This document shows positions 1 to 49,419 of a stretch of 49,419 nucleotides of DNA, in pieces. Where the stretch lies: positions 1 through 49,419 of the IMG/VR virus record IMGVR_UViG_3300025896_000036; one strand, written 5' to 3'. The DNA comes from a virus. The position numbers were made by a program, and so were the translations under genes. How positions within the stretch are numbered: the stretch's first letter is position 1; each line of letters opens with the position of its first letter. The notes beneath the pieces are model-generated. The model did not search any database. It was given only the letters and a program-made list of their open reading frames with translations, and was not told where the DNA came from.

Positions 1-121
1 TTGCGGGGCATAGCCGCCGGGCGCGGGCATTCCGCCCGGTTGCGGGGCATAGCCGCCGGGCGCGGGCATTCCGCCCGGTTGCGGGGCATAGCCGCCGGGT
101 GCAGGCATTCCGTACCCTGCC
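1..121. repeat. 39-bp tandem repeat (left end of window)
   Basis: Two exact 39-bp units at 1-39 and 40-78, followed by a third that diverges after about 20 bases. The same unit fills 49294-49410 plus 9 bases at the right end. The length is a multiple of three, so any copy number keeps the SSB frame open. Exact suffix/prefix overlaps of 9, 48 or 87 bases between the window ends are all possible. Confidence 0.95.
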
Positions 122-741
122 GGGGCTGCGCTGATCGGGACGGCGCTTGCACCTGGGGGCAGTTGGTGTTGACGCCCGCCGAAAGCCGCCATCGGATCAA
201 CGCCCGCCGAAACGATTTCCTTGCCATAGCCGACCAACTCCAAAGCGAGCGGGTTGACGTAAAGGCTTGGCGTGTTGGTTCCGGTCGCAACGTTGACCTT
301 GAAATTCAGCTTCGCACAAAGATAATCGCCGCATTTCAATTCATCGGCAGTCAGTTGCCGATAAGCGCCGTTTTCATATTTGAAAACAGACGGTGCAAAA
401 GCTTCGGTCGTGATCGTCAACACATAACAACCTGCGTAGCCTTCGCGCAGGTTGAACGGTTGGCCTTTGTCGTCAATTCCGTCGCCGTCTTTGATTTTCC
501 ACGAAAAGCGCGGCGGCGTCCCGTTCGGGTATCCGGTTGCAGCTTCCTGTTGCATTGCCGCCCAAATCGGGGCGAATTCAGCTTTCGGAATGGCAAGACC
601 AAATGACCACTGAGTTACCTTTGACCCGTCTTGTTTGATCACGGGTTGACCTTTGTTCGGGCCGTCCATGTAGATTTTTTCCCGACTGCGCAGGGGATGA
701 CCCCAAACAATCCGGCCAACGCCTGTCAAAATTTCAGTCAT
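1..741 (-). CDS. ssDNA-binding protein, DUF2815-like (N-terminal part; continues at window end)
   Basis: Leftward gene starting ATG at 741, three bases after the TAA of the DUF2800 gene, with an AAGGAAAG ribosome site. The ~200-residue N-terminal domain has the pattern I know from phage DUF2815 proteins, which act as single-strand binding proteins: a GDYLCAKLNFKVN strand, then SLYVNPLALELVGYGKEI and an AAFGG end. From about residue 205 it becomes a 13-residue repeat (QPGGMPAPGGYAP). The frame is open through base 1 and resumes in phase at 49419. The upstream neighbour (DUF2800) and downstream PolB fit a replication/recombination operon. The fold is well supported by pattern; DNA binding is inferred from the family. 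Confidence 0.8.
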   Translation of the reverse strand, partial: MTEILTGVGRIVWGHPLRSREKIYMDGPNKGQPVIKQDGSKVTQWSFGLAIPKAEFAPIWAAMQQEAATGYPNGTPPRFSWKIKDGDGIDDKGQPFNLREGYAGCYVLTITTEAFAPSVFKYENGAYRQLTADELKCGDYLCAKLNFKVNVATGTNTPSLYVNPLALELVGYGKEIVSAGVDPMAAFGGRQHQLPPGASAVPISAAPAGYGMPAPGGYAPQPGGMPAPGGYAPQPGGMPAPGGYAPQ

Positions 742-743
742 AT

Positions 744-1829
744 TTAGCTTTCCTTCGTCAAGTGTTTTTTCGCGCGTTTGTTCGCGTCAACACGGGTTAA
801 CTTTGGGGTAGTCGCGGCACGTTCGGAAAGCGAGTTAATAACGCTTTCCGAAATTCCTTGCGCCTGCAATTGAGCGGGCGAAAGCATTTTTGTTGCGGTT
901 ACGTTGGTGCAACCCGTAAGCATTACCAACATTTCCGCCGTGATGTAACTTTGCCAGCGGCGCTGCGAATAATGCTGCGTCAAAGCAAAATCTGGCACAA
1001 CATCGCCGTTTTTCAACAGATGTGACGCCCGTTCGGTGATCGCTTCAAGCCGATCTTTGATAGCCGATTTGGCGCGTTCCAGATTGATCAATTCTTGCGA
1101 AAGGTCTTGCCCGGTCAAATTGTCGCGGCTCACGGTTGACGCAAATTCGATAGCGTTCATTGCAGCGCCACGGGCGGCGGGGCAGTCATAAAGCGCCGGG
1201 CATTTTCTGCACCAATTCGCGCCCGTGTTCAAACGTTCGGACGGGTGCGACATTACGTCTTGAATGCCCTTGCTATATTTCTGCAAGGTTGCAAAATCAA
1301 TCGTTTCTTCGCGGCACGGGCCAAGCGGGTGACTTGCGCGTGGTTGATGGACGGTCAAGACAATGGTTTCCGGCTTGGCGTTGGTGATCTGACAAAACCC
1401 AACAGCGCAAGCAATCAAAAACCAATTATATTCCGGTTCGACAATCCCCCAACCGAAGGCGAATTGATCAACGAAAAGAGTTGGCCCAACTAGCGCCACA
1501 TGATGCGCGATTGCCTGGATTTTCCATTTCTCATTTCCGAAACTGCAATCAACCGCAACTTGGTCGTAAATCGCGCCGTTGTGCCGGATAGCGTTGACAT
1601 ACACCTGAACCGCTTCAAGCATTGTGTCGGTAATGAATACGCCATTTGGCGCGGCTGTATCAATCAACTGTTGCGGCGTAGCCTGACCGGAAAAAATCAT
1701 ATTCGCGGCGTAAGTTGCAGCAACGCCTTCAGACCCCCCGCTAATGACGGGCGCAAGATCGCCCGTCATAGCGTAGGAACCGTTGCAGTTGATCAGGCGC
1801 GAAAGATTTTCGGCGTGAACAACCCGCAT
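744..1829 (-). CDS. DUF2800 family PD-(D/E)XK nuclease, Cas4/RecB-like
   Basis: A protein of about 361 residues. It shows the DUF2800 layout: an N-terminal cysteine (LINCNGSYAM), a central nuclease-like core (around VDCSFGNEKW), and a C-terminal cysteine cluster WCRKCPALYDCPAARG, resembling the iron-sulphur cluster ligands of Cas4/AddB-type exonucleases. Phage genomes commonly carry DUF2800 directly before a DUF2815 ssDNA-binding gene, as here, and the pair is thought to serve recombination. ATG at 1829 lies three bases after the upstream TAA. A TTG at 1841 overlapping the upstream stop is an alternative start. Nuclease activity is inferred from the family. Confidence 0.8.
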   Translation of the reverse strand: MRVVHAENLSRLINCNGSYAMTGDLAPVISGGSEGVAATYAANMIFSGQATPQQLIDTAAPNGVFITDTMLEAVQVYVNAIRHNGAIYDQVAVDCSFGNEKWKIQAIAHHVALVGPTLFVDQFAFGWGIVEPEYNWFLIACAVGFCQITNAKPETIVLTVHQPRASHPLGPCREETIDFATLQKYSKGIQDVMSHPSERLNTGANWCRKCPALYDCPAARGAAMNAIEFASTVSRDNLTGQDLSQELINLERAKSAIKDRLEAITERASHLLKNGDVVPDFALTQHYSQRRWQSYITAEMLVMLTGCTNVTATKMLSPAQLQAQGISESVINSLSERAATTPKLTRVDANKRAKKHLTKES

Positions 1830-1831
1830 TC

Positions 1832-2587
1832 TTAGACCCAACGCCCGTCTTGCTTCACCATATCGGCGGCAATCGCAATTGCAGCCGCATCGGCGTGAAT
1901 GTCGGTAATGGCGTTCAATGGCCGTCCGATATGCTGCGAAAGGCGCGCTGTCAGATTGACCAAATAGGGCTGATCAATGAACGGTTGCCCGTTCGGGCTT
2001 GCGGTCATCATACCGCGCTGAATTCCGCCCATAAACGTTGCGAAATCCAGCGGCGCGGGCTGCGCTTGCTGCATCGGCGGCGGTTGGAACGCTTGGACGG
2101 GTTCGACATACGCGGGCGGGGGCGCGAAGTTGCCAGCGGGCGGCGGGGGCTCGAAGTTGCCAGCGTGCGGCGGGGTGAACTGGCCCGGCGCGGGCTGCAT
2201 CGGTTGGACAGGCTGAACCGGGGGCGCTGCGAATTGCTGCGGTGCCTGGACGGGTTGCGGGTTCATCGGCGCAAACTGCGTCGGCTGCGATTGTTGCGCG
2301 CGGAGTTCGGCAGTCACGGCGGCAATAGTCGCTTCATCGGCACCACGCTTTGCCCGCCATGTGCCATCCTTGTTCAGCGACTTTGCGGCGGCATGAATTC
2401 GCGCATCCCAAGGCAACCCGGCACTGTCAAGGCCCGGCGCGGTCGCGTTCAACGGCGCGTTTTCGTCGTCATCGGCGGGGCCGGGTGCGGTCACGCTGGC
2501 AAGCGCCAAAGCGCCGCCCGATGGGGCAAGATAGGTCATAAGTTCGGCGATGGTTTCCGCCTGAATTGTCAGCATAAATTTCGGCAT
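1832..2587 (-). CDS. Pro/Gln-rich protein with a PWDARIHAAAK motif
   Basis: First gene of the leftward replication operon, 251 residues. ATG at 2587 is preceded by GAGGAA five bases upstream. A GTG at 2623 would lie inside the -10 box of the promoter and is excluded. The N-terminal ~80 residues end in LPWDARIHAAAKSLNKDGTW followed by RAKRGAD, a conserved patch I have seen in phage proteins near ssDNA-binding or recombination genes. Residues ~95-195 are low complexity (Pro, Gln, Ala; several PPP runs). The C-terminal ~55 residues look folded. The function is not known to me; a replication or recombination accessory role is suggested by position only. Confidence 0.75.
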   Translation of the reverse strand: MPKFMLTIQAETIAELMTYLAPSGGALALASVTAPGPADDDENAPLNATAPGLDSAGLPWDARIHAAAKSLNKDGTWRAKRGADEATIAAVTAELRAQQSQPTQFAPMNPQPVQAPQQFAAPPVQPVQPMQPAPGQFTPPHAGNFEPPPPAGNFAPPPAYVEPVQAFQPPPMQQAQPAPLDFATFMGGIQRGMMTASPNGQPFIDQPYLVNLTARLSQHIGRPLNAITDIHADAAAIAIAADMVKQDGRWV

Positions 2588-2619
2588 TTGTTCCTCATTG
2601 TTGCGGGGTTTCTTCAGAT

Positions 2620-2662
2620 ACACTAGATTGACCTTGACAGGGTGTCAACTAGAATTTATCCA
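2620..2662. promoter_or_regulatory. divergent early promoter pair with shared palindromic -35 region
   Basis: The core TTGACAgggTGTCAA (2634-2648) supplies a perfect -35 hexamer to each strand. Leftward: TTGACA (2648-2643), 17-bp spacer, TAGTGT (2625-2620), serving the replication operon from 2587. Rightward: TTGACA (2634-2639), 17-bp spacer, TATCCA (2657-2662), serving the operon from 2690. The two polymerase sites overlap, so firing should be mutually exclusive or co-regulated. Confidence 0.8.
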
Positions 2663-2689
2663 ATAGGTTAAACCGGAAAAGGGCGAAAA

Positions 2690-3313
2690 ATGCTGATAAA
2701 CGTAAGCTGCGATACGTTTGCGCGCCTGGCCGAAGTGGCCCGAACCGCGACAGACCCGCGTTATCCATGGCTGAAGTCGGTCGCATTCCATCGCAAGAAC
2801 GGTCAACTAGTAGCAATTGCCAGCAATGCAAGCTTTTGCGCTATTGAATTGATAGGAAAGCAGGATGGACCGGAAGCGTTCTTGCTTGTGCCGATTACTG
2901 AAAACCTTGTGCGCCAGTGCGTGATGGAAAAAGAGTTCAACGGCATGATTGCCATAAATTACGACGAAGCGCATTCCTTCGCGTCACTTGTTACAACGTT
3001 TGGATTTACACCGCCCGGCAACGTTGGAATTTTTCCGGTTGAACACATTCCGTTGAAAGATTGGCGGTCATGGTTGCCGCGTGAAATCGGCAAGAATTCA
3101 ACAGGCTGCGTTTTCATTGATGTTGACGGATTTAACGCGCTGGCCCGTTCAAGCCCGTCCGGTTGTTTGGTTTTCCCCCGATATATGGACGTTGAAAAAG
3201 CGGTGCCGATTGCCGACATTACCGCGAAAAACTGGCTTGGTCTATTCTATCCGAAAACCAAAGGCGACAATGCGGTTTCGTTTGATAAATTTGAAGATTG
3301 GGTGAACAAATGA
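2690..3313 (+). CDS. hypothetical early protein, possibly sliding-clamp-like
   Basis: 207 residues, first gene of the rightward early operon; ATG at 2690 follows an AAAAGGG site. It has alternating strand-rich segments such as YPWLKSVAFHRKNGQLVAIA and a regular two-half layout that recalls small phage beta-clamp-like proteins. I see no motif that proves this. The stop overlaps the next start (ATGA at 3310). The proximity of helicase, nuclease and methyltransferase genes fits a DNA-metabolism role. Treat the clamp idea as weak. Confidence 0.6.
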   Translation: MLINVSCDTFARLAEVARTATDPRYPWLKSVAFHRKNGQLVAIASNASFCAIELIGKQDGPEAFLLVPITENLVRQCVMEKEFNGMIAINYDEAHSFASLVTTFGFTPPGNVGIFPVEHIPLKDWRSWLPREIGKNSTGCVFIDVDGFNALARSSPSGCLVFPRYMDVEKAVPIADITAKNWLGLFYPKTKGDNAVSFDKFEDWVNK

Positions 3314-3738
3314 AGCCGCAAAAATGCCTAGTATCTCACAAACCCGCCCAAGGTTTTTACGGTGATTGCCTTCGGGCTTGTGTTGCCTCAATCCTCAATC
3401 TTGAACCTTTGACGGTGCCGCACTTTTTCCAAGATGGTTGCGGCGCGGTTGAAGGTGAAAAACGCTTGACGGATTTTCTGCGGTCGCAGGGTTTGGGCGA
3501 TTTTCGCGTTTATTACGGTGCGGAACATTCGCTAGACGAAGTTCTTTCAATGATGGAACAGACCGCGCCGAAAGAGTTATTTTACATGCTCTATTGCGCG
3601 ACGGGGCAGGGTGATCATGTTGTGATATGCAAAGGCAACAAAGTTGAACATGATCCGGCTTGGTATATCAACCGGAATTATCAGCCGACAAGCGCGGGCT
3701 ATTGGATTGTTTCGGTGTTTGTAAGATTGGGTGAATAA
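3310..3738 (+). CDS. papain-like / C39-like fold protein
   Basis: 142 residues, start chosen at the ATGA overlap with the preceding gene. Motif order matches a cysteine-protease-like fold seen in many phage small proteins: GDCLRACVASILNLE near residue 20 (candidate catalytic Cys), VPHF, then GDHVVICKG (candidate His), and HDPAWY (candidate Asp). Such proteins are widespread in phages but their substrate is unknown. It could be an inactive structural relative. The stop TAA is directly followed by the methyltransferase ATG, indicating tight coupling. Confidence 0.65.
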   Translation: MKPQKCLVSHKPAQGFYGDCLRACVASILNLEPLTVPHFFQDGCGAVEGEKRLTDFLRSQGLGDFRVYYGAEHSLDEVLSMMEQTAPKELFYMLYCATGQGDHVVICKGNKVEHDPAWYINRNYQPTSAGYWIVSVFVRLGE

Positions 3739-4506
3739 ATGACAAGCTTTGCACTCGGAAATGGCGCAATCTGGAATGGCGACTGCCTGGAATTGATGAA
3801 ATATATTCCTTCGGGTTCCGTTGACATGATTTTGTGTGATTTACCATACGGAACGACGGCTTGCAAATGGGACACAATTATTCCGTTTGAACCGCTATGG
3901 GAACAATATTGGCGCGTTGCAAAACCCAATGCGGCAATTGTTTTGACGGCTTCGCAACCGTTCACAACTGCGTTGATCAGTTCGCAGCTTGATAATTTCA
4001 AATATTGTTGGGTGTGGGTTAAATCTAGTGCAACAGGATTTGTAAACGCAAAAAAACAACCGTTGCGCAAGACGGAAGACGTTTGTATATTCGGAAATGG
4101 TCAAAGCATATACAACCCGCAAAATTTAATTTATGCGCCTAAAAATATTAAAAATGGCAAGTCAACAGGCGGTAAAGTTGTTCAGGGTGAAAATATTGCT
4201 TCTAAAATGGGCGGGTTGAGAACGCCGGGCAACGAATATATTCAGGAATTTACAAATTACCCGAACAACATTTTAGAAGTTAATACGGAACGCGGCTTAC
4301 ACCCCACACAGAAACCCGTTGCACTGTTCGAATACCTGATTAAAACTTACACCAACCCCGGCGAAACCGTCCTAGATAATTGTTCCGGCAGCGGCACAAC
4401 CGCAATTGCAGCGCAACGCACGGGGCGGCGGTTTATCTGCATTGAAAAAGACCCGGTTTATTACATGGGATCAACCGCCCGACTTTGGAAAGAGTTAAAT
4501 TCTTGA
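3739..4506 (+). CDS. beta-class DNA methyltransferase (N6-adenine or N4-cytosine)
   Basis: 255 residues. Catalytic motif IV DLPYGTT at residues 34-40 comes first, then a target-recognition stretch, then HPTQKP at 188-193 and the S-adenosylmethionine motif DNCSGSGTT at 213-221. That order defines the beta class. It transfers a methyl group from SAM to a base amino group; specificity cannot be read from sequence. There is no restriction enzyme gene next to it, so it probably protects phage DNA from host restriction or marks it. The stop overlaps the helicase TTG start (TTGA at 4503). Confidence 0.92.
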   Translation: MTSFALGNGAIWNGDCLELMKYIPSGSVDMILCDLPYGTTACKWDTIIPFEPLWEQYWRVAKPNAAIVLTASQPFTTALISSQLDNFKYCWVWVKSSATGFVNAKKQPLRKTEDVCIFGNGQSIYNPQNLIYAPKNIKNGKSTGGKVVQGENIASKMGGLRTPGNEYIQEFTNYPNNILEVNTERGLHPTQKPVALFEYLIKTYTNPGETVLDNCSGSGTTAIAAQRTGRRFICIEKDPVYYMGSTARLWKELNS

Positions 4507-6173
4507 AAACCCCAAGACCTTATCAAACCAAGCTGAAGCTTGACACTTACGCGGCATGGAACGCGGGCGCGCGGAACGTTCTTGCGGTGTTGCCAACGGG
4601 CGGCGGAAAGTCGGTAATTGTTCAAGACATTGCAACCGATAAGCTGCGCATGGGGCGGCGGCAAGTCGTCATTGCGCATCGGAATGAATTGGTTTCGCAA
4701 CTTTCCGGGCATTTGGCAAGTGCTGAAATCCCGCATCGGATCATTGCGCCGTCAAACATTGTTTCAATGATCATCGCGCAACATCGTGCCGAATTTGGCG
4801 GAAAGTCGTTTGTCAATCAATCGGAACATTCGCCAACAACTGTTAGCGGTATTGACACGCTTTTGTCACGCTCTGATGAATTAAAAGAATGGGCGAAACA
4901 AGTCAACGATTGGACAATTGACGAAGGCCACCACGCGCTTGCAGAAAACAAATGGGGGCGCGGTGCTGCGCTTTTTGTCAATGCTATCGGCTTGGGTGTG
5001 ACCGCAACGCCTAGCCGGGCCGATGGTAAAGGGCTTGGCGCGCATGTTGACGGGCTTTACAACGCAATGACGGTTGGCCCAACCATGCGCGAATTGATTG
5101 ATATAGGGGCGCTGACTGATTACGAATTCGCTTTGCCGTTTAGTGATTTTCAAATTGATGATGGCGCGATAACCGACACGGGCGATTATTCACCAAAGAA
5201 GATGCGCGAAGCGTCTAAACGTTCACATATCACGGGCGATGTAGTCTTAGAATATATCAAACATGCAATCGGCAAACGTGCAATCTGTTTTGCTACAGAT
5301 GTTGAAACCGCCGTCCAGATCGCAGAGAATTTCCGCAAATTTGGAATTGCCGCTGAAGCAGTAAGCGCGAAAACCCCGGCGACAGTACGCGAAGAATTTA
5401 TCAGACGTTTTCGAACGGGCGCAATCACTGTGCTTGTCAACGTTGATTTGTTTGGTGAAGGTTTTGACGTTCCGGCGTGTGAAGTGGTGATCATGGCCCG
5501 GCCAACCGCTTCCCTTGGTGTTTATCTGCAACAGATTGGCCGCGCATTGCGCCCGATGGACGGTAAGCGGGCCGGGCTGATCATTGACCATGTGGGCAAC
5601 TGGAAACGCCATGGCTTTCCTGACAAGCCGCACCACTGGACGCTAGAACGCCGGGAAAAGCGGGCGAAGCGTAAGCCTGACCCTGAAGACATTGAATTAA
5701 CGCGGTGCCTAAATCCGATCTGTGGTAAGCCCTATATTCGCGCCCTGCCGATTTGCCCGCATTGCGGCTTTGCGCCTATTCCTGCCGTTGGGGGGCGCGG
5801 AACGCCTGAACAGGTTGACGGTGATCTGATCTTGCTTGACCGCGACACGCTGGCCCAAATGCGCAAGGATACGCAGCTTGATAGCCCTGCTGCGGTTGCC
5901 AATCGCGTAGCGTTTACGACAGGTTCAAAGAACGCCGGGACAAGTGCGGCAAATGACCAAATTGCCAAGATCGGCGCGCAAACCCGCCTGAGTGACGCGA
6001 TTGCGCAATGGGCGGCTATCCAGCGGATGCGCGGGCGGTCTGATCAGGAAAGCTACAGGCGGTTTTATCTCGCAACCGGGGTTGATGTTTTAACCGCGTT
6101 GGGTAAAGATAAGACAAGGGCCGAATTTGACGAAATGGCCGCCGTTGTAGAAGGGTGGTATAATGACAAGTGA
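4503..6173 (+). CDS. SF2 DEAD/DEAH-box helicase with C-terminal zinc ribbon
   Basis: 556 residues from the TTG at 4503, which overlaps the previous stop as TTGA and has GAAAGAG upstream. Motifs: a PRPYQ Q-motif-like start (4-8), Walker A PTGGGKS (31-37), DEGHH (140-144), TATPSR (168-173), motif VI QQIGRALRP (343-351). Four cysteines (402, 407, 418, 421) form a zinc ribbon. This matches phage ATP-dependent helicases of the RadD/restriction type. The role is probably DNA unwinding in replication or recombination beside the VRR-NUC nuclease that overlaps its 3' end by 11 bases. Confidence 0.9.
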   Translation: MKTPRPYQTKLKLDTYAAWNAGARNVLAVLPTGGGKSVIVQDIATDKLRMGRRQVVIAHRNELVSQLSGHLASAEIPHRIIAPSNIVSMIIAQHRAEFGGKSFVNQSEHSPTTVSGIDTLLSRSDELKEWAKQVNDWTIDEGHHALAENKWGRGAALFVNAIGLGVTATPSRADGKGLGAHVDGLYNAMTVGPTMRELIDIGALTDYEFALPFSDFQIDDGAITDTGDYSPKKMREASKRSHITGDVVLEYIKHAIGKRAICFATDVETAVQIAENFRKFGIAAEAVSAKTPATVREEFIRRFRTGAITVLVNVDLFGEGFDVPACEVVIMARPTASLGVYLQQIGRALRPMDGKRAGLIIDHVGNWKRHGFPDKPHHWTLERREKRAKRKPDPEDIELTRCLNPICGKPYIRALPICPHCGFAPIPAVGGRGTPEQVDGDLILLDRDTLAQMRKDTQLDSPAAVANRVAFTTGSKNAGTSAANDQIAKIGAQTRLSDAIAQWAAIQRMRGRSDQESYRRFYLATGVDVLTALGKDKTRAEFDEMAAVVEGWYNDK

Positions 6174-6558
6174 AGCCGCAATAACCTCGCTTTCGCAACT
6201 CGAATGCGCGTCAATTGGGCTGTTGACCATGCGGAACAATGTTGGTGCTTGTCTAGATGCAAACGGGCGCATGATCCGTTATGGCTTGATGAATGAAAGC
6301 GAGAAAGTCAACAAAGAATTCAAGTCTTCGGATGTGATCGGAATAACCCCGGTGATGATCGGGCCGCAACATTTGGGCAGGGTGTTGGGTATCTTTACCG
6401 CTCTTGAAATGAAGGCTTCAGACTGGAAATATCGCCCAAGTGATGAACATGCAAAAGCGCAACAACGCTTCATTTCGTTGGTTCAGGCTCACGGCGCAAT
6501 TGCGGGATTTGTAAATGATCCTGCGCAAATACGGCAAATAATCGGGGGATACCTATGA
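6163..6558 (+). CDS. VRR-NUC domain nuclease
   Basis: 131 residues with the compact VRR-NUC (PD-(D/E)XK) pattern: SSDVIGITPVM (active Asp), then FTALEMKASDW (the E-x-K pair), then AQQRFISLVQAHGAIAGFV. Stand-alone VRR-NUC proteins of phages cleave branched or flap DNA and can act as junction resolvases. It starts inside the helicase 3' end and itself overlaps the next gene by ATGA at 6555, so helicase, nuclease and regulator are co-translated. Confidence 0.82.
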   Translation: MTSEAAITSLSQLECASIGLLTMRNNVGACLDANGRMIRYGLMNESEKVNKEFKSSDVIGITPVMIGPQHLGRVLGIFTALEMKASDWKYRPSDEHAKAQQRFISLVQAHGAIAGFVNDPAQIRQIIGGYL

Positions 6559-6872
6559 CAAACGACAAGACAACGTTGATTGAACGCATCTTGAACGCAG
6601 GTTGTGACCTATGGGAAAAGAACGGTTCGCGGGCGGTCACGCATCGGGCAATTGCTGCAATCCTGGGGCGCAACCCGTCCGGGGTGCTGTATCATTTCAA
6701 TTACAACATGGGCGAATTGCGTGATGCGGTCGCGGTTCACGCTGTTGAAACAAAGCGAATTGGAGTTATTCTTCAATTGATTGTTTCAACGCATCCGGCA
6801 ACGGCAAAAATCAACGCAGCAGACCGCGCGGAATATTTGGCTACATTGCAACCGACAGTGCCGAACGTCTAG
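6555..6872 (+). CDS. TetR-N-type helix-turn-helix protein
   Basis: 105 residues. The first ~60 match a TetR DNA-binding head: ILNAGCDLWEKNGSRAVTHR, then AIAAILGRNPSGVLYHFNYN and GELRDAVAVHA. The usual ligand-binding half of TetR regulators (~120 residues more) is absent, which is typical of phage-type small versions. It is the last gene of the early operon. It is the clearest DNA-binding regulator candidate in the genome and might bind the palindromic operators of the leftward promoters, though nothing in the sequence shows that directly. A duplicated 32-bp segment covers its 3' end. Confidence 0.75.
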   Translation: MTNDKTTLIERILNAGCDLWEKNGSRAVTHRAIAAILGRNPSGVLYHFNYNMGELRDAVAVHAVETKRIGVILQLIVSTHPATAKINAADRAEYLATLQPTVPNV

Positions 6873-6912
6873 CCGGATTACAGCAGACCGCGCGGAATAT
6901 TTGGCTACATTG
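6817..6912. repeat. 32-bp direct repeat at convergent gene ends
   Basis: An identical 32-bp stretch occurs at 6817-6848 and 6881-6912 (64-bp offset). The first copy is in the 3' end of the TetR-type gene, the second lies after its stop and enters the 3' end of a leftward reading frame. It looks like a recent partial tandem duplication. Confidence 0.9.
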
Positions 6913-7117
6913 ACAGCAAATTGAAGCGCATCAGCGCGGCGGCTAGGTCAAGCGTTCCGAAATGGTGTTCGCCGTTGAAATACACGTCAAACCAAGGCGG
7001 TTTACATTGAACCTGTCTAAGTTCGGCTTTCGGGCTAGCGGCTATCTGAATATGCCATGTGCATCTAATTCCGCCAATATTTCCCGTTCGTTGGACGCCT
7101 TGCCGATTGTCTGCCAT
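6905..7117 (-). CDS. possible small protein or displaced C-terminal fragment
   Basis: The second half of this frame (residues ~32-70: PKAELRQVQCKPPWF, DVYFNGEHHFGTLDLAAALM) looks like genuine protein. The only ATG in frame (7117) lies 75 bases inside the preceding gene, unusual for this compact operon. The part overlapping that gene looks like shadow sequence. It may be a real gene with an unseen start, or the tail of a protein separated by a frameshift from the gene at 7042-7227. Confidence 0.35.
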   Translation of the reverse strand: MADNRQGVQRTGNIGGIRCTWHIQIAASPKAELRQVQCKPPWFDVYFNGEHHFGTLDLAAALMRFNLLSM

Positions 7118-7227
7118 TCGCCGTTGATCCTTGCGCGCAATACTTCGTTTTCGTCGGTCATCGCTATTATTTGGTTATTGCGCCAAACCTGATAACCTTC
7201 GTCGCTTCTGATCACTTTGCGGCTCAT
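7042..7227 (-). CDS. hypothetical 61-aa protein
   Basis: Starts at an ATGA overlap with the kinase-like gene stop (7227). The sequence is polar with a GEWQTIG segment; I recognise no domain. It is the sixth gene of a leftward run in which nearly every start overlaps the previous stop, which supports that it is translated. It ends at a TAG, after which a different frame appears to carry coding sequence (see 6905-7117). Confidence 0.6.
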   Translation of the reverse strand: MSRKVIRSDEGYQVWRNNQIIAMTDENEVLRARINGEWQTIGKASNEREILAELDAHGIFR

Positions 7228-7664
7228 TGCGGTATCCACCATTTGACGGATTTAAGGCGGGCCGATAGCTGTAGTCGAACAATCGCATAATCAACGCACA
7301 CAAGTTGGCCGTCAATCAGACCGAAATTTTCCGGCTTCAGATCGGCTAGAAATGCGGGCAATTTTTCCGGCAATTTGTAATCGCGCGGCAAGGGTTCGGC
7401 GCGGTGCATCAGCAAAATGCGACAATCGGGCGATGCAAATTCAATCGGTGCCAGCCATTTTTTCAAGGCCGAGCAGTTCTTGGCGTCTTCCCAATTGGTC
7501 AATTCTTTGACGTTATCGAACGCGCGCCAGTTACATTCTTTCTCTACCTTCACAACCAAATCACGGCGCAAACGGCATTCAAAAACCATCCGGCTAGACC
7601 CTTCACCGATCTTTTCGCCGCATAGTAGGCTGAAGGCGTCAAGGTGGGTTGCCTGGTTTTTCAT
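7224..7664 (-). CDS. protein-kinase-fold-like phage protein
   Basis: 146 residues. The start has a glycine loop-like segment KIGEGSSRMVFECRLRRDLV, followed by VVKVEKE (the lysine position of kinase-like folds), NWEDAKNC, and a late HRAEPLP / LADLKPENFGLIDGQLVCVD pair. LKPENFG resembles the catalytic-loop/DFG region in degenerate form. Related small phage proteins occur near small hypothetical genes and their substrate is unknown. Overlaps both neighbours by four bases. Confidence 0.65.
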   Translation of the reverse strand: MKNQATHLDAFSLLCGEKIGEGSSRMVFECRLRRDLVVKVEKECNWRAFDNVKELTNWEDAKNCSALKKWLAPIEFASPDCRILLMHRAEPLPRDYKLPEKLPAFLADLKPENFGLIDGQLVCVDYAIVRLQLSARLKSVKWWIPQ

Positions 7665-7903
7665 TCGTCACCTTGCAAAACGTTCAAGCCGTCCATACCA
7701 AGTTTTGCAGTCAGATCAAACGTATTGTGCCGCGAAGATCGAACGCGGTTTGACCATCCCTTGACCTGCAAAACGCGGCTGATGCGCTGCGATGTTTCGC
7801 CCAATTCTTCGGCGATTTCCCGACAAGTGCAATTCCATTCCCTCGGACGGCAAACCGTCCAGATACGAAATGCAAGGGCTTCAACTTGGGGTGAAACGAT
7901 CAT
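7661..7903 (-). CDS. small helix-turn-helix protein
   Basis: 80 residues from the ATGA overlap at 7903. The central region (CTCREIAEELGETSQRISRV followed by LQVKGW) is a plausible winged-helix or HTH unit. A transcriptional role is inferred from this fold alone. Longer upstream starts would run back through the membrane-peptide gene and are not needed. Its stop overlaps the kinase-like start. Confidence 0.6.
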   Translation of the reverse strand: MIVSPQVEALAFRIWTVCRPREWNCTCREIAEELGETSQRISRVLQVKGWSNRVRSSRHNTFDLTAKLGMDGLNVLQGDE

Positions 7904-8001
7904 GACAAAATCCACCATGCAAGCCCAACACCACAACCAAAGCCGATTGCAAGCCCGGCTGCGCTGACCAAAACGATAGCGACAACGACTGAAGTGTTCA
8001 T
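7900..8001 (-). CDS. 33-aa single-span membrane peptide
   Basis: Starts at 8001 in a TGATG overlap with the upstream gene and ends in an ATGA overlap with the HTH gene. The sequence MNTSVVVAIVLVSAAGLAIG continues to a WWILS end, so almost the entire peptide is one transmembrane helix. The overlaps at both ends support expression. A similar 30-aa membrane peptide lies at 22983-23075. Function unknown. Confidence 0.6.
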   Translation of the reverse strand: MNTSVVVAIVLVSAAGLAIGFGCGVGLAWWILS

Positions 8002-8240
8002 CAGTTTCTTTCTCCGATGGTGCCAACATCCACCATGACGGGCGGGTGACTTGTTCCGGCGATGGTCAATCGAACGGGTTTCCCTGCGTTCAATAGTTCC
8101 AATTCTTCGGCGCTTGGTTGCCAGCAAGAAACCATAATTGGCCCGTGATCAATCATTATTCCGTCTGTAATATGCAACGGTGCATAGCCTTGACTTTCGC
8201 CAAGAACGCGCGTTGTCAGTGGCGTTTCAAAATTCTGCAT
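8001..8240 (-). CDS. conserved phage hypothetical protein (HPPV motif)
   Basis: 79 residues, ATG at 8240 close behind the upstream stop at 8245. The pattern (LHITDGIMIDHGPIMVSCWQ, PSAEELELLNAG, SHPPVMVDVG) matches a short protein common in phage genomes for which I know no function. Longer versions back to 8387 would overlap the upstream gene for no reason. Confidence 0.6.
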   Translation of the reverse strand: MQNFETPLTTRVLGESQGYAPLHITDGIMIDHGPIMVSCWQPSAEELELLNAGKPVRLTIAGTSHPPVMVDVGTIGERN

Positions 8241-8244
8241 CGCG

Positions 8245-8493
8245 TCAATACTCCGAACGTAGAATGACTTCGGGCACATATTCCATATTTGGCGGCGAAA
8301 GATCAGTTGAAACTTCACCTGTTTTGAAAGTGCCGTCTTTCGGGGGAACCAAACAAATACCGCACCAAACATTCGGGTAGCTGGCATGATATGCGGTGAT
8401 CAAATACAATCCGCCTGTTGCCCTTCCTTTCGCCAAAAATGGAAATTTCGGCATCGGCGGCGCGGATGGTTTGGGATATGTGGCGGTAATCAT
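8245..8493 (-). CDS. hypothetical protein
   Basis: 82 residues; ATG at 8493 follows CTCAGGAACC, a usable ribosome site. Proline-rich start (PKPSAPPMPKFPFL) then a YHASYPNVWCGICLVPPKDG segment. No recognised family. First clear gene of the tightly overlapped leftward run 8493-7042. I could not find a convincing promoter directly upstream, so it may share the 9118-9147 promoter. Confidence 0.55.
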   Translation of the reverse strand: MITATYPKPSAPPMPKFPFLAKGRATGGLYLITAYHASYPNVWCGICLVPPKDGTFKTGEVSTDLSPPNMEYVPEVILRSEY

Positions 8494-8568
8494 CGGTTGG
8501 GTTCCTGAGTTTGTGCCTTGCGTTGGCTTCAACGTGCGTTCACTCCACACAACGCAAGGGCTTACCGT

Positions 8569-8700
8569 TTAAATCCGTTGCTGCGGTTGCATACAAGACC
8601 CCTTATCTTGCGCAATTGCAGCGGGTGCGATTTCTGGCAACAGCGGGGGCGGTTGCCCACGAATACGCGCAGCGAACGGCAACTTTCCGACTGATCGCAT
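8569..8700 (-). CDS. possible 43-aa protein
   Basis: ATG at 8700, frame ending 8569, in the space between the 60-bp repeat gene and the run beginning at 8493. The product starts MRSVGKLPFAARIRGQPPPL; no family is recognised. The frame is also open upstream through the repeat region, but there it is only a shadow. The strongest argument is position: it fills what would be a 230-base gap in a compact leftward transcription unit. Confidence 0.35.
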   Translation of the reverse strand: MRSVGKLPFAARIRGQPPPLLPEIAPAAIAQDKGSCMQPQQRI

Positions 8701-8726
8701 GATCAACCAAAAAGAAAGGCATTTGA

Positions 8727-9083
8727 TCAAGCCCGCAGTTTTTTCAAACGGTTGTCGGCAACGAAATAGGTGCAAGCGGCCAACTCGGGCAGGCTCACCA
8801 CGCCGGGCAGGTTGTAGGCAGCGAAATTGGTGCAAGCGGCCAACTCGGGCAGGCTCACCACGCCGGGCAGGTTGTCGGCAGCGAAATGGGTGCAAGCGGC
8901 CAACTCGGGCAGGCTCACCACGCCGGGCAGGTTGTAGGCGCGGAAGGTGGTGCAAGCGGCCAACTCGGGCAGGCTCACCACGCCGGGCAGGTTGCAGGCA
9001 GCGAAATCGGTAATTTTCGAAAAGTCAGGGTCAGTTGCAAGCCAAGCGTCATAAGAGGCTTGTGAGAAAAATTTAACTTTCAT
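8727..9083 (-). CDS. 20-residue repeat protein (LRR-like)
   Basis: 118 residues from ATG at 9083 (AAAGGAAC upstream). A ~28-residue N-terminal segment (MKVKFFSQASYDAWLATDPD) precedes four copies of LPGVVSLPELAACT plus a six-residue variable end (TFRAYN, HFAADN, NFAAYN, YFVADN), and a short basic tail RLKKLRA. Each 20-residue repeat is one 60-bp DNA unit. The Leu/Cys/Asn periodicity resembles a leucine-rich repeat solenoid. Its own promoter lies at 9118-9147; a start at 9119 would fall in that promoter. Role unknown; a binding or decoy surface is speculation. Confidence 0.75.
   Translation of the reverse strand: MKVKFFSQASYDAWLATDPDFSKITDFAACNLPGVVSLPELAACTTFRAYNLPGVVSLPELAACTHFAADNLPGVVSLPELAACTNFAAYNLPGVVSLPELAACTYFVADNRLKKLRA
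8751..8990. repeat. four tandem 60-bp repeats
   Basis: Units at 8751, 8811, 8871 and 8931 with a partial fifth from 8991. In each unit about 40 bases are identical (from GTGCAAGCGG onward), while the first ~19 bases vary. The conserved part encodes the repeat core and the variable part a few residues, so variation is confined to one face of the repeat. Confidence 0.95.
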
Positions 9084-9117
9084 TTGGTTTGTTCCTTTGG
9101 GTGGGTTTCTTACAGGC

Positions 9118-9147
9118 ACGCTACAACCGACCCGCGCGACCTGTCAA
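9118..9147 (-). promoter_or_regulatory. leftward promoter for the repeat-protein gene
   Basis: TTGACA (9147-9142), 18-bp spacer, TAGCGT (9123-9118). The predicted RNA start is about 25 bases before the ATG at 9083. Confidence 0.65.
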
Positions 9148-9181
9148 GCCCTGGAATGCAAAAACGTGCAAATTTATGCCA

Positions 9182-9211
9182 TTGCCAGCGGGCGCGGGCC
9201 GGTGCTATCAA
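9182..9211 (+). promoter_or_regulatory. tentative rightward promoter for the HTH-methyltransferase-primase operon
   Basis: TTGCCA (9182-9187), 18-bp spacer, TATCAA (9206-9211), about 30 bases before the ATG at 9241. The -10 overlaps an inverted repeat CTATCaaGATAG (9205-9216), which could be an operator. Weak -35 match. Confidence 0.4.
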
Positions 9212-9240
9212 GATAGCCTGAAATCATCAGGACGGGCCGA

Positions 9241-9412
9241 AATGCGAACGCTGAACCTCACTGAAACCGCACTATATATTGGGGTGAAGAAAAGGACGTT
9301 CTACAACCTATTGAACAGTAAGCGTTTTCCGGTTGATCCGTTGCCCGGCCTATCGCCGCGCCGTTGGTCGGTCGATGCGTTGGACGAATGGCTTAAGGGA
9401 AACAAAGCTTGA
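9241..9412 (+). CDS. AlpA/excisionase-type helix-turn-helix protein
   Basis: 56 residues, start chosen at ATG 9241 with GGACGGGCC upstream. LNLTETALYIGVKKRTFYNL followed by PRRWSVDALDEWLKGNKA matches the HTH_17/AlpA (MerR-like) family: a helix-turn-helix plus a wing and a terminal dimer helix. Such proteins act as small regulators or directionality factors; with no integrase here, regulation of the downstream methyltransferase and primase is more likely. Its TGA overlaps the next TTG start (TTGA at 9409). Confidence 0.75.
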
Positions 9413-10266
9413 AAGTGCTTTCCCTTTTCGATGGTATTTCATGCGGGCAAGTCGCGCTGCATCGGGCAGGCTTCAAGCCATCGCTTTACATGGCTTCAGA
9501 AATCAACAAATCGGCCATTAGATGCACACTGTCGAATTTCCCCGATACCGTCCAGTTGGGTGACGTGATCAACGTTCGGGCAATGGCTGAAGCGGGCGCG
9601 TTCGGTGTTGGTCAAATTGATTTGCTATTAGGTGGTTCGCCTTGTCAGGGGTTCAGCAACGCAGACGATGGGCTGAATTTTCTTGATCCGCGTTCGGTGC
9701 TATTTTTTGAATTCGTGCGTATTCTTCGCGCAATAAAGCCCAAACGTTTCCTGTTGGAAAATGTCAAAATGCGGAAAGAATGGCAAGATATTATCACTTC
9801 GCAACTTGGGGTGCAGCCTATATTTATCAACAGCGCCGATTTTTCAGCACAGAACAGGCAACGGCTTTATTGGACTGATATTGACGTTGCACCTTGGCAA
9901 CCCTGCGGCGTTACATTGTCGGAAATTGTTGGGCCGGATTGGTGGTCAGACCGGGCGAAATCCTATCTGATAGATGCGAACTACGCCAAAAGTTCGAATT
10001 GGCGGCGCTACTTTTTCAAGTCATCACGTCAAATTGTTTTCAAACGCGGCTTCACAATCCCGCCAATGACGATAGACAGCGCAAATTTTTTGATGGGTTT
10101 TTCGCCTGATCAATGGCGTATTCTAAGCGTTGCAGAGTGCGAACGCCTGCAAACTTTGCCGATAGGTTACACGCGCGCAATTGGCACGGGTGAAGCATAT
10201 CACGGCATCGGCAACGGTTGGACCGTTGATGTTATCGCGCATATATTCAAGGGGATGCACTCTTGA
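9409..10266 (+). CDS. C5-cytosine DNA methyltransferase, Dnmt3-like
   Basis: 285 residues from the TTG at 9409. Motifs: FDGISCGQ (7-14, SAM site), GGSPCQGFS (75-83) with catalytic Cys79, ENV (117-119), AQNRQRLYW (147-155), and late ECERLQTLPIGYT with GNGWTVDVIAHI. The short target-recognition region and AQNR-RLYW motif resemble the Dnmt3/DRM-like subgroup often found in phages. It methylates cytosine C5. With the beta-class enzyme at 3739 the phage has two DNA-modifying methyltransferases. Stop overlaps the primase TTG start (TTGA at 10263). Confidence 0.92.
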   Translation: MKVLSLFDGISCGQVALHRAGFKPSLYMASEINKSAIRCTLSNFPDTVQLGDVINVRAMAEAGAFGVGQIDLLLGGSPCQGFSNADDGLNFLDPRSVLFFEFVRILRAIKPKRFLLENVKMRKEWQDIITSQLGVQPIFINSADFSAQNRQRLYWTDIDVAPWQPCGVTLSEIVGPDWWSDRAKSYLIDANYAKSSNWRRYFFKSSRQIVFKRGFTIPPMTIDSANFLMGFSPDQWRILSVAECERLQTLPIGYTRAIGTGEAYHGIGNGWTVDVIAHIFKGMHS

Positions 10267-12566
10267 CGCAGGATTATTCACAAGCGCAAGCCTTCGTTGC
10301 GGCACTGACCGGGCATCCAGAAACGGTCATTGATTGGCGCGCAATTCACGACAAAGACAAGGCGACCCCGGCCATTCCCCGGCGTGGTTCGATTTCGCAA
10401 CTGTGGCAAGAATTGACCGCATGGAATAATGCGGGATACGGTATTTTTGCCGTGATCAGCGAGACAGACGGCAACGGGCGAAAGCTGGAAAACATCACGC
10501 GCATTCGCGCGCATTTCATTGACCTTGATAGCCTTAACGCCGTCCAAAACCTTCAACGGGCGTCAAGCTGGTATCCCGCACCAAGCTTTGCCGTTCAATC
10601 CAGCCCGAACAAATTCCATGTTTATTGGCCCGTCGCGCCTTACTTGAATATTGACGGTTTCCAGACCATTCAACGCAAGTTGGTGCAGTATTTCGAAAGT
10701 GACGCAAAGGTTATTGACGCAGCCCATGTTATGCGTGCGCCCGGGTTCTATCACCTGAAGGGCGAACCGTTCCTAAGCCAATGTTGGGCTTTGCCGGGTA
10801 GCGGGCAGATCACAACGCAGCAAGCCCTAGAAGCCGCGTTGCAGGGCGTCAACGTGTTGCCGGGCGGCTATGGGATGCGCCGCGCCTTGGGTGACGCAGA
10901 GTTAGCCGCGCCGTCGCTGGATTGGTTGCTATATGGCCTTTCGTTGGTTGATCCGAACACGCTTGACCGGGCCGAATGGATCAGCATTACCGCCGCTTTT
11001 AAGCAAGCCGGATGGTCGCTTACAGACCCGGCCAATTTGTTGCAAATTTGGCTGAATTGGTGCGCGAAATATCAGGGCAACGACCAAGGCGAAAACCTGA
11101 AACAATGGAATGACCTTACCGAAACCCAACTAGGGTGGAAATCCTTTACCCACAAAATTCCGGCGCTGAAGGCTTATTTGCAGCTGGGCGGGCCGAAGAC
11201 AACAACGCAACCGCCCCCGCCTTCGCAGCCCGTGCAACCGCCCGTGATCACTGATGAACCGGGCGTGACCATAACAGACGAAATTCTAACGCCTGATCAA
11301 CAGGCACAATATTTCGCGGGTTGCGTGTCGATTATCGAAACGGGGGAAATCCTAACGCCTAAAAAGTTGCTGTTGAAATCTGCGCAGTTCAACGTTGAAT
11401 TCGGTGGAAAGCTTTTCATCGTTTCGACAACTGGCAAGACAACGGACGAACCTTTCAAAGCTGCAACACGCGGGACGGTGTTCAGAATTCCTAAGGTTGA
11501 TCATCTGCGGTTTCTGCCTCACCTTGCGCCCGATACCATCGTAACGAATGAGTTAGGCCAGACGGGTATCAATATGTATAAACCCGCGCGCATTCATCGG
11601 CAACAGGGCGATGTTACGCCGTTCCTGCGTCACTTGGAATTGATGTTCCCATTCGCTGATGACCGCGCCACGATCTTGCTTTTCCTTGCCGCAAACGCAC
11701 AGTTTCCGGGCCGCAAAATTCCTTGGTCAATCTTGATGCAGTCCAGTGAAGGCGCGGGCAAAGGTCTGTTCAAAGAGTTGTTTTCCTATATCGTGGGCCG
11801 AACATACTTTTACACGCCAAAAGCGCAAGACTTAGCCGAAAGTGGCGCAAAGTTTAATAAATGGATGCGCAACAAACTAATGATTGTTGTTGATGAAATA
11901 AGGGTTGACGAAAAGCGCGATTTAGTCGAAACTCTTAAACCGTTCATTTCTGAAGTCGAAGTTGAAGTGCAGGGTAAGGGCCAGGATCAAAAGCTGGATG
12001 ACAACTACGCGAATTGGGCTTTCTTTTCCAACTATAAAGACGCCATACCGATCAACCAAAACTCGCGCCGTTACGCCATTTTCTATAGCGCCATCCAATC
12101 GCTTCAAGACCTGATCGCGCGCGGCATGAATGACGAATATTTCACGCGGCTGCGGTACTGGCAAGCGAACGGCGGCAACGCTATAATTTATGATTGGTTG
12201 TTAAATTTTCCGCTTGGCCTGGTGCCAGTTCGTGCGCCGATCACGTCCAGCACGGCGGCGGCGATGCACCATTCGTTGTCAAGCCTTGAACGTTCGGTTT
12301 TGGATGCGGTGGCGGATGATTTGCCGGGCTTCAGGGGCGGTTGGGTTTCGACTTCGGCTCTTGCCGCGCGGCTGCGTCAAACGGGCGGCAGGGCCGTTGC
12401 GCCTGTCACCTTGGAGCGAGTGCTTGAAGGCTTGGGATACCGGGCTGTTGGGCGTGCGGTGCGGTCTTACCTGAGCGAAGACCCGGCCAATCGCGGGATG
12501 CTGTTCAACGTCGCTGAAGGCGTACAGGCTGCGGATTATGGACGGGCGCAAGGTTACGCGGAATGA
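10263..12566 (+). CDS. primase-helicase: AEP primase + PriCT-type region + SF3-like helicase
   Basis: 767 residues from TTG at 10263. The N-terminal archaeo-eukaryotic primase domain has FIDLDS (D87, D89), NKFHVYW (115-122, active His) and MRAPGFYHLKG. Residues ~218-305 (LDWLLYGLSLVDPNTLDRAE onward) match a PriCT-2-type primase C-terminal region. A proline-rich linker follows (~310-330). The helicase (DUF5906/SF3-like) has Walker A SSEGAGKG (494-501), Walker B LMIVVDEI (539-546) and an NQNSRRYAIF sensor. The C-terminal ~100 residues contain a winged-helix-like segment. With PolB and SSB it gives a nearly self-sufficient replisome. Confidence 0.88.
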   Translation: MTQDYSQAQAFVAALTGHPETVIDWRAIHDKDKATPAIPRRGSISQLWQELTAWNNAGYGIFAVISETDGNGRKLENITRIRAHFIDLDSLNAVQNLQRASSWYPAPSFAVQSSPNKFHVYWPVAPYLNIDGFQTIQRKLVQYFESDAKVIDAAHVMRAPGFYHLKGEPFLSQCWALPGSGQITTQQALEAALQGVNVLPGGYGMRRALGDAELAAPSLDWLLYGLSLVDPNTLDRAEWISITAAFKQAGWSLTDPANLLQIWLNWCAKYQGNDQGENLKQWNDLTETQLGWKSFTHKIPALKAYLQLGGPKTTTQPPPPSQPVQPPVITDEPGVTITDEILTPDQQAQYFAGCVSIIETGEILTPKKLLLKSAQFNVEFGGKLFIVSTTGKTTDEPFKAATRGTVFRIPKVDHLRFLPHLAPDTIVTNELGQTGINMYKPARIHRQQGDVTPFLRHLELMFPFADDRATILLFLAANAQFPGRKIPWSILMQSSEGAGKGLFKELFSYIVGRTYFYTPKAQDLAESGAKFNKWMRNKLMIVVDEIRVDEKRDLVETLKPFISEVEVEVQGKGQDQKLDDNYANWAFFSNYKDAIPINQNSRRYAIFYSAIQSLQDLIARGMNDEYFTRLRYWQANGGNAIIYDWLLNFPLGLVPVRAPITSSTAAAMHHSLSSLERSVLDAVADDLPGFRGGWVSTSALAARLRQTGGRAVAPVTLERVLEGLGYRAVGRAVRSYLSEDPANRGMLFNVAEGVQAADYGRAQGYAE

Positions 12567-12805
12567 GTTGGGCGCTACACCTTAGCAAATCCGGTAAATT
12601 ATGGGATTGCCTAAACGGTGATCTGACAAAAATTGTCGAATGTGTGCCTGCGAAAGGCATCAAATTTACATGGTGTTACGGTTCAAAATACGGTCAATGC
12701 GAAACGTTCGGTCAAGCGCGGGAATGGGTTGAAGCGTTAGAGGAAGCTTACGGGCCGAATATTCCAGCTGATAAACGTTGGCTTTGTAAGTTGTCCGAAT
12801 TGTAA
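12563..12805 (+). CDS. hypothetical 80-aa protein
   Basis: Starts at an ATGA overlap with the primase-helicase gene and ends just before a hairpin terminator. Aromatic- and Cys-containing (WALHLSKSGKLWDCLNGDL, FTWCYGSKYGQCETF). No family recognised. Last gene of the 9241-12805 operon. Confidence 0.6.
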   Translation: MSWALHLSKSGKLWDCLNGDLTKIVECVPAKGIKFTWCYGSKYGQCETFGQAREWVEALEEAYGPNIPADKRWLCKLSEL

Positions 12806-12826
12806 AACCGGGCGTTATGCCCGGTT
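12806..12826. terminator. bidirectional hairpin between convergent genes
   Basis: Arms AACCGGGC (12806-12813) and GCCCGGTT (12819-12826) with a 5-base loop. It sits directly after the rightward gene ending 12805. The leftward Rmf-like gene ends inside the loop (TAA at 12817-12815). There is no long T run on either side, so termination may be partial. Confidence 0.65.
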
Positions 12827-12952
12827 CCGTTGTGCTTGTTCGGTTAGCCATCCGTCGCGCCATTGTTCAACTTTCAACGGTACGGTGAAGGGGCAAAGCC
12901 TGCGGCCTTGGTGGTAATCAAGTTGGCCGCGTTCAAAGGCTGTTTCTTTCAT
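12815..12952 (-). CDS. Rmf/CrpP-like 45-aa protein
   Basis: 45 residues: MKETAFERGQLDYHQGRRLC followed by PF and WRDGWLTEQAQRNRA. The spacing of F-x-x-G, G-R-x-x-C-P and W-x-x-GW matches the small Rmf/CrpP family (ribosome modulation factor-like), common in phages of Gram-negative bacteria. Host Rmf dimerises ribosomes; the role of phage members is unclear. The start at 12952 follows the conserved cassette leader, under the promoter at 12989-13017. Confidence 0.65.
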   Translation of the reverse strand: MKETAFERGQLDYHQGRRLCPFTVPLKVEQWRDGWLTEQAQRNRA

Positions 12953-12988
12953 GGTGCGTTTCCTTCGGTGTGTTGTTTTGTTACATAC

Positions 12989-13017
12989 ACACTACGCCTT
13001 GCGCGGTTGGTCGTCAA
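12989..13017 (-). promoter_or_regulatory. leftward cassette promoter
   Basis: TTGACG (13017-13012), 17-bp spacer, TAGTGT (12994-12989), followed by a GTGTG/CACAC-flanked segment and a GAAGGAAACGC ribosome site before ATG 12952. The -35 and spacer are inside the 3' end of the upstream gene, and the TAG of the -10 is that gene's stop codon. Confidence 0.8.
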
Positions 13018-13297
13018 CAAAAAAACGCAATGAGGATGCGAATTCTTTCAAAACTTTTTCCTGCATTTCTGCCGAAATTATCGGTTCAAGTTTGACGGTG
13101 TTGCCGCGCTGTTCAATGCGTTGCCAAAGTTGCACGTTGCGCCACATTTTGCGGGTGCTATCCCGCTTTTGCCCTGCGTAGTAATCCAGCCGCGCGCCGT
13201 TCCGATCAGTTGCCCAATGCAGGTTATAGCTGAAGCGCCACACTTGACGGTGCATCCGGTCGGGCGCTTCCTGGATGATTTCAACAAAGGTTTTCAT
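12992..13297 (-). CDS. hypothetical 101-aa protein ending inside a promoter
   Basis: ATG at 13297 overlaps the previous stop as ATGA. Charged, Trp-rich sequence (MKTFVEIIQEAPDRMHRQVW, DYYAGQKRDSTRKMWRNVQL). No family recognised. Its last residues, VDDQPRKA, are encoded by the next cassette's -35 and spacer, and its TAG stop is the first half of that cassette's TAGTGT. Confidence 0.65.
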   Translation of the reverse strand: MKTFVEIIQEAPDRMHRQVWRFSYNLHWATDRNGARLDYYAGQKRDSTRKMWRNVQLWQRIEQRGNTVKLEPIISAEMQEKVLKEFASSLRFFVDDQPRKA

Positions 13298-13500
13298 TTC
13301 CCAAATATCCCATTCGGCAGATCGGTTGCGGTAATCTTGGTTGTTCCGAAATAGTCAAACGCATGGATAGCGCCGTATTCAATGGCTTTCGCCTGCCCGG
13401 TCGCAACGTTCGCTAATGCGTCCGAATGGTCGTTATACGGGCCAAGCAACGGGCGGAAATCATTGCCGCGCTTGATTGTGACGTAATAACCTGTCGCCAT
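13294..13500 (-). CDS. hypothetical 68-aa protein
   Basis: ATG at 13500 overlaps the upstream TAA (TAATG) and the stop overlaps the next ATG. MATGYYVTIKRGNDFRPLLG, then a hydrophobic-polar mix ending LPNGIFGK. No family recognised. Middle gene of the three-gene cassette 13721-12992. Confidence 0.6.
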   Translation of the reverse strand: MATGYYVTIKRGNDFRPLLGPYNDHSDALANVATGQAKAIEYGAIHAFDYFGTTKITATDLPNGIFGK

Positions 13501-13721
13501 TACATCACCTTCAGAACATCGCGCGAAAAGCTGTAAGGCAATTCAACGCCATTCAACGAAACGAAATAGGCGGTTTTGCTGTTGGTTGCTTTGCGGGTGA
13601 TGACCACGGTTGCGCCGTTGATGGTCAGGACGGCTTTGCAGCCGATACGGATAACCGGGGCCGAAGGCTTGCGGGCTTTCGCGGTTTTCTTCGGTGCCAG
13701 CAGGCGGCAAAGTTCATACAT
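13500..13721 (-). CDS. hypothetical basic 73-aa protein
   Basis: Start ATG at 13721; a longer start at 13757 would lie in the -10 box. The N-terminal half is basic (LLAPKKTAKARKPSAP), followed by strand-rich sequence (VLTINGATVVITRKATNSKT) that could be a small barrel. Nucleic-acid binding is possible but unproven. First gene after the 13756-13784 promoter. Confidence 0.6.
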   Translation of the reverse strand: MYELCRLLAPKKTAKARKPSAPVIRIGCKAVLTINGATVVITRKATNSKTAYFVSLNGVELPYSFSRDVLKVM

Positions 13722-13736
13722 GGTGCGCAATCCTTC

Positions 13737-13784
13737 AGTGTATTTCGTTAGATACACACTACATTAGCGCCCGGTGGTCGTCAA
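13737..13784 (-). promoter_or_regulatory. leftward cassette promoter with operator-like palindrome
   Basis: TTGACG (13784-13779), 17-bp spacer, TAGTGT (13761-13756). The near-palindrome GTGTATTTcgttAGATACAC (plus-strand reading) overlaps the -10 and start point. The spacer and flanks are almost identical to those at 16593-16639, far more than promoter function requires. Confidence 0.85.
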
Positions 13785-13792
13785 CAGTTATT

Positions 13793-13972
13793 TCACCAAA
13801 TCGGCAAAAGATTGGAAATTTCATCGGCCAATTTATAGGCGTTGCTTCGTTTATTCAGTGTTGGCTTTTCAGGGTCAACAGCATGGCGCAAGGCTTCGTA
13901 AAGCACTTTTGCTTCCTTCGTATCGACTAGGATAGCATGTGTTTTGCCGTCATCTGATGTTAAAATTTTCAT
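13793..13972 (-). CDS. hypothetical 59-aa protein
   Basis: Begins MKILTSDDGKTHAILVDTKE with an AAGGGAAACC ribosome site, then a helical, charged segment (EALRHAVDPEKPTLNKRSNA) and ends SNLLPIW. Likely a folded alpha/beta peptide; no family recognised. Last gene of the leftward unit that begins at 14732. Its TGA lies just before the next cassette promoter. Confidence 0.6.
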   Translation of the reverse strand: MKILTSDDGKTHAILVDTKEAKVLYEALRHAVDPEKPTLNKRSNAYKLADEISNLLPIW

Positions 13973-13985
13973 GCTTTGGTTTCCC

Positions 13986-14156
13986 TTATTCCTGCCATGC
14001 GCCGCAAATTTTGCAGCGCCATTCGGTTTTTCTTGGCGCGTCCTGGGTTGGCGTTTCTTCGGTATTGAGGGGTTGCATGATTGGTGCCAGCGGCGCGGGA
14101 CGCAGGCGGATGGGTGGTTCACTGACCCGCCAACAGATTTTGCAGCGGTTACTCAT
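13986..14156 (-). CDS. 56-aa protein with two CxxC knuckles
   Basis: Starts at an ATGA overlap with the upstream gene (14156). Two near-identical knuckles, RCKICWR at the N terminus and RCKICGAW at the C terminus, are separated by a proline-rich linker of about 40 residues. Four cysteines could bind one zinc as a ribbon. A small zinc-binding nucleic-acid or protein adaptor is inferred; I know no exact family. Confidence 0.6.
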   Translation of the reverse strand: MSNRCKICWRVSEPPIRLRPAPLAPIMQPLNTEETPTQDAPRKTEWRCKICGAWQE

Positions 14157-14353
14157 TCACTTGCCCTTTCTTCAAACTCTGCCGGGCCGATGGTCACAAC
14201 CATGCCGTGACGCAATGCCCAATGAATATGATTGATCAGCCATGTTTGCGCGTCTTTGTCTTCGTGATCGGTGCGCCGGGTTTGGCCGTTTTGTTCATCG
14301 GTTTTCCCGTCAAACGTTTCAACGAAAATCGGTAAAGTGTATTTTTTAGCCAT
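14153..14353 (-). CDS. hypothetical 66-aa acidic protein
   Basis: ATG at 14353 with AAGGAACG upstream; longer starts are possible at 14380. MAKKYTLPIFVETFDGKTDE, then a very polar middle, WLINHIHWALRHGMVVTIGP and an acidic end. Family not recognised. Confidence 0.55.
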   Translation of the reverse strand: MAKKYTLPIFVETFDGKTDEQNGQTRRTDHEDKDAQTWLINHIHWALRHGMVVTIGPAEFEERASE

Positions 14354-14376
14354 CTGATAGCGTTCCTTGTGTGTTG

Positions 14377-14532
14377 TCATTGAAGGCCGAAGCCATAGCC
14401 AATCAGCATAAAAAGCCAAGCTGTGCCGAAGATCGCAGCACATGCCAGACATTCGCCGATCAGCACAAGGGCCGAGCGAATGCGTCCGGTGCCGCTATGG
14501 TGACGGGTAAGATGGGGGCGCAACGGGTTCAT
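14377..14532 (-). CDS. 51-aa membrane protein
   Basis: Starts at an ATGA overlap with the upstream gene. A basic N-terminal ~20 residues (MNPLRPHLTRHHSGTGRIRS) is followed by a long hydrophobic stretch (ALVLIGECLACAAIFGTAWL, then FMLIGYGFGLQ), one or two membrane spans, positive-inside. Overlap and hydrophobic pattern support a real gene. Function unknown. Confidence 0.55.
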   Translation of the reverse strand: MNPLRPHLTRHHSGTGRIRSALVLIGECLACAAIFGTAWLFMLIGYGFGLQ

Positions 14533-14732
14533 GCCATTGCCGCCATGATGCGGCAATCACTTGCATGTTGACGCAGGCTGGCAATGTCACCTTCGGCCAA
14601 TGCGCTAAAGGTGGTGCGACCATGCCCCATGGGGTAAGCGTCGGCGGCGGCATCGAACAAGCGGGCCGCTTCAGCCCAATCAAGACGGTTAGCTGCGTCA
14701 CGGGCTGCGGTGCGAAGTTGGGCGGTGTTCAT
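14529..14732 (-). CDS. small helical (TPR-like) protein
   Basis: 67 residues, mostly helix: MNTAQLRTAARDAANRLDWA then EAARLFDAAADAYP, which resembles one tetratricopeptide hairpin. Short proteins of this kind recur in phages. Ribosome site AAGGAAACC upstream; promoter at 14764-14792. Head gene of the unit 14732-13793. Confidence 0.6.
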   Translation of the reverse strand: MNTAQLRTAARDAANRLDWAEAARLFDAAADAYPMGHGRTTFSALAEGDIASLRQHASDCRIMAAMA

Positions 14733-14755
14733 TTGGGTGGGGTTTCCTTACTGTT

Positions 14756-14792
14756 TAACCATTTGGTTAGCATGGGTTGAGCGGTTGGTCAA
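14756..14792 (-). promoter_or_regulatory. leftward promoter with palindrome over the -10
   Basis: TTGACC (14792-14787), 17-bp spacer, TAACCA (14769-14764). The -10 is one arm of the palindrome TAACCAttTGGTTA (14756-14769), so a repressor bound there would block polymerase. Serves the gene at 14732. Confidence 0.6.
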
Positions 14793-14794
14793 GA

Positions 14795-15457
14795 TCAGTA
14801 TTCGCCGGGCGGCAGATCGTCGGGGCCAGCACCTTCCGGCCATACATCGGGCAGGGTGTAGGGCTGCAAGCCAGGGGGCGGCGGTGCGAACGCGCCGCGC
14901 GCCACGGCATCAGCTTGCGCCTGCGTCATAGTCGCTTGCGGGCTGGACGTGACGGGGGTGTAACGCGGTTTCGTATCGCGTTCAATATGACGGAATGTCT
15001 TGCCGCGAACAGTTTCAAAACCCCTGCGGCCTTTCAAGTGTGAACAAACCATTGAGCGAGTTACACCCAACGACAACGCAACCGCCGAAGAATTCGGGAA
15101 AATATCGCCCGTTTCAATACATTCAACAGGAAGTCTGATAGGCTTCGCATTTGGTGTGTTCGGCGTACCGTCCAAACGATATTGCAAGTTGCAAATCGGT
15201 GAATACTTTTGAACCAATCGAAACGCGGCGCGGTTTGCTTCAAGTTCTGAAATCTGTGTTTCTTCAATGACGGTAAAAATTGCAGTGTCAAACGGGACCA
15301 ACTTTGACCAAGCTTTGTTGCGCCTGGCGTCGGGGAAAGTGGTCAGGTCTGCAAACTTGCAGAAACCAACCCATAAAACAGCATCGGTGTTACGATGTGT
15401 ATAGATTGCCCAATGCTGATCAATGGTCAAAATAGGTGCAAAGATGGTTCCGAACAT
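14795..15457 (-). CDS. GIY-YIG-like / NUMOD1-like DNA-binding protein, paralogue 1
   Basis: 220 residues from ATG 15457 (GAAGGAAAC upstream). N-terminal half: WAIYTHRNTDAVLWVGFCKF, then TFPDARRNKAW, a pattern like degenerate GIY-YIG endonuclease modules. The middle ECIETGDIFPNSSAVALSLG, then SHLKGRRGFETVRGKTFRHI, resembles the NUMOD1 helix-turn-helix of homing endonucleases. The C-terminal ~50 residues are proline-rich and disordered. It is clearly homologous to the divergent gene at 15830. Catalysis is uncertain; the two genes flank the candidate origin, so origin binding or nicking is an attractive guess. Confidence 0.65.
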   Translation of the reverse strand: MFGTIFAPILTIDQHWAIYTHRNTDAVLWVGFCKFADLTTFPDARRNKAWSKLVPFDTAIFTVIEETQISELEANRAAFRLVQKYSPICNLQYRLDGTPNTPNAKPIRLPVECIETGDIFPNSSAVALSLGVTRSMVCSHLKGRRGFETVRGKTFRHIERDTKPRYTPVTSSPQATMTQAQADAVARGAFAPPPPGLQPYTLPDVWPEGAGPDDLPPGEY

Positions 15458-15478
15458 GTTGTTTCCTTCATTTTGTTC

Positions 15479-15507
15479 AGTTAACAACATTTTTCATGTG
15501 AAGTCAA
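15479..15507 (-). promoter_or_regulatory. leftward promoter for paralogue 1
   Basis: TTGACT (15507-15502), 17-bp spacer, TTAACT (15484-15479). The inverted repeat TTGTTcagttAACAA (15474-15488) spans the -10. Confidence 0.6.
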
Positions 15508-15526
15508 GCGCAAAATCATACGGGCA

Positions 15527-15600
15527 GTTATGGGCAATTATGGGCGATTATTGGCTGATTATGGGTGGTTATGGGCGATTATGGGCGATTATGGGTGGTT
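15527..15600. repeat. seven direct ~10-bp iteron-like repeats
   Basis: Consecutive units of the form (A/G)TTATGGGYR, ten bases each with one eleven-base unit (the third). Spacing of about one helical turn would place a bound protein on one face of the helix. No reading frame is favoured. Lies in the 345-base non-coding region between two divergent paralogues. Confidence 0.85.
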
Positions 15601-15627
15601 TTACTACATTGTTTGATGAAAAATCCA

Positions 15628-15750
15628 CCTGATGTAGTATCCTATATTCGCTTCTGAAAAATGTTAAGTATATAGTAAAAGATATAAACTATACATACTT
15701 AACATAACACTTAACCTTTCCAGCCCTGTATATAACGACACTACATCAGG
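15628..15750. other. candidate replication origin: AT-rich nested inverted repeats
   Basis: The outer perfect inverted repeat CCTGATGTAGT (15628-15638) / ACTACATCAGG (15740-15750) encloses an AT-rich core. The core holds a second inverted repeat, TGTTAAGTATATAGT (15662-15676) / ACTATACATACTTAACA (15688-15704, two extra bases). It is the only long AT-rich non-coding stretch in the genome and sits beside the iteron-like repeats. I see no coding sequence. Origin function is an inference; it could also be a divergent regulatory region. Confidence 0.5.
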
Positions 15751-15769
15751 GGGTGAGTAGATTATCACA

Positions 15770-15798
15770 TTGACAAGCCAATAAATTTCAGCTAGAAT
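15770..15798 (+). promoter_or_regulatory. rightward promoter for paralogue 2
   Basis: TTGACA (15770-15775), 17-bp spacer, TAGAAT (15793-15798); RNA start expected ~25 bases before the ATG at 15830. Confidence 0.75.
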
Positions 15799-15829
15799 TC
15801 CCGTCCAACACTGAACAGGGAAACAAGAT

Positions 15830-16297
15830 ATGATGAATATAATTTCCGGCGCTCCATCGGGCTTTTTCGAAAAATGGTGCGCTTACTCGCAACGAACGCC
15901 CGGCGCGGTGGTTTATGTTGGGTTCTGCAAAGCTGCGAAACTTTTGCAGTTTCCAGACGCCCGGCAAAATCGCACCTGGCTGATGCTTTGCCAGCATGAT
16001 CCTTTGTTGATCACAATAGCCGAAGGGTTTTTTGATACTGAAGAAAAGGCGCGGTCGGTCGCGGCTGATCTGATTGCGGCGCATAGCCCGACATGCAATG
16101 TTGCTGAAGATCGCAGGTTGTCGCAAATACAGGGTTTGACACGCGGCCCGGTGATCTGCGAACAGACCCAAGAAACCTTTCCTAGCGCGGCGGCGGCGGC
16201 GCGGGCGGTGGGTGCGAATGCAAGCGCCATGGCGCAACACCTGGCGGGGTCAGCAGGCTATCGCACAGTTAGGGGGATGACCTTTAGACGCGTCTAA
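15830..16297 (+). CDS. GIY-YIG-like / NUMOD1-like DNA-binding protein, paralogue 2
   Basis: 155 residues, ATG ATG start (GGGAAACAAG upstream). It aligns by eye with the gene at 14795-15457 over its whole length: WCAYSQRTPGAVVYVGFCKA, FPDARQNRTW, HSPTCNV, then FPSAAAAARAVGANASAMAQ and GYRTVRGMTFRRV. It lacks the proline-rich tail. The two are transcribed divergently away from the iteron and inverted-repeat region. Its own promoter (15770) and terminator (16298) make it a stand-alone unit. Confidence 0.65.
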   Translation: MMNIISGAPSGFFEKWCAYSQRTPGAVVYVGFCKAAKLLQFPDARQNRTWLMLCQHDPLLITIAEGFFDTEEKARSVAADLIAAHSPTCNVAEDRRLSQIQGLTRGPVICEQTQETFPSAAAAARAVGANASAMAQHLAGSAGYRTVRGMTFRRV

Positions 16298-16321
16298 AAG
16301 CCGGGCGCTATGGCCCGGCTT
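16298..16321. terminator. hairpin terminator
   Basis: AAGCCGGGC (16298-16306), 6-base loop, GCCCGGCTT (16313-16321), directly after the TAA of paralogue 2 and 12 bases before the end of the leftward gene at 16333. Probably works on both strands. Its sequence resembles that of 32114-32137. Confidence 0.75.
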
Positions 16322-16332
16322 GGTGTTGGTGA

Positions 16333-16575
16333 TCAGTTCAGCGTTGCGTTGCCAGCATGGTTTGCCGGGGCGATAGCAAGGGAATATTTCGGCTTGCCCA
16401 AACCATCCTTGCCACATTCAACAATCGCGCCCGATTTCAACAGTGAGCGGATTGCGGCGGCAACAGCGTTCGAACGCCCGAAGCGCGGTTGAAAGAAAGC
16501 CGGGATAATCTCGCAGCCAATTTTTGCGGCTGCAAGAATTTCTTTCATTTTGGCTTGGGTTGCTTCGTTTGCCAT
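16333..16575 (-). CDS. small winged-helix-like protein
   Basis: 80 residues. MANEATQAKMKEILAAAKIG, then RFGRSNAVAAAIRSLLKSGA and GLGKPKYSLAIAPA: a helix-helix-wing layout as in small winged-helix DNA-binding proteins, though no specific family is clear. ATG 16575 follows the shared leader GAAGGAAACGA. Driven by the cassette promoter at 16611-16639. Confidence 0.6.
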   Translation of the reverse strand: MANEATQAKMKEILAAAKIGCEIIPAFFQPRFGRSNAVAAAIRSLLKSGAIVECGKDGLGKPKYSLAIAPANHAGNATLN

Positions 16576-16592
16576 GATCTTCGTTTCCTTCA

Positions 16593-16639
16593 GTGTATTT
16601 CGTTAAATACACACTACATTAGCGCCCGGTGGTCGTCAA
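16593..16639 (-). promoter_or_regulatory. leftward cassette promoter with perfect palindrome
   Basis: TTGACG (16639-16634), 17-bp spacer, TAGTGT (16616-16611). The perfect palindrome GTGTATTTcgttAAATACAC (16593-16612) covers the -10 end and the start point. This is the best copy of the repeated promoter module in the genome. Confidence 0.88.
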
Positions 16640-16642
16640 TAG

Positions 16643-16849
16643 TTAATCGCGCATTGCCGCAATTATTTCATTCTTCAACTGTTCGATTGTTTCCGCAGCC
16701 CGTTCGCGTTGTGACTTCATCCTTTCGTTATGTATTATTTCCAAATGATTGCGAACCGCGTCAAGGTCGCAGCGTTTGAAACGCCAACAATCCGCGCCGT
16801 AATCAGGATGATCTTCTTTGATAAATTCCACATTCGGAATTATAGGCAC
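16643..16849 (-). CDS. hypothetical helical protein
   Basis: The coding signal (DYGADCWRFKRCDLDAVRNH, then a charged helix NERMKSQRERAAETIEQLKN) is convincing but the start is not. GTG at 16849 is the best candidate because a terminator hairpin lies upstream at 16866-16892; no good ribosome site is visible. Coiled-coil tendency in the C-terminal half. It would be expressed only by read-through of that hairpin or from an unseen promoter. Confidence 0.5.
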   Translation of the reverse strand: MPIIPNVEFIKEDHPDYGADCWRFKRCDLDAVRNHLEIIHNERMKSQRERAAETIEQLKNEIIAAMRD

Positions 16850-16865
16850 AATTTGCCATATAAGC

Positions 16866-16892
16866 AAAAAGCCCGATGACAGATCACCGGGC
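16866..16892 (-). terminator. leftward intrinsic terminator
   Basis: Arms 16871-16879 and 16884-16892 (GCCCGATGA with TCACCGGGC, one G-T pair), 4-base loop, then five T on the leftward strand. It lies between 16908-17234 and 16643-16849, so it should attenuate the second gene. Confidence 0.75.
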
Positions 16893-16907
16893 CGGATTGA
16901 TGGGTAT

Positions 16908-17234
16908 TTATACACTTTTCAATGCCGTTTTCAAAATCATTTTGAACACCGGGCCTTCAGCTTTCCAACCATATTGATTGTAAGCGTATTCAGCACCTTT
17001 ACCGATCACAATAGCGCGGGTTTTGATGGTATCGGCGGCAAGCTTAACAGGCTTCACCGTGTAAGGGGTTTGCTGCGGTGCGATAGCGCGGGCCAAGCAA
17101 TCAGCACCAAACACACCAGCAAACCCGGCAAGCTTTACGCCAACTTTCAATTCACGCCCGCAATGGCTGCATTCGCATTCACGCGAAAAACCAACAATTT
17201 GAATTTCTTCGTTTGCGTTGAAAGCGATAGTCAT
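16908..17234 (-). CDS. zinc-ribbon-containing small protein
   Basis: 108 residues from ATG 17234 (leader GAAGGAAACGAG). CECSHCGRELKVGVKLAGFA followed by GADCLARA supplies four cysteines in a treble-clef or ribbon arrangement around residues 20-48. The C-terminal half is strand-rich (YTVKPVKLAADTIKTRAIVI). Related small zinc-binding proteins occur in phages; function unknown. A longer start at 17273 would lie in the promoter. Confidence 0.65.
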   Translation of the reverse strand: MTIAFNANEEIQIVGFSRECECSHCGRELKVGVKLAGFAGVFGADCLARAIAPQQTPYTVKPVKLAADTIKTRAIVIGKGAEYAYNQYGWKAEGPVFKMILKTALKSV

Positions 17235-17250
17235 TTTCTCGTTTCCTTCA

Positions 17251-17300
17251 GTATGTTGTTTCGTTACATACACACTACATTAGCGCCCGGTGGTCGTCAA
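17251..17300 (-). promoter_or_regulatory. leftward cassette promoter
   Basis: TTGACG (17300-17295), 17-bp spacer, TAGTGT (17277-17272), with inverted repeat GTATGTtgtttcgttACATAC (17251-17271) next to the -10. Spacer sequence identical to the other strong copies. Confidence 0.85.
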
Positions 17301-17349
17301 GAGTTATTTCAACGTTGACGGTGATTTTGTGATAATTTACAGTGAGGGA

Positions 17350-18003
17350 ATGAACGCCACGCCGCAACAGATCAGCTTTTCCCCTGCGTCCGAATGCCTT
17401 TCGGGCGCGGAAAGCGATTTTGTTTCAAACTTCGTCGGGCAGGTTGTCGAATTCGCCCGGCGTTCAGGGCAAGAAATTCTCGCAGCCCTGGAAAGTATCG
17501 GGCGCGCGGGGCAGTCATTTGATCGGCGAACAACTGAATTCTTGGCAATCCAGCGGGTTAGAATTGCGGTCTATGATCGCTGCAAAGACCTGGACGCCCG
17601 CGATAGAGTTTCCGCCGAACGCATCCGACAAGAGGTTTCCGCGCTGGCGTTTTCAACAATGGCCGATTACGTCAAGCCGGATGAATTCCGGCCCGGTGAT
17701 GTTACTTTTGACTTCAGCGATTTGACACCCGCACAATGGGCGGCAATCGAAAGCATGGAATATGAAGAAAGCGTGACCGGGGGAAAGCGCAAGTATAAGC
17801 TGAAGCTGCATCGGAAATTGGTCGCGTTGGAACAGCTTGCAAAACATATCGGCTTTGATGATCCGGGCAACCCATACCGCGCCCGCGAACAGGCGCGCGA
17901 ACAGGTCGCACAAGCGCCACTGGCCGCGTTTGCGCAGGATACCGACCTTGCCAAGCTGCAAGATGCTTACGCGCGCCTGTTGACGCAATCCGGGGGCGGC
18001 TGA
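17350..18003 (+). CDS. terminase small subunit
   Basis: 217 residues. ATG at 17350 follows GAGGGA; a GTG at 17290 would begin inside the opposing promoter. The C-terminal half has the small-terminase pattern: SALAFSTMADYVKPDEFRPG, DLTPAQWAAIESM, then YKLKLHRKLVALEQLAKHIG. It binds the packaging site and hands DNA to the large subunit. A clear N-terminal HTH is not visible to me. Separated from the large subunit by an opposing cassette, which is unusual. A weak rightward promoter may lie at 17307-17336. Confidence 0.78.
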   Translation: MNATPQQISFSPASECLSGAESDFVSNFVGQVVEFARRSGQEILAALESIGRAGQSFDRRTTEFLAIQRVRIAVYDRCKDLDARDRVSAERIRQEVSALAFSTMADYVKPDEFRPGDVTFDFSDLTPAQWAAIESMEYEESVTGGKRKYKLKLHRKLVALEQLAKHIGFDDPGNPYRAREQAREQVAQAPLAAFAQDTDLAKLQDAYARLLTQSGGG

Positions 18004-18020
18004 TGGTCGTCAACAGCCCT

Positions 18021-18257
18021 TCAGTCGTGCCGGGTGATGGTGGCGCTAATGCGCTGCGTTTCGTCACCCCAAAGCCATTCCCCGTCTGTGTAATCCCGGC
18101 CCGTTGCCGATTGGGTCAATATTCGGCCAAGCTGCGAAACCGTGCCTTTGCAAACCTTGGCAACTTCGGCGCGCATTTGCGCAACGGCGCTATTCCAAGC
18201 GTATTTGGTTGCAACATGCTTGCCGTTGATTTTGATGATGTAGGTTTTGCGTTTCAT
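18021..18257 (-). CDS. moron-like hypothetical protein between terminase genes
   Basis: 78 residues, leftward, wedged between the two rightward terminase genes. MKRKTYIIKINGKHVATKYA, charged middle, ends EWLWGDETQRISATITRHD. Ribosome site AAGGAACC. Own promoter at 18296-18324, which overlaps the start of the large terminase gene. No family recognised. Confidence 0.65.
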   Translation of the reverse strand: MKRKTYIIKINGKHVATKYAWNSAVAQMRAEVAKVCKGTVSQLGRILTQSATGRDYTDGEWLWGDETQRISATITRHD

Positions 18258-18295
18258 GGTTTCGGTTCCTTGTTCTGTGTTGCTTCGTTAGATAG

Positions 18296-18324
18296 AAGAT
18301 AGGATAGTTCCTGATGGTCGTCAA
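18296..18324 (-). promoter_or_regulatory. leftward promoter overlapping the large-terminase start codon
   Basis: TTGACG (18324-18319), 17-bp spacer, TATCTT (18301-18296). The ATG of the terminase gene (18314) lies inside this promoter, so the two transcription units overlap head to head. Confidence 0.7.
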
Positions 18325-20071
18325 GTGTTTGTTTGATATAAAACCGGATAATTCGGCAGATGCGCCGAAACTTGAAGCATGGAAACCCCGTGCGGTTGAT
18401 CGTGACGCTTGGCCGCCTGACTACCGGGGCGCGATGGTCTGGCGCATTGAAATGCTTGAAAAGCTTCGCGGTAACGCTGCGCTGATCGCAGGCGCAAAGG
18501 CTTACTATGCCAGTCGGCCCGGCGAATTCATCATGGATTGGTGCGATACCTACGACCCGCGCAAAGAAGTCAAATGGATACCATTCATTTTCTTTCCCAA
18601 GCAACTCGAATTTATCGACTTTCTCGCAGACCTTCGGAACGGTGGTGAAAACGGTCTAGTTGAAAAATGCCGCGACGTTGGCGCGACGTGGGGCGGTGCT
18701 GCGTATTCGGTGCATTGTTGGTTGTTCAGGGGCGGCGATGCTATCGGTTGGGGTTCGCGCAAAGAAGACCTAGTTGATAAAATTGGCGACCCGTCCAGTA
18801 TTTTCGAAAAGATGCGGCTTCTAGTCAACCGTTTGCCCGATGTATTCAGGCCGATTGGGTTAGACGCAAAAAAACACATGACGTTTATGAAAATGATCAA
18901 CCCGGAAAACGGTTCGGTGATCATCGGGGAAAGTGGCGACAACATCGGGCGCGGTGGTCGTACAAGTATGTATTTCAAAGACGAAGCCGCGCACTATGAA
19001 CGCCCGGAAAAGATAGAGGCGGCACTAGGCGATAACACAAACGTTCAAGTTGATATTTCGTCGGTCAATGGCGTTGGAAACGTCTTTCATAGACGGCGCG
19101 AAGCCGGGGAAATCTGGCAAAAAGATAAACAGATTGAACGCGGTGTTACGCGAATTTTTGTGTTTGATTGGCGCGACCATCCCGAAAAATCGCAAGAATG
19201 GTATCAGGCACGAAAAGACAAATACACGCGCGAAGGCATGGCGCATGTTTTCGCGCAAGAGGTTGACCGCGACTATTCGGCGGCAATCGCTAACACAATC
19301 ATTCCGATGGAGTATATCAACGCGACGATTGACGCGCATAAACGCATTCGGTGGATTGATGGTCAAGGAATTCTTCGGGTTGGCTTGCCTGATGATATGA
19401 TCGGAAACAACTGGTTTGCGGGCTTGGACGTTGCAGACACGGGGGAAGACCGCAACGCACTGACAACCCGGCAAGGCATTGTATGGCGTTCGGCTGAAGA
19501 ATGGGGCGAACGTGACCCCGGCGTTACCACGCGCCGAACGGTTGTCACGGTGCAAGGTATCAAGGCGCGCATAAAGGTACAGTATGATTGCATCGGTATT
19601 GGCGCGTCGGTGAAATCTGAATACAATCGTTTAATTGATGAAGGCTTGATAAAGCCGGAAATCATTGAATTTGTCGCCTGGAACGCCGGGGCAGGGCCGC
19701 AAAATCCAAACGACAATATAATTCCAGATGATGACGAAAGCCCTATGAATGGTGACCAATATATGAACCTAAAGGCGCAAGCTTGGTGGTCAATGTATGC
19801 CCGTTGCTATAAAACATGGAAAAACCTTACCGATGGCACAATTTACCCGATTGATGAATTGATCAGCCTAGACAGTCGAATGCCGTTAATTCATCAGATT
19901 GTCAAAGAATTGGCGCAACCGACTTCAGGCAACGGGGCGCGCATGAAACTTGTCGTCAATAAGAAACCTGCCGGGACAAAATCGCCAAACGTTGCAGACG
20001 GGGGCATAATGATGTATTACCCGGTTGACAGCAACGCCGGGCGCGCGGTGTCCGGTAACTACGGGGTGTGA
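18314..20071 (+). CDS. terL: terminase large subunit
   Basis: 585 residues: the ATP-driven DNA packaging motor and headful or site-specific nuclease. The ATPase has an atypical Walker A CRDVGATWGG (119-128, no GKT/GKS) and Walker B MYFKDEA (219-225). The nuclease domain has GLDVADTGEDRNAL from 370 with Asp372, and further acidic residues near YDCIGIGASV. ATG 18314 is chosen with AGGA ten bases upstream. The canonical order terS, terL, portal, scaffold, coat follows. Confidence 0.9.
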   Translation: MVVKCLFDIKPDNSADAPKLEAWKPRAVDRDAWPPDYRGAMVWRIEMLEKLRGNAALIAGAKAYYASRPGEFIMDWCDTYDPRKEVKWIPFIFFPKQLEFIDFLADLRNGGENGLVEKCRDVGATWGGAAYSVHCWLFRGGDAIGWGSRKEDLVDKIGDPSSIFEKMRLLVNRLPDVFRPIGLDAKKHMTFMKMINPENGSVIIGESGDNIGRGGRTSMYFKDEAAHYERPEKIEAALGDNTNVQVDISSVNGVGNVFHRRREAGEIWQKDKQIERGVTRIFVFDWRDHPEKSQEWYQARKDKYTREGMAHVFAQEVDRDYSAAIANTIIPMEYINATIDAHKRIRWIDGQGILRVGLPDDMIGNNWFAGLDVADTGEDRNALTTRQGIVWRSAEEWGERDPGVTTRRTVVTVQGIKARIKVQYDCIGIGASVKSEYNRLIDEGLIKPEIIEFVAWNAGAGPQNPNDNIIPDDDESPMNGDQYMNLKAQAWWSMYARCYKTWKNLTDGTIYPIDELISLDSRMPLIHQIVKELAQPTSGNGARMKLVVNKKPAGTKSPNVADGGIMMYYPVDSNAGRAVSGNYGV

Positions 20072-20072
20072 A

Positions 20073-21617
20073 ATGGCTAACCAACAATTCAGAAAAGACG
20101 TTGCAGCCGTTGAGAAATCGTTGCTTGTCGGAACCGATCCGAAAGACAAACGCAGCGCCGATAACGAAGCGATGTTGCCGTATTGGCAGCAAGTTGCCGA
20201 CATTCGCGGCGGTATTCGCTCAATGAAAGCGGCAGGCGATACTTACCTGAAGAAGTTCCCCGAAGAACCGAAAGAAGATTATGAATATCGGTTGTCGCTG
20301 GCAAAGTTGACTAACGTTTATAAAGACGTTTCCGACAGCTTGGCCGCGAAACCGTTTCAAGAGGAAATCGGGCTGAAACCGGAAAATGAAACCGACATTA
20401 TGCCGGAACAGCTTGACGATTTGGAAGACAACGTTGACGGAGCGGGCAACAACTTGACCAAGTTCGCCGCGCAAGTTTTTAGCTACGGTATCAACAACGC
20501 TATTCATTGGGTGTTTGTTGATATGCCGAAGATCGGCGATGAAATCCGCACGATTGCAGACGGAAAAGCGGCGAATATTCGGCCCTATTGGTCGCATGTA
20601 TTGGCGCAAAATATGCTTGAAGTGAAGGCGGAATTTGTCAACGCGAAAGCAATTTTGACATACGCACGAATTCTTGAACCTGGCAAGCCGAAGACGGTAC
20701 GCGAATTTACACGCGACAGTGAAACGGGCGTCATTACCTGGATTGTCTATGAACAGAACGATAAAGGCGAATGGCCCGAGAAAGATAGCGGCATACTTGG
20801 CATTGATCAAATTCCGCTTTTCCCGTTTATCACGGGCGAACGCGAAGGCAAAACTTGGGTATTCATCCCGCCTTTGCAAGATGCTTGTGACCTGCAAATT
20901 ATTCTTTACCGCCAAGAAAGCCAACTTGAATTTGCCAAGACTATGACCGCTTATCCGATGCTATCGGGCAACGGTGTTAAACCCGCGAAGAATGCGCAGG
21001 GTATGCCGGAAAAACTCGCAATTGGTCCTAACCGCGTCCTGTATGCGCCGCCCGATGGTAACGGCAATTCGGGAAATTGGGCTTATGTTGAACCTTCGGC
21101 GTCGTCTTTGACGTTCCTTTCCGCCGATGTTGACAAAACAAAGCAGGATTTGCGCGAATTGGGCAAACAACCCTTGACCGCGACAACGGGCGGTTTGACG
21201 GTGATTACAACCGCAGTTGCAGCCGGAAAGGCAAAATCGGCGGTGAAAGCCTGGGGCTTGGCGCTGAAAGACACGCTTGAAAACTGCATTGAATGTTCGT
21301 TCAAATGGCTGAAGATTGATACCAAACTCGCGCCCGATGTAGTCGTATATGACGATTATGACAACGTAACCGAAGGCGATATTGAAGCCTTGACTGCCGC
21401 GCGGGCTTCGCGTGACATTTCGGGCGAAACGTTCACAAGCGAGTTGAAACGCCGGGCGATTTTGTCGGCTGAATTCGACTTTGACAATGAACAGGAAAGA
21501 TTGCTAAAAGAAACCTTGCCGCCCGCTGGTTCAGTTGATGACAGCGGCGGCGGTGATACCATGCCGGGCGGTAACGATACATTGCCCGGTAACGATACTC
21601 TAAACCCTGCCGATTGA
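20073..21617 (+). CDS. portal protein, DUF4055-type
   Basis: 514 residues from ATG 20073, two bases after the terminase stop. Pattern YWQQVADIRGGIRSMKAAGD, then YLKKFPEEPKEDYEYRLSLA and VYKDVSDSLAAKPF matches DUF4055 phage portal proteins. Dodecameric portals form the DNA channel at one head vertex. The C-terminal 25 residues are Gly/Asp/Asn-rich repeats (GGNDTLPGNDTL). Confidence 0.82.
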   Translation: MANQQFRKDVAAVEKSLLVGTDPKDKRSADNEAMLPYWQQVADIRGGIRSMKAAGDTYLKKFPEEPKEDYEYRLSLAKLTNVYKDVSDSLAAKPFQEEIGLKPENETDIMPEQLDDLEDNVDGAGNNLTKFAAQVFSYGINNAIHWVFVDMPKIGDEIRTIADGKAANIRPYWSHVLAQNMLEVKAEFVNAKAILTYARILEPGKPKTVREFTRDSETGVITWIVYEQNDKGEWPEKDSGILGIDQIPLFPFITGEREGKTWVFIPPLQDACDLQIILYRQESQLEFAKTMTAYPMLSGNGVKPAKNAQGMPEKLAIGPNRVLYAPPDGNGNSGNWAYVEPSASSLTFLSADVDKTKQDLRELGKQPLTATTGGLTVITTAVAAGKAKSAVKAWGLALKDTLENCIECSFKWLKIDTKLAPDVVVYDDYDNVTEGDIEALTAARASRDISGETFTSELKRRAILSAEFDFDNEQERLLKETLPPAGSVDDSGGGDTMPGGNDTLPGNDTLNPAD

Positions 21618-21618
21618 T

Positions 21619-21651
21619 CGGATGATCTAGGCGCATTGGTCGGATGACCGG
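21619..21651 (+). promoter_or_regulatory. paired GGATGA element upstream of scaffold
   Basis: Two CGGATGA copies (21619-21625, 21641-21647) separated by a GCGC-containing spacer, just before the scaffold gene. A closely similar arrangement occurs at 23721-23751 before the coat gene. No sigma70 boxes coincide. Function unknown; a shared translation or transcript-level control element is possible. Confidence 0.4.
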
Positions 21652-21664
21652 AAAGAAACCCAAA

Positions 21665-22492
21665 ATGAAACAGCAACGCAGAATTACCGCAAGCCTTCTG
21701 GTATCGGTCGCATATGTCGCGGCCTATGACCCTGGCACGGAACCGACCTGGAAAATGGATGGCGACAAGATCGCCACGCGCGACGGAAATCCGCTTTACG
21801 TCGCTTCAGATGGTTCCGAAATGGTTGTTGAATTTGGCACCATTTCGCGTTTGAACGGTGAAGCGAAAAAACACCGCACGGAAAAAGAAGCGGCCGAAGC
21901 CAAGTTGCGCCAATTCGAAGGCATTGACGCGGCCAAGGCGCGCGAAGCCCTGGAAACCATTTCGAAGCTTGACGCCAAGAAATTGATTGACAGCGGGGAA
22001 GTTGACAAACTGCGCACTGAAATTTCAACGGCGTTCCAAACGCAGATCACCGAAAAAGACAAGGCGCTTGAAACGCTACAGGGTCGCGTCAATGGTATGA
22101 TCCTTGATAGTGCGTTCAATGGTTCGGCATTCATTCGGGATAATATCGCCGTCCCGGCTGATCTGTTCCGCGACAGCTTTTCGAAATTTTTCAGGGTGGA
22201 AAAAGAAAAAATCACGCCGGTTGGACGCGACGGAAACCCGATCTATTCGAAACAGCGGGCGGGCGAATTGGCCGATTTTGACGAAGCCGTTTCAATCCTG
22301 GTTGACACTCACCCTGCGAAGGATCAGTTGTTGAAGTTGAACACGGGCGGCGGCACGGGCAACAACGGCAACGGCGGCGGGCGCGGTGCACCGCGTACCA
22401 TGCGCCGCGCGGATTTCGACAAGTTGCCCGGTCATCAGCAAGCGGCAACCGCCGATCTTATCCGCAAGGGTGAAATTCAAATTCGGGATTGA
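21665..22492 (+). CDS. scaffolding protein, DUF6651-like
   Basis: 275 residues from ATG 21665 (GGAAAG, leader AAACCCAAAATGAAA); an in-frame ATG at 21644 is possible. Largely helical and charged (RLNGEAKKHRTEKEAAEAKL, coiled coil ~60-145), then FDEAVSILVDTHPAKDQLLK, a Gly/Asn-rich linker and a short basic C-terminal region. It lies between portal and coat. Scaffold proteins guide coat assembly and leave the head before packaging. Confidence 0.75.
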   Translation: MKQQRRITASLLVSVAYVAAYDPGTEPTWKMDGDKIATRDGNPLYVASDGSEMVVEFGTISRLNGEAKKHRTEKEAAEAKLRQFEGIDAAKAREALETISKLDAKKLIDSGEVDKLRTEISTAFQTQITEKDKALETLQGRVNGMILDSAFNGSAFIRDNIAVPADLFRDSFSKFFRVEKEKITPVGRDGNPIYSKQRAGELADFDEAVSILVDTHPAKDQLLKLNTGGGTGNNGNGGGRGAPRTMRRADFDKLPGHQQAATADLIRKGEIQIRD

Positions 22493-22520
22493 TCGGCTTT
22501 CCCTGTTGGGCCGATCATAA

Positions 22521-22555
22521 CGCCGCCGCGATGTTGGGTTTCCATCGCGGCGGCG
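22521..22555. terminator. strong hairpin terminator
   Basis: CGCCGCCGCGAT (22521-22532) and ATCGCGGCGGCG (22544-22555) with an 11-base loop, followed rightward by TTTCT. It ends the rightward packaging/scaffold transcript and lies against the end of the leftward gene at 22559. Confidence 0.8.
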
Positions 22556-22558
22556 TTT

Positions 22559-22795
22559 CTATTGGACAACCAAACCCGCTAGCTTCAGCCATTCAGCAAA
22601 CTGCATTTCGACGGTATATTCTGCGTCAAGTCGATTAATCCTCACCACGTTTTCAATGCGATAGGAAGGCAATTTCCAGCTAATTTGCCAGCGCCCCGAA
22701 TTGTCGTTGATTTCCCAAATTCGGGCAATGATGATCTGACCGCACATATAGTTTGCGCCGCCATAGCCGTCAAATGATGGTTTCCACTCAATCAT
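22559..22795 (-). CDS. hypothetical 78-aa protein
   Basis: MIEWKPSFDGYGGANYMCGQ, strand-rich middle (IIIARIWEINDNSGRWQISW), ends EWLKLAGLVVQ. The alternating pattern suggests a beta-sandwich-like small domain. ATG 22795 overlaps the upstream stop by eight bases. Last gene of the five-gene leftward cassette from the 23652 promoter. No family recognised. Confidence 0.6.
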   Translation of the reverse strand: MIEWKPSFDGYGGANYMCGQIIIARIWEINDNSGRWQISWKLPSYRIENVVRINRLDAEYTVEMQFAEWLKLAGLVVQ

Positions 22796-22982
22796 ATACG
22801 ATATTCCCTGTCAATTTCAAAGTTTGCGTAACCGCATGAATGATCGCGGCTGTTTCAGTTTCGGAAACTTCAGCGATAACACGTTGCCAGAGTTCTTTGC
22901 CAACACCTGAAATTTTGCGCAAGATGATTTGGTTTTTCTTGGTGGTGTAATTGTAGCGTCGGGCGATGCTATACGTTGTCAT
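22788..22982 (-). CDS. hypothetical 64-aa protein
   Basis: MTTYSIARRYNYTTKKNQII, then SETETAAIIHAVTQTLKLTG: a strand-strand-helix pattern. The ATG directly follows the TAA of the membrane peptide gene. Family unknown. Confidence 0.6.
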   Translation of the reverse strand: MTTYSIARRYNYTTKKNQIILRKISGVGKELWQRVIAEVSETETAAIIHAVTQTLKLTGNIVYD

Positions 22983-23075
22983 TTAGTCGTTCCCCCAAAT
23001 GATGTAGCACAAAACTTGACCAATCGCATAGCCTACGACAGTTCCGATAATTACACAAACGATTAGGTTTGTCAT
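22983..23075 (-). CDS. 30-aa single-span membrane peptide
   Basis: MTNLIVCVIIGTVVGYAIGQ then VLCYIIWGND: one transmembrane helix with a short polar tail. It starts at an ATGA overlap with the upstream gene (23075), and its TAA is directly followed by the next ATG. Such tight joins on both sides indicate translation. Compare the 33-aa membrane peptide at 7900-8001. Confidence 0.6.
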   Translation of the reverse strand: MTNLIVCVIIGTVVGYAIGQVLCYIIWGND

Positions 23076-23305
23076 CCTTCTACCTCATTCATGCAGAGTT
23101 TCCAAAAACCGGGAAAGAATGGCACTTTGCATTTACGCCCGGTTACTTCTCTTTCATTTATCCAATGAAAACTGTCATGCGTCAAAGCCGAACCGCCCTT
23201 GAAGCTGGTAATCCTGATCAACAGTTTATCGTTATGCGCGCCCAACACCTGGCAAGCAATACCGCGATGAAGCGCGGGAAGCGGGGCGGGTGGTCTAAAC
23301 ATCAT
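23072..23305 (-). CDS. hypothetical 77-aa protein
   Basis: Tandem ATG ATG start at 23305/23302, overlapping the upstream stop. Contains HRGIACQVLGAHNDKLLIRI, then HDSFHWINEREVTGRKCKVP, with Cys and His residues but no clear metal site. Family not recognised; member of the cassette from the 23652 promoter. Confidence 0.55.
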   Translation of the reverse strand: MMFRPPAPLPALHRGIACQVLGAHNDKLLIRITSFKGGSALTHDSFHWINEREVTGRKCKVPFFPGFWKLCMNEVEG

Positions 23306-23627
23306 AGTCGCAAATCCGGTCAAGCGTGCCGAAACCAATCAAGGTTTCTTCGTCAATTGACCAACCCAAAACGCGCCGCATATCGCCAAGCTTTCGCCCT
23401 TGTGTTGCAATTGAATACATCGCGCCCGCCCGGTGTTCAATCCAGATTTGGGCGTCCGGTTGTTCAAGCGCGGTTGCATAAACAACACTCAATATATTCT
23501 CAAATTCATCACTGCAACCCGCTTCAATGATGTTCTTGATTGCAGCAAACCACTTGACGGATAAATCCGCTCTGATCTTTTCCGCCCATTGAATTTGTTT
23601 CGTTGATCCGTTCATGGGTTCAACCAT
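23295..23627 (-). CDS. hypothetical 110-aa helical protein
   Basis: First gene after the 23652 promoter. MNGSTKQIQWAEKIRADLSV resembles the start of small phage proteins with a KQxxWAxxI motif. ATG 23627 or ATG 23615 could be the start; 23615 fits that family better, but the ribosome site AAGG lies nearer 23627. Remainder is helix-rich, ending in an acidic tail. Function unknown. Confidence 0.6.
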   Translation of the reverse strand: MVEPMNGSTKQIQWAEKIRADLSVKWFAAIKNIIEAGCSDEFENILSVVYATALEQPDAQIWIEHRAGAMYSIATQGRKLGDMRRVLGWSIDEETLIGFGTLDRICDYDV

Positions 23628-23651
23628 ACCTTCGCGCCCGATGATCCTTAA

Positions 23652-23680
23652 CCACTAGGTTGATTTTGCTATCTAGTCAA
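23652..23680 (-). promoter_or_regulatory. leftward cassette promoter
   Basis: TTGACT (23680-23675), 17-bp spacer, TAGTGG (23657-23652); drives the five-gene cassette 23627-22559. Confidence 0.65.
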
Positions 23681-23720
23681 GCGAATTTGAAACCTGTATT
23701 TATAGACCATTGGTCGCGGT

Positions 23721-23751
23721 CGGATGACTAAGCGGCGCTTGGGTTGGATGA
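23721..23751 (+). promoter_or_regulatory. paired GGATGA element upstream of coat
   Basis: CGGATGA (23721-23727) and TGGATGA (23745-23751), with a GCGC-bearing spacer, 45 bases before the coat ATG. Parallels 21619-21651 before the scaffold gene. Confidence 0.4.
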
Positions 23752-23796
23752 CCCGAACAAAATTCCCCAAAACCATGCAAAACGGAGATATTGCAA

Positions 23797-25017
23797 ATGC
23801 TGATGCAGCGCAAACCCCTTTTGGCCGCAGCACTTGCTAGCCCGGCCATTATCCACGCCGTCTATGCCAACAGCCTGAGCGGGCTTATCCCCGATCTGTA
23901 CGCGGGCTTGGACGTTGTGTCCCGCGAATTGGTCGGGTTCATCCCGGCTGTCACGCGCAACGTTTCCGCCGAACGGGCCGCATGGGGTGAAAACATCACC
24001 TATCCGATTACCCCGGCTGCAAACGTGGTGGATATCACCCCGGCCATGGCAATCCCTGAACCGACTGATCAAACCATCGGCAACGGTTCAATGAAGATTT
24101 CCAAGTCGCGGGCCGCAGAGTTTGGCTATACGGGTGAGGAACAGCGCGGCTTGAACAACGGGCCGGGCTTCATCACGGTTCAGGCCGATATGTTTGCGCA
24201 AGGTTTGCGCGCCTTGGTCAACGAAATTGAAATTGACCTTGCCACGGAAGCGGCTGCAAAAGCTTCGCGCGCCTATGGCACGGCAGGCACCACGCCTTTT
24301 GCCACCGACACGGGTGAAACCGCCCAAGTGCGGAAAATCCTGGACGACAACGGCGCGCCGCCGTCTGAACGTTCGCTGATCATTGACACGGGCGCGGGCG
24401 CTGCGCTGCGCACGTTGTCGCAGCTTACCAAGGTCAACGAAGCCGGGACCATGATGACGCTGCGTGATGGCGAATTGCTGAACCTGAACGGGCTTTCCAT
24501 CAAGGAAAGCGCGGGCATTGTTCGCCCGGCTGCGGGTACGGGTGCAAGCGCCACCACGAACACCGCAGGTTATGCCGTTGGCGCAACCGTGATCACCTTG
24601 GCGTCGGCTGGTACTGGCACCATTCTTGCGGGCGATGTCGTTTCGTTTGCGGGCGATACCAACAAATATCTGGTGGTTTCGGGTGACGCAGACGTTTCGA
24701 ACGGTGGCACCATCACGCTTGCTAAACCGGGCCTTCGGGTGGCAATGTCGGCGGCGGCGAAGAATATCACGGTGATCGCGCAAGCAACGCGCAACATCGC
24801 GTTTCCCCGCAGTGCCTTGCATCTGGTTGCCCGCGCGCCTGCCCTGCCGGATGGTGGTGACAACGCGGTTGATCGCATGATGATCACTGATCCGCGTTCC
24901 GGCATGGCGTTTGAAGTTTCGCTTTACGCGGGCTATCGCAAGATGCGCGCCGAAGTCGGGCTTGCATGGGGTGTGCGCGGCGTCAAAACCGAACATATCG
25001 CCATGCTGCTCGGGTAA
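23797..25017 (+). CDS. major coat protein, P22 gp5-like
   Basis: 406 residues from ATG 23797 with ACGGAGA upstream. It has an HK97-type fold of the P22 subgroup: N-terminal LSGLIPDLYAGLDVVSRELV, a central insertion rich in Thr/Ala/Gly (~240-310, like the P22 I-domain), and C-terminal SGMAFEVSLYAGYRKMRAEV followed by GVRGVKTEHIAMLL, the hallmark ending of P22 coat. Expected in hundreds of copies. A strong terminator follows. The P22-type coat is combined here with a long siphovirus-type tail. Confidence 0.9.
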   Translation: MLMQRKPLLAAALASPAIIHAVYANSLSGLIPDLYAGLDVVSRELVGFIPAVTRNVSAERAAWGENITYPITPAANVVDITPAMAIPEPTDQTIGNGSMKISKSRAAEFGYTGEEQRGLNNGPGFITVQADMFAQGLRALVNEIEIDLATEAAAKASRAYGTAGTTPFATDTGETAQVRKILDDNGAPPSERSLIIDTGAGAALRTLSQLTKVNEAGTMMTLRDGELLNLNGLSIKESAGIVRPAAGTGASATTNTAGYAVGATVITLASAGTGTILAGDVVSFAGDTNKYLVVSGDADVSNGGTITLAKPGLRVAMSAAAKNITVIAQATRNIAFPRSALHLVARAPALPDGGDNAVDRMMITDPRSGMAFEVSLYAGYRKMRAEVGLAWGVRGVKTEHIAMLLG

Positions 25018-25039
25018 TCCGTCTTTGAATTGATCAATT

Positions 25040-25065
25040 AGCCGCGCGCTTCATTGTGCGCGGCT
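25040..25065 (+). terminator. hairpin terminator after coat
   Basis: AGCCGCGC (25040-25047) and GCGCGGCT (25058-25065), followed by TTTT. It separates abundant coat mRNA from the lower-level genes downstream. Confidence 0.8.
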
Positions 25066-25084
25066 TTTCAAAACGGGGGCTGAA

Positions 25085-25369
25085 ATGTTTGACAATGCTG
25101 TTTCTATCGCCGGACAAACGCAGCAAAATTTTGCGGTTTCCGGTACTGCTGGCCAATCGGCTGCATTGGACGTTGGAACATATGACGTTTGGTCGGATGT
25201 TGACGTATATATCAAAGTCGCAACAACCGCAGATGATGTTACCGTTTCAACGGGTTATCTGATCAAAACCAACAACGTTGTACCCGTCCGAATTTCGACA
25301 GCCGGAATGAAAATCGGTGCAGTTGCGGCAACGCCTGGAACATTGCGTTTTCATAAGGTTTCAGCATGA
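25085..25369 (+). CDS. small structural protein next to coat
   Basis: 94 residues, beta-rich: MFDNAVSIAGQTQQNFAVSG, DVYIKVATTADDVTVSTGYL, MKIGAVAATPGTLRFHKVSA. This type of small beta-sandwich protein often follows coat genes. It may decorate the head or form part of the neck; the sequence does not decide. Confidence 0.6.
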   Translation: MFDNAVSIAGQTQQNFAVSGTAGQSAALDVGTYDVWSDVDVYIKVATTADDVTVSTGYLIKTNNVVPVRISTAGMKIGAVAATPGTLRFHKVSA

Positions 25370-26169
25370 ATAGATTTCGCGGCAGGGGCAGGGGAAGAAA
25401 CGGAAACCGAAACGCGGTTAGTCCGCAAGATTGGTTTGCGGGTGGTCAACCGGGTTTCTGGTGGGTAAATCATCCTGATTATCTCTGGCAAGATGCGGCG
25501 CGAACCGTTCCCGTTACAGCAGACGGACAAACGGTTTATTCACGTCAATTAAACACCGCATTTGGCCCGATCTATGCCGAACAATCGAACGCTGCAAAAC
25601 GCCCGGTTTATCGTTTGATAGGCGGGCTTCATTGGTTGCAGTATGACGGAACCGACGATTTTATGATAACAGGAAATGTTGATTTCAGTGCTGTTTCTTC
25701 AATTTTTTCTTCTATCGGTATAAACAAACTTTCCGATACTGCGTTTGCGCTTGCACTTGCATTGGGTGATATTGCAACACAGGATGGTGCATTTGCACTT
25801 CGCGCGCCAAACGGAAGTGCAACAGCAAACTACGGCTTTAACTTTCGGTTTCAAGCCGTAAACTACGCATTGTCTACCCCGGCAAGTTATGCAGCACCTT
25901 CAACGGTTGTTTTAAGCGCAACCAACAATAACACGGCATCTGTTCGCACTCTTAGAGTTAATGGCGCAGAAGTCGCCATAAATTCCACTTCGCAACTATC
26001 GGGGAACATGGCAAATCAGCCCGTTTCTTTTGGTGCAAATAATGCAGGTGCATCTCGTTTCAACGGTCGGGAAACGTGCGGCATCCTTCGCGGCGGTGCA
26101 TTGCCTGATGCGGCATTGATGCTAGACATAGAACGGTGGATTGCGTTAAACTCTGGCCTTGTGATCTAA
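25366..26169 (+). CDS. structural protein with lectin/laminin-G-like domain
   Basis: 267 residues, ATGA overlap start. The N terminus is Arg/Gly-rich (MNRFRGRGRGRNGNRN). A segment RPVYRLIGGLHWLQYDGTDD starts a concanavalin-like sandwich typical of phage virion proteins, continuing to VLSATNNNTASVRTLRVNGA and a GRETCGILRGGALPD end. Such domains often bind carbohydrate, so it may be a head fibre or decoration protein. Confidence 0.6.
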   Translation: MNRFRGRGRGRNGNRNAVSPQDWFAGGQPGFWWVNHPDYLWQDAARTVPVTADGQTVYSRQLNTAFGPIYAEQSNAAKRPVYRLIGGLHWLQYDGTDDFMITGNVDFSAVSSIFSSIGINKLSDTAFALALALGDIATQDGAFALRAPNGSATANYGFNFRFQAVNYALSTPASYAAPSTVVLSATNNNTASVRTLRVNGAEVAINSTSQLSGNMANQPVSFGANNAGASRFNGRETCGILRGGALPDAALMLDIERWIALNSGLVI

Positions 26170-26184
26170 CAAAGGAAAAGGGAA

Positions 26185-26541
26185 ATGAACGACACTTGCA
26201 AAACCGTCGCCGTCCAAACTGCAAACGGGCCGGTTGATATGAACGAAGCCGATTACACGCCCGACATGGGGCCGTTGGTGGGTTCTGATACCGCGCCGCC
26301 CGCGCCCGCTGATACCGCGCCGCCCGCGCCCGCTGATACCGCGCCGCCCGCGCCCGCTGATACCGCGCCGCCCGCGCCCGCTGATACCGTGCCGCCCGCG
26401 CCGATGCTGGTATCAAAGCAAGGCAGGAAATTCTTCGTTGTGGACGGGCAAGCAAAGCCAATTGACGTTGCAGGAATTGACGTGTCGGGCTACGCTGCTG
26501 AGGCGGATGCTTGGGCCGCTATCATGGCTTTGACCAAGTAA
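26185..26541 (+). CDS. virion-region protein with Pro-Ala octapeptide repeats
   Basis: 118 residues: a short N-terminal segment, five copies of DTAPPAPA (the last variant with Val), then a compact C-terminal domain (VSKQGRKFFVVDGQAKPIDV). Ribosome site AAGGAAAAGGG. The repeat probably forms an extended rigid linker. No family recognised. Confidence 0.6.
   Translation: MNDTCKTVAVQTANGPVDMNEADYTPDMGPLVGSDTAPPAPADTAPPAPADTAPPAPADTAPPAPADTVPPAPMLVSKQGRKFFVVDGQAKPIDVAGIDVSGYAAEADAWAAIMALTK
26287..26406 (+). repeat. five tandem 24-bp repeats
   Basis: Units begin at 26287, 26311, 26335, 26359 and 26383; the first four are identical, the fifth has changes (GTG for GCG, altered end). Encodes the DTAPPAPA linker. 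Confidence 0.92.
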
Positions 26542-26567
26542 GAAATCACAAAACCGCCGGGGGAATT

Positions 26568-29018
26568 ATGGCAGTCACTACACCCACGATTTACGGCGGT
26601 TTTGCTCTACCTGATGGAGTTGCGATTGCATCCGCAAAGGTGCAATTCAAACTTTCGGGGATGGACACACAAAATTCAACAGTTCTCATTCCCTTTGGTG
26701 TAAAAACTTACGATCTGATTGACGGCGAATTGCCAGCGGGTGCAGTTCTTTGGCGCAACTCCGAAGGGCTGCGCAATACGTTTTACACGGTCACGTTGAT
26801 CATCACCGATACAAACGGCATCGAAACTATTCACAAAGTTGGTAAAATCCAGCTTACTGGCAACGCGACAAGTTACGATATCACGTTGCTTTTGCAGGCG
26901 TCTGCCTCAATCGTTTCCGGTGATCAGTTCCATGTTTTGACAGATGATCAATACAATCTTCTGGTAGGTTCCGCAACTATCGCGCAACTGATCACGGCGG
27001 CGGCAGCGGGTGACTTTGACGATTTGCAGCCCGGTTCCGTGGTGTGGGCGGGCGGTTATCCGTTTGTTAAGCAGATTAACGCAAATTATGACGGTCTGCC
27101 GACAGGATTTATCCCGCGTATTCCATCGCCATTTGCGTTTAATGGCTTCGTAGGCGATGGAGTAACCGACGACACGGAAGCCATTCGCAAACTGGCAAAC
27201 TACTGCAATTTGAGCAAAGTTCAACCTGATTTTTCAGGTGTAAAAAAGTTTGCTGTTGATACCAATGCGCGGATTGTTTGGTATCGCGCCCCCGATATGG
27301 CACACGCTCAAATCATTCTGCTGAATGGCGTGTTACCGCCTGAAAACGTTACGATTGCCAATATTAAAACAACGTTCATTATTGAAGACCCGACTACTCC
27401 GGTTGTATCTGGCAACATTACCCCAACGCTTGCCAATATGAAGCGCGGTTCAATGACGCCTTGCAATGATTTCTTTTTTGGCATGGGTTACGCATATTTT
27501 CAATGCAACAACATCAGCGGCCCTTGGATTGCTGGCCGTGACGATACGGACCCTTTGCTTGGTTATCGACAATCATTCTCGGTTGGTCGTTTGGGGCAAG
27601 TTAATTTTCCGCTTACGATTGATTGCAATGCGACAACTTCTATTTATTATCGTTTCCGTGTAAATACAGCAGATGGTAGAACAGTTCTGAAAAACGTAAA
27701 TTGCGACCCGTCGCAATCAAATTGTCTCACTTTGTTTCAGATTTCGCGCAATGAAGTTTCAGTTGAAAACTGTGATTTTCGTTGTGTTGATGGCACCTAT
27801 AACGAAGGTGCGCTCAATCGCGTTATTGCGGTTGATGAATGTTCCGGCTTTACTTCAGATAACATTGACGGAATGGCTTTCGTCAATGATTACGGCGGAA
27901 CATATTTGTTTAATTTTGATCAAGTGGCGGATATTCACCTAAATGATATTCGTGCATTGAACGGTTGGGGCTTTATGGGCTGCAATCATATCAACGGTTT
28001 TTGGCTTACCAACTCGCTAGTTAATCGCTTTGATGTTCATGGTGGCGGGCATAATATGTTCGCGGATAATGTCACCTTTCAAGATATTGGCATTCGCTAC
28101 GGTTGGGGTGGTGGTTGGCTTGTGGCAACAAATTGCGTTGGCATTAATTGCCCGATTATTTCTAGCCGCGATGATTACGGCGGTTATTGGTTTGGTCAAA
28201 TCGTCACCAATGGTACATACCAAACTGGTGATGCCTTTTCTATGGCGGTGGTTTCCATTGGTGGGGCTACAGGAACGCCAATAGGACGATCTGGCCTTGT
28301 CGTACCTTCGGCGCGTTCCATCAGCATTAGCAACGCTGTGCGGGGCGTTACCGATGATAACGAAGCTGTGGAGTTTGTGCCGCTTGAAATCATAACCTCT
28401 GATACAGCGCTTGGGGTGCTGAAGCCCGCTTCTATCGACATAAACAACATTTCATGCGCTAAAGATTGGCGCATGAAAATACAGCTAGATTTGCGCAATA
28501 TGACAAACATTTCCGATCATGGTGAAAATGATACAACCCGGATTACAATAACCAATTGCAAGCCGAGTAATAAGCCGTCTTCGGCTGTTGGTGGAATTTA
28601 CGTTCGCCCCAATCATGCGTCTGGACCAATGGCGGGCTTGCCTGGTGTTTACTTCGTTTTGAACGTCAATGATTGCGACAACACTGCAATTCATACGCGC
28701 GAAAGTGTGCGCGGAACAGTCAACACGGATAACACAAGACTAGCCGCGTTGGCTACGCCAAGCGGTCGCCCTGTCAACGTTCGCGGCGGGGCGCTGATAG
28801 CTAACCCGTTGATCGCGTCCGGTGACACAACTGCTGTTTTGGGTGGCAATGCCATCGGTACGCGATACACGGCAATAGATGGTGTGAGAGTGGATGCGAA
28901 CACCTGGGATTTGTCAAAAGTCATCATGGCAACAGGGGTGCAAATTCCAACAGGTATTTCGCCAACATTGCCAAGCGGTGCAACGCGCGACGATATGTTC
29001 AAAGGATGGATGGTGTAA
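26568..29018 (+). CDS. tailspike/fibre with pectate-lyase-type beta-helix
   Basis: 816 residues from ATG 26568. Residues ~1-150 form a beta-rich N-terminal attachment region (MAVTTPTIYGGFALPDGVAI). Then FVGDGVTDDTEAIRKLANYC marks the start of a right-handed beta-helix typical of tailspikes. The body is Asn/Gly/Asp-rich repeats (VENCDFRCVDGTYN, INGFWLTNSLVNRFDVHGGG). It is likely a surface-polysaccharide-binding or cleaving protein. It is encoded between coat and connector genes rather than at the tail end. Confidence 0.78.
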   Translation: MAVTTPTIYGGFALPDGVAIASAKVQFKLSGMDTQNSTVLIPFGVKTYDLIDGELPAGAVLWRNSEGLRNTFYTVTLIITDTNGIETIHKVGKIQLTGNATSYDITLLLQASASIVSGDQFHVLTDDQYNLLVGSATIAQLITAAAAGDFDDLQPGSVVWAGGYPFVKQINANYDGLPTGFIPRIPSPFAFNGFVGDGVTDDTEAIRKLANYCNLSKVQPDFSGVKKFAVDTNARIVWYRAPDMAHAQIILLNGVLPPENVTIANIKTTFIIEDPTTPVVSGNITPTLANMKRGSMTPCNDFFFGMGYAYFQCNNISGPWIAGRDDTDPLLGYRQSFSVGRLGQVNFPLTIDCNATTSIYYRFRVNTADGRTVLKNVNCDPSQSNCLTLFQISRNEVSVENCDFRCVDGTYNEGALNRVIAVDECSGFTSDNIDGMAFVNDYGGTYLFNFDQVADIHLNDIRALNGWGFMGCNHINGFWLTNSLVNRFDVHGGGHNMFADNVTFQDIGIRYGWGGGWLVATNCVGINCPIISSRDDYGGYWFGQIVTNGTYQTGDAFSMAVVSIGGATGTPIGRSGLVVPSARSISISNAVRGVTDDNEAVEFVPLEIITSDTALGVLKPASIDINNISCAKDWRMKIQLDLRNMTNISDHGENDTTRITITNCKPSNKPSSAVGGIYVRPNHASGPMAGLPGVYFVLNVNDCDNTAIHTRESVRGTVNTDNTRLAALATPSGRPVNVRGGALIANPLIASGDTTAVLGGNAIGTRYTAIDGVRVDANTWDLSKVIMATGVQIPTGISPTLPSGATRDDMFKGWMV

Positions 29019-29019
29019 T

Positions 29020-29520
29020 ATGCCGCAAAAATACGGAACAGCCGCAGGATTGATTGCATACTTTCTTGCGCGCGGTAAGGTTGTTGATCCTGACTTGGAC
29101 ACAACAGAAATTGACGCCGGGCTGTTGGTCGCGTCCGAATGGATTGACGCTAATTTTCGCGGATTGTTTCCCGGCTTAAAAACCGGGATGCGGGTTCAGG
29201 AACGTGAATGGCCGCGTACGGGTGCTTATGATTATTACGGATACGCAATCGGCAATGACGCAATTCCGGCTGAAATCGAAAACGCAACGTATGAATTGAC
29301 GTTGATTGAGTTGACAACGCCCGGAAGCTTGTCGGTCAATTTTACGCCCGGTGAATATAAGGCTGTTTCGATTGATGGTGTTCTTTCGGTTGACTATGCG
29401 CAGTTTAGCCAAAGTTCGGAAGTTCAAACGCAGTTCCGCAAAGTAATTGAAATCCTTTCCGGGCTGTTGTCTGGCAACTCGCAAACATCAAGCCTTTCCG
29501 GTGTTGTCGCGCGGGCGTGA
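29020..29520 (+). CDS. head-tail connector, DnaT-like family
   Basis: 166 residues from ATG 29020. Starts MPQKYGTAAGLIAYFLARGK, with ASEWIDANFRGLFPGLKTGM and ENATYELTLIELTTPGSL. This matches the phage family often labelled DnaT-like ssDNA-binding protein, which by position and fold is a head completion or connector protein. The DNA-binding label is likely a misnomer here. Confidence 0.65.
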   Translation: MPQKYGTAAGLIAYFLARGKVVDPDLDTTEIDAGLLVASEWIDANFRGLFPGLKTGMRVQEREWPRTGAYDYYGYAIGNDAIPAEIENATYELTLIELTTPGSLSVNFTPGEYKAVSIDGVLSVDYAQFSQSSEVQTQFRKVIEILSGLLSGNSQTSSLSGVVARA

Positions 29521-29527
29521 TATGCAA

Positions 29528-29553
29528 AACGCCCGCCTGTCGGGGCGGGCGTT
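29528..29553. terminator. hairpin terminator
   Basis: AACGCCCGCC (29528-29537) and GGCGGGCGTT (29544-29553), loop of 6, after the connector stop and before the end of the leftward gene at 29575. Confidence 0.75.
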
Positions 29554-29574
29554 CGGTGCTGAAGGTTTGGCCGA

Positions 29575-29979
29575 TCACTTGCGACGGAAAACGCGAACCG
29601 ATGCGCCTTCGGGGTCTTTCGTGGCGTCAACGTCAACCGCGAAGAAATCCCTGTCCTGGATCATCACGGGTTCGCTGGTCGGAATGGTCGTCATGTTGCC
29701 GTTGGCGTCTTTCACGTTCTGCGTTTTGAACACAACGTTTCCGGCGTCGTCTTTCTTCGGAACCATGTTGTCGGCCTTGCGGTTTTGCGCCGAAACGATG
29801 CTGGAAAGGCTTTTCGCGGTGCGCCCGATCACGCCGAACGAAGCGCCAACGGCGGTCAGATCGGCAAATGGGAATTGCGATTTCGAACCGCGTTTGTTCT
29901 TGACAACTTCGGGCATCGGAACGGATGCGGTGACGCCAAGAATTTTCATCGTGACGGGGGTTGCGGAGTTTTTTGCCAT
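29575..29979 (-). CDS. moron-like hypothetical protein
   Basis: 134 residues, leftward, between two connector genes. Conserved-looking C terminus DFFAVDVDATKDPEGASVRV then FRRK; N-terminal half basic (VVKNKRGSKSQFPFADLTAV). Similar small phage proteins exist without known function. Own promoter at 30033-30061; the stop faces the 29528 terminator. Confidence 0.65.
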   Translation of the reverse strand: MAKNSATPVTMKILGVTASVPMPEVVKNKRGSKSQFPFADLTAVGASFGVIGRTAKSLSSIVSAQNRKADNMVPKKDDAGNVVFKTQNVKDANGNMTTIPTSEPVMIQDRDFFAVDVDATKDPEGASVRVFRRK

Positions 29980-30032
29980 GGTTCAACTTTTCCTTGTGTT
30001 TGGGTTTCATCGTCTATAACGTCTGTGTTAGT

Positions 30033-30061
30033 TAGATAGTTGGTTGAAAAACAATCGTCAA
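30033..30061 (-). promoter_or_regulatory. leftward cassette promoter
   Basis: TTGACG (30061-30056), 17-bp spacer, TATCTA (30038-30033), with a direct repeat GTTAGTTAGATAG next to the -10. Drives 29979-29575. Confidence 0.7.
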
Positions 30062-30077
30062 GAGGGAAATCGCGCAA

Positions 30078-30440
30078 ATGACAATTTTTGATGATATGCA
30101 AAAAGTGGCGAAAAGCTTGCTAGGAAACGCCAAATTCACGCAAGGTAGCATGGTGTTGGTTCGCAACATTCCCGGAGCGGGTTCTGCGTCTGATCCTGGT
30201 GCGGCTGAAACCCGGCGTTATCCGGTGGTCAGTGTTCCCCCGCGCGGTGCAAAGTACGCATATATTATGAAAAATCTTGCGGTTGCGTCTGACTTGCAAG
30301 TGACGTTCGCGCCAATTGAAGTTGAACCTTTACCGCGTGACTTTTTCGAAATCAATGGCGTCCCTTACAAGATCATGTATATTGACCGGAAACCAAGCGC
30401 CGGGACGGCGGTTGCGTTCACCCTGATCTTGCGGCGGTAA
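30078..30440 (+). CDS. head closure / neck-like protein
   Basis: 120 residues, ribosome site GAGGGAAA. Sequence: MTIFDDMQKVAKSLLGNAKF, VLVRNIPGAGSASDPGAAET, FFEINGVPYKIMYIDRKPSA. The strand-rich pattern and place between DnaT-like connector and gp7-like genes suggest a head-tail joining protein; not proven by motif. Confidence 0.6.
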   Translation: MTIFDDMQKVAKSLLGNAKFTQGSMVLVRNIPGAGSASDPGAAETRRYPVVSVPPRGAKYAYIMKNLAVASDLQVTFAPIEVEPLPRDFFEINGVPYKIMYIDRKPSAGTAVAFTLILRR

Positions 30441-30441
30441 A

Positions 30442-31551
30442 ATGGCACGTTACACGGATGCGACGGCAGAGATTGAAGCCCTGATCGAACAGCTTATCCC
30501 GTCCATTCGTGACGTGTTTTTGACGCTCATTCGGGACGTAACCGACAACGTTGTATTGCAGCAAGTCGTCAAGGCTTTTCAGATGGGTGATCCGGTCGCG
30601 GCGTTCGAAGCCTTGGGGCTATCAGACGCAGCGATGCGCCCCATAACCAAGATGATCGAGGATGCTTACGAAGCGGGCGGCGTGACCACGGGCGGCACGT
30701 TTCCGGCCCGGCTGAAGCTCCCCTTTGGCCCGTCTGTTGTGTTCAGGTTTGACGTTCGGAACAGCCGGGCCGAACAATGGTTGCGCGAAAATTCGGCCCG
30801 GCTGATCACCGAAATTCAAGAGGAAACCCGCGTTGTTGTGCGGAACGTCATGGAAGACGGGATGCGGCGCGGCGTCAACCCGGCGACTTCGGCGCTTGAC
30901 CTGGTGGGCCGCTTGGACGCTAGCGGGCATCGGGTGGGCGGCACCATCGGCTTGACCACTGCGCAGGAAGGTTGGGTGCGTAGTACGCGCGCCGATCTTA
31001 CCACACAAAACCCGCGCTATTTTGATCGGCAATTGCGCGGGAAAAACTTTGACAAGATCGTAAAACGTGCGTTCGACAAAGGCGAACCGTTGCCAGCGGA
31101 AACAGTTGAACGGCTTGTTACGCAATATAAGGCGAATGCGCTACGTTATCGTGGCGAAGTCATCGGGCGAACCGAAGCAATCAAGGCGCTGAATAAAGCA
31201 CAATTTGAGGCAATAAACCAAGCTATTGATATGGGCGCAATCAAGGCTAGCGCCGTGACCCGTGAATGGGATAGCGCCGGGGATTTTCGCGTTAGAGAAA
31301 CGCATCGCCTAATGGACGGTCAAAAGGTCGCGTTTGATCAGCCTTTTAAATTTCCGTTGGGCGGTCTGGCAATGTATCCTGGCGATACAGACCTAAACGC
31401 CCCTGCGTCCGAAACAATTCAATGTCGTTGCCGCGTCAAGATCAAAATTGATTGGCTAGCAGGTGCGGTAGAATACGCGCGCAAATTGCCTGCGGATGAA
31501 TTGGCCGAATTGCGCGGGTTGGCGTTCGCCAAGTTGCCGGGCGAAAAATAG
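30442..31551 (+). CDS. minor head protein, Mu gpF / SPP1 gp7-like
   Basis: 369 residues. The C-terminal signature REWDSAGDFRVRETHRLMDG, then PGDTDLNAPASETIQCRCRV is diagnostic of the Mu F-like/SPP1 gp7 head morphogenesis family. The N-terminal ~240 residues are helical. Present in a few copies inside the capsid and needed for correct head assembly or DNA exit. Confidence 0.85.
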   Translation: MARYTDATAEIEALIEQLIPSIRDVFLTLIRDVTDNVVLQQVVKAFQMGDPVAAFEALGLSDAAMRPITKMIEDAYEAGGVTTGGTFPARLKLPFGPSVVFRFDVRNSRAEQWLRENSARLITEIQEETRVVVRNVMEDGMRRGVNPATSALDLVGRLDASGHRVGGTIGLTTAQEGWVRSTRADLTTQNPRYFDRQLRGKNFDKIVKRAFDKGEPLPAETVERLVTQYKANALRYRGEVIGRTEAIKALNKAQFEAINQAIDMGAIKASAVTREWDSAGDFRVRETHRLMDGQKVAFDQPFKFPLGGLAMYPGDTDLNAPASETIQCRCRVKIKIDWLAGAVEYARKLPADELAELRGLAFAKLPGEK

Positions 31552-31566
31552 CGCTCGGCTTAGTGG

Positions 31567-31833
31567 TTAGGGCATCATCGGAAAAATGTCGTCACCTTTG
31601 AACAGACATTCCGTTTGTTTAGATTTGATCAGCATTCCTCGCTGTTCGGTGGTCAATTCCGCGCCGTCTGTTTCGTATTCGCGCAGTATTCTGCCTTCAC
31701 CGGACTTTCCGCTAGCATAGCTTGCAGTTTCGAAAAACCGAAAACGGTACGCACTCTTGCGACCTTTGCAAATCGCATAAATCCCGGTTACTTTCTCTTT
31801 TCCGTATGCTTCAGCTTGATAAATCAGTTTCAT
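31567..31833 (-). CDS. hypothetical 88-aa protein
   Basis: ATG 31833 overlaps the upstream TGA. MKLIYQAEAYGKEKVTGIYA, basic RKSAYRFRFFET, ends acidic (LFKGDDIFPMMP). Last gene of the cassette from the 32438 promoter. No family recognised. Confidence 0.55.
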   Translation of the reverse strand: MKLIYQAEAYGKEKVTGIYAICKGRKSAYRFRFFETASYASGKSGEGRILREYETDGAELTTEQRGMLIKSKQTECLFKGDDIFPMMP

Positions 31834-32093
31834 TTCGTCGGTTCCTTGCTGATGTTGTATGCGTTGCACACTGCACCAAAACTTGCGACTTTGCAACCGT
31901 TAAACGCTTCGTGATACTCCATTGCAACGAAGCTATTTGCAAAAACGACATACACTTGTCCTTCGTCGTCAATGTGCAACAGTTTGCCGTCAAATGAAAT
32001 CGGGCAATGTGGCATTTTGAACGTTGAAACCATCCGGCCAACTAATGTTGACATAAGAATTTTGGTCGTCTGTGCCTGTTCAACCGTGATCAT
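31830..32093 (-). CDS. hypothetical 87-aa protein
   Basis: MITVEQAQTTKILMSTLVGR, then FDGKLLHIDDEGQVYVVFAN and a Cys-containing end. Preceded by a terminator-like hairpin (32114-32137) and a weak ribosome site, so expression may be reduced relative to the first gene of the cassette. Confidence 0.55.
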   Translation of the reverse strand: MITVEQAQTTKILMSTLVGRMVSTFKMPHCPISFDGKLLHIDDEGQVYVVFANSFVAMEYHEAFNGCKVASFGAVCNAYNISKEPTK

Positions 32094-32113
32094 TTTGCAG
32101 CCCTGATAGAGTA

Positions 32114-32137
32114 AAGCCGGGCCATTATGCCCGGCTT
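32114..32137 (-). terminator. hairpin inside a leftward cassette
   Basis: AAGCCGGGC (32114-32122) and GCCCGGCTT (32129-32137), 6-base loop, between the genes ending 32145 and starting 32093. A near copy of the hairpin at 16298-16321. Likely attenuates the last two genes of this cassette. Confidence 0.65.
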
Positions 32138-32144
32138 GATCGGT

Positions 32145-32387
32145 TCAGTTTGCGCCAAGGGTGGCGCGCAAGGTGCCGTCCGAATTCACACGGAAAACTT
32201 CAACGTATTCCGCTTTATGAACGTTCAACCATTGCCCGGAAATGGTCAAGGCATGGTCAAGATCATCTGCGGCAAATTCACTTTCGCGCCCTTCTTTGCG
32301 CACTTGCACGACAAAATCAAGAACGAAGCCCGAAGCTTCAACAGAGTTGCGAAGCGCAAGACGATCAGCAGGGGAAGCAAAAGACAT
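32145..32387 (-). CDS. hypothetical 80-aa protein
   Basis: MSFASPADRLALRNSVEASG, FVLDFVVQVRKEGRESEFAA, then HKAEYVEVFRVNSDGTLRAT. Alpha/beta pattern; no family recognised. First gene after the 32438 promoter. Confidence 0.6.
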   Translation of the reverse strand: MSFASPADRLALRNSVEASGFVLDFVVQVRKEGRESEFAADDLDHALTISGQWLNVHKAEYVEVFRVNSDGTLRATLGAN

Positions 32388-32437
32388 AGTAAAAAACCTT
32401 TCAGTTTATCGGCAGGATTGCCGTTTTCCTTGCTTAC

Positions 32438-32466
32438 ACACTACATTGAAAGCGATTGGTCGTCAA
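32438..32466 (-). promoter_or_regulatory. leftward cassette promoter inside the vWA gene end
   Basis: TTGACG (32466-32461), 17-bp spacer, TAGTGT (32443-32438). The -35 and spacer encode the last residues of the vWA-like protein and the TAG of the -10 is its stop codon, as at 12989-13017. Confidence 0.82.
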
Positions 32467-33337
32467 GCATTATTCTTAGATTTTTTGGCGTCACAAAGTC
32501 AAACATTTCGCGCGTTGATCCGGTATCGACTTTTTCAAGATCACGCATTTGGATCATGGGAAAATAGAATTCGTTCGGGCCGGGCCGGTGCTGCAAACTG
32601 AAGGCGCTTGCCGGATAGCCTTGATTGCGCCAAATCGTGCGAAGCCGTGCAACCGAACCGACAAGCGCAAACCTGAAGCGCCGTTGAAATGAAGGATGAC
32701 CCATAGCAAAAACTGCATTTGCAAGGTTCAGACGTTCGCCCGCGTTCTTGACTTTCACAGCAGTTTGACAAGCTAATTGTTCGCCGTCAACATCATCTAG
32801 ACAAGTCGTGATCAGGCTGACAATTTCGCAGGAATGGCCGCGATTTTCTAGAATGTCGCAAACTGCGGCGATGATCGCGGCGCGCGTGATCAAAATTTCC
32901 CGATCAATCCCTGCACTCGCTGAATTTTCCAAAAACAGCGTTATCACGCGCTTGCCTTCGGTCTGGACGTTGCGCCGCATGTGGGCCGGGCTGCCAGCGA
33001 GTAACCGCCCAACGTTCACCGATGCGCCCGCGACAGAATGCGTCCTGGCAGGCTTGCGGGGGTATTCGGCGGCAAGATCGGCGGCGATGGCTTCAGCGCG
33101 TTCTAGCCCCTCTTGCCAGCCCGTGCGGGCGGTCAGGATTGCGCTAGTCATGCTGGCCGACCCTGCAAAGCCTGGTGACGCATCCCAACCCGCCCGCGCG
33201 TCTTTGTCGGCAGGCAATGGCATGTTTTCGATATGATCGGTCAAGGCGTCAAGGCTGGAAAAGCCAAAATAAACGGGCGTCCGGTCAAACCGGAACCGCC
33301 CTAGATATTCGTCACTGTCACCGATTGTTAGGGTCAT
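32441..33337 (-). CDS. vWA-like (DUF7192/CobT-like) protein, partner of a MoxR ATPase
   Basis: 298 residues from ATG 33337 (overlap with a 45-aa gene). Layout: an N-terminal ~130 residues with LGRFRFDRTPVYFGFSSLDA, then a vWA-like core beginning KRVITLFLENSASAGIDREI, with ILENRGHSCEIVSLITTCLD as the next strand-helix unit. The metal site that is normally DxSxS reads ENSAS, so the first Asp is lost. vWA proteins are assembled or switched by MoxR ATPases; the ATPase is encoded two genes upstream. I know similar pairs in phages but not their target. Confidence 0.7.
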   Translation of the reverse strand: MTLTIGDSDEYLGRFRFDRTPVYFGFSSLDALTDHIENMPLPADKDARAGWDASPGFAGSASMTSAILTARTGWQEGLERAEAIAADLAAEYPRKPARTHSVAGASVNVGRLLAGSPAHMRRNVQTEGKRVITLFLENSASAGIDREILITRAAIIAAVCDILENRGHSCEIVSLITTCLDDVDGEQLACQTAVKVKNAGERLNLANAVFAMGHPSFQRRFRFALVGSVARLRTIWRNQGYPASAFSLQHRPGPNEFYFPMIQMRDLEKVDTGSTREMFDFVTPKNLRIMLDDQSLSM

Positions 33338-33471
33338 TTCGCCACAAGCGCCTTGACCCAATCAATCGCATGGGTTTCCCCACGTTTGAACGCAATGGCA
33401 ATTTCAAGCGCCTTAAATGCGCTATGCCCTTTGCTGATCAGAAATTTCTGGATTTCGTCTTTGGTTTCCAT
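33334..33471 (-). CDS. 45-aa linker-gene protein
   Basis: METKDEIQKFLISKGHSAFK, then IAFKRGETHAIDWVKALVAK. Helical with mixed charges, ends at an ATGA overlap with the vWA gene and begins after the standard leader GAAGGAAACGC. It is transcribed from the 33510 promoter and so is co-expressed with the vWA protein. Family unknown. Confidence 0.6.
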   Translation of the reverse strand: METKDEIQKFLISKGHSAFKALEIAIAFKRGETHAIDWVKALVAK

Positions 33472-33509
33472 AATCTGCGTTTCCTTCAGTGTGTTGTTTC
33501 GTTACATGC

Positions 33510-33538
33510 ACACTACATTAGTGCCCGGTGGTCGTCAA
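33510..33538 (-). promoter_or_regulatory. leftward cassette promoter between MoxR and vWA genes
   Basis: TTGACG (33538-33533), 17-bp spacer, TAGTGT (33515-33510), spacer and leader nearly identical to the copies at 13756, 16611 and 17272. It allows the 45-aa and vWA genes to be expressed separately from the ATPase. Confidence 0.85.
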
Positions 33539-33541
33539 GTG

Positions 33542-34675
33542 TTATTTCGTGACTTTCCCTCTATCGACTTCAGACATTCCTTTGAACAGATATAGATTTT
33601 CAACGTCGCCACGGGTTAGCCCTGCATTCAAAGCGGCGCTTCCCATGCTGATAGCGCGTGTCGAAACAACATGGCGGATTTTCTTGGCCTGAACCGATTT
33701 CCGTACTTGCCAAACATAGTCAAGCCAATCTTCGCGCCCGTTGCATAAATGGCGTTCAAGCTGCAAATCGTAATCAATTTCCATCGTTGCAAACCGATCA
33801 AGGCTTGCCGCGTCCAATTCATTTCGCCCGATATAAACGCGGTCTGCACCTGTTCCGAAGGTGTTTGCCGTGGCAATCATTCGAAAGTCAGGGTGACGCA
33901 TGACCGGGCGCGGCTGATCAGGAAACGCAGCATAACCGTTCGCAAGTGCAGAGTTCGCGGCAAGCAACGCATTTGCAGACCATGCGTCAATTTCATCAGC
34001 AAGCCAAACGCCACCAAATTCAAAAGCTGTTCGAAACGGGGTGCCGTGATAAATTCCGTTTCCGTCCATAAACCCGGACAATTCGAACGTGTCACCGATT
34101 GCGTTTGTGATGTAAAACGGCAGGTTCAACAATTGCGCGATGGTTTCGCCAATGGTTGTTTTGCCTGACCCTGCCGGGCCAACCATCATTAGCGGATGAT
34201 TTAGCGCGACAATCTTCAGCGCCATTTGGGTGGCGTAGTGTTGAATCCCGCCAACAATCGGCCCAACGAAGCCGGGTGCTGTGACCTGGATTTGACGCGG
34301 CGGCAAAGTGTCAAAAACCTTGCGGGCGGCGTCTTCGTAAATTTGGCGCATTTCCGGCGCTGCAATGTATCGTGCAACTTCGTCGCGAGTTACTTCGCGG
34401 GTTATATCAACGTTGAAGCCCGGAACGTTGACCGCGTTCATAATCTTGACAAAAATTTCAGTCGTCAATTCTAGGGCGTTCCGCGCGTCAACCTTGCTTT
34501 CGGCGTTGCTTTCGTGATACAGGTTCACAAGGTCTTTCGCGGGCATGATATGCACCGACATGGGGTCAAGCCCGGTCAAGATTGCCCATTTGCGAAGGTT
34601 CGAAACGTTTGACGCGGTGGCGATGAATGCCGAAGGTTTGCCAAGTTTTTCAACAATCAATTCAAGTTCGGTCAT
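33542..34675 (-). CDS. MoxR/CobS-type AAA+ ATPase
   Basis: 377 residues. A helical N-terminal ~130 residues lacks known motifs; then Walker A GPAGSGKTT (166-174), Walker B VWLADEID (223-230), sensor-1 RMIATANTFG, and an Arg-finger region ELDAASLDRFATMEIDYD. It is closest in pattern to the MoxR/CobS group, which works as a hexamer with vWA partners in chelatases and chaperones. It lies leftward between the gp7-like head gene and the tail genes, with ATG at 34675 after AACGAG. No metal-chelatase substrate gene is present. Confidence 0.85.
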   Translation of the reverse strand: MTELELIVEKLGKPSAFIATASNVSNLRKWAILTGLDPMSVHIMPAKDLVNLYHESNAESKVDARNALELTTEIFVKIMNAVNVPGFNVDITREVTRDEVARYIAAPEMRQIYEDAARKVFDTLPPRQIQVTAPGFVGPIVGGIQHYATQMALKIVALNHPLMMVGPAGSGKTTIGETIAQLLNLPFYITNAIGDTFELSGFMDGNGIYHGTPFRTAFEFGGVWLADEIDAWSANALLAANSALANGYAAFPDQPRPVMRHPDFRMIATANTFGTGADRVYIGRNELDAASLDRFATMEIDYDLQLERHLCNGREDWLDYVWQVRKSVQAKKIRHVVSTRAISMGSAALNAGLTRGDVENLYLFKGMSEVDRGKVTK

Positions 34676-34687
34676 TTGATAACTCGT

Positions 34688-34716
34688 TTGGCGATGGCTG
34701 ACCTAACCGATACACT
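34688..34716 (+). promoter_or_regulatory. tentative rightward promoter for tail genes
   Basis: TTGGCG (34688-34693), 17-bp spacer, TACACT (34711-34716). Reading the other strand, the same bases hold TAGTGT (34717-34712), a cassette-type -10 for the MoxR gene, but without a matching -35 at 17 bp. Confidence 0.35.
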
Positions 34717-34751
34717 ACGCGCCAACCGATGACAAGCGGGGATTTAACCAA

Positions 34752-35174
34752 ATGGCTAAAGATTTCACGGCGCAAGTTTCCGCTATCGTTTTGCGGCACA
34801 AGGCGCTTGCGGATGCGGTCGCGCGCGAAAGCATTGGTGATCTAATCGAGGAAATGCAGACGCCAAAGGGCAAAGGCGGTTCAATGCCTCTTGATACCGG
34901 GTTTCTTCGGGCGTCCGGTCAAGTGTCGTTTTCCGGTATGCCAACCGGGCCAATTCGCCCGCCTGAAGACGCAGAACCGGGCAGTATCCCCTATATGCCA
35001 GACGTTGCAACAGCGCAACTTGCGGGGCTGGAAACCGGGCAAAAGGTGTTTTTCGGTTGGACGGCGATTTACGCGCGCCGGCAGAATTTCTATAACGGTT
35101 TTCGTGATAAGGCGTTGCAAAATTGGCAAAATATCGTCAATAACGTTGTGCGGCGGCTGGCAAAAAGGGTCTGA
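34752..35174 (+). CDS. HK97 gp10-like neck/tail completion protein
   Basis: 140 residues. SMPLDTGFLRASGQVSFSGM is the hallmark of the HK97 gp10-like family, with a helical N terminus (VLRHKALADAVARESIGDLI) and a C-terminal helix. Acts at the head-tail joint. Starts the tail gene block after the opposing MoxR-vWA cassette. Confidence 0.75.
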   Translation: MAKDFTAQVSAIVLRHKALADAVARESIGDLIEEMQTPKGKGGSMPLDTGFLRASGQVSFSGMPTGPIRPPEDAEPGSIPYMPDVATAQLAGLETGQKVFFGWTAIYARRQNFYNGFRDKALQNWQNIVNNVVRRLAKRV

Positions 35175-35177
35175 CAA

Positions 35178-35579
35178 ATGGGCATGGAATACGACACGGC
35201 CAAGGCGATTTTCAATACGTTTGATACGCTGGAAATGTTGATCGGTTTGCCGTTGAAAATGCCGCGCCGCATCTTCACCCCGCCAAACGATCAGAAATAT
35301 ATTGAAGTTTTCCGCTTTCCCAATGACTTAGCCCGAAATTGGGGCAATGAAAAGTTTTTTCGCGGTATCATTCGGGTGGGGCTGCATTGGCCGATGGACG
35401 ATCAGGGCGACTTCCCGGCGCTTCAGGTATGCGAGCAGATCGCAAACGCCTTCCCGAAAGGCCACGTTATGACATACGGTGCGGCGCGGTTGATGATTTC
35501 GGACGTGCCGAAGATCACCGAACCGCTTGACGGTGGACAAGAAACGATTTTTCCGGTAAGTTTCGCATATCATTCCTGA
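35178..35579 (+). CDS. tail terminator-like protein
   Basis: 133 residues. MEYDTAKAIFNTFDTLEMLI, RIFTPPNDQKYIEVFRFPND, ARLMISDVPKITEPLDGGQE and a beta-strand end TIFPVSFAYHS. The position between gp10-like and tail tube genes and the alpha-beta pattern match lambda gpU-like tail terminators, which cap the tube. Confidence 0.68.
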   Translation: MGMEYDTAKAIFNTFDTLEMLIGLPLKMPRRIFTPPNDQKYIEVFRFPNDLARNWGNEKFFRGIIRVGLHWPMDDQGDFPALQVCEQIANAFPKGHVMTYGAARLMISDVPKITEPLDGGQETIFPVSFAYHS

Positions 35580-35601
35580 ACACGCACAAGGGGTTGCAAA
35601 G

Positions 35602-36414
35602 ATGAAGAAAATTCTGTTGGCGACAGTCGCCGCGATTGGGCTTATCGGCGCTGCGCCGATGGCCTTTGTCAACACAAATTCGGGGTCAACTTTCTGGGTT
35701 TGCGCCACGGCGCAAGAAACCGATCTTGACCGCACGGCATTCGAAGCCCTGACTTGGGTTCAAGTCGGCGGTGTTGGTTCGGTTGGCGAAGTGGGGTCTT
35801 CGGTCAATATTCTGACCTATGATACTTGGGATAAGTCGGTGGTGCAAAAGGCCAAGGGTCTGAATGACGCCGGAAGCCCTGAATTGGAAGTGCCGCGCCT
35901 GCCCTATGACGCCGGGCAAATCATCCTGCGCACGGCGGCAGCAACGGCAAACGCCAACTATGCGACCAAGATCATCCGCACAGACCCGGTTTATAGCGGT
36001 GGGCAACCAACCGTGATTTACAATCGCGGGATTGTAACCGGGCCGAAACGCCCCCTTGGGCGCAACGAAGACTTTGACCTTGAGGTTTTCACCTTCGGGT
36101 TCAACCAAAAAGAAGTTGTTGTTGATCCGACCACTTCCGGCACGGCACCAACCAACACCGCAGCGCCCGCAATCACAGGCACGGCAACCACGGGCCAAAC
36201 GCTGACCCTGAGCAATGGCACCTGGACGGGTTCACCGACCCCGACCTATAGCTATTCTTGGTATGCGGGCGGCGTCCAAATCCCCGGCGCGGTCAACAGC
36301 ACCTTCCTCTTGACGGCGGCACAGACTGGCAAGATTATTCAAGGCCGGGTGGTCGCAACGTCAACCGCAGGCATCGGCCAAGCCTTCAGCGCGGCAACGT
36401 CTGCCGTCGCCTGA
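35602..36414 (+). CDS. major tail tube protein with C-terminal Ig-like domain
   Basis: 270 residues. The tube core is about residues 22-172 (NTNSGSTFWVCATAQETDLD; LPYDAGQIILRTAAATANAN; FGFNQKEVVVDPT). After a Thr/Pro linker, residues ~185-270 form an Ig-like domain (ITGTATTGQTLTLSNGTWTG; YSYSWYAGGVQIPGA), a common surface addition on phage tails. The first ~20 residues (MKKILLATVAAIGLIGAAPM) look like a secretion signal, unexpected for a cytoplasmic tube protein; the ribosome site GGGG supports this long start. ATG at Met20 is the alternative. Confidence 0.78.
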   Translation: MKKILLATVAAIGLIGAAPMAFVNTNSGSTFWVCATAQETDLDRTAFEALTWVQVGGVGSVGEVGSSVNILTYDTWDKSVVQKAKGLNDAGSPELEVPRLPYDAGQIILRTAAATANANYATKIIRTDPVYSGGQPTVIYNRGIVTGPKRPLGRNEDFDLEVFTFGFNQKEVVVDPTTSGTAPTNTAAPAITGTATTGQTLTLSNGTWTGSPTPTYSYSWYAGGVQIPGAVNSTFLLTAAQTGKIIQGRVVATSTAGIGQAFSAATSAVA

Positions 36415-36423
36415 TGATACCAC

Positions 36424-36448
36424 GCGCCCGGTTGGATAAGCCGGGCGC
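36424..36448 (+). terminator. hairpin after tail tube
   Basis: GCGCCCGG (36424-36431) and CCGGGCGC (36441-36448), 9-base loop, no T run. Probably lowers transcription past the abundant tube gene or stabilises its mRNA. Confidence 0.55.
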
Positions 36449-36480
36449 AACTCCACATGAAACCCAAAGGAAAACCCAAA

Positions 36481-36879
36481 ATGAAAGAACAGATGAAAGA
36501 TATTGCCGATCTTGCGCCGACTTCGCGCCGCGTTGAATTGACGCATCCGACAGCCGGAAAGGTTGGCGTATTCTTTGACCTTATTCCGGCAACCGACCCG
36601 CGCGCCAAAGCGGTTGAACGTTCGACACGCGATATCACGTTGCAACAATCGCAGCGCGGCAAAAAGCTTCAATCGGCGCAACTTGAAGAAAACGGCAAGC
36701 GCATCATTTGCGCCCGCGTGATCGGTTGGGATTGGAAAGAAGCGCAGTTTTCTTGGCGCGGAAAAACCGATCACGATTTTTCGCAAGCCAATTTGCGTGA
36801 ATTCTTCAGTGACGTTCCTTGGGCCGAAGAATTCATTGATATGGAATTGGGCGACGATACCGCTTTTTTTCCGAAATAA
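36481..36879 (+). CDS. tail assembly chaperone, short form (G-like)
   Basis: 132 residues from ATG 36481, leader AAAGGAAAACCCAAA. Acidic-basic helical protein (RRVELTHPTAGKVGVFFDLI; LREFFSDVPWAEEFIDMELG) placed between tube and tape measure genes, the standard site of lambda gpG-like chaperones. It ends DTAFFPK. Seven T at 36864-36870 next to the stop allow a -1 slip that extends it (see 36870-37244). Confidence 0.75.
   Translation: MKEQMKDIADLAPTSRRVELTHPTAGKVGVFFDLIPATDPRAKAVERSTRDITLQQSQRGKKLQSAQLEENGKRIICARVIGWDWKEAQFSWRGKTDHDFSQANLREFFSDVPWAEEFIDMELGDDTAFFPK
36864..36870 (+). other. programmed -1 frameshift site
   Basis: The heptamer TTTTTTT is in the correct phase (T TTT TTT) for tandem -1 slippage at the end of the chaperone frame, nine bases before its TAA ends. 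The downstream open frame has no start codon of its own near the junction but continues 124 codons up to the tape measure gene. This is the known architecture of tail assembly chaperone genes. Confidence 0.85.
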
Positions 36880-37244
36880 AATCGGCGCTGTGTGAGGCAA
36901 TCCTTGTTCGCGCCCGTTATGAAACGCCCGATGAAAAGGGCGAAACGCGGCGCGAACGCAATGACAGGGCGGAAACTGCAAGCCCAGTTTTTGAATTACC
37001 TGAAGCCGGGCAATATCTCTATGATTGGTATTGCGATATTTCCGACAGATTGACAAGAACCTATGACGGGAAATGCTTCAAGATACCGCCAAGCGAATTT
37101 CTAGCATGGTCGCAACTAACCGGAAACGATATTAAACCCGCAGAATACGAAATATTAGCCGCAATGGATACCACTTTTACAAAAGAAATCCAGTCCGAAA
37201 TTATCGCACAAATCGAACGAAACAAACAAAAAGGCAATAAGTGA
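36870..37244 (+). CDS. tail assembly chaperone frameshift extension (T-like)
   Basis: The -1 frame reads SEIKSALCEAILVRARYETP from the slip site, continues with YLYDWYCDISDRLTRTYDGK and ends IAQIERNKQKGNK at TGA 37242-37244, directly before the tape measure ATG. The fusion product would be about 254 residues. An ATG-less frame of this length at this place strongly supports frameshift expression. The GT-like form binds the tape measure protein during tail assembly. Confidence 0.82.
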   Translation, partial: SEIKSALCEAILVRARYETPDEKGETRRERNDRAETASPVFELPEAGQYLYDWYCDISDRLTRTYDGKCFKIPPSEFLAWSQLTGNDIKPAEYEILAAMDTTFTKEIQSEIIAQIERNKQKGNK

Positions 37245-39425
37245 ATGGATGATATTGCTACAATCGGTTTCGGTGCGGAAACTTCCGGTCTTGATAAAGC
37301 CAAGACAAAACTTGAAGGTTTGGTGCCTGCGTCGGATAAAGCGCAAAAGGCATCCGAACGTCTTGCAAGTCAAATGAAAACAGACGCGGACAAAGCCGCC
37401 AAAGCAAGCGAACAATTGGCTAGGACGCAGCGCGAACAGGCGGAAACGCTTGACATGCTGCGCAACAAATACAACCCATTGTATGCCGCAAGTAAGAAAT
37501 ATGAAATGGCATTGCAGGAAATTACTCTTGCTGAAAAGAATAACATTCTGACAGAGAAACAAGCAATTACAGCCCGTGAAAAAGCGGCAGCATCTTATCT
37601 AGGTTTGGGAAAAACCGTTGAAGACGTTGACCAAAAATCACGTTTTGCAGCGGGCGGCGGCGCGCGTATGTTGGGCCAACAGCTTTCGCAGGTTGCCCAA
37701 CAAGGCGCTGTTACAGGAAACTATCTAGGCGCTTTGGCCGTCCAGTTGCCGGATATTGCGCTTGGGTTCGGTTCTATCGCAATCGCGGCTTCAATAGTCG
37801 CAACCGTGGCAATTCCGTTTTTAATGAACGCTTTCGGTTCAGGATCAACGGTCATTGAACGTTTTGACGAACATTTGAAGTCATTACAGGCAAGTTTGAA
37901 ATCTGTAAATGAAATCAGCAAGATTTATAGCGCCGATGGCGTCCAGACATTGATTGAAAAATATGGTGAAGTTGATGCGGCATTGTTGCGCATGATTGAA
38001 CATCAAAGACAACTTGCAGTTGATCAAGCTATGTCAGACGCAAAATCGGTAATTGCAGATTATGCAAAAGGGTTTACGAATGTAAACGCATTGATTAACG
38101 AATATGACAACATGATAAAAGCGGGCGCGTCTGATCCACAATGGCTTGAAAACGCCAAAGTGGCGGCAGATGAATTATATCGCAGCGTTGGTTTGACAGT
38201 TGATCAAGCAAGAGAAATGCAAAAAGCATTGGCTGATGCTTCGCGCGCAACTACTTTCGAAGAACAGGCTAACAGTCTTTCGGTGGTTAATGAAATTCTT
38301 GCACAATCGGGCGCTAAAGCAAGTGAGTTAGCAATGCGTGGTCTTCAAGCTGAAGAAGCATTGCGCCAACTTGCCAATTCCGCACCTGAAGCGAGTTGGA
38401 TGAATGCTGCAATTTCCGGGGTTGAAGCATTAATGAAAACTATTGAAAAAGCTTTAGTTGCGAAATCAAAAATCACAGGAACGGGTTTTGATGTAAACAG
38501 TAACGTTATACGTCCAAAAGGTCGCCCGATGGATTTGGGCGATTATAGGACACCTGCAGAACTGTCCGGTAAAACTTCAGGAAATAAAAAGACACCATTG
38601 ACGGATATCGAAAAGTATCAAAAAGAATTTGAAAAAACTATTCAGGTCATAACACAGGGTAAGACTGCGTTCAGCGCCATACAAGCTGCCTTTGATACCG
38701 GTATAATTGGCGTTGATCAATATACAAGCGCAATTTCTAGGCTTGAAGCTGCGTTTATCGCGGCAGGTGGTTCGGCTGAACAATGGGCTAAGGTAACAAC
38801 AAAACAAACTAACACAATCGCAAAGCAATTGTCCGACCTGCAAAAAGGCGGGTTTGAAAGCTTAGGTGGTGCAATTGCTGATCTGGCATCGGGCGGAACG
38901 GTTAACTTTGGCGAAATGGCCCGTTCGATCATTCGGGACATGATCAATATTGCAATTCAGGCTGCAATCATCAAACCGCTAATGGCTGCGTTCGGTTTCG
39001 ACAAGGGCGGGGCGTTCAACGCAGCAAACCTGAATATCACCCCGAACGCCAAGGGGAACGCCTTCAGTAACAGCATTGTGAACACGCCAACAATGTTTGC
39101 TTTCGCCAAGGGCGGTGCGCTAGGGCTGATGGGTGAGGCGGGGCCGGAAGCGGTCATGCCGTTGACGCGCGGGCCAGACGGTAGCCTTGGCGTCCAAATG
39201 TATCAAGCGCAACAGGGCGCGGCTAATTCCGCCCCTGCCGTGCAAGTGAACGTGATCAACAACGCGCCCAACACGACAACCCGCGAAGAAAGCCAAAAAC
39301 AAAGCGACGGCACGGAAATTCGCAACATCATTATTGACACAACCCGCGACGGCATGGCGAACGGTGAATTTGACGGTGTGCAAGCTACTCGCTACGGTAC
39401 GCGGCAACAGAAGGTAATTCGCTAA
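37245..39425 (+). CDS. tape measure protein
   Basis: 726 residues. N-terminal ~130 residues coiled coil (TSGLDKAKTKLEGLVPASDK; SERLASQMKTDADKAAKASE), hydrophobic segments at ~160-200 (LPDIALGFGSIAIAASIVAT), helical body, and the typical C-terminal FAKGGALGLMGEAGPEAVMP motif found near the end of tape measures. By the usual ~1.5 angstrom per residue rule the tail would be about 110 nm. Starts right after the chaperone stop. Confidence 0.9.
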   Translation: MDDIATIGFGAETSGLDKAKTKLEGLVPASDKAQKASERLASQMKTDADKAAKASEQLARTQREQAETLDMLRNKYNPLYAASKKYEMALQEITLAEKNNILTEKQAITAREKAAASYLGLGKTVEDVDQKSRFAAGGGARMLGQQLSQVAQQGAVTGNYLGALAVQLPDIALGFGSIAIAASIVATVAIPFLMNAFGSGSTVIERFDEHLKSLQASLKSVNEISKIYSADGVQTLIEKYGEVDAALLRMIEHQRQLAVDQAMSDAKSVIADYAKGFTNVNALINEYDNMIKAGASDPQWLENAKVAADELYRSVGLTVDQAREMQKALADASRATTFEEQANSLSVVNEILAQSGAKASELAMRGLQAEEALRQLANSAPEASWMNAAISGVEALMKTIEKALVAKSKITGTGFDVNSNVIRPKGRPMDLGDYRTPAELSGKTSGNKKTPLTDIEKYQKEFEKTIQVITQGKTAFSAIQAAFDTGIIGVDQYTSAISRLEAAFIAAGGSAEQWAKVTTKQTNTIAKQLSDLQKGGFESLGGAIADLASGGTVNFGEMARSIIRDMINIAIQAAIIKPLMAAFGFDKGGAFNAANLNITPNAKGNAFSNSIVNTPTMFAFAKGGALGLMGEAGPEAVMPLTRGPDGSLGVQMYQAQQGAANSAPAVQVNVINNAPNTTTREESQKQSDGTEIRNIIIDTTRDGMANGEFDGVQATRYGTRQQKVIR

Positions 39426-39808
39426 TGTCTGATCCACTTTGGCCCGATGGGCTGCGAACGGCGGGCGCGTTGAACGTAGCAGGCGGGCCGCAATCGAACA
39501 TTGACGCATATCAACCCCAAATCGGCCCGGCTATTACGCGCCGAAAAACAACATATGTTGTCAAAACGTATGAAGTCGAATTGACCGCAATTCCGGCAAG
39601 TGAGCGTGATATTTTCTTGACGTTCTTTCACACAACTTTGAAAGACGGAAATTTGCCGTTTATGTGGGTTGATCCGATGATTGGGGCTAACACTTCAACG
39701 GTTTATCAACGCTGCAAGTTCTTGCCAATTTCCGAAGATCGGGCATACAATGAAGCCCGTGTTGCACCTGGACTGTTTACCATCGGGCTAAAGGTCATGT
39801 TGCTATGA
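39425..39808 (+). CDS. minor tail protein
   Basis: 127 residues; TAATG overlap with the tape measure stop. SDPLWPDGLRTAGALNVAGG, then TAIPASERDIFLTFFHTTLK and GNLPFMWVDPMIG. Position and pattern resemble lambda gpM/DUF2460-like distal tail proteins. Confidence 0.68.
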   Translation: MSDPLWPDGLRTAGALNVAGGPQSNIDAYQPQIGPAITRRKTTYVVKTYEVELTAIPASERDIFLTFFHTTLKDGNLPFMWVDPMIGANTSTVYQRCKFLPISEDRAYNEARVAPGLFTIGLKVMLL

Positions 39809-40332
39809 CACGGGAAATCAGCGAAAGTTTCAGGGAAGCAATTGACACGCAAGAAAGCGAAGTCTTTCCGATTGTTTTCCTTGAAATAAAACACCCTTCG
39901 TTATTGGAAAGCGTTCGCATTGTTCAGAACGGTGCGAACATTAAACTTGACGCAAGCGACCCCGATAACCGCGCGTATCAGGGCTTTGATTTCGATATTT
40001 CAATTCTTGCCGATAGCGACAAGCCGCCTTCGGCGCAATTGCGCGTCCAGAATATTGACCGTCAAATTGGCGTTGTTTTGTTGGATATTTCCGAACCTGC
40101 CATAATTGACATGCGAATTTTTTCATCTGCGCTTTTTGACGAAAGTGTAACACCGCACGAACCGCTTGCACCAAATCCGGTTGCCGAATATACGGCGCTT
40201 AATCTCTACCTTATTGACGTTGAAATCAAGAATGATTTTGTAACCGGGACGCTTAAAACCTGGGAATATACGCAAGAAACTTACCCGACTATTTTTGCAA
40301 CAGAAGACCGGACGCCGGGGCTTTACTGGTGA
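39805..40332 (+). CDS. DUF1833-like minor tail protein
   Basis: 175 residues, ATGA overlap. MTREISESFREAIDTQESEV, FPIVFLEIKHPSLLESVRIV, QGFDFDISILADSDKPPSAQ match DUF1833, a tail-tip protein family found before NlpC/P60 genes in long-tailed phages. Confidence 0.75.
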   Translation: MTREISESFREAIDTQESEVFPIVFLEIKHPSLLESVRIVQNGANIKLDASDPDNRAYQGFDFDISILADSDKPPSAQLRVQNIDRQIGVVLLDISEPAIIDMRIFSSALFDESVTPHEPLAPNPVAEYTALNLYLIDVEIKNDFVTGTLKTWEYTQETYPTIFATEDRTPGLYW

Positions 40333-40748
40333 TCGGTTGGGAAAGCAAATATACGATTGCGCCTTTCAAGGATCACGGGCGCGATTTATCCGGTCTTGAT
40401 TGTTGGGGCTTGGTTCGGCTAGTATATCTGCAAGAGTTGAACATTGCCTTGCCGGAATTCGCCGAAATCAGCCCTTCAGACTTGCGGCGCGTTGCCTACA
40501 TGATTGACGGCGCTAAAGACAGTGAGGAATGGTCAAGTGTTGATCGGCCAAATCTGAAGCCTTTTGATGTTGTTGTAATGTCACAATATGGCGGAATTAG
40601 AAACGCGCATGTTGGGCTGATCACAAACGCCGGAAAGCTGATGCACATTGAAAAGGGTTCAAATGTTCTGGTGTTGCCGCTGGATCATTTCACGATAAGG
40701 GAACGGGTTAAATGCTTTCGCAGACACAAAAGCCGGGTATTGCCTTAA
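40329..40748 (+). CDS. NlpC/P60 family tail peptidase
   Basis: 139 residues; GTG start at 40329 overlaps the previous TGA. Catalytic Cys25 in LDCWGLVRLVY and His94 in RNAHVGLI, with His106 in KLMHIEKG as the third residue. It probably cuts peptidoglycan peptides during DNA entry and helps assemble the tail tip (lambda gpK-like). The stop lies inside the next gene's start region. Confidence 0.85.
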   Translation: MIGWESKYTIAPFKDHGRDLSGLDCWGLVRLVYLQELNIALPEFAEISPSDLRRVAYMIDGAKDSEEWSSVDRPNLKPFDVVVMSQYGGIRNAHVGLITNAGKLMHIEKGSNVLVLPLDHFTIRERVKCFRRHKSRVLP

Positions 40749-43381
40749 TCTATCGTGACCCCTTTTGCCTCAAATCGCCGCGTTTTGAAACTTGGTCTGA
40801 AAAACGTTCCATTTCTGAAATCATCGCTTTGGCCGATTGGTTGCCGTCTGATTTTGCGCAGGTTGGCACGGTATCGCTAAACGGTCATGTTGTGCCGCGT
40901 GATCTGTGGGCCAAGGTGTATCCGCGCCCGTCCGAAACCGGAACCGACCTTATTTTTCAAGTCGCCGTCCAAGGTGGTAAACAAGGCGGAGTAAAGCAGA
41001 TTTTTGCATTCGTCGCGGCCTTGGCGCTTACGTTTGTGACACAAGGCATCGCAGGCGGATCATTGGCTAAGTTCTTGGGGGCGTCGTTTGCCAAAGGCAC
41101 GGCAGGGGCGCGGCTTGCGGCGGCTGGTGTGTCGATTGTAGGGGGATTGGCCGTCAATGCCCTGTCATCGGTGCCAGTGAGCGGCGCAAGCGTCGTGGGC
41201 AGTGATCAGACCGCGACAACGCTAAACCCTGCATCGGTGCGCGGCAACGTGTTGCAACAGAACGCGGCAATCCCGGCAGTCATCGGGACGCGCAAGATTT
41301 TTCCGCCCTTCCTGGCTGAACCGATCGTTGAAATGGTTGGGCAAGACGAAATTATAACGGCCATTCTTGGTCTAGCCGGGCCGCACAAGCTGGAAACAAT
41401 CCGGGTTGGTGATGCGCTGGCATCAGACGCCGGAACCGATCTATCAATCCTGACCTATGACGGGTTGCCGGAAAGCCCTAAAATTGACATTCCCGACAGA
41501 TACGGAAAAACGTTTACCATTGGCGCGGAAATGTCAACGCATGGCGTCAAGGCAAGCGATGGCGCAAACTATGCCGGGCCGTTGCCTGTTTGGCACTCAT
41601 TTTCAACGGCGGAAAATCCAAACGAAAGTTGGTTGCATCTTTACATTGCCGGGCTGGTAAAAGATGACATATCAACCGAAACTTTGCGAATTCCGTTTCG
41701 CATTCGTATGAAGTTGCGCGGCGCGTCAACATGGCGTGAGTTGCCTGAATTTCACTATAAAGACAATTCGCAAAGTCAGAAACGAATTCAAATCAAATTT
41801 ATGTTTGGTGAAGCATTCGGAGCGGGTTTGCCCGTCCCGCCTGCAACAAACGGATGGGTTGAAGCGCGTAAGACCGTTCCGCTTTCGGGCGGCGGTTCTT
41901 GGGCTTGTGACAGCTATTTTTCGGCGGGTTCTGGAAATGATGTTTACAAAGACGGAACGCAAGCAACAACCAATCTAAGAAACATTCTTTTGATTGATAA
42001 CACAATGCATGTTTGGCTAGATGCAGCCGATTGGACGCCTGGAATTTATGACGTTCAAATTATACGCGGCGCAACTTTCCGCGATAGTCAATTTGTTTCC
42101 AGTTCTTACGAATTGAACGGATCAATTCAAGACTTTTACGATGTTCCGCCCGGTGATTTAATGCCGCTTAGTCGGTCTGGTTTGATTGACCGTGTAACGT
42201 TGGTCAGATGCGTAAACATTCGTTATCAACAGCCGATCAATGAAAAGAATTTGGCGCTGATTTATATTACTGCAAAAAACAGGGAAGTTGATGAAACTTC
42301 GGTAGTTGCCTCTGGTTATGTGCGCGACTATGACGGCACAAAATGGGGGAATATGATAACAACGTCAAACCCCGCGCCGCATTTTCGCAACATTTTGACA
42401 GGTTCCCTGAACAGCGACCCTTTGCCCGAAGTAATGCTTTGGGAACAATCTTTGATCGAATGGCGGCAATTCTGCATTGACGAAGATTTGACTTGTGATC
42501 TGATCTTGGAAGGTGGTTCTATTTTTGAAATCTTGCGCATCATTGCGTCTTGCGGGTTTGCTTCCCCATACCAATCCGAAATTTGGGGCGTAATCATTGA
42601 CAAGGATAGAAGCGACGAACCGCCCGAACAAACTTTTACACCGCGTAATTCAAATAACTATTCGGTTAGGAAAATGTTCAATCGCCTAGCGGCGGGGCTG
42701 CGTCCAAATTACAAGGATCAAGATTATGAATACACTGGAAAACAGATTATCGTTTATGCAGATGACGCAAATTCATCAGATGCACTAACGGAACAGGTTG
42801 AATATTTGGGGCTAGTCAAACGCAGTAAGATTGAACGCCGGGCGAAGATTGATCTTCGTCAAGCGCGAATGCGGGCGGCTCTGCACTCATTCAATACGAA
42901 TATCGCATCTTTGGCAATTCGTCGCGGTTCGCTGATAGCAGTTGCGAATGATGTAATTATGCAATATCAAAACCAATCCGCAAGAATTACATCAGTAACG
43001 CTTGACGGTAGCGGGTTTGTTACAGAAGTAACGCTTGATAGCCCTGTTACAATATATGACGAAGCTGACCTGTATGATGTGAGCGATTTCTATTTGACAG
43101 ATGACATTTATTTGATCGGGATGATTAGTGGAATTGCAATCCGAAATTCACTAGGGGTTCTTACACGGCATAGGGTTGATATGGTTACTGGCGAAACTTC
43201 AACCATAACGTTGCTTGAACCAATTGAAATTGATCCTGATAAATACAAACCCGGAAATCTGGTTATCGTCGGTACAATCGAACGTGAATATAGACGCTTG
43301 ATTGTGACCGACATTCAATATACAGAAAAGAAAATCGCAACCATTACGGCAGTTGACGAAGCGCCGGAAATTTGGAGTTGA
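40712..43381 (+). CDS. tail tip / host specificity protein J-like
   Basis: 889 residues. N-terminal domain IALIYRDPFCLKSPRFETWS; a hydrophobic Gly/Ala segment (~95-160: IFAFVAALALTFVTQGIAGG) as in other J-like proteins; then VRGNVLQQNAAIPAVIGTRK and a series of beta-rich hub and fibronectin-like domains, ending IATITAVDEAPEIWS. It overlaps the peptidase gene by 37 bases (AAGGGAACGG upstream). It forms the central baseplate hub and may contact the receptor. Confidence 0.82.
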   Translation: MLSQTQKPGIALIYRDPFCLKSPRFETWSEKRSISEIIALADWLPSDFAQVGTVSLNGHVVPRDLWAKVYPRPSETGTDLIFQVAVQGGKQGGVKQIFAFVAALALTFVTQGIAGGSLAKFLGASFAKGTAGARLAAAGVSIVGGLAVNALSSVPVSGASVVGSDQTATTLNPASVRGNVLQQNAAIPAVIGTRKIFPPFLAEPIVEMVGQDEIITAILGLAGPHKLETIRVGDALASDAGTDLSILTYDGLPESPKIDIPDRYGKTFTIGAEMSTHGVKASDGANYAGPLPVWHSFSTAENPNESWLHLYIAGLVKDDISTETLRIPFRIRMKLRGASTWRELPEFHYKDNSQSQKRIQIKFMFGEAFGAGLPVPPATNGWVEARKTVPLSGGGSWACDSYFSAGSGNDVYKDGTQATTNLRNILLIDNTMHVWLDAADWTPGIYDVQIIRGATFRDSQFVSSSYELNGSIQDFYDVPPGDLMPLSRSGLIDRVTLVRCVNIRYQQPINEKNLALIYITAKNREVDETSVVASGYVRDYDGTKWGNMITTSNPAPHFRNILTGSLNSDPLPEVMLWEQSLIEWRQFCIDEDLTCDLILEGGSIFEILRIIASCGFASPYQSEIWGVIIDKDRSDEPPEQTFTPRNSNNYSVRKMFNRLAAGLRPNYKDQDYEYTGKQIIVYADDANSSDALTEQVEYLGLVKRSKIERRAKIDLRQARMRAALHSFNTNIASLAIRRGSLIAVANDVIMQYQNQSARITSVTLDGSGFVTEVTLDSPVTIYDEADLYDVSDFYLTDDIYLIGMISGIAIRNSLGVLTRHRVDMVTGETSTITLLEPIEIDPDKYKPGNLVIVGTIEREYRRLIVTDIQYTEKKIATITAVDEAPEIWS

Positions 43382-43385
43382 GAAG

Positions 43386-44441
43386 ATGGCAGATAGAACA
43401 TTCTGGACGGGTTTGGAAGCAACCGGGCCGAACGGGCGCGACAAAACAACGAAAGAGGCTGAACACTTTGACACACTGTTCAATTCTATCATTCTTCGGC
43501 CAACAGTAATCAGTAATTCCGGTAATGATTACACGATTACAATTGATCCGGCGTTGAACGCCGGAACCGACGTTTTGCCGCCTATGTCATTTTTTATCAA
43601 GCCGAATGCCAACAATTCCGGTAATGTGAGAATTCGTGTTACTTCCTTAAATCCTTATTATGAATTGTTGAAGTCAAACGGCGAACAATTCGCAAGTGAT
43701 CAATTCCGGTCAGATACAAATTATTTTATTGTCTATTTGGACGGTAAATTCTATTCGCTTTCTGATCCGAATAACGCGGATTTGTCAAACGAAAAATTTA
43801 AGTATGTCCTGACAACTTCGGGAACACTTGATATTTCGCTGATTAAATCAGCAAAAGACCCGAATACGCCCGTGCTTGTTCAAGCGTGGGCCGGCGGTGG
43901 CGGCGGCGGTAGAAATACGACTTCAGGCGGCGGCGGCGGCGGCGGGGCATACACTGAATTTTGGTATACTTTGAACGATTTGCCAGACGTAATTTCCTAT
44001 ACCATTGGTGCGGGTGGGGCCGGGCGGTCAGGTTCGGCAGGCAACGGTCTTAACGGTGGTAACACTATTTTCAACGCAACACTATACGCATATGGTGGAT
44101 TAGGCGGCGTTCTCAGTACAGGCGGCGCGGGCGGTGGTTCGCTCGGCGGCGGTGCAGGGGGTGCGGTGGCAAACTCAGATGCTACAGACATTCATGGCGG
44201 TGGCGGCGGTGGTTCGGTAGGATCCGCAGGCGGTGCCGCATCATGGGGTGGCGGCGGTGGCGGCAGTGACAGTAGCAGCACAGGCAACCGATCTGGCGGC
44301 ATCAGTAAATTCGGGGGGTCAGGTGGTACAGGGTCATTTGTTGCGGCGAACGGTTCAGTTCCGGGCGGTGGTGGCGGTGGCACAAATAACGGTACTGGTG
44401 GCAACGGGGCGCGCGGCGAAATTCGGGTGACAATCTTCTGA
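43386..44441 (+). CDS. distal tail adhesin with glycine-rich receptor-binding domain
   Basis: 351 residues from ATG 43386. The N-terminal ~170 residues are beta-rich (FNSIILRPTVISNSGNDYTI). From ~residue 180 it is dominated by Gly runs (WAGGGGGGRNTTSGGGGGGG; GGGGGGSVGSAGGAASWGGG) with short aromatic or polar loops, ending GARGEIRVTIF. This matches phage adhesins built as packed polyglycine-II helices, whose loops bind the receptor (as in T-even-like gp38). Probably the host-range determinant next to the J-like hub. Confidence 0.75.
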   Translation: MADRTFWTGLEATGPNGRDKTTKEAEHFDTLFNSIILRPTVISNSGNDYTITIDPALNAGTDVLPPMSFFIKPNANNSGNVRIRVTSLNPYYELLKSNGEQFASDQFRSDTNYFIVYLDGKFYSLSDPNNADLSNEKFKYVLTTSGTLDISLIKSAKDPNTPVLVQAWAGGGGGGRNTTSGGGGGGGAYTEFWYTLNDLPDVISYTIGAGGAGRSGSAGNGLNGGNTIFNATLYAYGGLGGVLSTGGAGGGSLGGGAGGAVANSDATDIHGGGGGGSVGSAGGAASWGGGGGGSDSSSTGNRSGGISKFGGSGGTGSFVAANGSVPGGGGGGTNNGTGGNGARGEIRVTIF

Positions 44442-44483
44442 TATTGGGTTATGCAGATCGGTAGACAATCCAAGGGCTAACAC

Positions 44484-44903
44484 ATGCGCTACCTGTACCC
44501 AAGGCAAAGACAGATTGAAGTCATCGGCGCTTTCTATGCCTTGGGTATGGGGTCTTATATCGGGCTTTCGGCGGTCATACACGGGACGCCTCCGATTGGT
44601 TGGTTAGGGTTGCCGCAAATCTGGCAATACATCATCGCAGCGGCGCTTTGCAATTTGGCGATGGTTTGGGCTTTGGGTATCAAGATCAATGGTCGTTGGT
44701 GGTTAAGCCCGTTTCTTCGGTTATTTGCGATGGTCGGTTTTTTTGGTTTTGCGGTACTTGCCACTGTGAAAGGCAACGGTTCAAGTGCAACATATACATA
44801 CGGTTGGATTACGTTTTTTCTTGCGTTGGGTGCCAAGAATGCAGCACTTGATTGCTTAAAATCTTGTCAACGCAAGGGAATGAAATGGGCGAAACTGGCA
44901 TAA
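44484..44903 (+). CDS. four-span membrane protein, lysis region
   Basis: 139 residues. Predicted spans at ~11-31 (IEVIGAFYALGMGSYIGLSA), ~45-66 (IWQYIIAAALCNLAMVWALG), ~75-95 (LSPFLRLFAMVGFFGFAVLA), ~103-125 (YGWITFFLALGAKNAALDCL). Encoded just before a second membrane protein and the endolysin. A holin function is possible but the family is not clear. Confidence 0.6.
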   Translation: MRYLYPRQRQIEVIGAFYALGMGSYIGLSAVIHGTPPIGWLGLPQIWQYIIAAALCNLAMVWALGIKINGRWWLSPFLRLFAMVGFFGFAVLATVKGNGSSATYTYGWITFFLALGAKNAALDCLKSCQRKGMKWAKLA

Positions 44904-45208
44904 TTGAAAAGGTTCTCGAAAGGGTTCCATGGGATGCGGTGCCATGGCTTGCGCCCGTCCTAATCGTTGTGCTGTTGATGCGCAAAGAAATTGGTTCGCT
45001 GCTGTTTTCCGGTCGTAACGAAACGGCAATGGAAAATCTTATGCTGCGCATGTGTGGGCTATTTGAAAAGAACCTTGAATATTTCGGACGTGTTGAAGGT
45101 GGTGTTGAGGATATGTGCCGCAATCAACAAACTATTATTGAAATAGTGCGCGATATAAACCGCACACAACAACGTGTGATTGAAGAAATGGTTAGGGGAA
45201 GAAAATGA
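44885..45208 (+). CDS. single-span membrane protein, holin candidate
   Basis: 107 residues from ATG 44885 (AAGGGA upstream). One membrane span ~18-36 (VPWLAPVLIVVLLMRKEIGS) followed by a charged helical cytoplasmic part that may form a coiled coil (QQTIIEIVRDINRTQQRVIE). Overlaps the endolysin start by ATGA. Type III holin-like or an accessory membrane anchor; undecided. Confidence 0.6.
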   Translation: MGETGIIEKVLERVPWDAVPWLAPVLIVVLLMRKEIGSLLFSGRNETAMENLMLRMCGLFEKNLEYFGRVEGGVEDMCRNQQTIIEIVRDINRTQQRVIEEMVRGRK

Positions 45209-46038
45209 AACAGAATGAAGAATTCGTGTTGCAATGCCTTGGAATGTCTGAAGGCGGCTTCGTTGTCGATAAGGGCGGGCCAACAGATCGTGGCATTACG
45301 CAGCGGGCGTTTGATGCGTATAACGAAGCGCATGGCCTTCCCCTGCGGTCGGTCAAGGGTATCAGCAAAACGCTTGCTGAAAAAATCCTTGTTGAAAACT
45401 ATTTCACCCCTGTTCGTTTCAACGAATTGCCGCATGGTCTAGATTATACGTTGGCGGATTATTCTGTCAATTCCGGGCCGTCGCGGGCGATTAAAGACCT
45501 GCAACGGGAAATTGGCGTCAAAGCTGATGGCGTTTTCGGAAATCAGACCCTTGTTGCAATGCGCAAATATATCGAAGAAGATGGCCTTGACGATTTGATT
45601 GTTTCAATCAATGAGCGGCGCTTCGCATTTATGAAAACGCTTTCGAATTGGGGCGTTTCCAAAAACGGCTGGACAACGCGGGTTATGGGCAAATATGACG
45701 GCGCGCAAGTTGATGATATTGGCGTGATTGACCGTTCATTGATGCTTGCCCGGCAAGACGTGGAAACCCACAAAATTCCGTTGCCTGCGCGCGAAGCCAA
45801 CCCGGCCAAAGCTGAAGCGCCCGACTTACCGCAGACTGCCGGAAAGGATGCAACTGCAATTGGTGCCATTGTGAGCGGCGGCGGCGTTGTGACGGCTGCG
45901 GGCGGCGTCCTATCTGGCATCGGTGGGCTTGACGCCACCGCGCAAATTATCGCCGTGGTGGGTATCCTGGTGGCGTTGGCGGCGCTGGCCTATGTCTTGC
46001 GGCATCGGCTGCGTATGCTGGCCGTGGGGCGCGGCTGA
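45205..46038 (+). CDS. endolysin: GH108 muramidase with peptidoglycan-binding and C-terminal membrane span
   Basis: 277 residues. Catalytic EGG (16-18) in CLGMSEGGFVVDKGGPTDRG, followed by ITQRAFDAYNE, is the GH108 N-acetylmuramidase signature. Residues ~90-170 form the PG-binding_3 partner domain (AIKDLQREIGVKADGVFGNQ). After a Pro/Ala linker, residues ~215-270 are Gly-rich and then a transmembrane helix (AQIIAVVGILVALAALAYVL) with a basic end. A C-terminal anchor instead of an N-terminal SAR is unusual and implies membrane tethering before lysis. Confidence 0.88.
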   Translation: MKQNEEFVLQCLGMSEGGFVVDKGGPTDRGITQRAFDAYNEAHGLPLRSVKGISKTLAEKILVENYFTPVRFNELPHGLDYTLADYSVNSGPSRAIKDLQREIGVKADGVFGNQTLVAMRKYIEEDGLDDLIVSINERRFAFMKTLSNWGVSKNGWTTRVMGKYDGAQVDDIGVIDRSLMLARQDVETHKIPLPAREANPAKAEAPDLPQTAGKDATAIGAIVSGGGVVTAAGGVLSGIGGLDATAQIIAVVGILVALAALAYVLRHRLRMLAVGRG

Positions 46039-46247
46039 TGGGTGCGCTGCGCACGGCTTGGGGTTATATCGTCGCGGTCGCGCTTGCCGCTGGTTCGGTC
46101 GCGCTATTCGTGATGGGCCGCAAGTCTGTAATAAATAAACAAGACCGCGCGAACCTTCAGGCGCGGCGGGACATTGACAGGATCAAAAGCGATGTTGAAA
46201 AAGACGATGATGCGCGCCTTGCTGATCGTATCAGCCGCAAGCCTTAG
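46038..46247 (+). CDS. inner-membrane spanin-like (Rz-like) protein
   Basis: 69 residues; TGATG overlap with the endolysin stop. One N-terminal span (IVAVALAAGSVALFVMGRKS) then a charged helix (NLQARRDIDRIKSDVEKDDD). A second gene with a lipobox is nested out of frame in its 3' end, the classic Rz/Rz1 layout. Short for an i-spanin, but the arrangement is typical. Confidence 0.65.
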   Translation: MGALRTAWGYIVAVALAAGSVALFVMGRKSVINKQDRANLQARRDIDRIKSDVEKDDDARLADRISRKP

Positions 46248-46401
46248 CGGCTGCATCAAACCGGGCGATTTCTGCGACGTGGTTCATAGCCCGATCACTT
46301 TCACGCCGGAAACATCGGCTGTTATCGTAAAAAGTGATCGGGCTGAAGCCGAAAAGATCGCAGCACAAAACGAATACGGCGCTACTCGCTGCGATTGGTA
46401 G
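46192..46401 (+). CDS. outer-membrane spanin-like lipoprotein (Rz1-like)
   Basis: 69 residues from ATG 46192, starting inside the i-spanin-like gene in another frame. Signal MLKKTMMRALLIVSAASLSG followed by Cys gives a lipobox LSGC; mature part CIKPGDFCDVVHSPITFTPE, then KSDRAEAEKIAAQNEYG. It should be lipidated and sit in the outer membrane, joining the partner to fuse the membranes at lysis. Its 3' end overlaps the convergent DUF6378 gene by 20 bases. Confidence 0.72.
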   Translation: MLKKTMMRALLIVSAASLSGCIKPGDFCDVVHSPITFTPETSAVIVKSDRAEAEKIAAQNEYGATRCDW

Positions 46402-46939
46402 CTGCGACAAGATTGCCGTGATAGTCGTAAAGTCTGCCCGTTGATCGGACAATTTCGTATGTCCATTTTCCATAAACTTTTGAATGAAACGTTTCTGAAA
46501 TTTTCACAATACGCGGCTCCGCACCTTTGTTTGTAAATTCAAATAGTTTCTTGTTCCATCCTTGAAAAACAAAATTGCCGCATTCCATAAGTTCATTAGT
46601 GATTGGTGCCGGATTTTCAAGCCAGATCAATTTGCCGACCTTAGCCGCGCCCGGCTGCAATTCAACGGCAAGCGCCAAATAGCCGATTTGATCAAGGCGA
46701 TTGTCGGCGTGTGTCGGGTTCATCTGATGGCGGCAATCCTTGAAAATTGCCATAAGTTCGCAAACCTGATGCGGCTGAAGTTTCTCGCTGACAGGCATCA
46801 GCCCGGCGCGGTGAAGGTATTCCGTCCAATCTTTCGCAATAAGCGGAAACGTGTTTTCCGGTTCGCCGTGGGTGTTGTTGCGTTCTTTGGTGATCATGTG
46901 TTTGACCTGATCAAGAATTTCGCCGCGTGTTTTGGTCAT
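46382..46939 (-). CDS. DUF6378-like protein
   Basis: 185 residues; ATG 46939 with AGGG upstream, eight bases after the polymerase stop (start at 46987 would overlap it). MTKTRGEILDQVKHMITKER, then THGEPENTFPLIAKDWTEYL and HADNRLDQIGYLALAVELQP match DUF6378, a small helical domain frequent in phages and often fused or adjacent to nucleotide-metabolism genes. The C-terminal ~80 residues are a beta-rich addition. Last gene of the leftward replication operon. Confidence 0.75.
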   Translation of the reverse strand: MTKTRGEILDQVKHMITKERNNTHGEPENTFPLIAKDWTEYLHRAGLMPVSEKLQPHQVCELMAIFKDCRHQMNPTHADNRLDQIGYLALAVELQPGAAKVGKLIWLENPAPITNELMECGNFVFQGWNKKLFEFTNKGAEPRIVKISETFHSKVYGKWTYEIVRSTGRLYDYHGNLVAATNRSE

Positions 46940-46947
46940 GGCTTGCC

Positions 46948-49002
46948 CTATCTGACAATTAGTTTCAATGCTTCGTTCAAGTACCATTGATAGTTGAGAT
47001 TGTCAAATGAAAAATCGTTTGCATCATTACACAAAGCGAGTTGCCAACCTGCTTGAATGGCAGTTTCCCGCATTTCGTAACGCGATTTGTTCTTGGTGTG
47101 AATTCTGGCATCCCATACGCCCGGCCCGATTTCCTGCGTTACTCGCTGAAATTCCAAATCGGTGATCTTGGACGCCCGCTTGAAGTCGCCTAGTCGGTTG
47201 CCTTCGGCGGGGTGCGAAGTCTTGACCATCACGCCGCCTTGCCGCGCCACATAATAACGGCTGGTGCGCTGGATTTCCCGCCCTGCCAGCGTCAAGGTAT
47301 CAGCCCTGCCAACCTTGACCCGACACATAAAATCGAATTTGTCTGTGTGCGCCCGAATAAACGTTTCGGGGTTGACGCCATGCACCATCGCAGCGACGGC
47401 GGCTTTAATCGACACAAGGTTTCCAAGGTCTTTATGCCACGCGGGCGGCTGCGCTTCACTAATACTTTCGAAATACCGCGCGCCAGCTTCAGGGTGCCAA
47501 TACGCGCCTTTTTGTTTTAATGTGCCGTCCAGTGATCGCGCAATGTAGTTGTTAACATCGCGTATCCACATATCCGAATAATTCGCGTCTTCAAGTGTAA
47601 GGCGCGTCAAGGCTTCCCAATCGCGGCAAATTTGCTTTGCAAATGGTTCGTATTCTTCGCGGATAAGATAAGTTATTCCGTCTGTGTTGGCCTGGATAAG
47701 CTGAAGCGTCGGAACAGTAATCAGCCTTTCCGCCAACATCGCCAACATAAGTTGGCCGTTTACGGTGATAGTCATTGTATATTTCGGATCATACAGAACA
47801 GAAAACTTATCGTTACTTTTCCCATACGCGCCGTTTCCGGCCAACTTCAGGCTGTTAGCTTCAGGGCATTTTTTGCCCTTCTTTTTCTGCCATTCTTTGC
47901 GTTCGGCAGGCAATGAGGCGTAAGCCTTAACAAACGGTTCGCCCAAATGTTCAGGGTAAAGCCCGTTCACAATCCCGATAGACGGATACAACCCCGCAAC
48001 GTCAATATCGCGCATTATCACGCCATTGCCTGCCTTGACGTGTTGCGCGGTCACGCTGGCATGAATTCCGCCCGTGCCAAAGTGAAAGTCAACCCCGCCG
48101 ACATGCGCTTTCAAACCCGCGAAAACGCCCTTCGTTTTAATCGTATCGCCTAAATTTACATTGCCTTCCGTGTCAATGATTTCTTCAGGCGTCAATACCT
48201 GCGTTTTGAGATAGGCCAGAACGCGCGCAAATTCGGGATTTTGAAAGCTGATATACGGAAAAATAATTTCCGACAATGCAACCCGGTTGCGTGGTGATTG
48301 TCGCTTTTGCTTGCGCCCGTTTTCGTCTTGGTAGTAACAGATTTCTTGACCAATCTTTTTTTCAAGTATCTTTTCCCCAATTTTTGTATCATTCCAATTC
48401 AGCACTTCAACGCCAAATTCAGACATTAGACCAATACGAAAGTTGATCGCCGACAGACTATTTAGCGCAAACTTTTTCGTTTCCGCAACGTCATGTTTGT
48501 TATAGGGTATCAATTCGCCGTCAATCTGTTGCGGCGTAACTCGCTTTCCGATCAGATCGCTTTCAATGACCTTTTCGGAACGCATGTTAATTTCTAAAGC
48601 TTTAAGGCTTGTCGTTTTAGCTTTGTTGTCGAAATGGTAAATCTTGAATAGGTCAATCTGCGGTGCAAATCTATCTCTATCCCAAATCGTGTTACCAAAG
48701 CGGTTTTGACTGTTGATTATGTTCATTGCAAATTCATAGATTTGCGCAACCGTCGCATTTGGGTTATTCTTCAGCCAATGAATAACCGCATAGTCAAAAT
48801 ATACGTTGTTAAATCCAAGCATGGGAATTTGATTGCGGTAAAGATGGTCAAACCACTGAAAAAGATAAAATCTATCGTCGCGGAATTCGCTAATTTCCCA
48901 AGTGCTGTTGAAGTCGGAATGCAGCCCTTGCGCGTTCAACGTGAAAACGTTCGGCAAAGTCTCGCAATCGTAGCAAATTGCGTGATCAAGACTAATGTTC
49001 AA
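46948..49002 (-). CDS. B-family DNA polymerase with 3'-5' exonuclease
   Basis: 684 residues. Exonuclease motifs YDCET (D12, E14), NNVYFDY (65-71) and YNKHDVAE (167-174, D171). Polymerase motif A DVAGLYPSI (334-342), motif B KLAGNGAYG (386-394), motif C NTDG (439-442): the first Asp of the usual DTD is Asn, the second (D441), which holds catalytic metal, is kept, as in other phage PolB. The start is TTG at 49002, overlapping the upstream frame as TTGA, with GAGG seven bases upstream. I see no long insertion of the protein-primed kind, but cannot exclude it. Confidence 0.92.
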   Translation of the reverse strand: MNISLDHAICYDCETLPNVFTLNAQGLHSDFNSTWEISEFRDDRFYLFQWFDHLYRNQIPMLGFNNVYFDYAVIHWLKNNPNATVAQIYEFAMNIINSQNRFGNTIWDRDRFAPQIDLFKIYHFDNKAKTTSLKALEINMRSEKVIESDLIGKRVTPQQIDGELIPYNKHDVAETKKFALNSLSAINFRIGLMSEFGVEVLNWNDTKIGEKILEKKIGQEICYYQDENGRKQKRQSPRNRVALSEIIFPYISFQNPEFARVLAYLKTQVLTPEEIIDTEGNVNLGDTIKTKGVFAGLKAHVGGVDFHFGTGGIHASVTAQHVKAGNGVIMRDIDVAGLYPSIGIVNGLYPEHLGEPFVKAYASLPAERKEWQKKKGKKCPEANSLKLAGNGAYGKSNDKFSVLYDPKYTMTITVNGQLMLAMLAERLITVPTLQLIQANTDGITYLIREEYEPFAKQICRDWEALTRLTLEDANYSDMWIRDVNNYIARSLDGTLKQKGAYWHPEAGARYFESISEAQPPAWHKDLGNLVSIKAAVAAMVHGVNPETFIRAHTDKFDFMCRVKVGRADTLTLAGREIQRTSRYYVARQGGVMVKTSHPAEGNRLGDFKRASKITDLEFQRVTQEIGPGVWDARIHTKNKSRYEMRETAIQAGWQLALCNDANDFSFDNLNYQWYLNEALKLIVR

Positions 49003-49202
49003 GGTAATACCTCATAATTTCGCCCCGCCCAACATTGCAGGCGGGGCGCTTCAAAAGGGATGCAGTCAACATAGGTTCGGCCCGTCCATTTATCCGACCA
49101 AGAAATAACAGGATAGCCTGTTTTGCGGCACGTTCCACCTGGAAACGCGCCGCATTGGTCACAATGTAAGGGCCTATCAACGCGGGGGCATTTGACCCGG
49201 CG
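48999..49202 (-). CDS. zinc-ribbon frame without its own start codon
   Basis: Open from 49202 to TGA 49001-48999. The frame reads KCPRVDRPLHCDQCGAFPGG, then TCRKTGYPVISWSDKWTGR, TYVDCIPFEAP and ends NYEVLP. Cys spacing looks like a zinc ribbon, and the TGA overlaps the polymerase start (TTGA), as expected for a real operon member. No ATG, GTG or TTG lies in frame before the cysteines. It could be reached by a +1 shift at the C5 run at the SSB end (49188-49184), making an SSB-zinc-ribbon fusion, or by a rare start. Confidence 0.5.
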   Translation of the reverse strand, partial: RRVKCPRVDRPLHCDQCGAFPGGTCRKTGYPVISWSDKWTGRTYVDCIPFEAPRLQCWAGRNYEVLP

Positions 49203-49419
49203 TCATGCCAGCCGCAGGCGCATAACCCTGCATTGGTTGCTGTTGCCCTGCATTCTGGACGAAATCAGGCGCGGGCGCGGGCATTCCGCCCGGTTGCGGG
49301 GCATAGCCGCCGGGCGCGGGCATTCCGCCCGGTTGCGGGGCATAGCCGCCGGGCGCGGGCATTCCGCCCGGTTGCGGGGCATAGCCGCCGGGCGCGGGCA
49401 TTCCGCCCGGTTGCGGGGC
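49177..49419 (-). CDS. ssDNA-binding protein, C-terminal part (continues from position 741-1)
   Basis: Continuation of the DUF2815-like gene. Three full 13-residue repeats of the QPGGMPAPGGYAP type, then PAPDFVQNAGQQQPMQGYAP and AAGMTPGQMPPR, stop TGA at 49179-49177. Typical SSBs carry a flexible tail ending in acidic residues; this one is proline/glycine-rich and neutral to basic at its end. Depending on the true repeat number, the full protein is roughly 310-335 residues. Confidence 0.8.
   Translation of the reverse strand, partial: APQPGGMPAPGGYAPQPGGMPAPGGYAPQPGGMPAPGGYAPQPGGMPAPAPDFVQNAGQQQPMQGYAPAAGMTPGQMPPR
49294..49419. repeat. 39-bp tandem repeat (right end of window)
   Basis: Three exact units at 49294-49332, 49333-49371 and 49372-49410 plus 9 bases. 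Identical to the units at 1-78. A degenerate half-unit precedes at 49270-49293. Confidence 0.95.

Follow-up and report, generated by a model that had tools for sequence, protein, structure and literature searches.

Small genes oriented opposite to the structural genes, each preceded by a similar promoter, raise the question of what keeps such promoters alike: a common regulator, recent copying, a function of the RNA leader, or simply the promoter consensus. This question is posed by a virus contig of 49,419 bp (hereafter, the window, that is, the whole stretch of DNA analyzed), which contains genes for terminase, portal, capsid, tail, DNA polymerase, and primase. A preliminary description of the window had proposed that thirteen dispersed leftward promoters form a family with a shared operator, copied as whole modules, and constitute a regulon of mobile moron cassettes under one regulator. 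The comparative analysis reported here leads us to favor, with reasonable though not high confidence, a lineage-private regulon in which sigma70-type early promoters share an operator within the spacer and drive moron-like genes.

A Rigallicvirus-like contig with leftward gene islands

By its gene sequences, the window is a contig from a Rigallicvirus-like siphophage. The nearest named relatives are the Rhizobium phages vB_RglS_P106B (hereafter P106B) and RHph_X2_24 (Rigallicvirus), with 48-49% identity in the portal protein, 69-73% in the capsid protein, and 61-63% in the DNA polymerase; for P106B, which is collinear with the window, the values are 48% for portal, 72% for the major capsid protein (MCP), 60% for terminase, and 62% for DNA polymerase. 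The core gene order is the same in all three, and the homologous portal, capsid, terminase, and DNA polymerase genes in conserved order are what kinship with Rigallicvirus entails. Short tandem repeats are present at both contig ends; neither tRNAs nor RNA families were detected in the window, and no integrase was found among the genes examined. The portal protein as the sole query for relatives retrieved one near-identical fragment, and a capsid profile search yielded 44 relatives, with 14 records taken further. Near-identical fragments are present in other metagenomes (L013, L016, L021, L026, and L031). Fragments, the window, P106B, and RHph_X2_24 completed a comparison set of 22 genomes or fragments.

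Across this set, the collinear rightward core genes are separated in places by islands of small leftward genes, and other relatives have no island in the same gaps. The gap between gp21644 and MCP spans 1308 bp with four leftward genes in the window (island at 22493..23790) and 152-215 bp with none in six relatives; the gap between morph and gp34752 spans 3204 bp in the window, compared to 6-89 bp in six relatives, and holds an island (31552..34750) with an AAA ATPase gene (33542-34675) and a DUF7192 gene (32441-33337). The relatives with near-empty island gaps are G001, G003, G010, G016, G018, and G005. A further island (12806..17340), located between the primase and small terminase genes, consists mostly of small leftward genes. 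P106B and RHph_X2_24 share with the window the core order, several island gaps, the DUF7192/ATPase island, and a TetR-like gene, but differ in the promoter spacer and in most of the island genes.

Morons are genes with their own promoters that are inserted between phage structural genes. The islands resemble them in that extra DNA separates genes that are adjacent in relatives and that a promoter-like site, as judged from its sequence, precedes each island leader gene, so that the moron-like placement proposed previously stands. They differ from morons in being multi-gene, in having one promoter family, in including conserved genes (AAA ATPase and DUF7192), and in showing no excess of terminators. 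Intrinsic terminators in the islands did not exceed chance, with the same number of terminator-like sequences as in shuffled sequence, and the notion that terminators mark cassette boundaries was dropped.

The leftward genes are largely accessory. In ten near-complete genomes, a homologue in another genome was found for 65% of the rightward genes and for 35% of the leftward ones, which are also shorter, lowering homologue detection. Six of the seven small-ORF genes located directly behind family sites had no homologue in the ten-genome comparison; the seventh (16908-17234) had a non-significant tblastn match (E=0.71) and matches phrog_19038.

The promoter family of the window

All thirteen positions in question consist of TTGAC, a 17- or 18-bp spacer, and TAnnnn, in the leftward orientation; below, sites are designated by the first base of the -35 box. 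Each is followed closely by a short leftward ORF with an ATG and a GGA-rich ribosome site, bearing out the dispersed leftward promoters for small genes opposite to the structural genes. TAGTGT, previously said to predominate as the -10 box, occurs in seven sites (13017, 13784, 16639, 17300, 32466, 33538, and 2648); the remaining six have TAGCGT, TAGTGG, TATCTT, TATCTA, TAACCA, and TAACTG.

The exact pattern TTGACG-N17-TAGTGT is found at six leftward sites. Four of these, all leftward, are close copies: 17272..17300, with a leader and ribosome site extending to 17235, ahead of ORF 16908-17234; 16611..16639, with an 8-bp palindrome in the leader (GTGTATTT-AACG-AAATACAC), ahead of ORF 16333-16575; 13756..13784, ahead of the leftward operon 13721-12992; and 33510..33538, ahead of ORF 33334-33471 and the DUF7192 gene. 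They share 29 of 30 bases, TTGACGACCACCGGGC(G/A)CTAATGTAGTGTG, a sequence that is present in four leftward copies and none in the forward direction. Their leaders are similar as well, up to GAAGGA(AACG), and the similarity starts about 10 bases 5' of the -35 box (GAAATAAC-like) and reaches the ribosome site, in agreement with the preliminary description. The other two sites, with diverged spacers, are 32438..32466, which precedes 32145-32387, 31830-32093, and 31567-31833, and 12989..13017, which precedes ORF 12815-12952.

With a matrix of the two boxes (score >=14), the leftward strand gave 14 sites and the rightward strand 3, where Markov sequence yields about 0.5 per strand; the matrix had been trained on the same sites. 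The 30-bp family matrix gave 11 leftward matches, eight of which precede an ORF, and no rightward ones; equally scoring sites scattered inside genes, which by the preliminary description would have refuted the family, did not emerge. This matrix added two looser members, at 18296..18324 (TTGACGACCATC..., -10 TATCTT), before ORF 18021-18257 in the TerS-TerL gap, and at 2620..2648 (TTGACA-N17-TAGTGT), before the conserved leftward gene 1832-2587. The remaining leftward sites are sigma70-like: 9118..9147, with an 18-bp non-family spacer, before ORF 8727-9083; 14764..14792, also with a non-family spacer, before ORF 14529-14732; 15478..15507, before ORF 14795-15457; 23652..23680, before the island of four genes (23615-22559) that separates gp21644 from the major capsid gene; and 30033..30061, before the conserved DUF7303 gene (29575-29979), a site that keeps its position in relatives and has a non-family spacer. 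Sites 14792, 15507, 23680, and 30061 have the generic promoter shape alone in common. The thirteen-member family thus contracts to a core of 6-8 sites, the others being, by their sequences, ordinary sigma70-like promoters.

An exact 16-mer search of viral contigs found promoter matches only in L013, L016, and L021, which are all near-identical pieces of this phage, the other matches being due to chance, and a search with the box-spacing pattern again led to these three. There was no exact match to the promoter core in bacterial and archaeal genomes, and an origin from a host genome was rejected on this ground.

Private spacers in relatives and the case for an operator

Most relatives also have leftward TTGAC-N17-TA sites before leftward ORFs, and in many of them the spacer is private to the phage: ACCATCGCAACGACCAT in eight copies in G012, ATCGCAATTTTCATCGC in G007, ACCATCGCAATGACCAT-like in G008, GACCAGTTTGACGGGTG in G004, ACCGTCTGACGAC- in L043, and CACAATTAGAAACGCGT in P106B. 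Two relatives lack the TTGAC form, namely, G003, with a repeated leader TTGCAAGATTCGCGCGATACGAATATAAC and further partial copies, and G016, with GCTTAAACGCGCTACTATTATTTAAAC in about seven copies. Over 85 sites in 12 genomes, spacer identity is 0.38 within and 0.27 between genomes, and none of 2000 label permutations gave as large a difference; the permutation test, like the autocorrelation test used below, treats related sites as independent, so that these figures rank rather than measure significance. The within-genome excess is clear in about eight of the 12 genomes and is small or lacking in X224, G001, G010, and G011. Several promoters per genome accordingly have sequence in common beyond the promoter elements, as expected of a regulon with a shared operator. 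That several relatives are organized likewise, each with a different private promoter sequence, suggests one DNA-binding regulator per phage lineage, which would control the scattered genes.

The main competing explanation, to which we assign a lesser but substantial chance, is that strong promoter-leader units, spread by recombination and capable of expressing any gene, are copied without a common regulator, so that likeness within a phage reflects recency. The four window copies agree from upstream of the -35 box through the ribosome site, as copying implies, and the -10 box is as conserved as the -35 box (1.00 for both, 0.67 for the spacer), such that, for the window taken by itself, recent copying is possible. 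There is also a sign of exchange at such a scale: L016, a sibling fragment, shows 55 differences from the window over 4.6 kb, every one of them within 15086-15627, a tract of about 540 bp that spans one leftward gene and its promoter (15507). However, the repeated unit is a promoter with its leader, about 55-75 bp, rather than the whole module previously envisaged: the proteins encoded behind the four close copies show no similarity to one another, and homologous leftward genes are found in different gaps, with P106B 48133 and G007 13471 each having the promoter type of its own phage. It therefore seems that the promoter and leader are copied without the gene.

Under recency alone, divergence should be equal in the -10 box, the spacer, and the leader. 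Contrary to this expectation, conservation is higher for the spacer than for the -10 box in G012 (0.95 vs 0.74), G007 (0.91 vs 0.68), and G008 (0.79 vs 0.53), with 0.24-0.66 in the upstream flanks, even though the site search imposed TA on the -10 box and left the spacer unconstrained; in these three phages, the spacer is also kept better than the leader, which copying by itself does not predict. Moreover, 12-bp repeats are present, with an excess of self-similarity at this period in G012 (z 7.2), G007 (z 5.6), G002 (z 4.5), and G008 (z 3.4), as in the direct repeat GACCATCGCAAC-GACCATTAGAGC-GATCATCACAAC, and G012 and G007 have additional repeats beside the promoters. The conservation in relatives and the 12-bp repeats favor a protein-binding site, that is, a putative operator, in the spacer. 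The DUF7303 gene offers a further argument against copying. Its 14 orthologues, a cluster drawn from genes having such a site, all have in front of them a leftward TTGAC-N17/18-TA promoter, whose position between head genes is conserved. Over 12 phages taken together, this promoter is closer to the other sites of its own phage than to those of other phages (p=0.001), so that the orthologues partly adopt the family spacer; the likeness is clear in G012, L043, and G004, G008 comes close to it, and the window site is unlike the window family (rank 10/12).

The leader could, alternatively, act as RNA, with the palindrome and the sequence near the ribosome site forming a 5' hairpin that affects mRNA stability or translation, much as was first suggested for the start-associated sequences (SAS) of cluster K mycobacteriophages. 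A palindrome between the -10 box and the ribosome site, with arms of 6-8 bp, is found in five of the six family sites in the window (shuffle P 0.002-0.048, the sites not being independent), and GAAGGAAACG adjoins the start codon. Yet, with TAGTGT as the -10 box, the left arm would span approximately -8 to -1, outside the transcript; if transcription starts about 7 bases past the -10 box, the palindrome overlaps -10 to +1, compatible with a role at the DNA level, and the mRNA-hairpin reading was set aside. The palindrome is, furthermore, absent in the looser members and not general among the relatives, where conservation is centered on the spacer, so that we consider an RNA-level function improbable. 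Of the shared operator initially proposed, the comparative signs remain, but its most conserved part in relatives is the spacer and not the leader.

Hardly credible is the last alternative, that these are unrelated, ordinary sigma70 promoters that are alike through consensus constraint only: the four weaker sites, which have only the positions of the boxes in common, fit it, but sigma70 requires no particular 17-bp spacer, and the 29 identical bases of the four copies together with the private spacers in relatives already contradict it for the six core sites.

Under the lineage-private regulon that we favor, the leftward promoters would be of the primary (sigma70) type and would be read early by the host RNA polymerase. 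The operator, in and around the spacer between the -35 and -10 boxes, would be common to many promoters of one phage and differ between lineages, and the regulon would comprise small, mostly accessory early genes in gaps of the rightward core along with a small number of leftward genes that are conserved. At the onset of rightward late transcription, these promoters would be closed by a DNA-binding protein of the phage, which would keep head-on transcription out of the virion genes, and new genes would be recruited by landing behind a copy of the promoter and leader.

Candidate regulators and comparison to known repeat systems

For the single regulator postulated previously, only candidates were found. 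Most likely is a small TetR_N-like helix-turn-helix (HTH) protein of 105 amino acids (6555..6872, rightward), which corresponds to P106B_60 in P106B. Each of the ten near-complete genomes encodes it in the rightward orientation, and its gene invariably lies downstream of that for the helicase. It has an HTH of the TetR type and is too short for a ligand domain; its profile matches TetR-family structures with E=3.7e-7, whereas single members reach Pfam TetR_N weakly, the window protein falling under the curated cut-off. We infer that this protein may bind the spacer. It counts against this role that the recognition helix (THGA) is nearly identical in P106B and G012 although the operators differ; no covariation between recognition helix and operator is claimed because with ten proteins it is inseparable from phage kinship. 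The family matrix found no match to the family operator on the rightward strand of the window and, hence, there is no sign of autoregulation. An HTH_17 (excisionase-like) protein (9242..9412, rightward), which corresponds to P106B_70, is an alternative candidate.

A bolder extension, which we consider rather doubtful, is that the TetR-like protein lacking a ligand domain is a fast-evolving master regulator of this clade, with private operators embedded in the spacers of scattered early promoters, genes enrolled, and operators replaced in concert. Should this be the case, any gene behind a promoter copy would be enrolled in the regulon of the lineage, and the entire operator set would be swapped in concert upon a change of specificity. 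The favored regulon itself would explain how a lytic phage can subject dozens of small foreign genes that face its virion genes head-on to a single control, and by what route the operators at a dozen scattered promoters change jointly between lineages. Accessory early genes often include anti-defense and host-takeover genes, and the private spacers would provide a simple sequence rule for spotting such accessory early genes. Concerted operator evolution could readily be tested in the cultured Rhizobium phages that belong to this clade.

Literature searches, which covered open-access papers, yielded no description of this promoter family. The closest known system is the extended start-associated sequences (ESAS) of cluster K mycobacteriophages. 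ESAS and SAS are dispersed copies located just before the starts of non-structural genes, made up of a 17-bp inverted repeat and a 13-bp Shine-Dalgarno-like motif in the right, non-structural half; the ESAS consensus differs by subcluster, with protein binding proposed (PMC3203893). Both systems are multi-copy, dispersed, and ahead of gene starts, with a lineage-specific consensus. In contrast, the window repeat is a promoter with its spacer, is found in relatives of Rhizobium phages, and precedes genes that lie among the structural genes in the opposite orientation. Neither the 13-bp GGGATAGGAGCCC-like motif nor 17-bp paired inverted repeats occur at the start codons in the window, where the repeated unit is TTGACGACCACCGGGCGCTAATGTAGTGTG plus the leader. 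The window family thus works like SAS/ESAS without being a member. Less close are the stoperators of cluster A, dispersed asymmetric repeats that follow the direction of transcription and have a proposed role in termination and silencing, and the dispersed palindromic 17-bp repeats of cluster O, often inside genes (PMC4351075); these repeats are likewise dispersed, and some are intergenic, but the sites in the window are promoters at gene starts.

Strain variation around a leftward gene

Comparison of the window with L016, a near-identical sibling fragment from a metagenome, over 4.6 kb showed that all 55 differences are confined to a single 540-bp tract (15086-15627), which spans the leftward gene 14795-15457 together with its promoter. 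This confinement is a sign of a recombination tract. The same gene (minus strand) and the gene at 15830-16297 (plus strand) have identical match locations in the Rhizobium phages vB_RglS_P106B (51481) and RHph_X2_24 (9473) and, given these common matches and the opposite strands, apparently form an inverted duplicate pair.

An unpaired match and repeats near leftward genes

At 18013, where the small terminase gene ends, lies an unpaired TTGACGACCATC match, with neither a -10 box nor an ORF, that is possibly a relic site. In the related phage genome G001 (records L083-L085), six leftward genes (51846-54407, with the capsid gene on the plus strand) have a different leader in common, ACCCCCATCAATGGAGACACTCA, located at their ribosome sites; this repeat is associated with gene starts but lacks the promoter. 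Another relative, G016 (L108), carries 27-bp repeats, GCTTAAACGCGCTACTATTATTTAAAC, in tandem upstream of leftward genes below 2300.

Methyltransferases, a repeat protein and the contig ends

Two plus-strand DNA methyltransferase genes of the window, of the N6/N4 (3796-4506) and C5 (9415-10266) types, are found in only some relatives. The minus-strand gene at 8727-9083 encodes a 118-amino acid protein built from near-identical repeats (NLPGVVSLPELAACTxF), for which family assignment yielded no confident match. Because an identical 39-bp tandem repeat (TTGCGGGGCATAGCCGCCGGGCGCGGGCATTCCGCCCGG) occupies both ends (1-80 and 49340-49419), the contig may be circular or may have ended within the repeat.

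Follow-up and report, generated by a model that had tools for sequence, protein, structure and literature searches.

The genome of the virus represented by IMG/VR record IMGVR_UViG_3300025896_000036 carries, in the middle of a rightward virion operon, leftward genes for a MoxR-type AAA+ ATPase and a vWA-like protein, which raises the question of what such a pair does and whether it serves the virion at all. The window analysed here is the whole virus record (49,419 bases); two other contigs carry the same virus, with 99.98-100% identity across the shared stretch.

Organization of the leftward island

As the preliminary description of this DNA had it, the genes for the ATPase, a 45-aa protein and the vWA-like protein run leftward inside the rightward virion operon. 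They are flanked by a MuF gene and a neck gene, both on the plus strand (Table 1). The coordinates given there for the three-gene module (32441-34675) hold, but the island reaches further and consists of the ATPase, the 45-aa ORF, the 298-aa vWA-like protein and three small ORFs, all leftward, with a second promoter. The module had also been regarded as inserted between head and tail genes. The location stands, whereas a recent insertion does not: because the island occupies the same place in 5 of the 5 members of the virus group, its position is an old one, ancestral to the group. For the vWA-like gene, the mechanical ORF list gives 32441-33361 with a TTG start; the ATG start, which overlaps the stop codon of the 45-aa gene as ATGA, is the better choice, and the two genes are predicted to be translationally coupled through this overlap.

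Table 1 Features of the leftward island and its flanks (window coordinates).
Feature	Position	Strand	Remarks
MuF head morphogenesis gene	30442-31551	+	left flank of island
Leftward island	31567-34675	-	between MuF-type head morphogenesis gene and neck gene
Small ORF, 109 aa	31567-31896	-	PHROG 18899 (unknown); own start may be internal
Small ORF, 87 aa	31830-32093	-	no family
Small ORF, 80 aa	32145-32387	-	downstream in island; no significant family
Second island cassette promoter	32466-32438	-	overlaps 3' end of DUF7192 gene, precedes next small ORF
DUF7192 / PHROG 1909 vWA-like partner, 298 aa	32441-33337	-	ATG start at 33337; without MIDAS Asp
45-aa ORF	33334-33471	-	GAAGGA-type Shine-Dalgarno; without family match
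Cassette promoter TTGACG-17-TAGTGT	33538-33510	-	upstream of 45-aa and DUF7192 genes, between ATPase and partner
MoxR-type AAA+ ATPase, 377 aa	33542-34675	-	AAA_5, PHROG 249
Neck/tail-completion protein gene	34752-35174	+	right flank of island

Elsewhere in the virion operon there is a further leftward gene (29575-29979, minus strand; DUF7303, E 2e-7), and relatives also bear a reversed gene at that place (P106B_17). Amid the head genes, positions 26511-29018 (plus strand) encode an 835-aa possible tailspike or depolymerase-like protein without a Pfam match; the corresponding region of relatives encodes an SGNH esterase.

The ATPase and its partner

The ATPase matches AAA_5 (E 7e-9) and PHROG 249 (E 1e-63) and contains Walker A (GPAGSGKTT), Walker B (ADE), sensor 1 (N271), an arginine finger (R294) and sensor 2 (R340); G166, G171, K172, D227, E228, N271, R294 and R340 are invariant among 15 aligned sequences. 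Its predicted model has a helix-2 beta-hairpin insert (helix 197-200, strands 202-203 and 209-210, helix 213-220), with CbbQ and NorQ as the top structural matches (Z 18-20), whereas the nearest solved structures by sequence are midasin AAA modules (E 3e-18) and CobS. The match to the CobS model TIGR01650 is weak (29 bits vs. a cut-off of 558.55). The MoxR class originally assigned to the protein is borne out by the invariant catalytic residues and the CbbQ/NorQ-like model, by which it is an intact MoxR-type (clade 7) AAA+ ATPase.

The partner belongs to DUF7192 (PF23822; 149.9 bits, curated cut-off 27) and PHROG 1909. Our literature search found no paper naming DUF7192, and a sequence search of solved structures yielded no relative; outside viruses, nothing was found in a plasmid search or in pattern scans of genome contigs, which required exact short motifs. 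A structure predicted from 16 aligned relatives (pLDDT 83.5, pTM 0.83) was compared with solved structures, and all of the first eight places (Z 6.1-7.5) were taken by NorD-VWA entries (9QHD, 9QH6, 9QHE, 9QH8) or Rea1/MDN1 MIDAS entries, with Z 7.5 for the NorD VWA domain and 7.1 for Rea1-MIDAS; the next row has Z 5.0, and other vWA domains come after NorD and Rea1. Foldseek alone also placed NorD-VWA first, weakly (E 0.012, low TM-scores), and among viral models the named strong matches were to DUF7192 and then to a CobT subunit (E 4e-4). RavA, ViaA and BchD were absent from the structural matches listed, which is uninformative on kinship. The preliminary description had offered assignment of the partner to another fold as grounds for its refutation; with NorD VWA and Rea1-MIDAS leading the structural matches, the prediction supports a vWA fold of the AAA+-coupled kind, at a Z of 7.5 that is middling, yet consistent over eight entries. 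The strongest evidence for a MoxR/vWA pair comes from the two models taken together, because, although made independently, they lead to the partner chains of a single solved complex.

The missing MIDAS site

In the DUF7192 protein, residues 137-141 read ENSAS. Across the 16 aligned sequences the first MIDAS position (137) is occupied by N in six, E in four, S in three, A in two and H in one, and by D in none; judged at this position, the DxSxS-T-D motif is absent from all 16. On this alignment, the partner is a vWA-like domain without MIDAS rather than a canonical MIDAS-vWA protein. The preliminary description had the metal site losing its first Asp, and the residue is indeed absent, but the absence is not a local lesion: since none of the 16 relatives has it, the loss is a trait of the whole family, and it looks ancestral to DUF7192.

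NorD proteins mutated in MIDAS retain NorQ binding, yet the target is no longer matured (PMC9976466). Because the site that NorD needs for its target, and not for NorQ, is missing family-wide, DUF7192 could by analogy keep contact with its motor but would have to hold a client by another surface. A family-wide loss of MIDAS in AAA+-coupled vWA proteins provides a natural test of which adaptor surface grips the client, a question that extends to NorD, CbbO and midasin.

Co-occurrence of the pair in viruses

A survey of co-occurrence had been proposed from the outset, on the premise that the pair should stay together in relatives. The ATPase gene lies directly upstream of the DUF7192 gene, on the same strand, in 23 of the 23 distinct viral loci for which both sides are available, namely this virus, X2_24, P106B, Netyap, fRuSau02, G15, MCE-2014, LP-124, Octobien14, Acinetobacter phage YMC13/03/R2096 and 13 uncultured viruses. 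The phage hosts include Rhizobium, Mycobacterium, Gordonia, Staphylococcus, Listeria and Acinetobacter, and among Staphylococcus phages 236 records have the ATPase and 236 have DUF7192. The distance matrices of the two proteins are correlated (Mantel r = 0.81, P = 1e-4), also after thinning of close relatives (r = 0.41, P = 0.02), a correlation that reflects the common descent of the viruses as well. The two-gene remodelling machine, as we read it, thus recurs in unrelated phages of many bacteria.

No conserved third gene was found beside the pair outside close relatives. The 45-aa gene was rejected as a third component, the genes between ATPase and DUF7192 being different in each lineage; the gene had been correctly recognized, but it is not kept in relatives and probably is not a core part of the module. 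In mycobacteriophage Netyap there are two DUF7192 paralogues per ATPase, the second (gp127; 8032-8883 of its locus) being solitary, without an adjoining ATPase gene, and most Mycobacterium records among the matches listed likewise have two DUF7192 places and one ATPase. Because the laboratory strain Mycobacterium smegmatis mc2 155 is a host for cluster L mycobacteriophages, the function of the pair can be tested directly.

The genomic context varies. The pair stands beside DNA polymerase, helicase or replication genes in some viruses (two loci named), near the terminase in others (three loci named), and within arrays of small hypothetical genes in Netyap and Octobien14, the latter with an ArdA-like antirestriction gene in the same context. 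Across these other phages there is no constant link to morphogenesis genes.

Promoters and regulation

Seven near-identical promoters of the form TTGACGACCA-N13-TANNNT are present in the window, all of them on the minus strand and none on the plus strand, whereas mononucleotide shuffles gave a mean of 0 sites. They start at 13017, 13784, 16639, 17300, 18324, 32466 and 33538, and those outside the island precede small leftward genes at 13-18 kb. Each is part of a promoter-leader cassette (TTGACGACCA...TAGTGTGTAT-taacgaaacaacacactgaaggaaacg), and three of the seven are identical across 29 nt; with every cassette placed before a small unrelated gene, the set looks like one regulon built by promoter copying. 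The extra cassette promoter that had been noted between the ATPase and its partner is one of these (Table 1). Directly upstream of the ATPase gene no cassette promoter was found, and a TAGTGT-like -10 element there lacks a good -35.

In Kayvirus, the ATPase gene of the pair is preceded by TTGACA-17-TATAAT, a promoter annotated in the record, whereas the late promoters of Kayvirus are without a -35 box (PMC7698491, PMC9241854). Because of this contrast, and of the seven leftward cassettes, regulation of the pair is probably separate from that of the late virion operon in both viruses; the promoter types point to early or middle expression.

A proposed finger-in-pore remodelling machine

The fold class, the catalytic residues, the loss of MIDAS and the adjacency of the two genes come directly from sequence or prediction. 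Going beyond them, we consider it probable that the pair is a MoxR/vWA remodelling machine of the finger-in-pore type, which grips its client independently of MIDAS and is regulated apart from the late operon. In NorQ hexamers, a finger of NorD (residues 403-448) sits in the pore, and the vWA domain is turned on ATP hydrolysis (PMC13036017). The DUF7192 model (75-296) aligns with NorD 382-638, which puts the NorD finger opposite residues ~94-126, a correspondence read from chain order and aligned ranges rather than from superposition. This segment has pLDDT <50 in the single-chain model, and within it G104, G115, P117 and M120 show little or no variation. Its conservation and its place, matching that of the NorD finger, are what suggest the proposed mechanism. 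The ATPase would form a hexameric ring; DUF7192 residues ~94-126, just before the first vWA strand, would serve as the pore finger; and ATP hydrolysis would turn or pull the vWA domain, distorting the bound protein. The client would be held elsewhere than at the MIDAS position, with the conserved N-terminal region (FxSL...GWxEG) as the leading candidate. Given that the pair is probably not under late control, a host complex, or else a complex for phage replication or takeover, is a likelier client than a virion component. One further likeness was dropped, as GRxLAG of DUF7192 lies in the finger segment, whereas GRxLL/I of NorQ lies in the helix-2 insert and not in the NorD finger.

Comparison with known systems

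NorQ/NorD, a MoxR AAA+ protein with a VWA activator of nitric oxide reductase, ranks first or joint first among the structural matches of each protein (the ATPase with NorQ, along with CbbQ, and DUF7192 with the NorD VWA domain), and the DUF7192 segment before the first vWA strand sits where NorD has its pore finger. However, DUF7192 has neither the MIDAS Asp nor the large N-terminal domain and linker of NorD, the phage has no nitric oxide reductase, and sequence identity is about 8-18%. Midasin AAA modules are the best PDB sequence matches of the ATPase and DUF7192 aligns to Rea1-MIDAS, but Rea1/midasin is one giant eukaryotic polypeptide with an intact MIDAS, whereas here two small separate proteins are encoded. 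RavA/ViaA likewise consists of two separate proteins, a MoxR ATPase and its vWA partner (PMC10585395). The MoxR/CobS-like ATPases of jumbo phages and cyanophages, paired with CobT-like vWA-metallopeptidases, also make up a viral two-gene unit with a related ATPase (PHROG 249), but their partner is ~700 aa long, with a metallopeptidase motif and an intact MIDAS, as in Syn1_136, and DUF7192 has neither. Syn1_136 itself (3424-5559 of its locus), annotated as 'peptidase', contains HEVGH, DWSGS and TDGD and is, by these motifs, a CobT-like metallopeptidase-vWA protein beside the cyanophage 'CobS'. Cobaltochelatase CobS/CobT is similar in joining AAA+ and vWA components and in its weak sequence match to the ATPase; it differs in that the ATPase falls far below the CobS cut-off, the record has no CobT or CobN, and DUF7192 is without MIDAS.

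Alternative explanations

The place of the island between head and neck genes, conserved throughout the virus group, would suit a chaperone for remodelling head, neck or tail proteins as virions assemble, and there is precedent for such a role, proposed for jumbo-phage MoxR-vWA pairs and in the Acidianus two-tailed virus (PMC7824862). We nevertheless regard it as rather unlikely, as the island opposes the virion operon in orientation and contains promoters of its own, and the contexts of the pair elsewhere, next to replication genes, terminase or small-gene arrays, speak against a fixed tie to virion assembly. The Kayvirus ATPase was detected by mass spectrometry in purified particles, but the particle list includes many non-structural proteins, for which the authors suspect carry-over (PMC5618024). 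A helper of cobaltochelatase, i.e. a viral CobST working with host CobN for cobalamin, has been proposed for viral cobST of haloarchaeal and other tailed viruses (PMC8651126) and could be read from the matches of the ATPase to PHROG 249 ('porphyrin biosynthesis') and, weakly, to TIGR01650. We reject this identity and consider the role extremely improbable: the CobS score is far too low, the whole virus record has no match to CobT (PF06213) or CobN (PF02514), in line with the absence of chelatase genes noted earlier, and the partner is short and without MIDAS, whereas the cyanophage CobS-like ATPase has a different one (711 aa, with HEVGH, an intact DWSGS and TDGD). The same pair is also present in phages of Staphylococcus aureus, a species that to our knowledge does not synthesize cobalamin.

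The remaining readings concern conflict. MoxR-vWA pairs are the core of bacterial conflict systems (PMC12839542; see also PMC7159879), such that the pair might be a phage-borne defence module directed at competitors. This is very unlikely, given that a third component and a peptidase effector complete the bacterial systems (PMC12839542), whereas the pair lacks a conserved neighbour and the partner (298 aa, without HExxH) has no effector domain. One version of the finger-in-pore reading, whereby the ring takes apart or disables a host complex, be it one of defence or an enzyme assembly, early in infection, appears possible, if still on the doubtful side. It fits the separate set of sigma-70-type promoters that other small leftward genes have as well, the consensus promoter in Kayvirus, the small-gene context with an ArdA-like gene in Octobien14, and the two paralogues per ATPase in Netyap, as expected for interchangeable adaptors; on the other hand, the partner has no match among defence or anti-defence models, and the PADLOC matches of the ATPase are weak and to generic AAA+ proteins, so that known defence families were rejected for the pair. 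Because of the mycobacteriophage paralogues, one might tentatively go further, to a conjecture that we hold with little confidence: an AAA+ machine whose vWA adaptors are interchangeable and metal-independent would act early in infection to unfold a specific host complex or take it apart, the motor being common to phages of widely different hosts and the adaptor varying.

Viral pairs and their annotation

Viral MoxR-vWA pairs are already known (PMC7824862, PMC8651126, PMC7911831). The preliminary description knew of no described function, which holds for DUF7192, but not for other viral MoxR-vWA pairs, for which functions have been proposed, including a role in tail development for the pair of the Acidianus two-tailed virus and one in virion assembly for those of jumbo phages (PMC7824862). 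Within the searches made, what is new is DUF7192 as a MoxR partner, the absence of MIDAS throughout the family, and a class separate from the CobT-like proteins. In many phage records, including those of Listeria phages and cyanophages, ATPases of this family carry the label 'porphyrin biosynthesis' or CobS and can therefore be counted among auxiliary metabolic genes; where the ATPase is linked to DUF7192, the evidence points instead to a protein-remodelling pair with its own partner.

Other features of the window

Two related-looking ORFs in opposite orientation (14795-15490, minus strand; 15830-16297, plus strand) have GIY-YIG/NUMOD-like sequence features and no Pfam match, and are possibly homing endonucleases. 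An identical 39-nt tandem array occupies both ends of the window (1-112 and 49272-49419), with an 87-nt exact terminal repeat; despite its linear classification, the record probably represents a complete genome, assembled as a circle and opened inside the tandem repeat.
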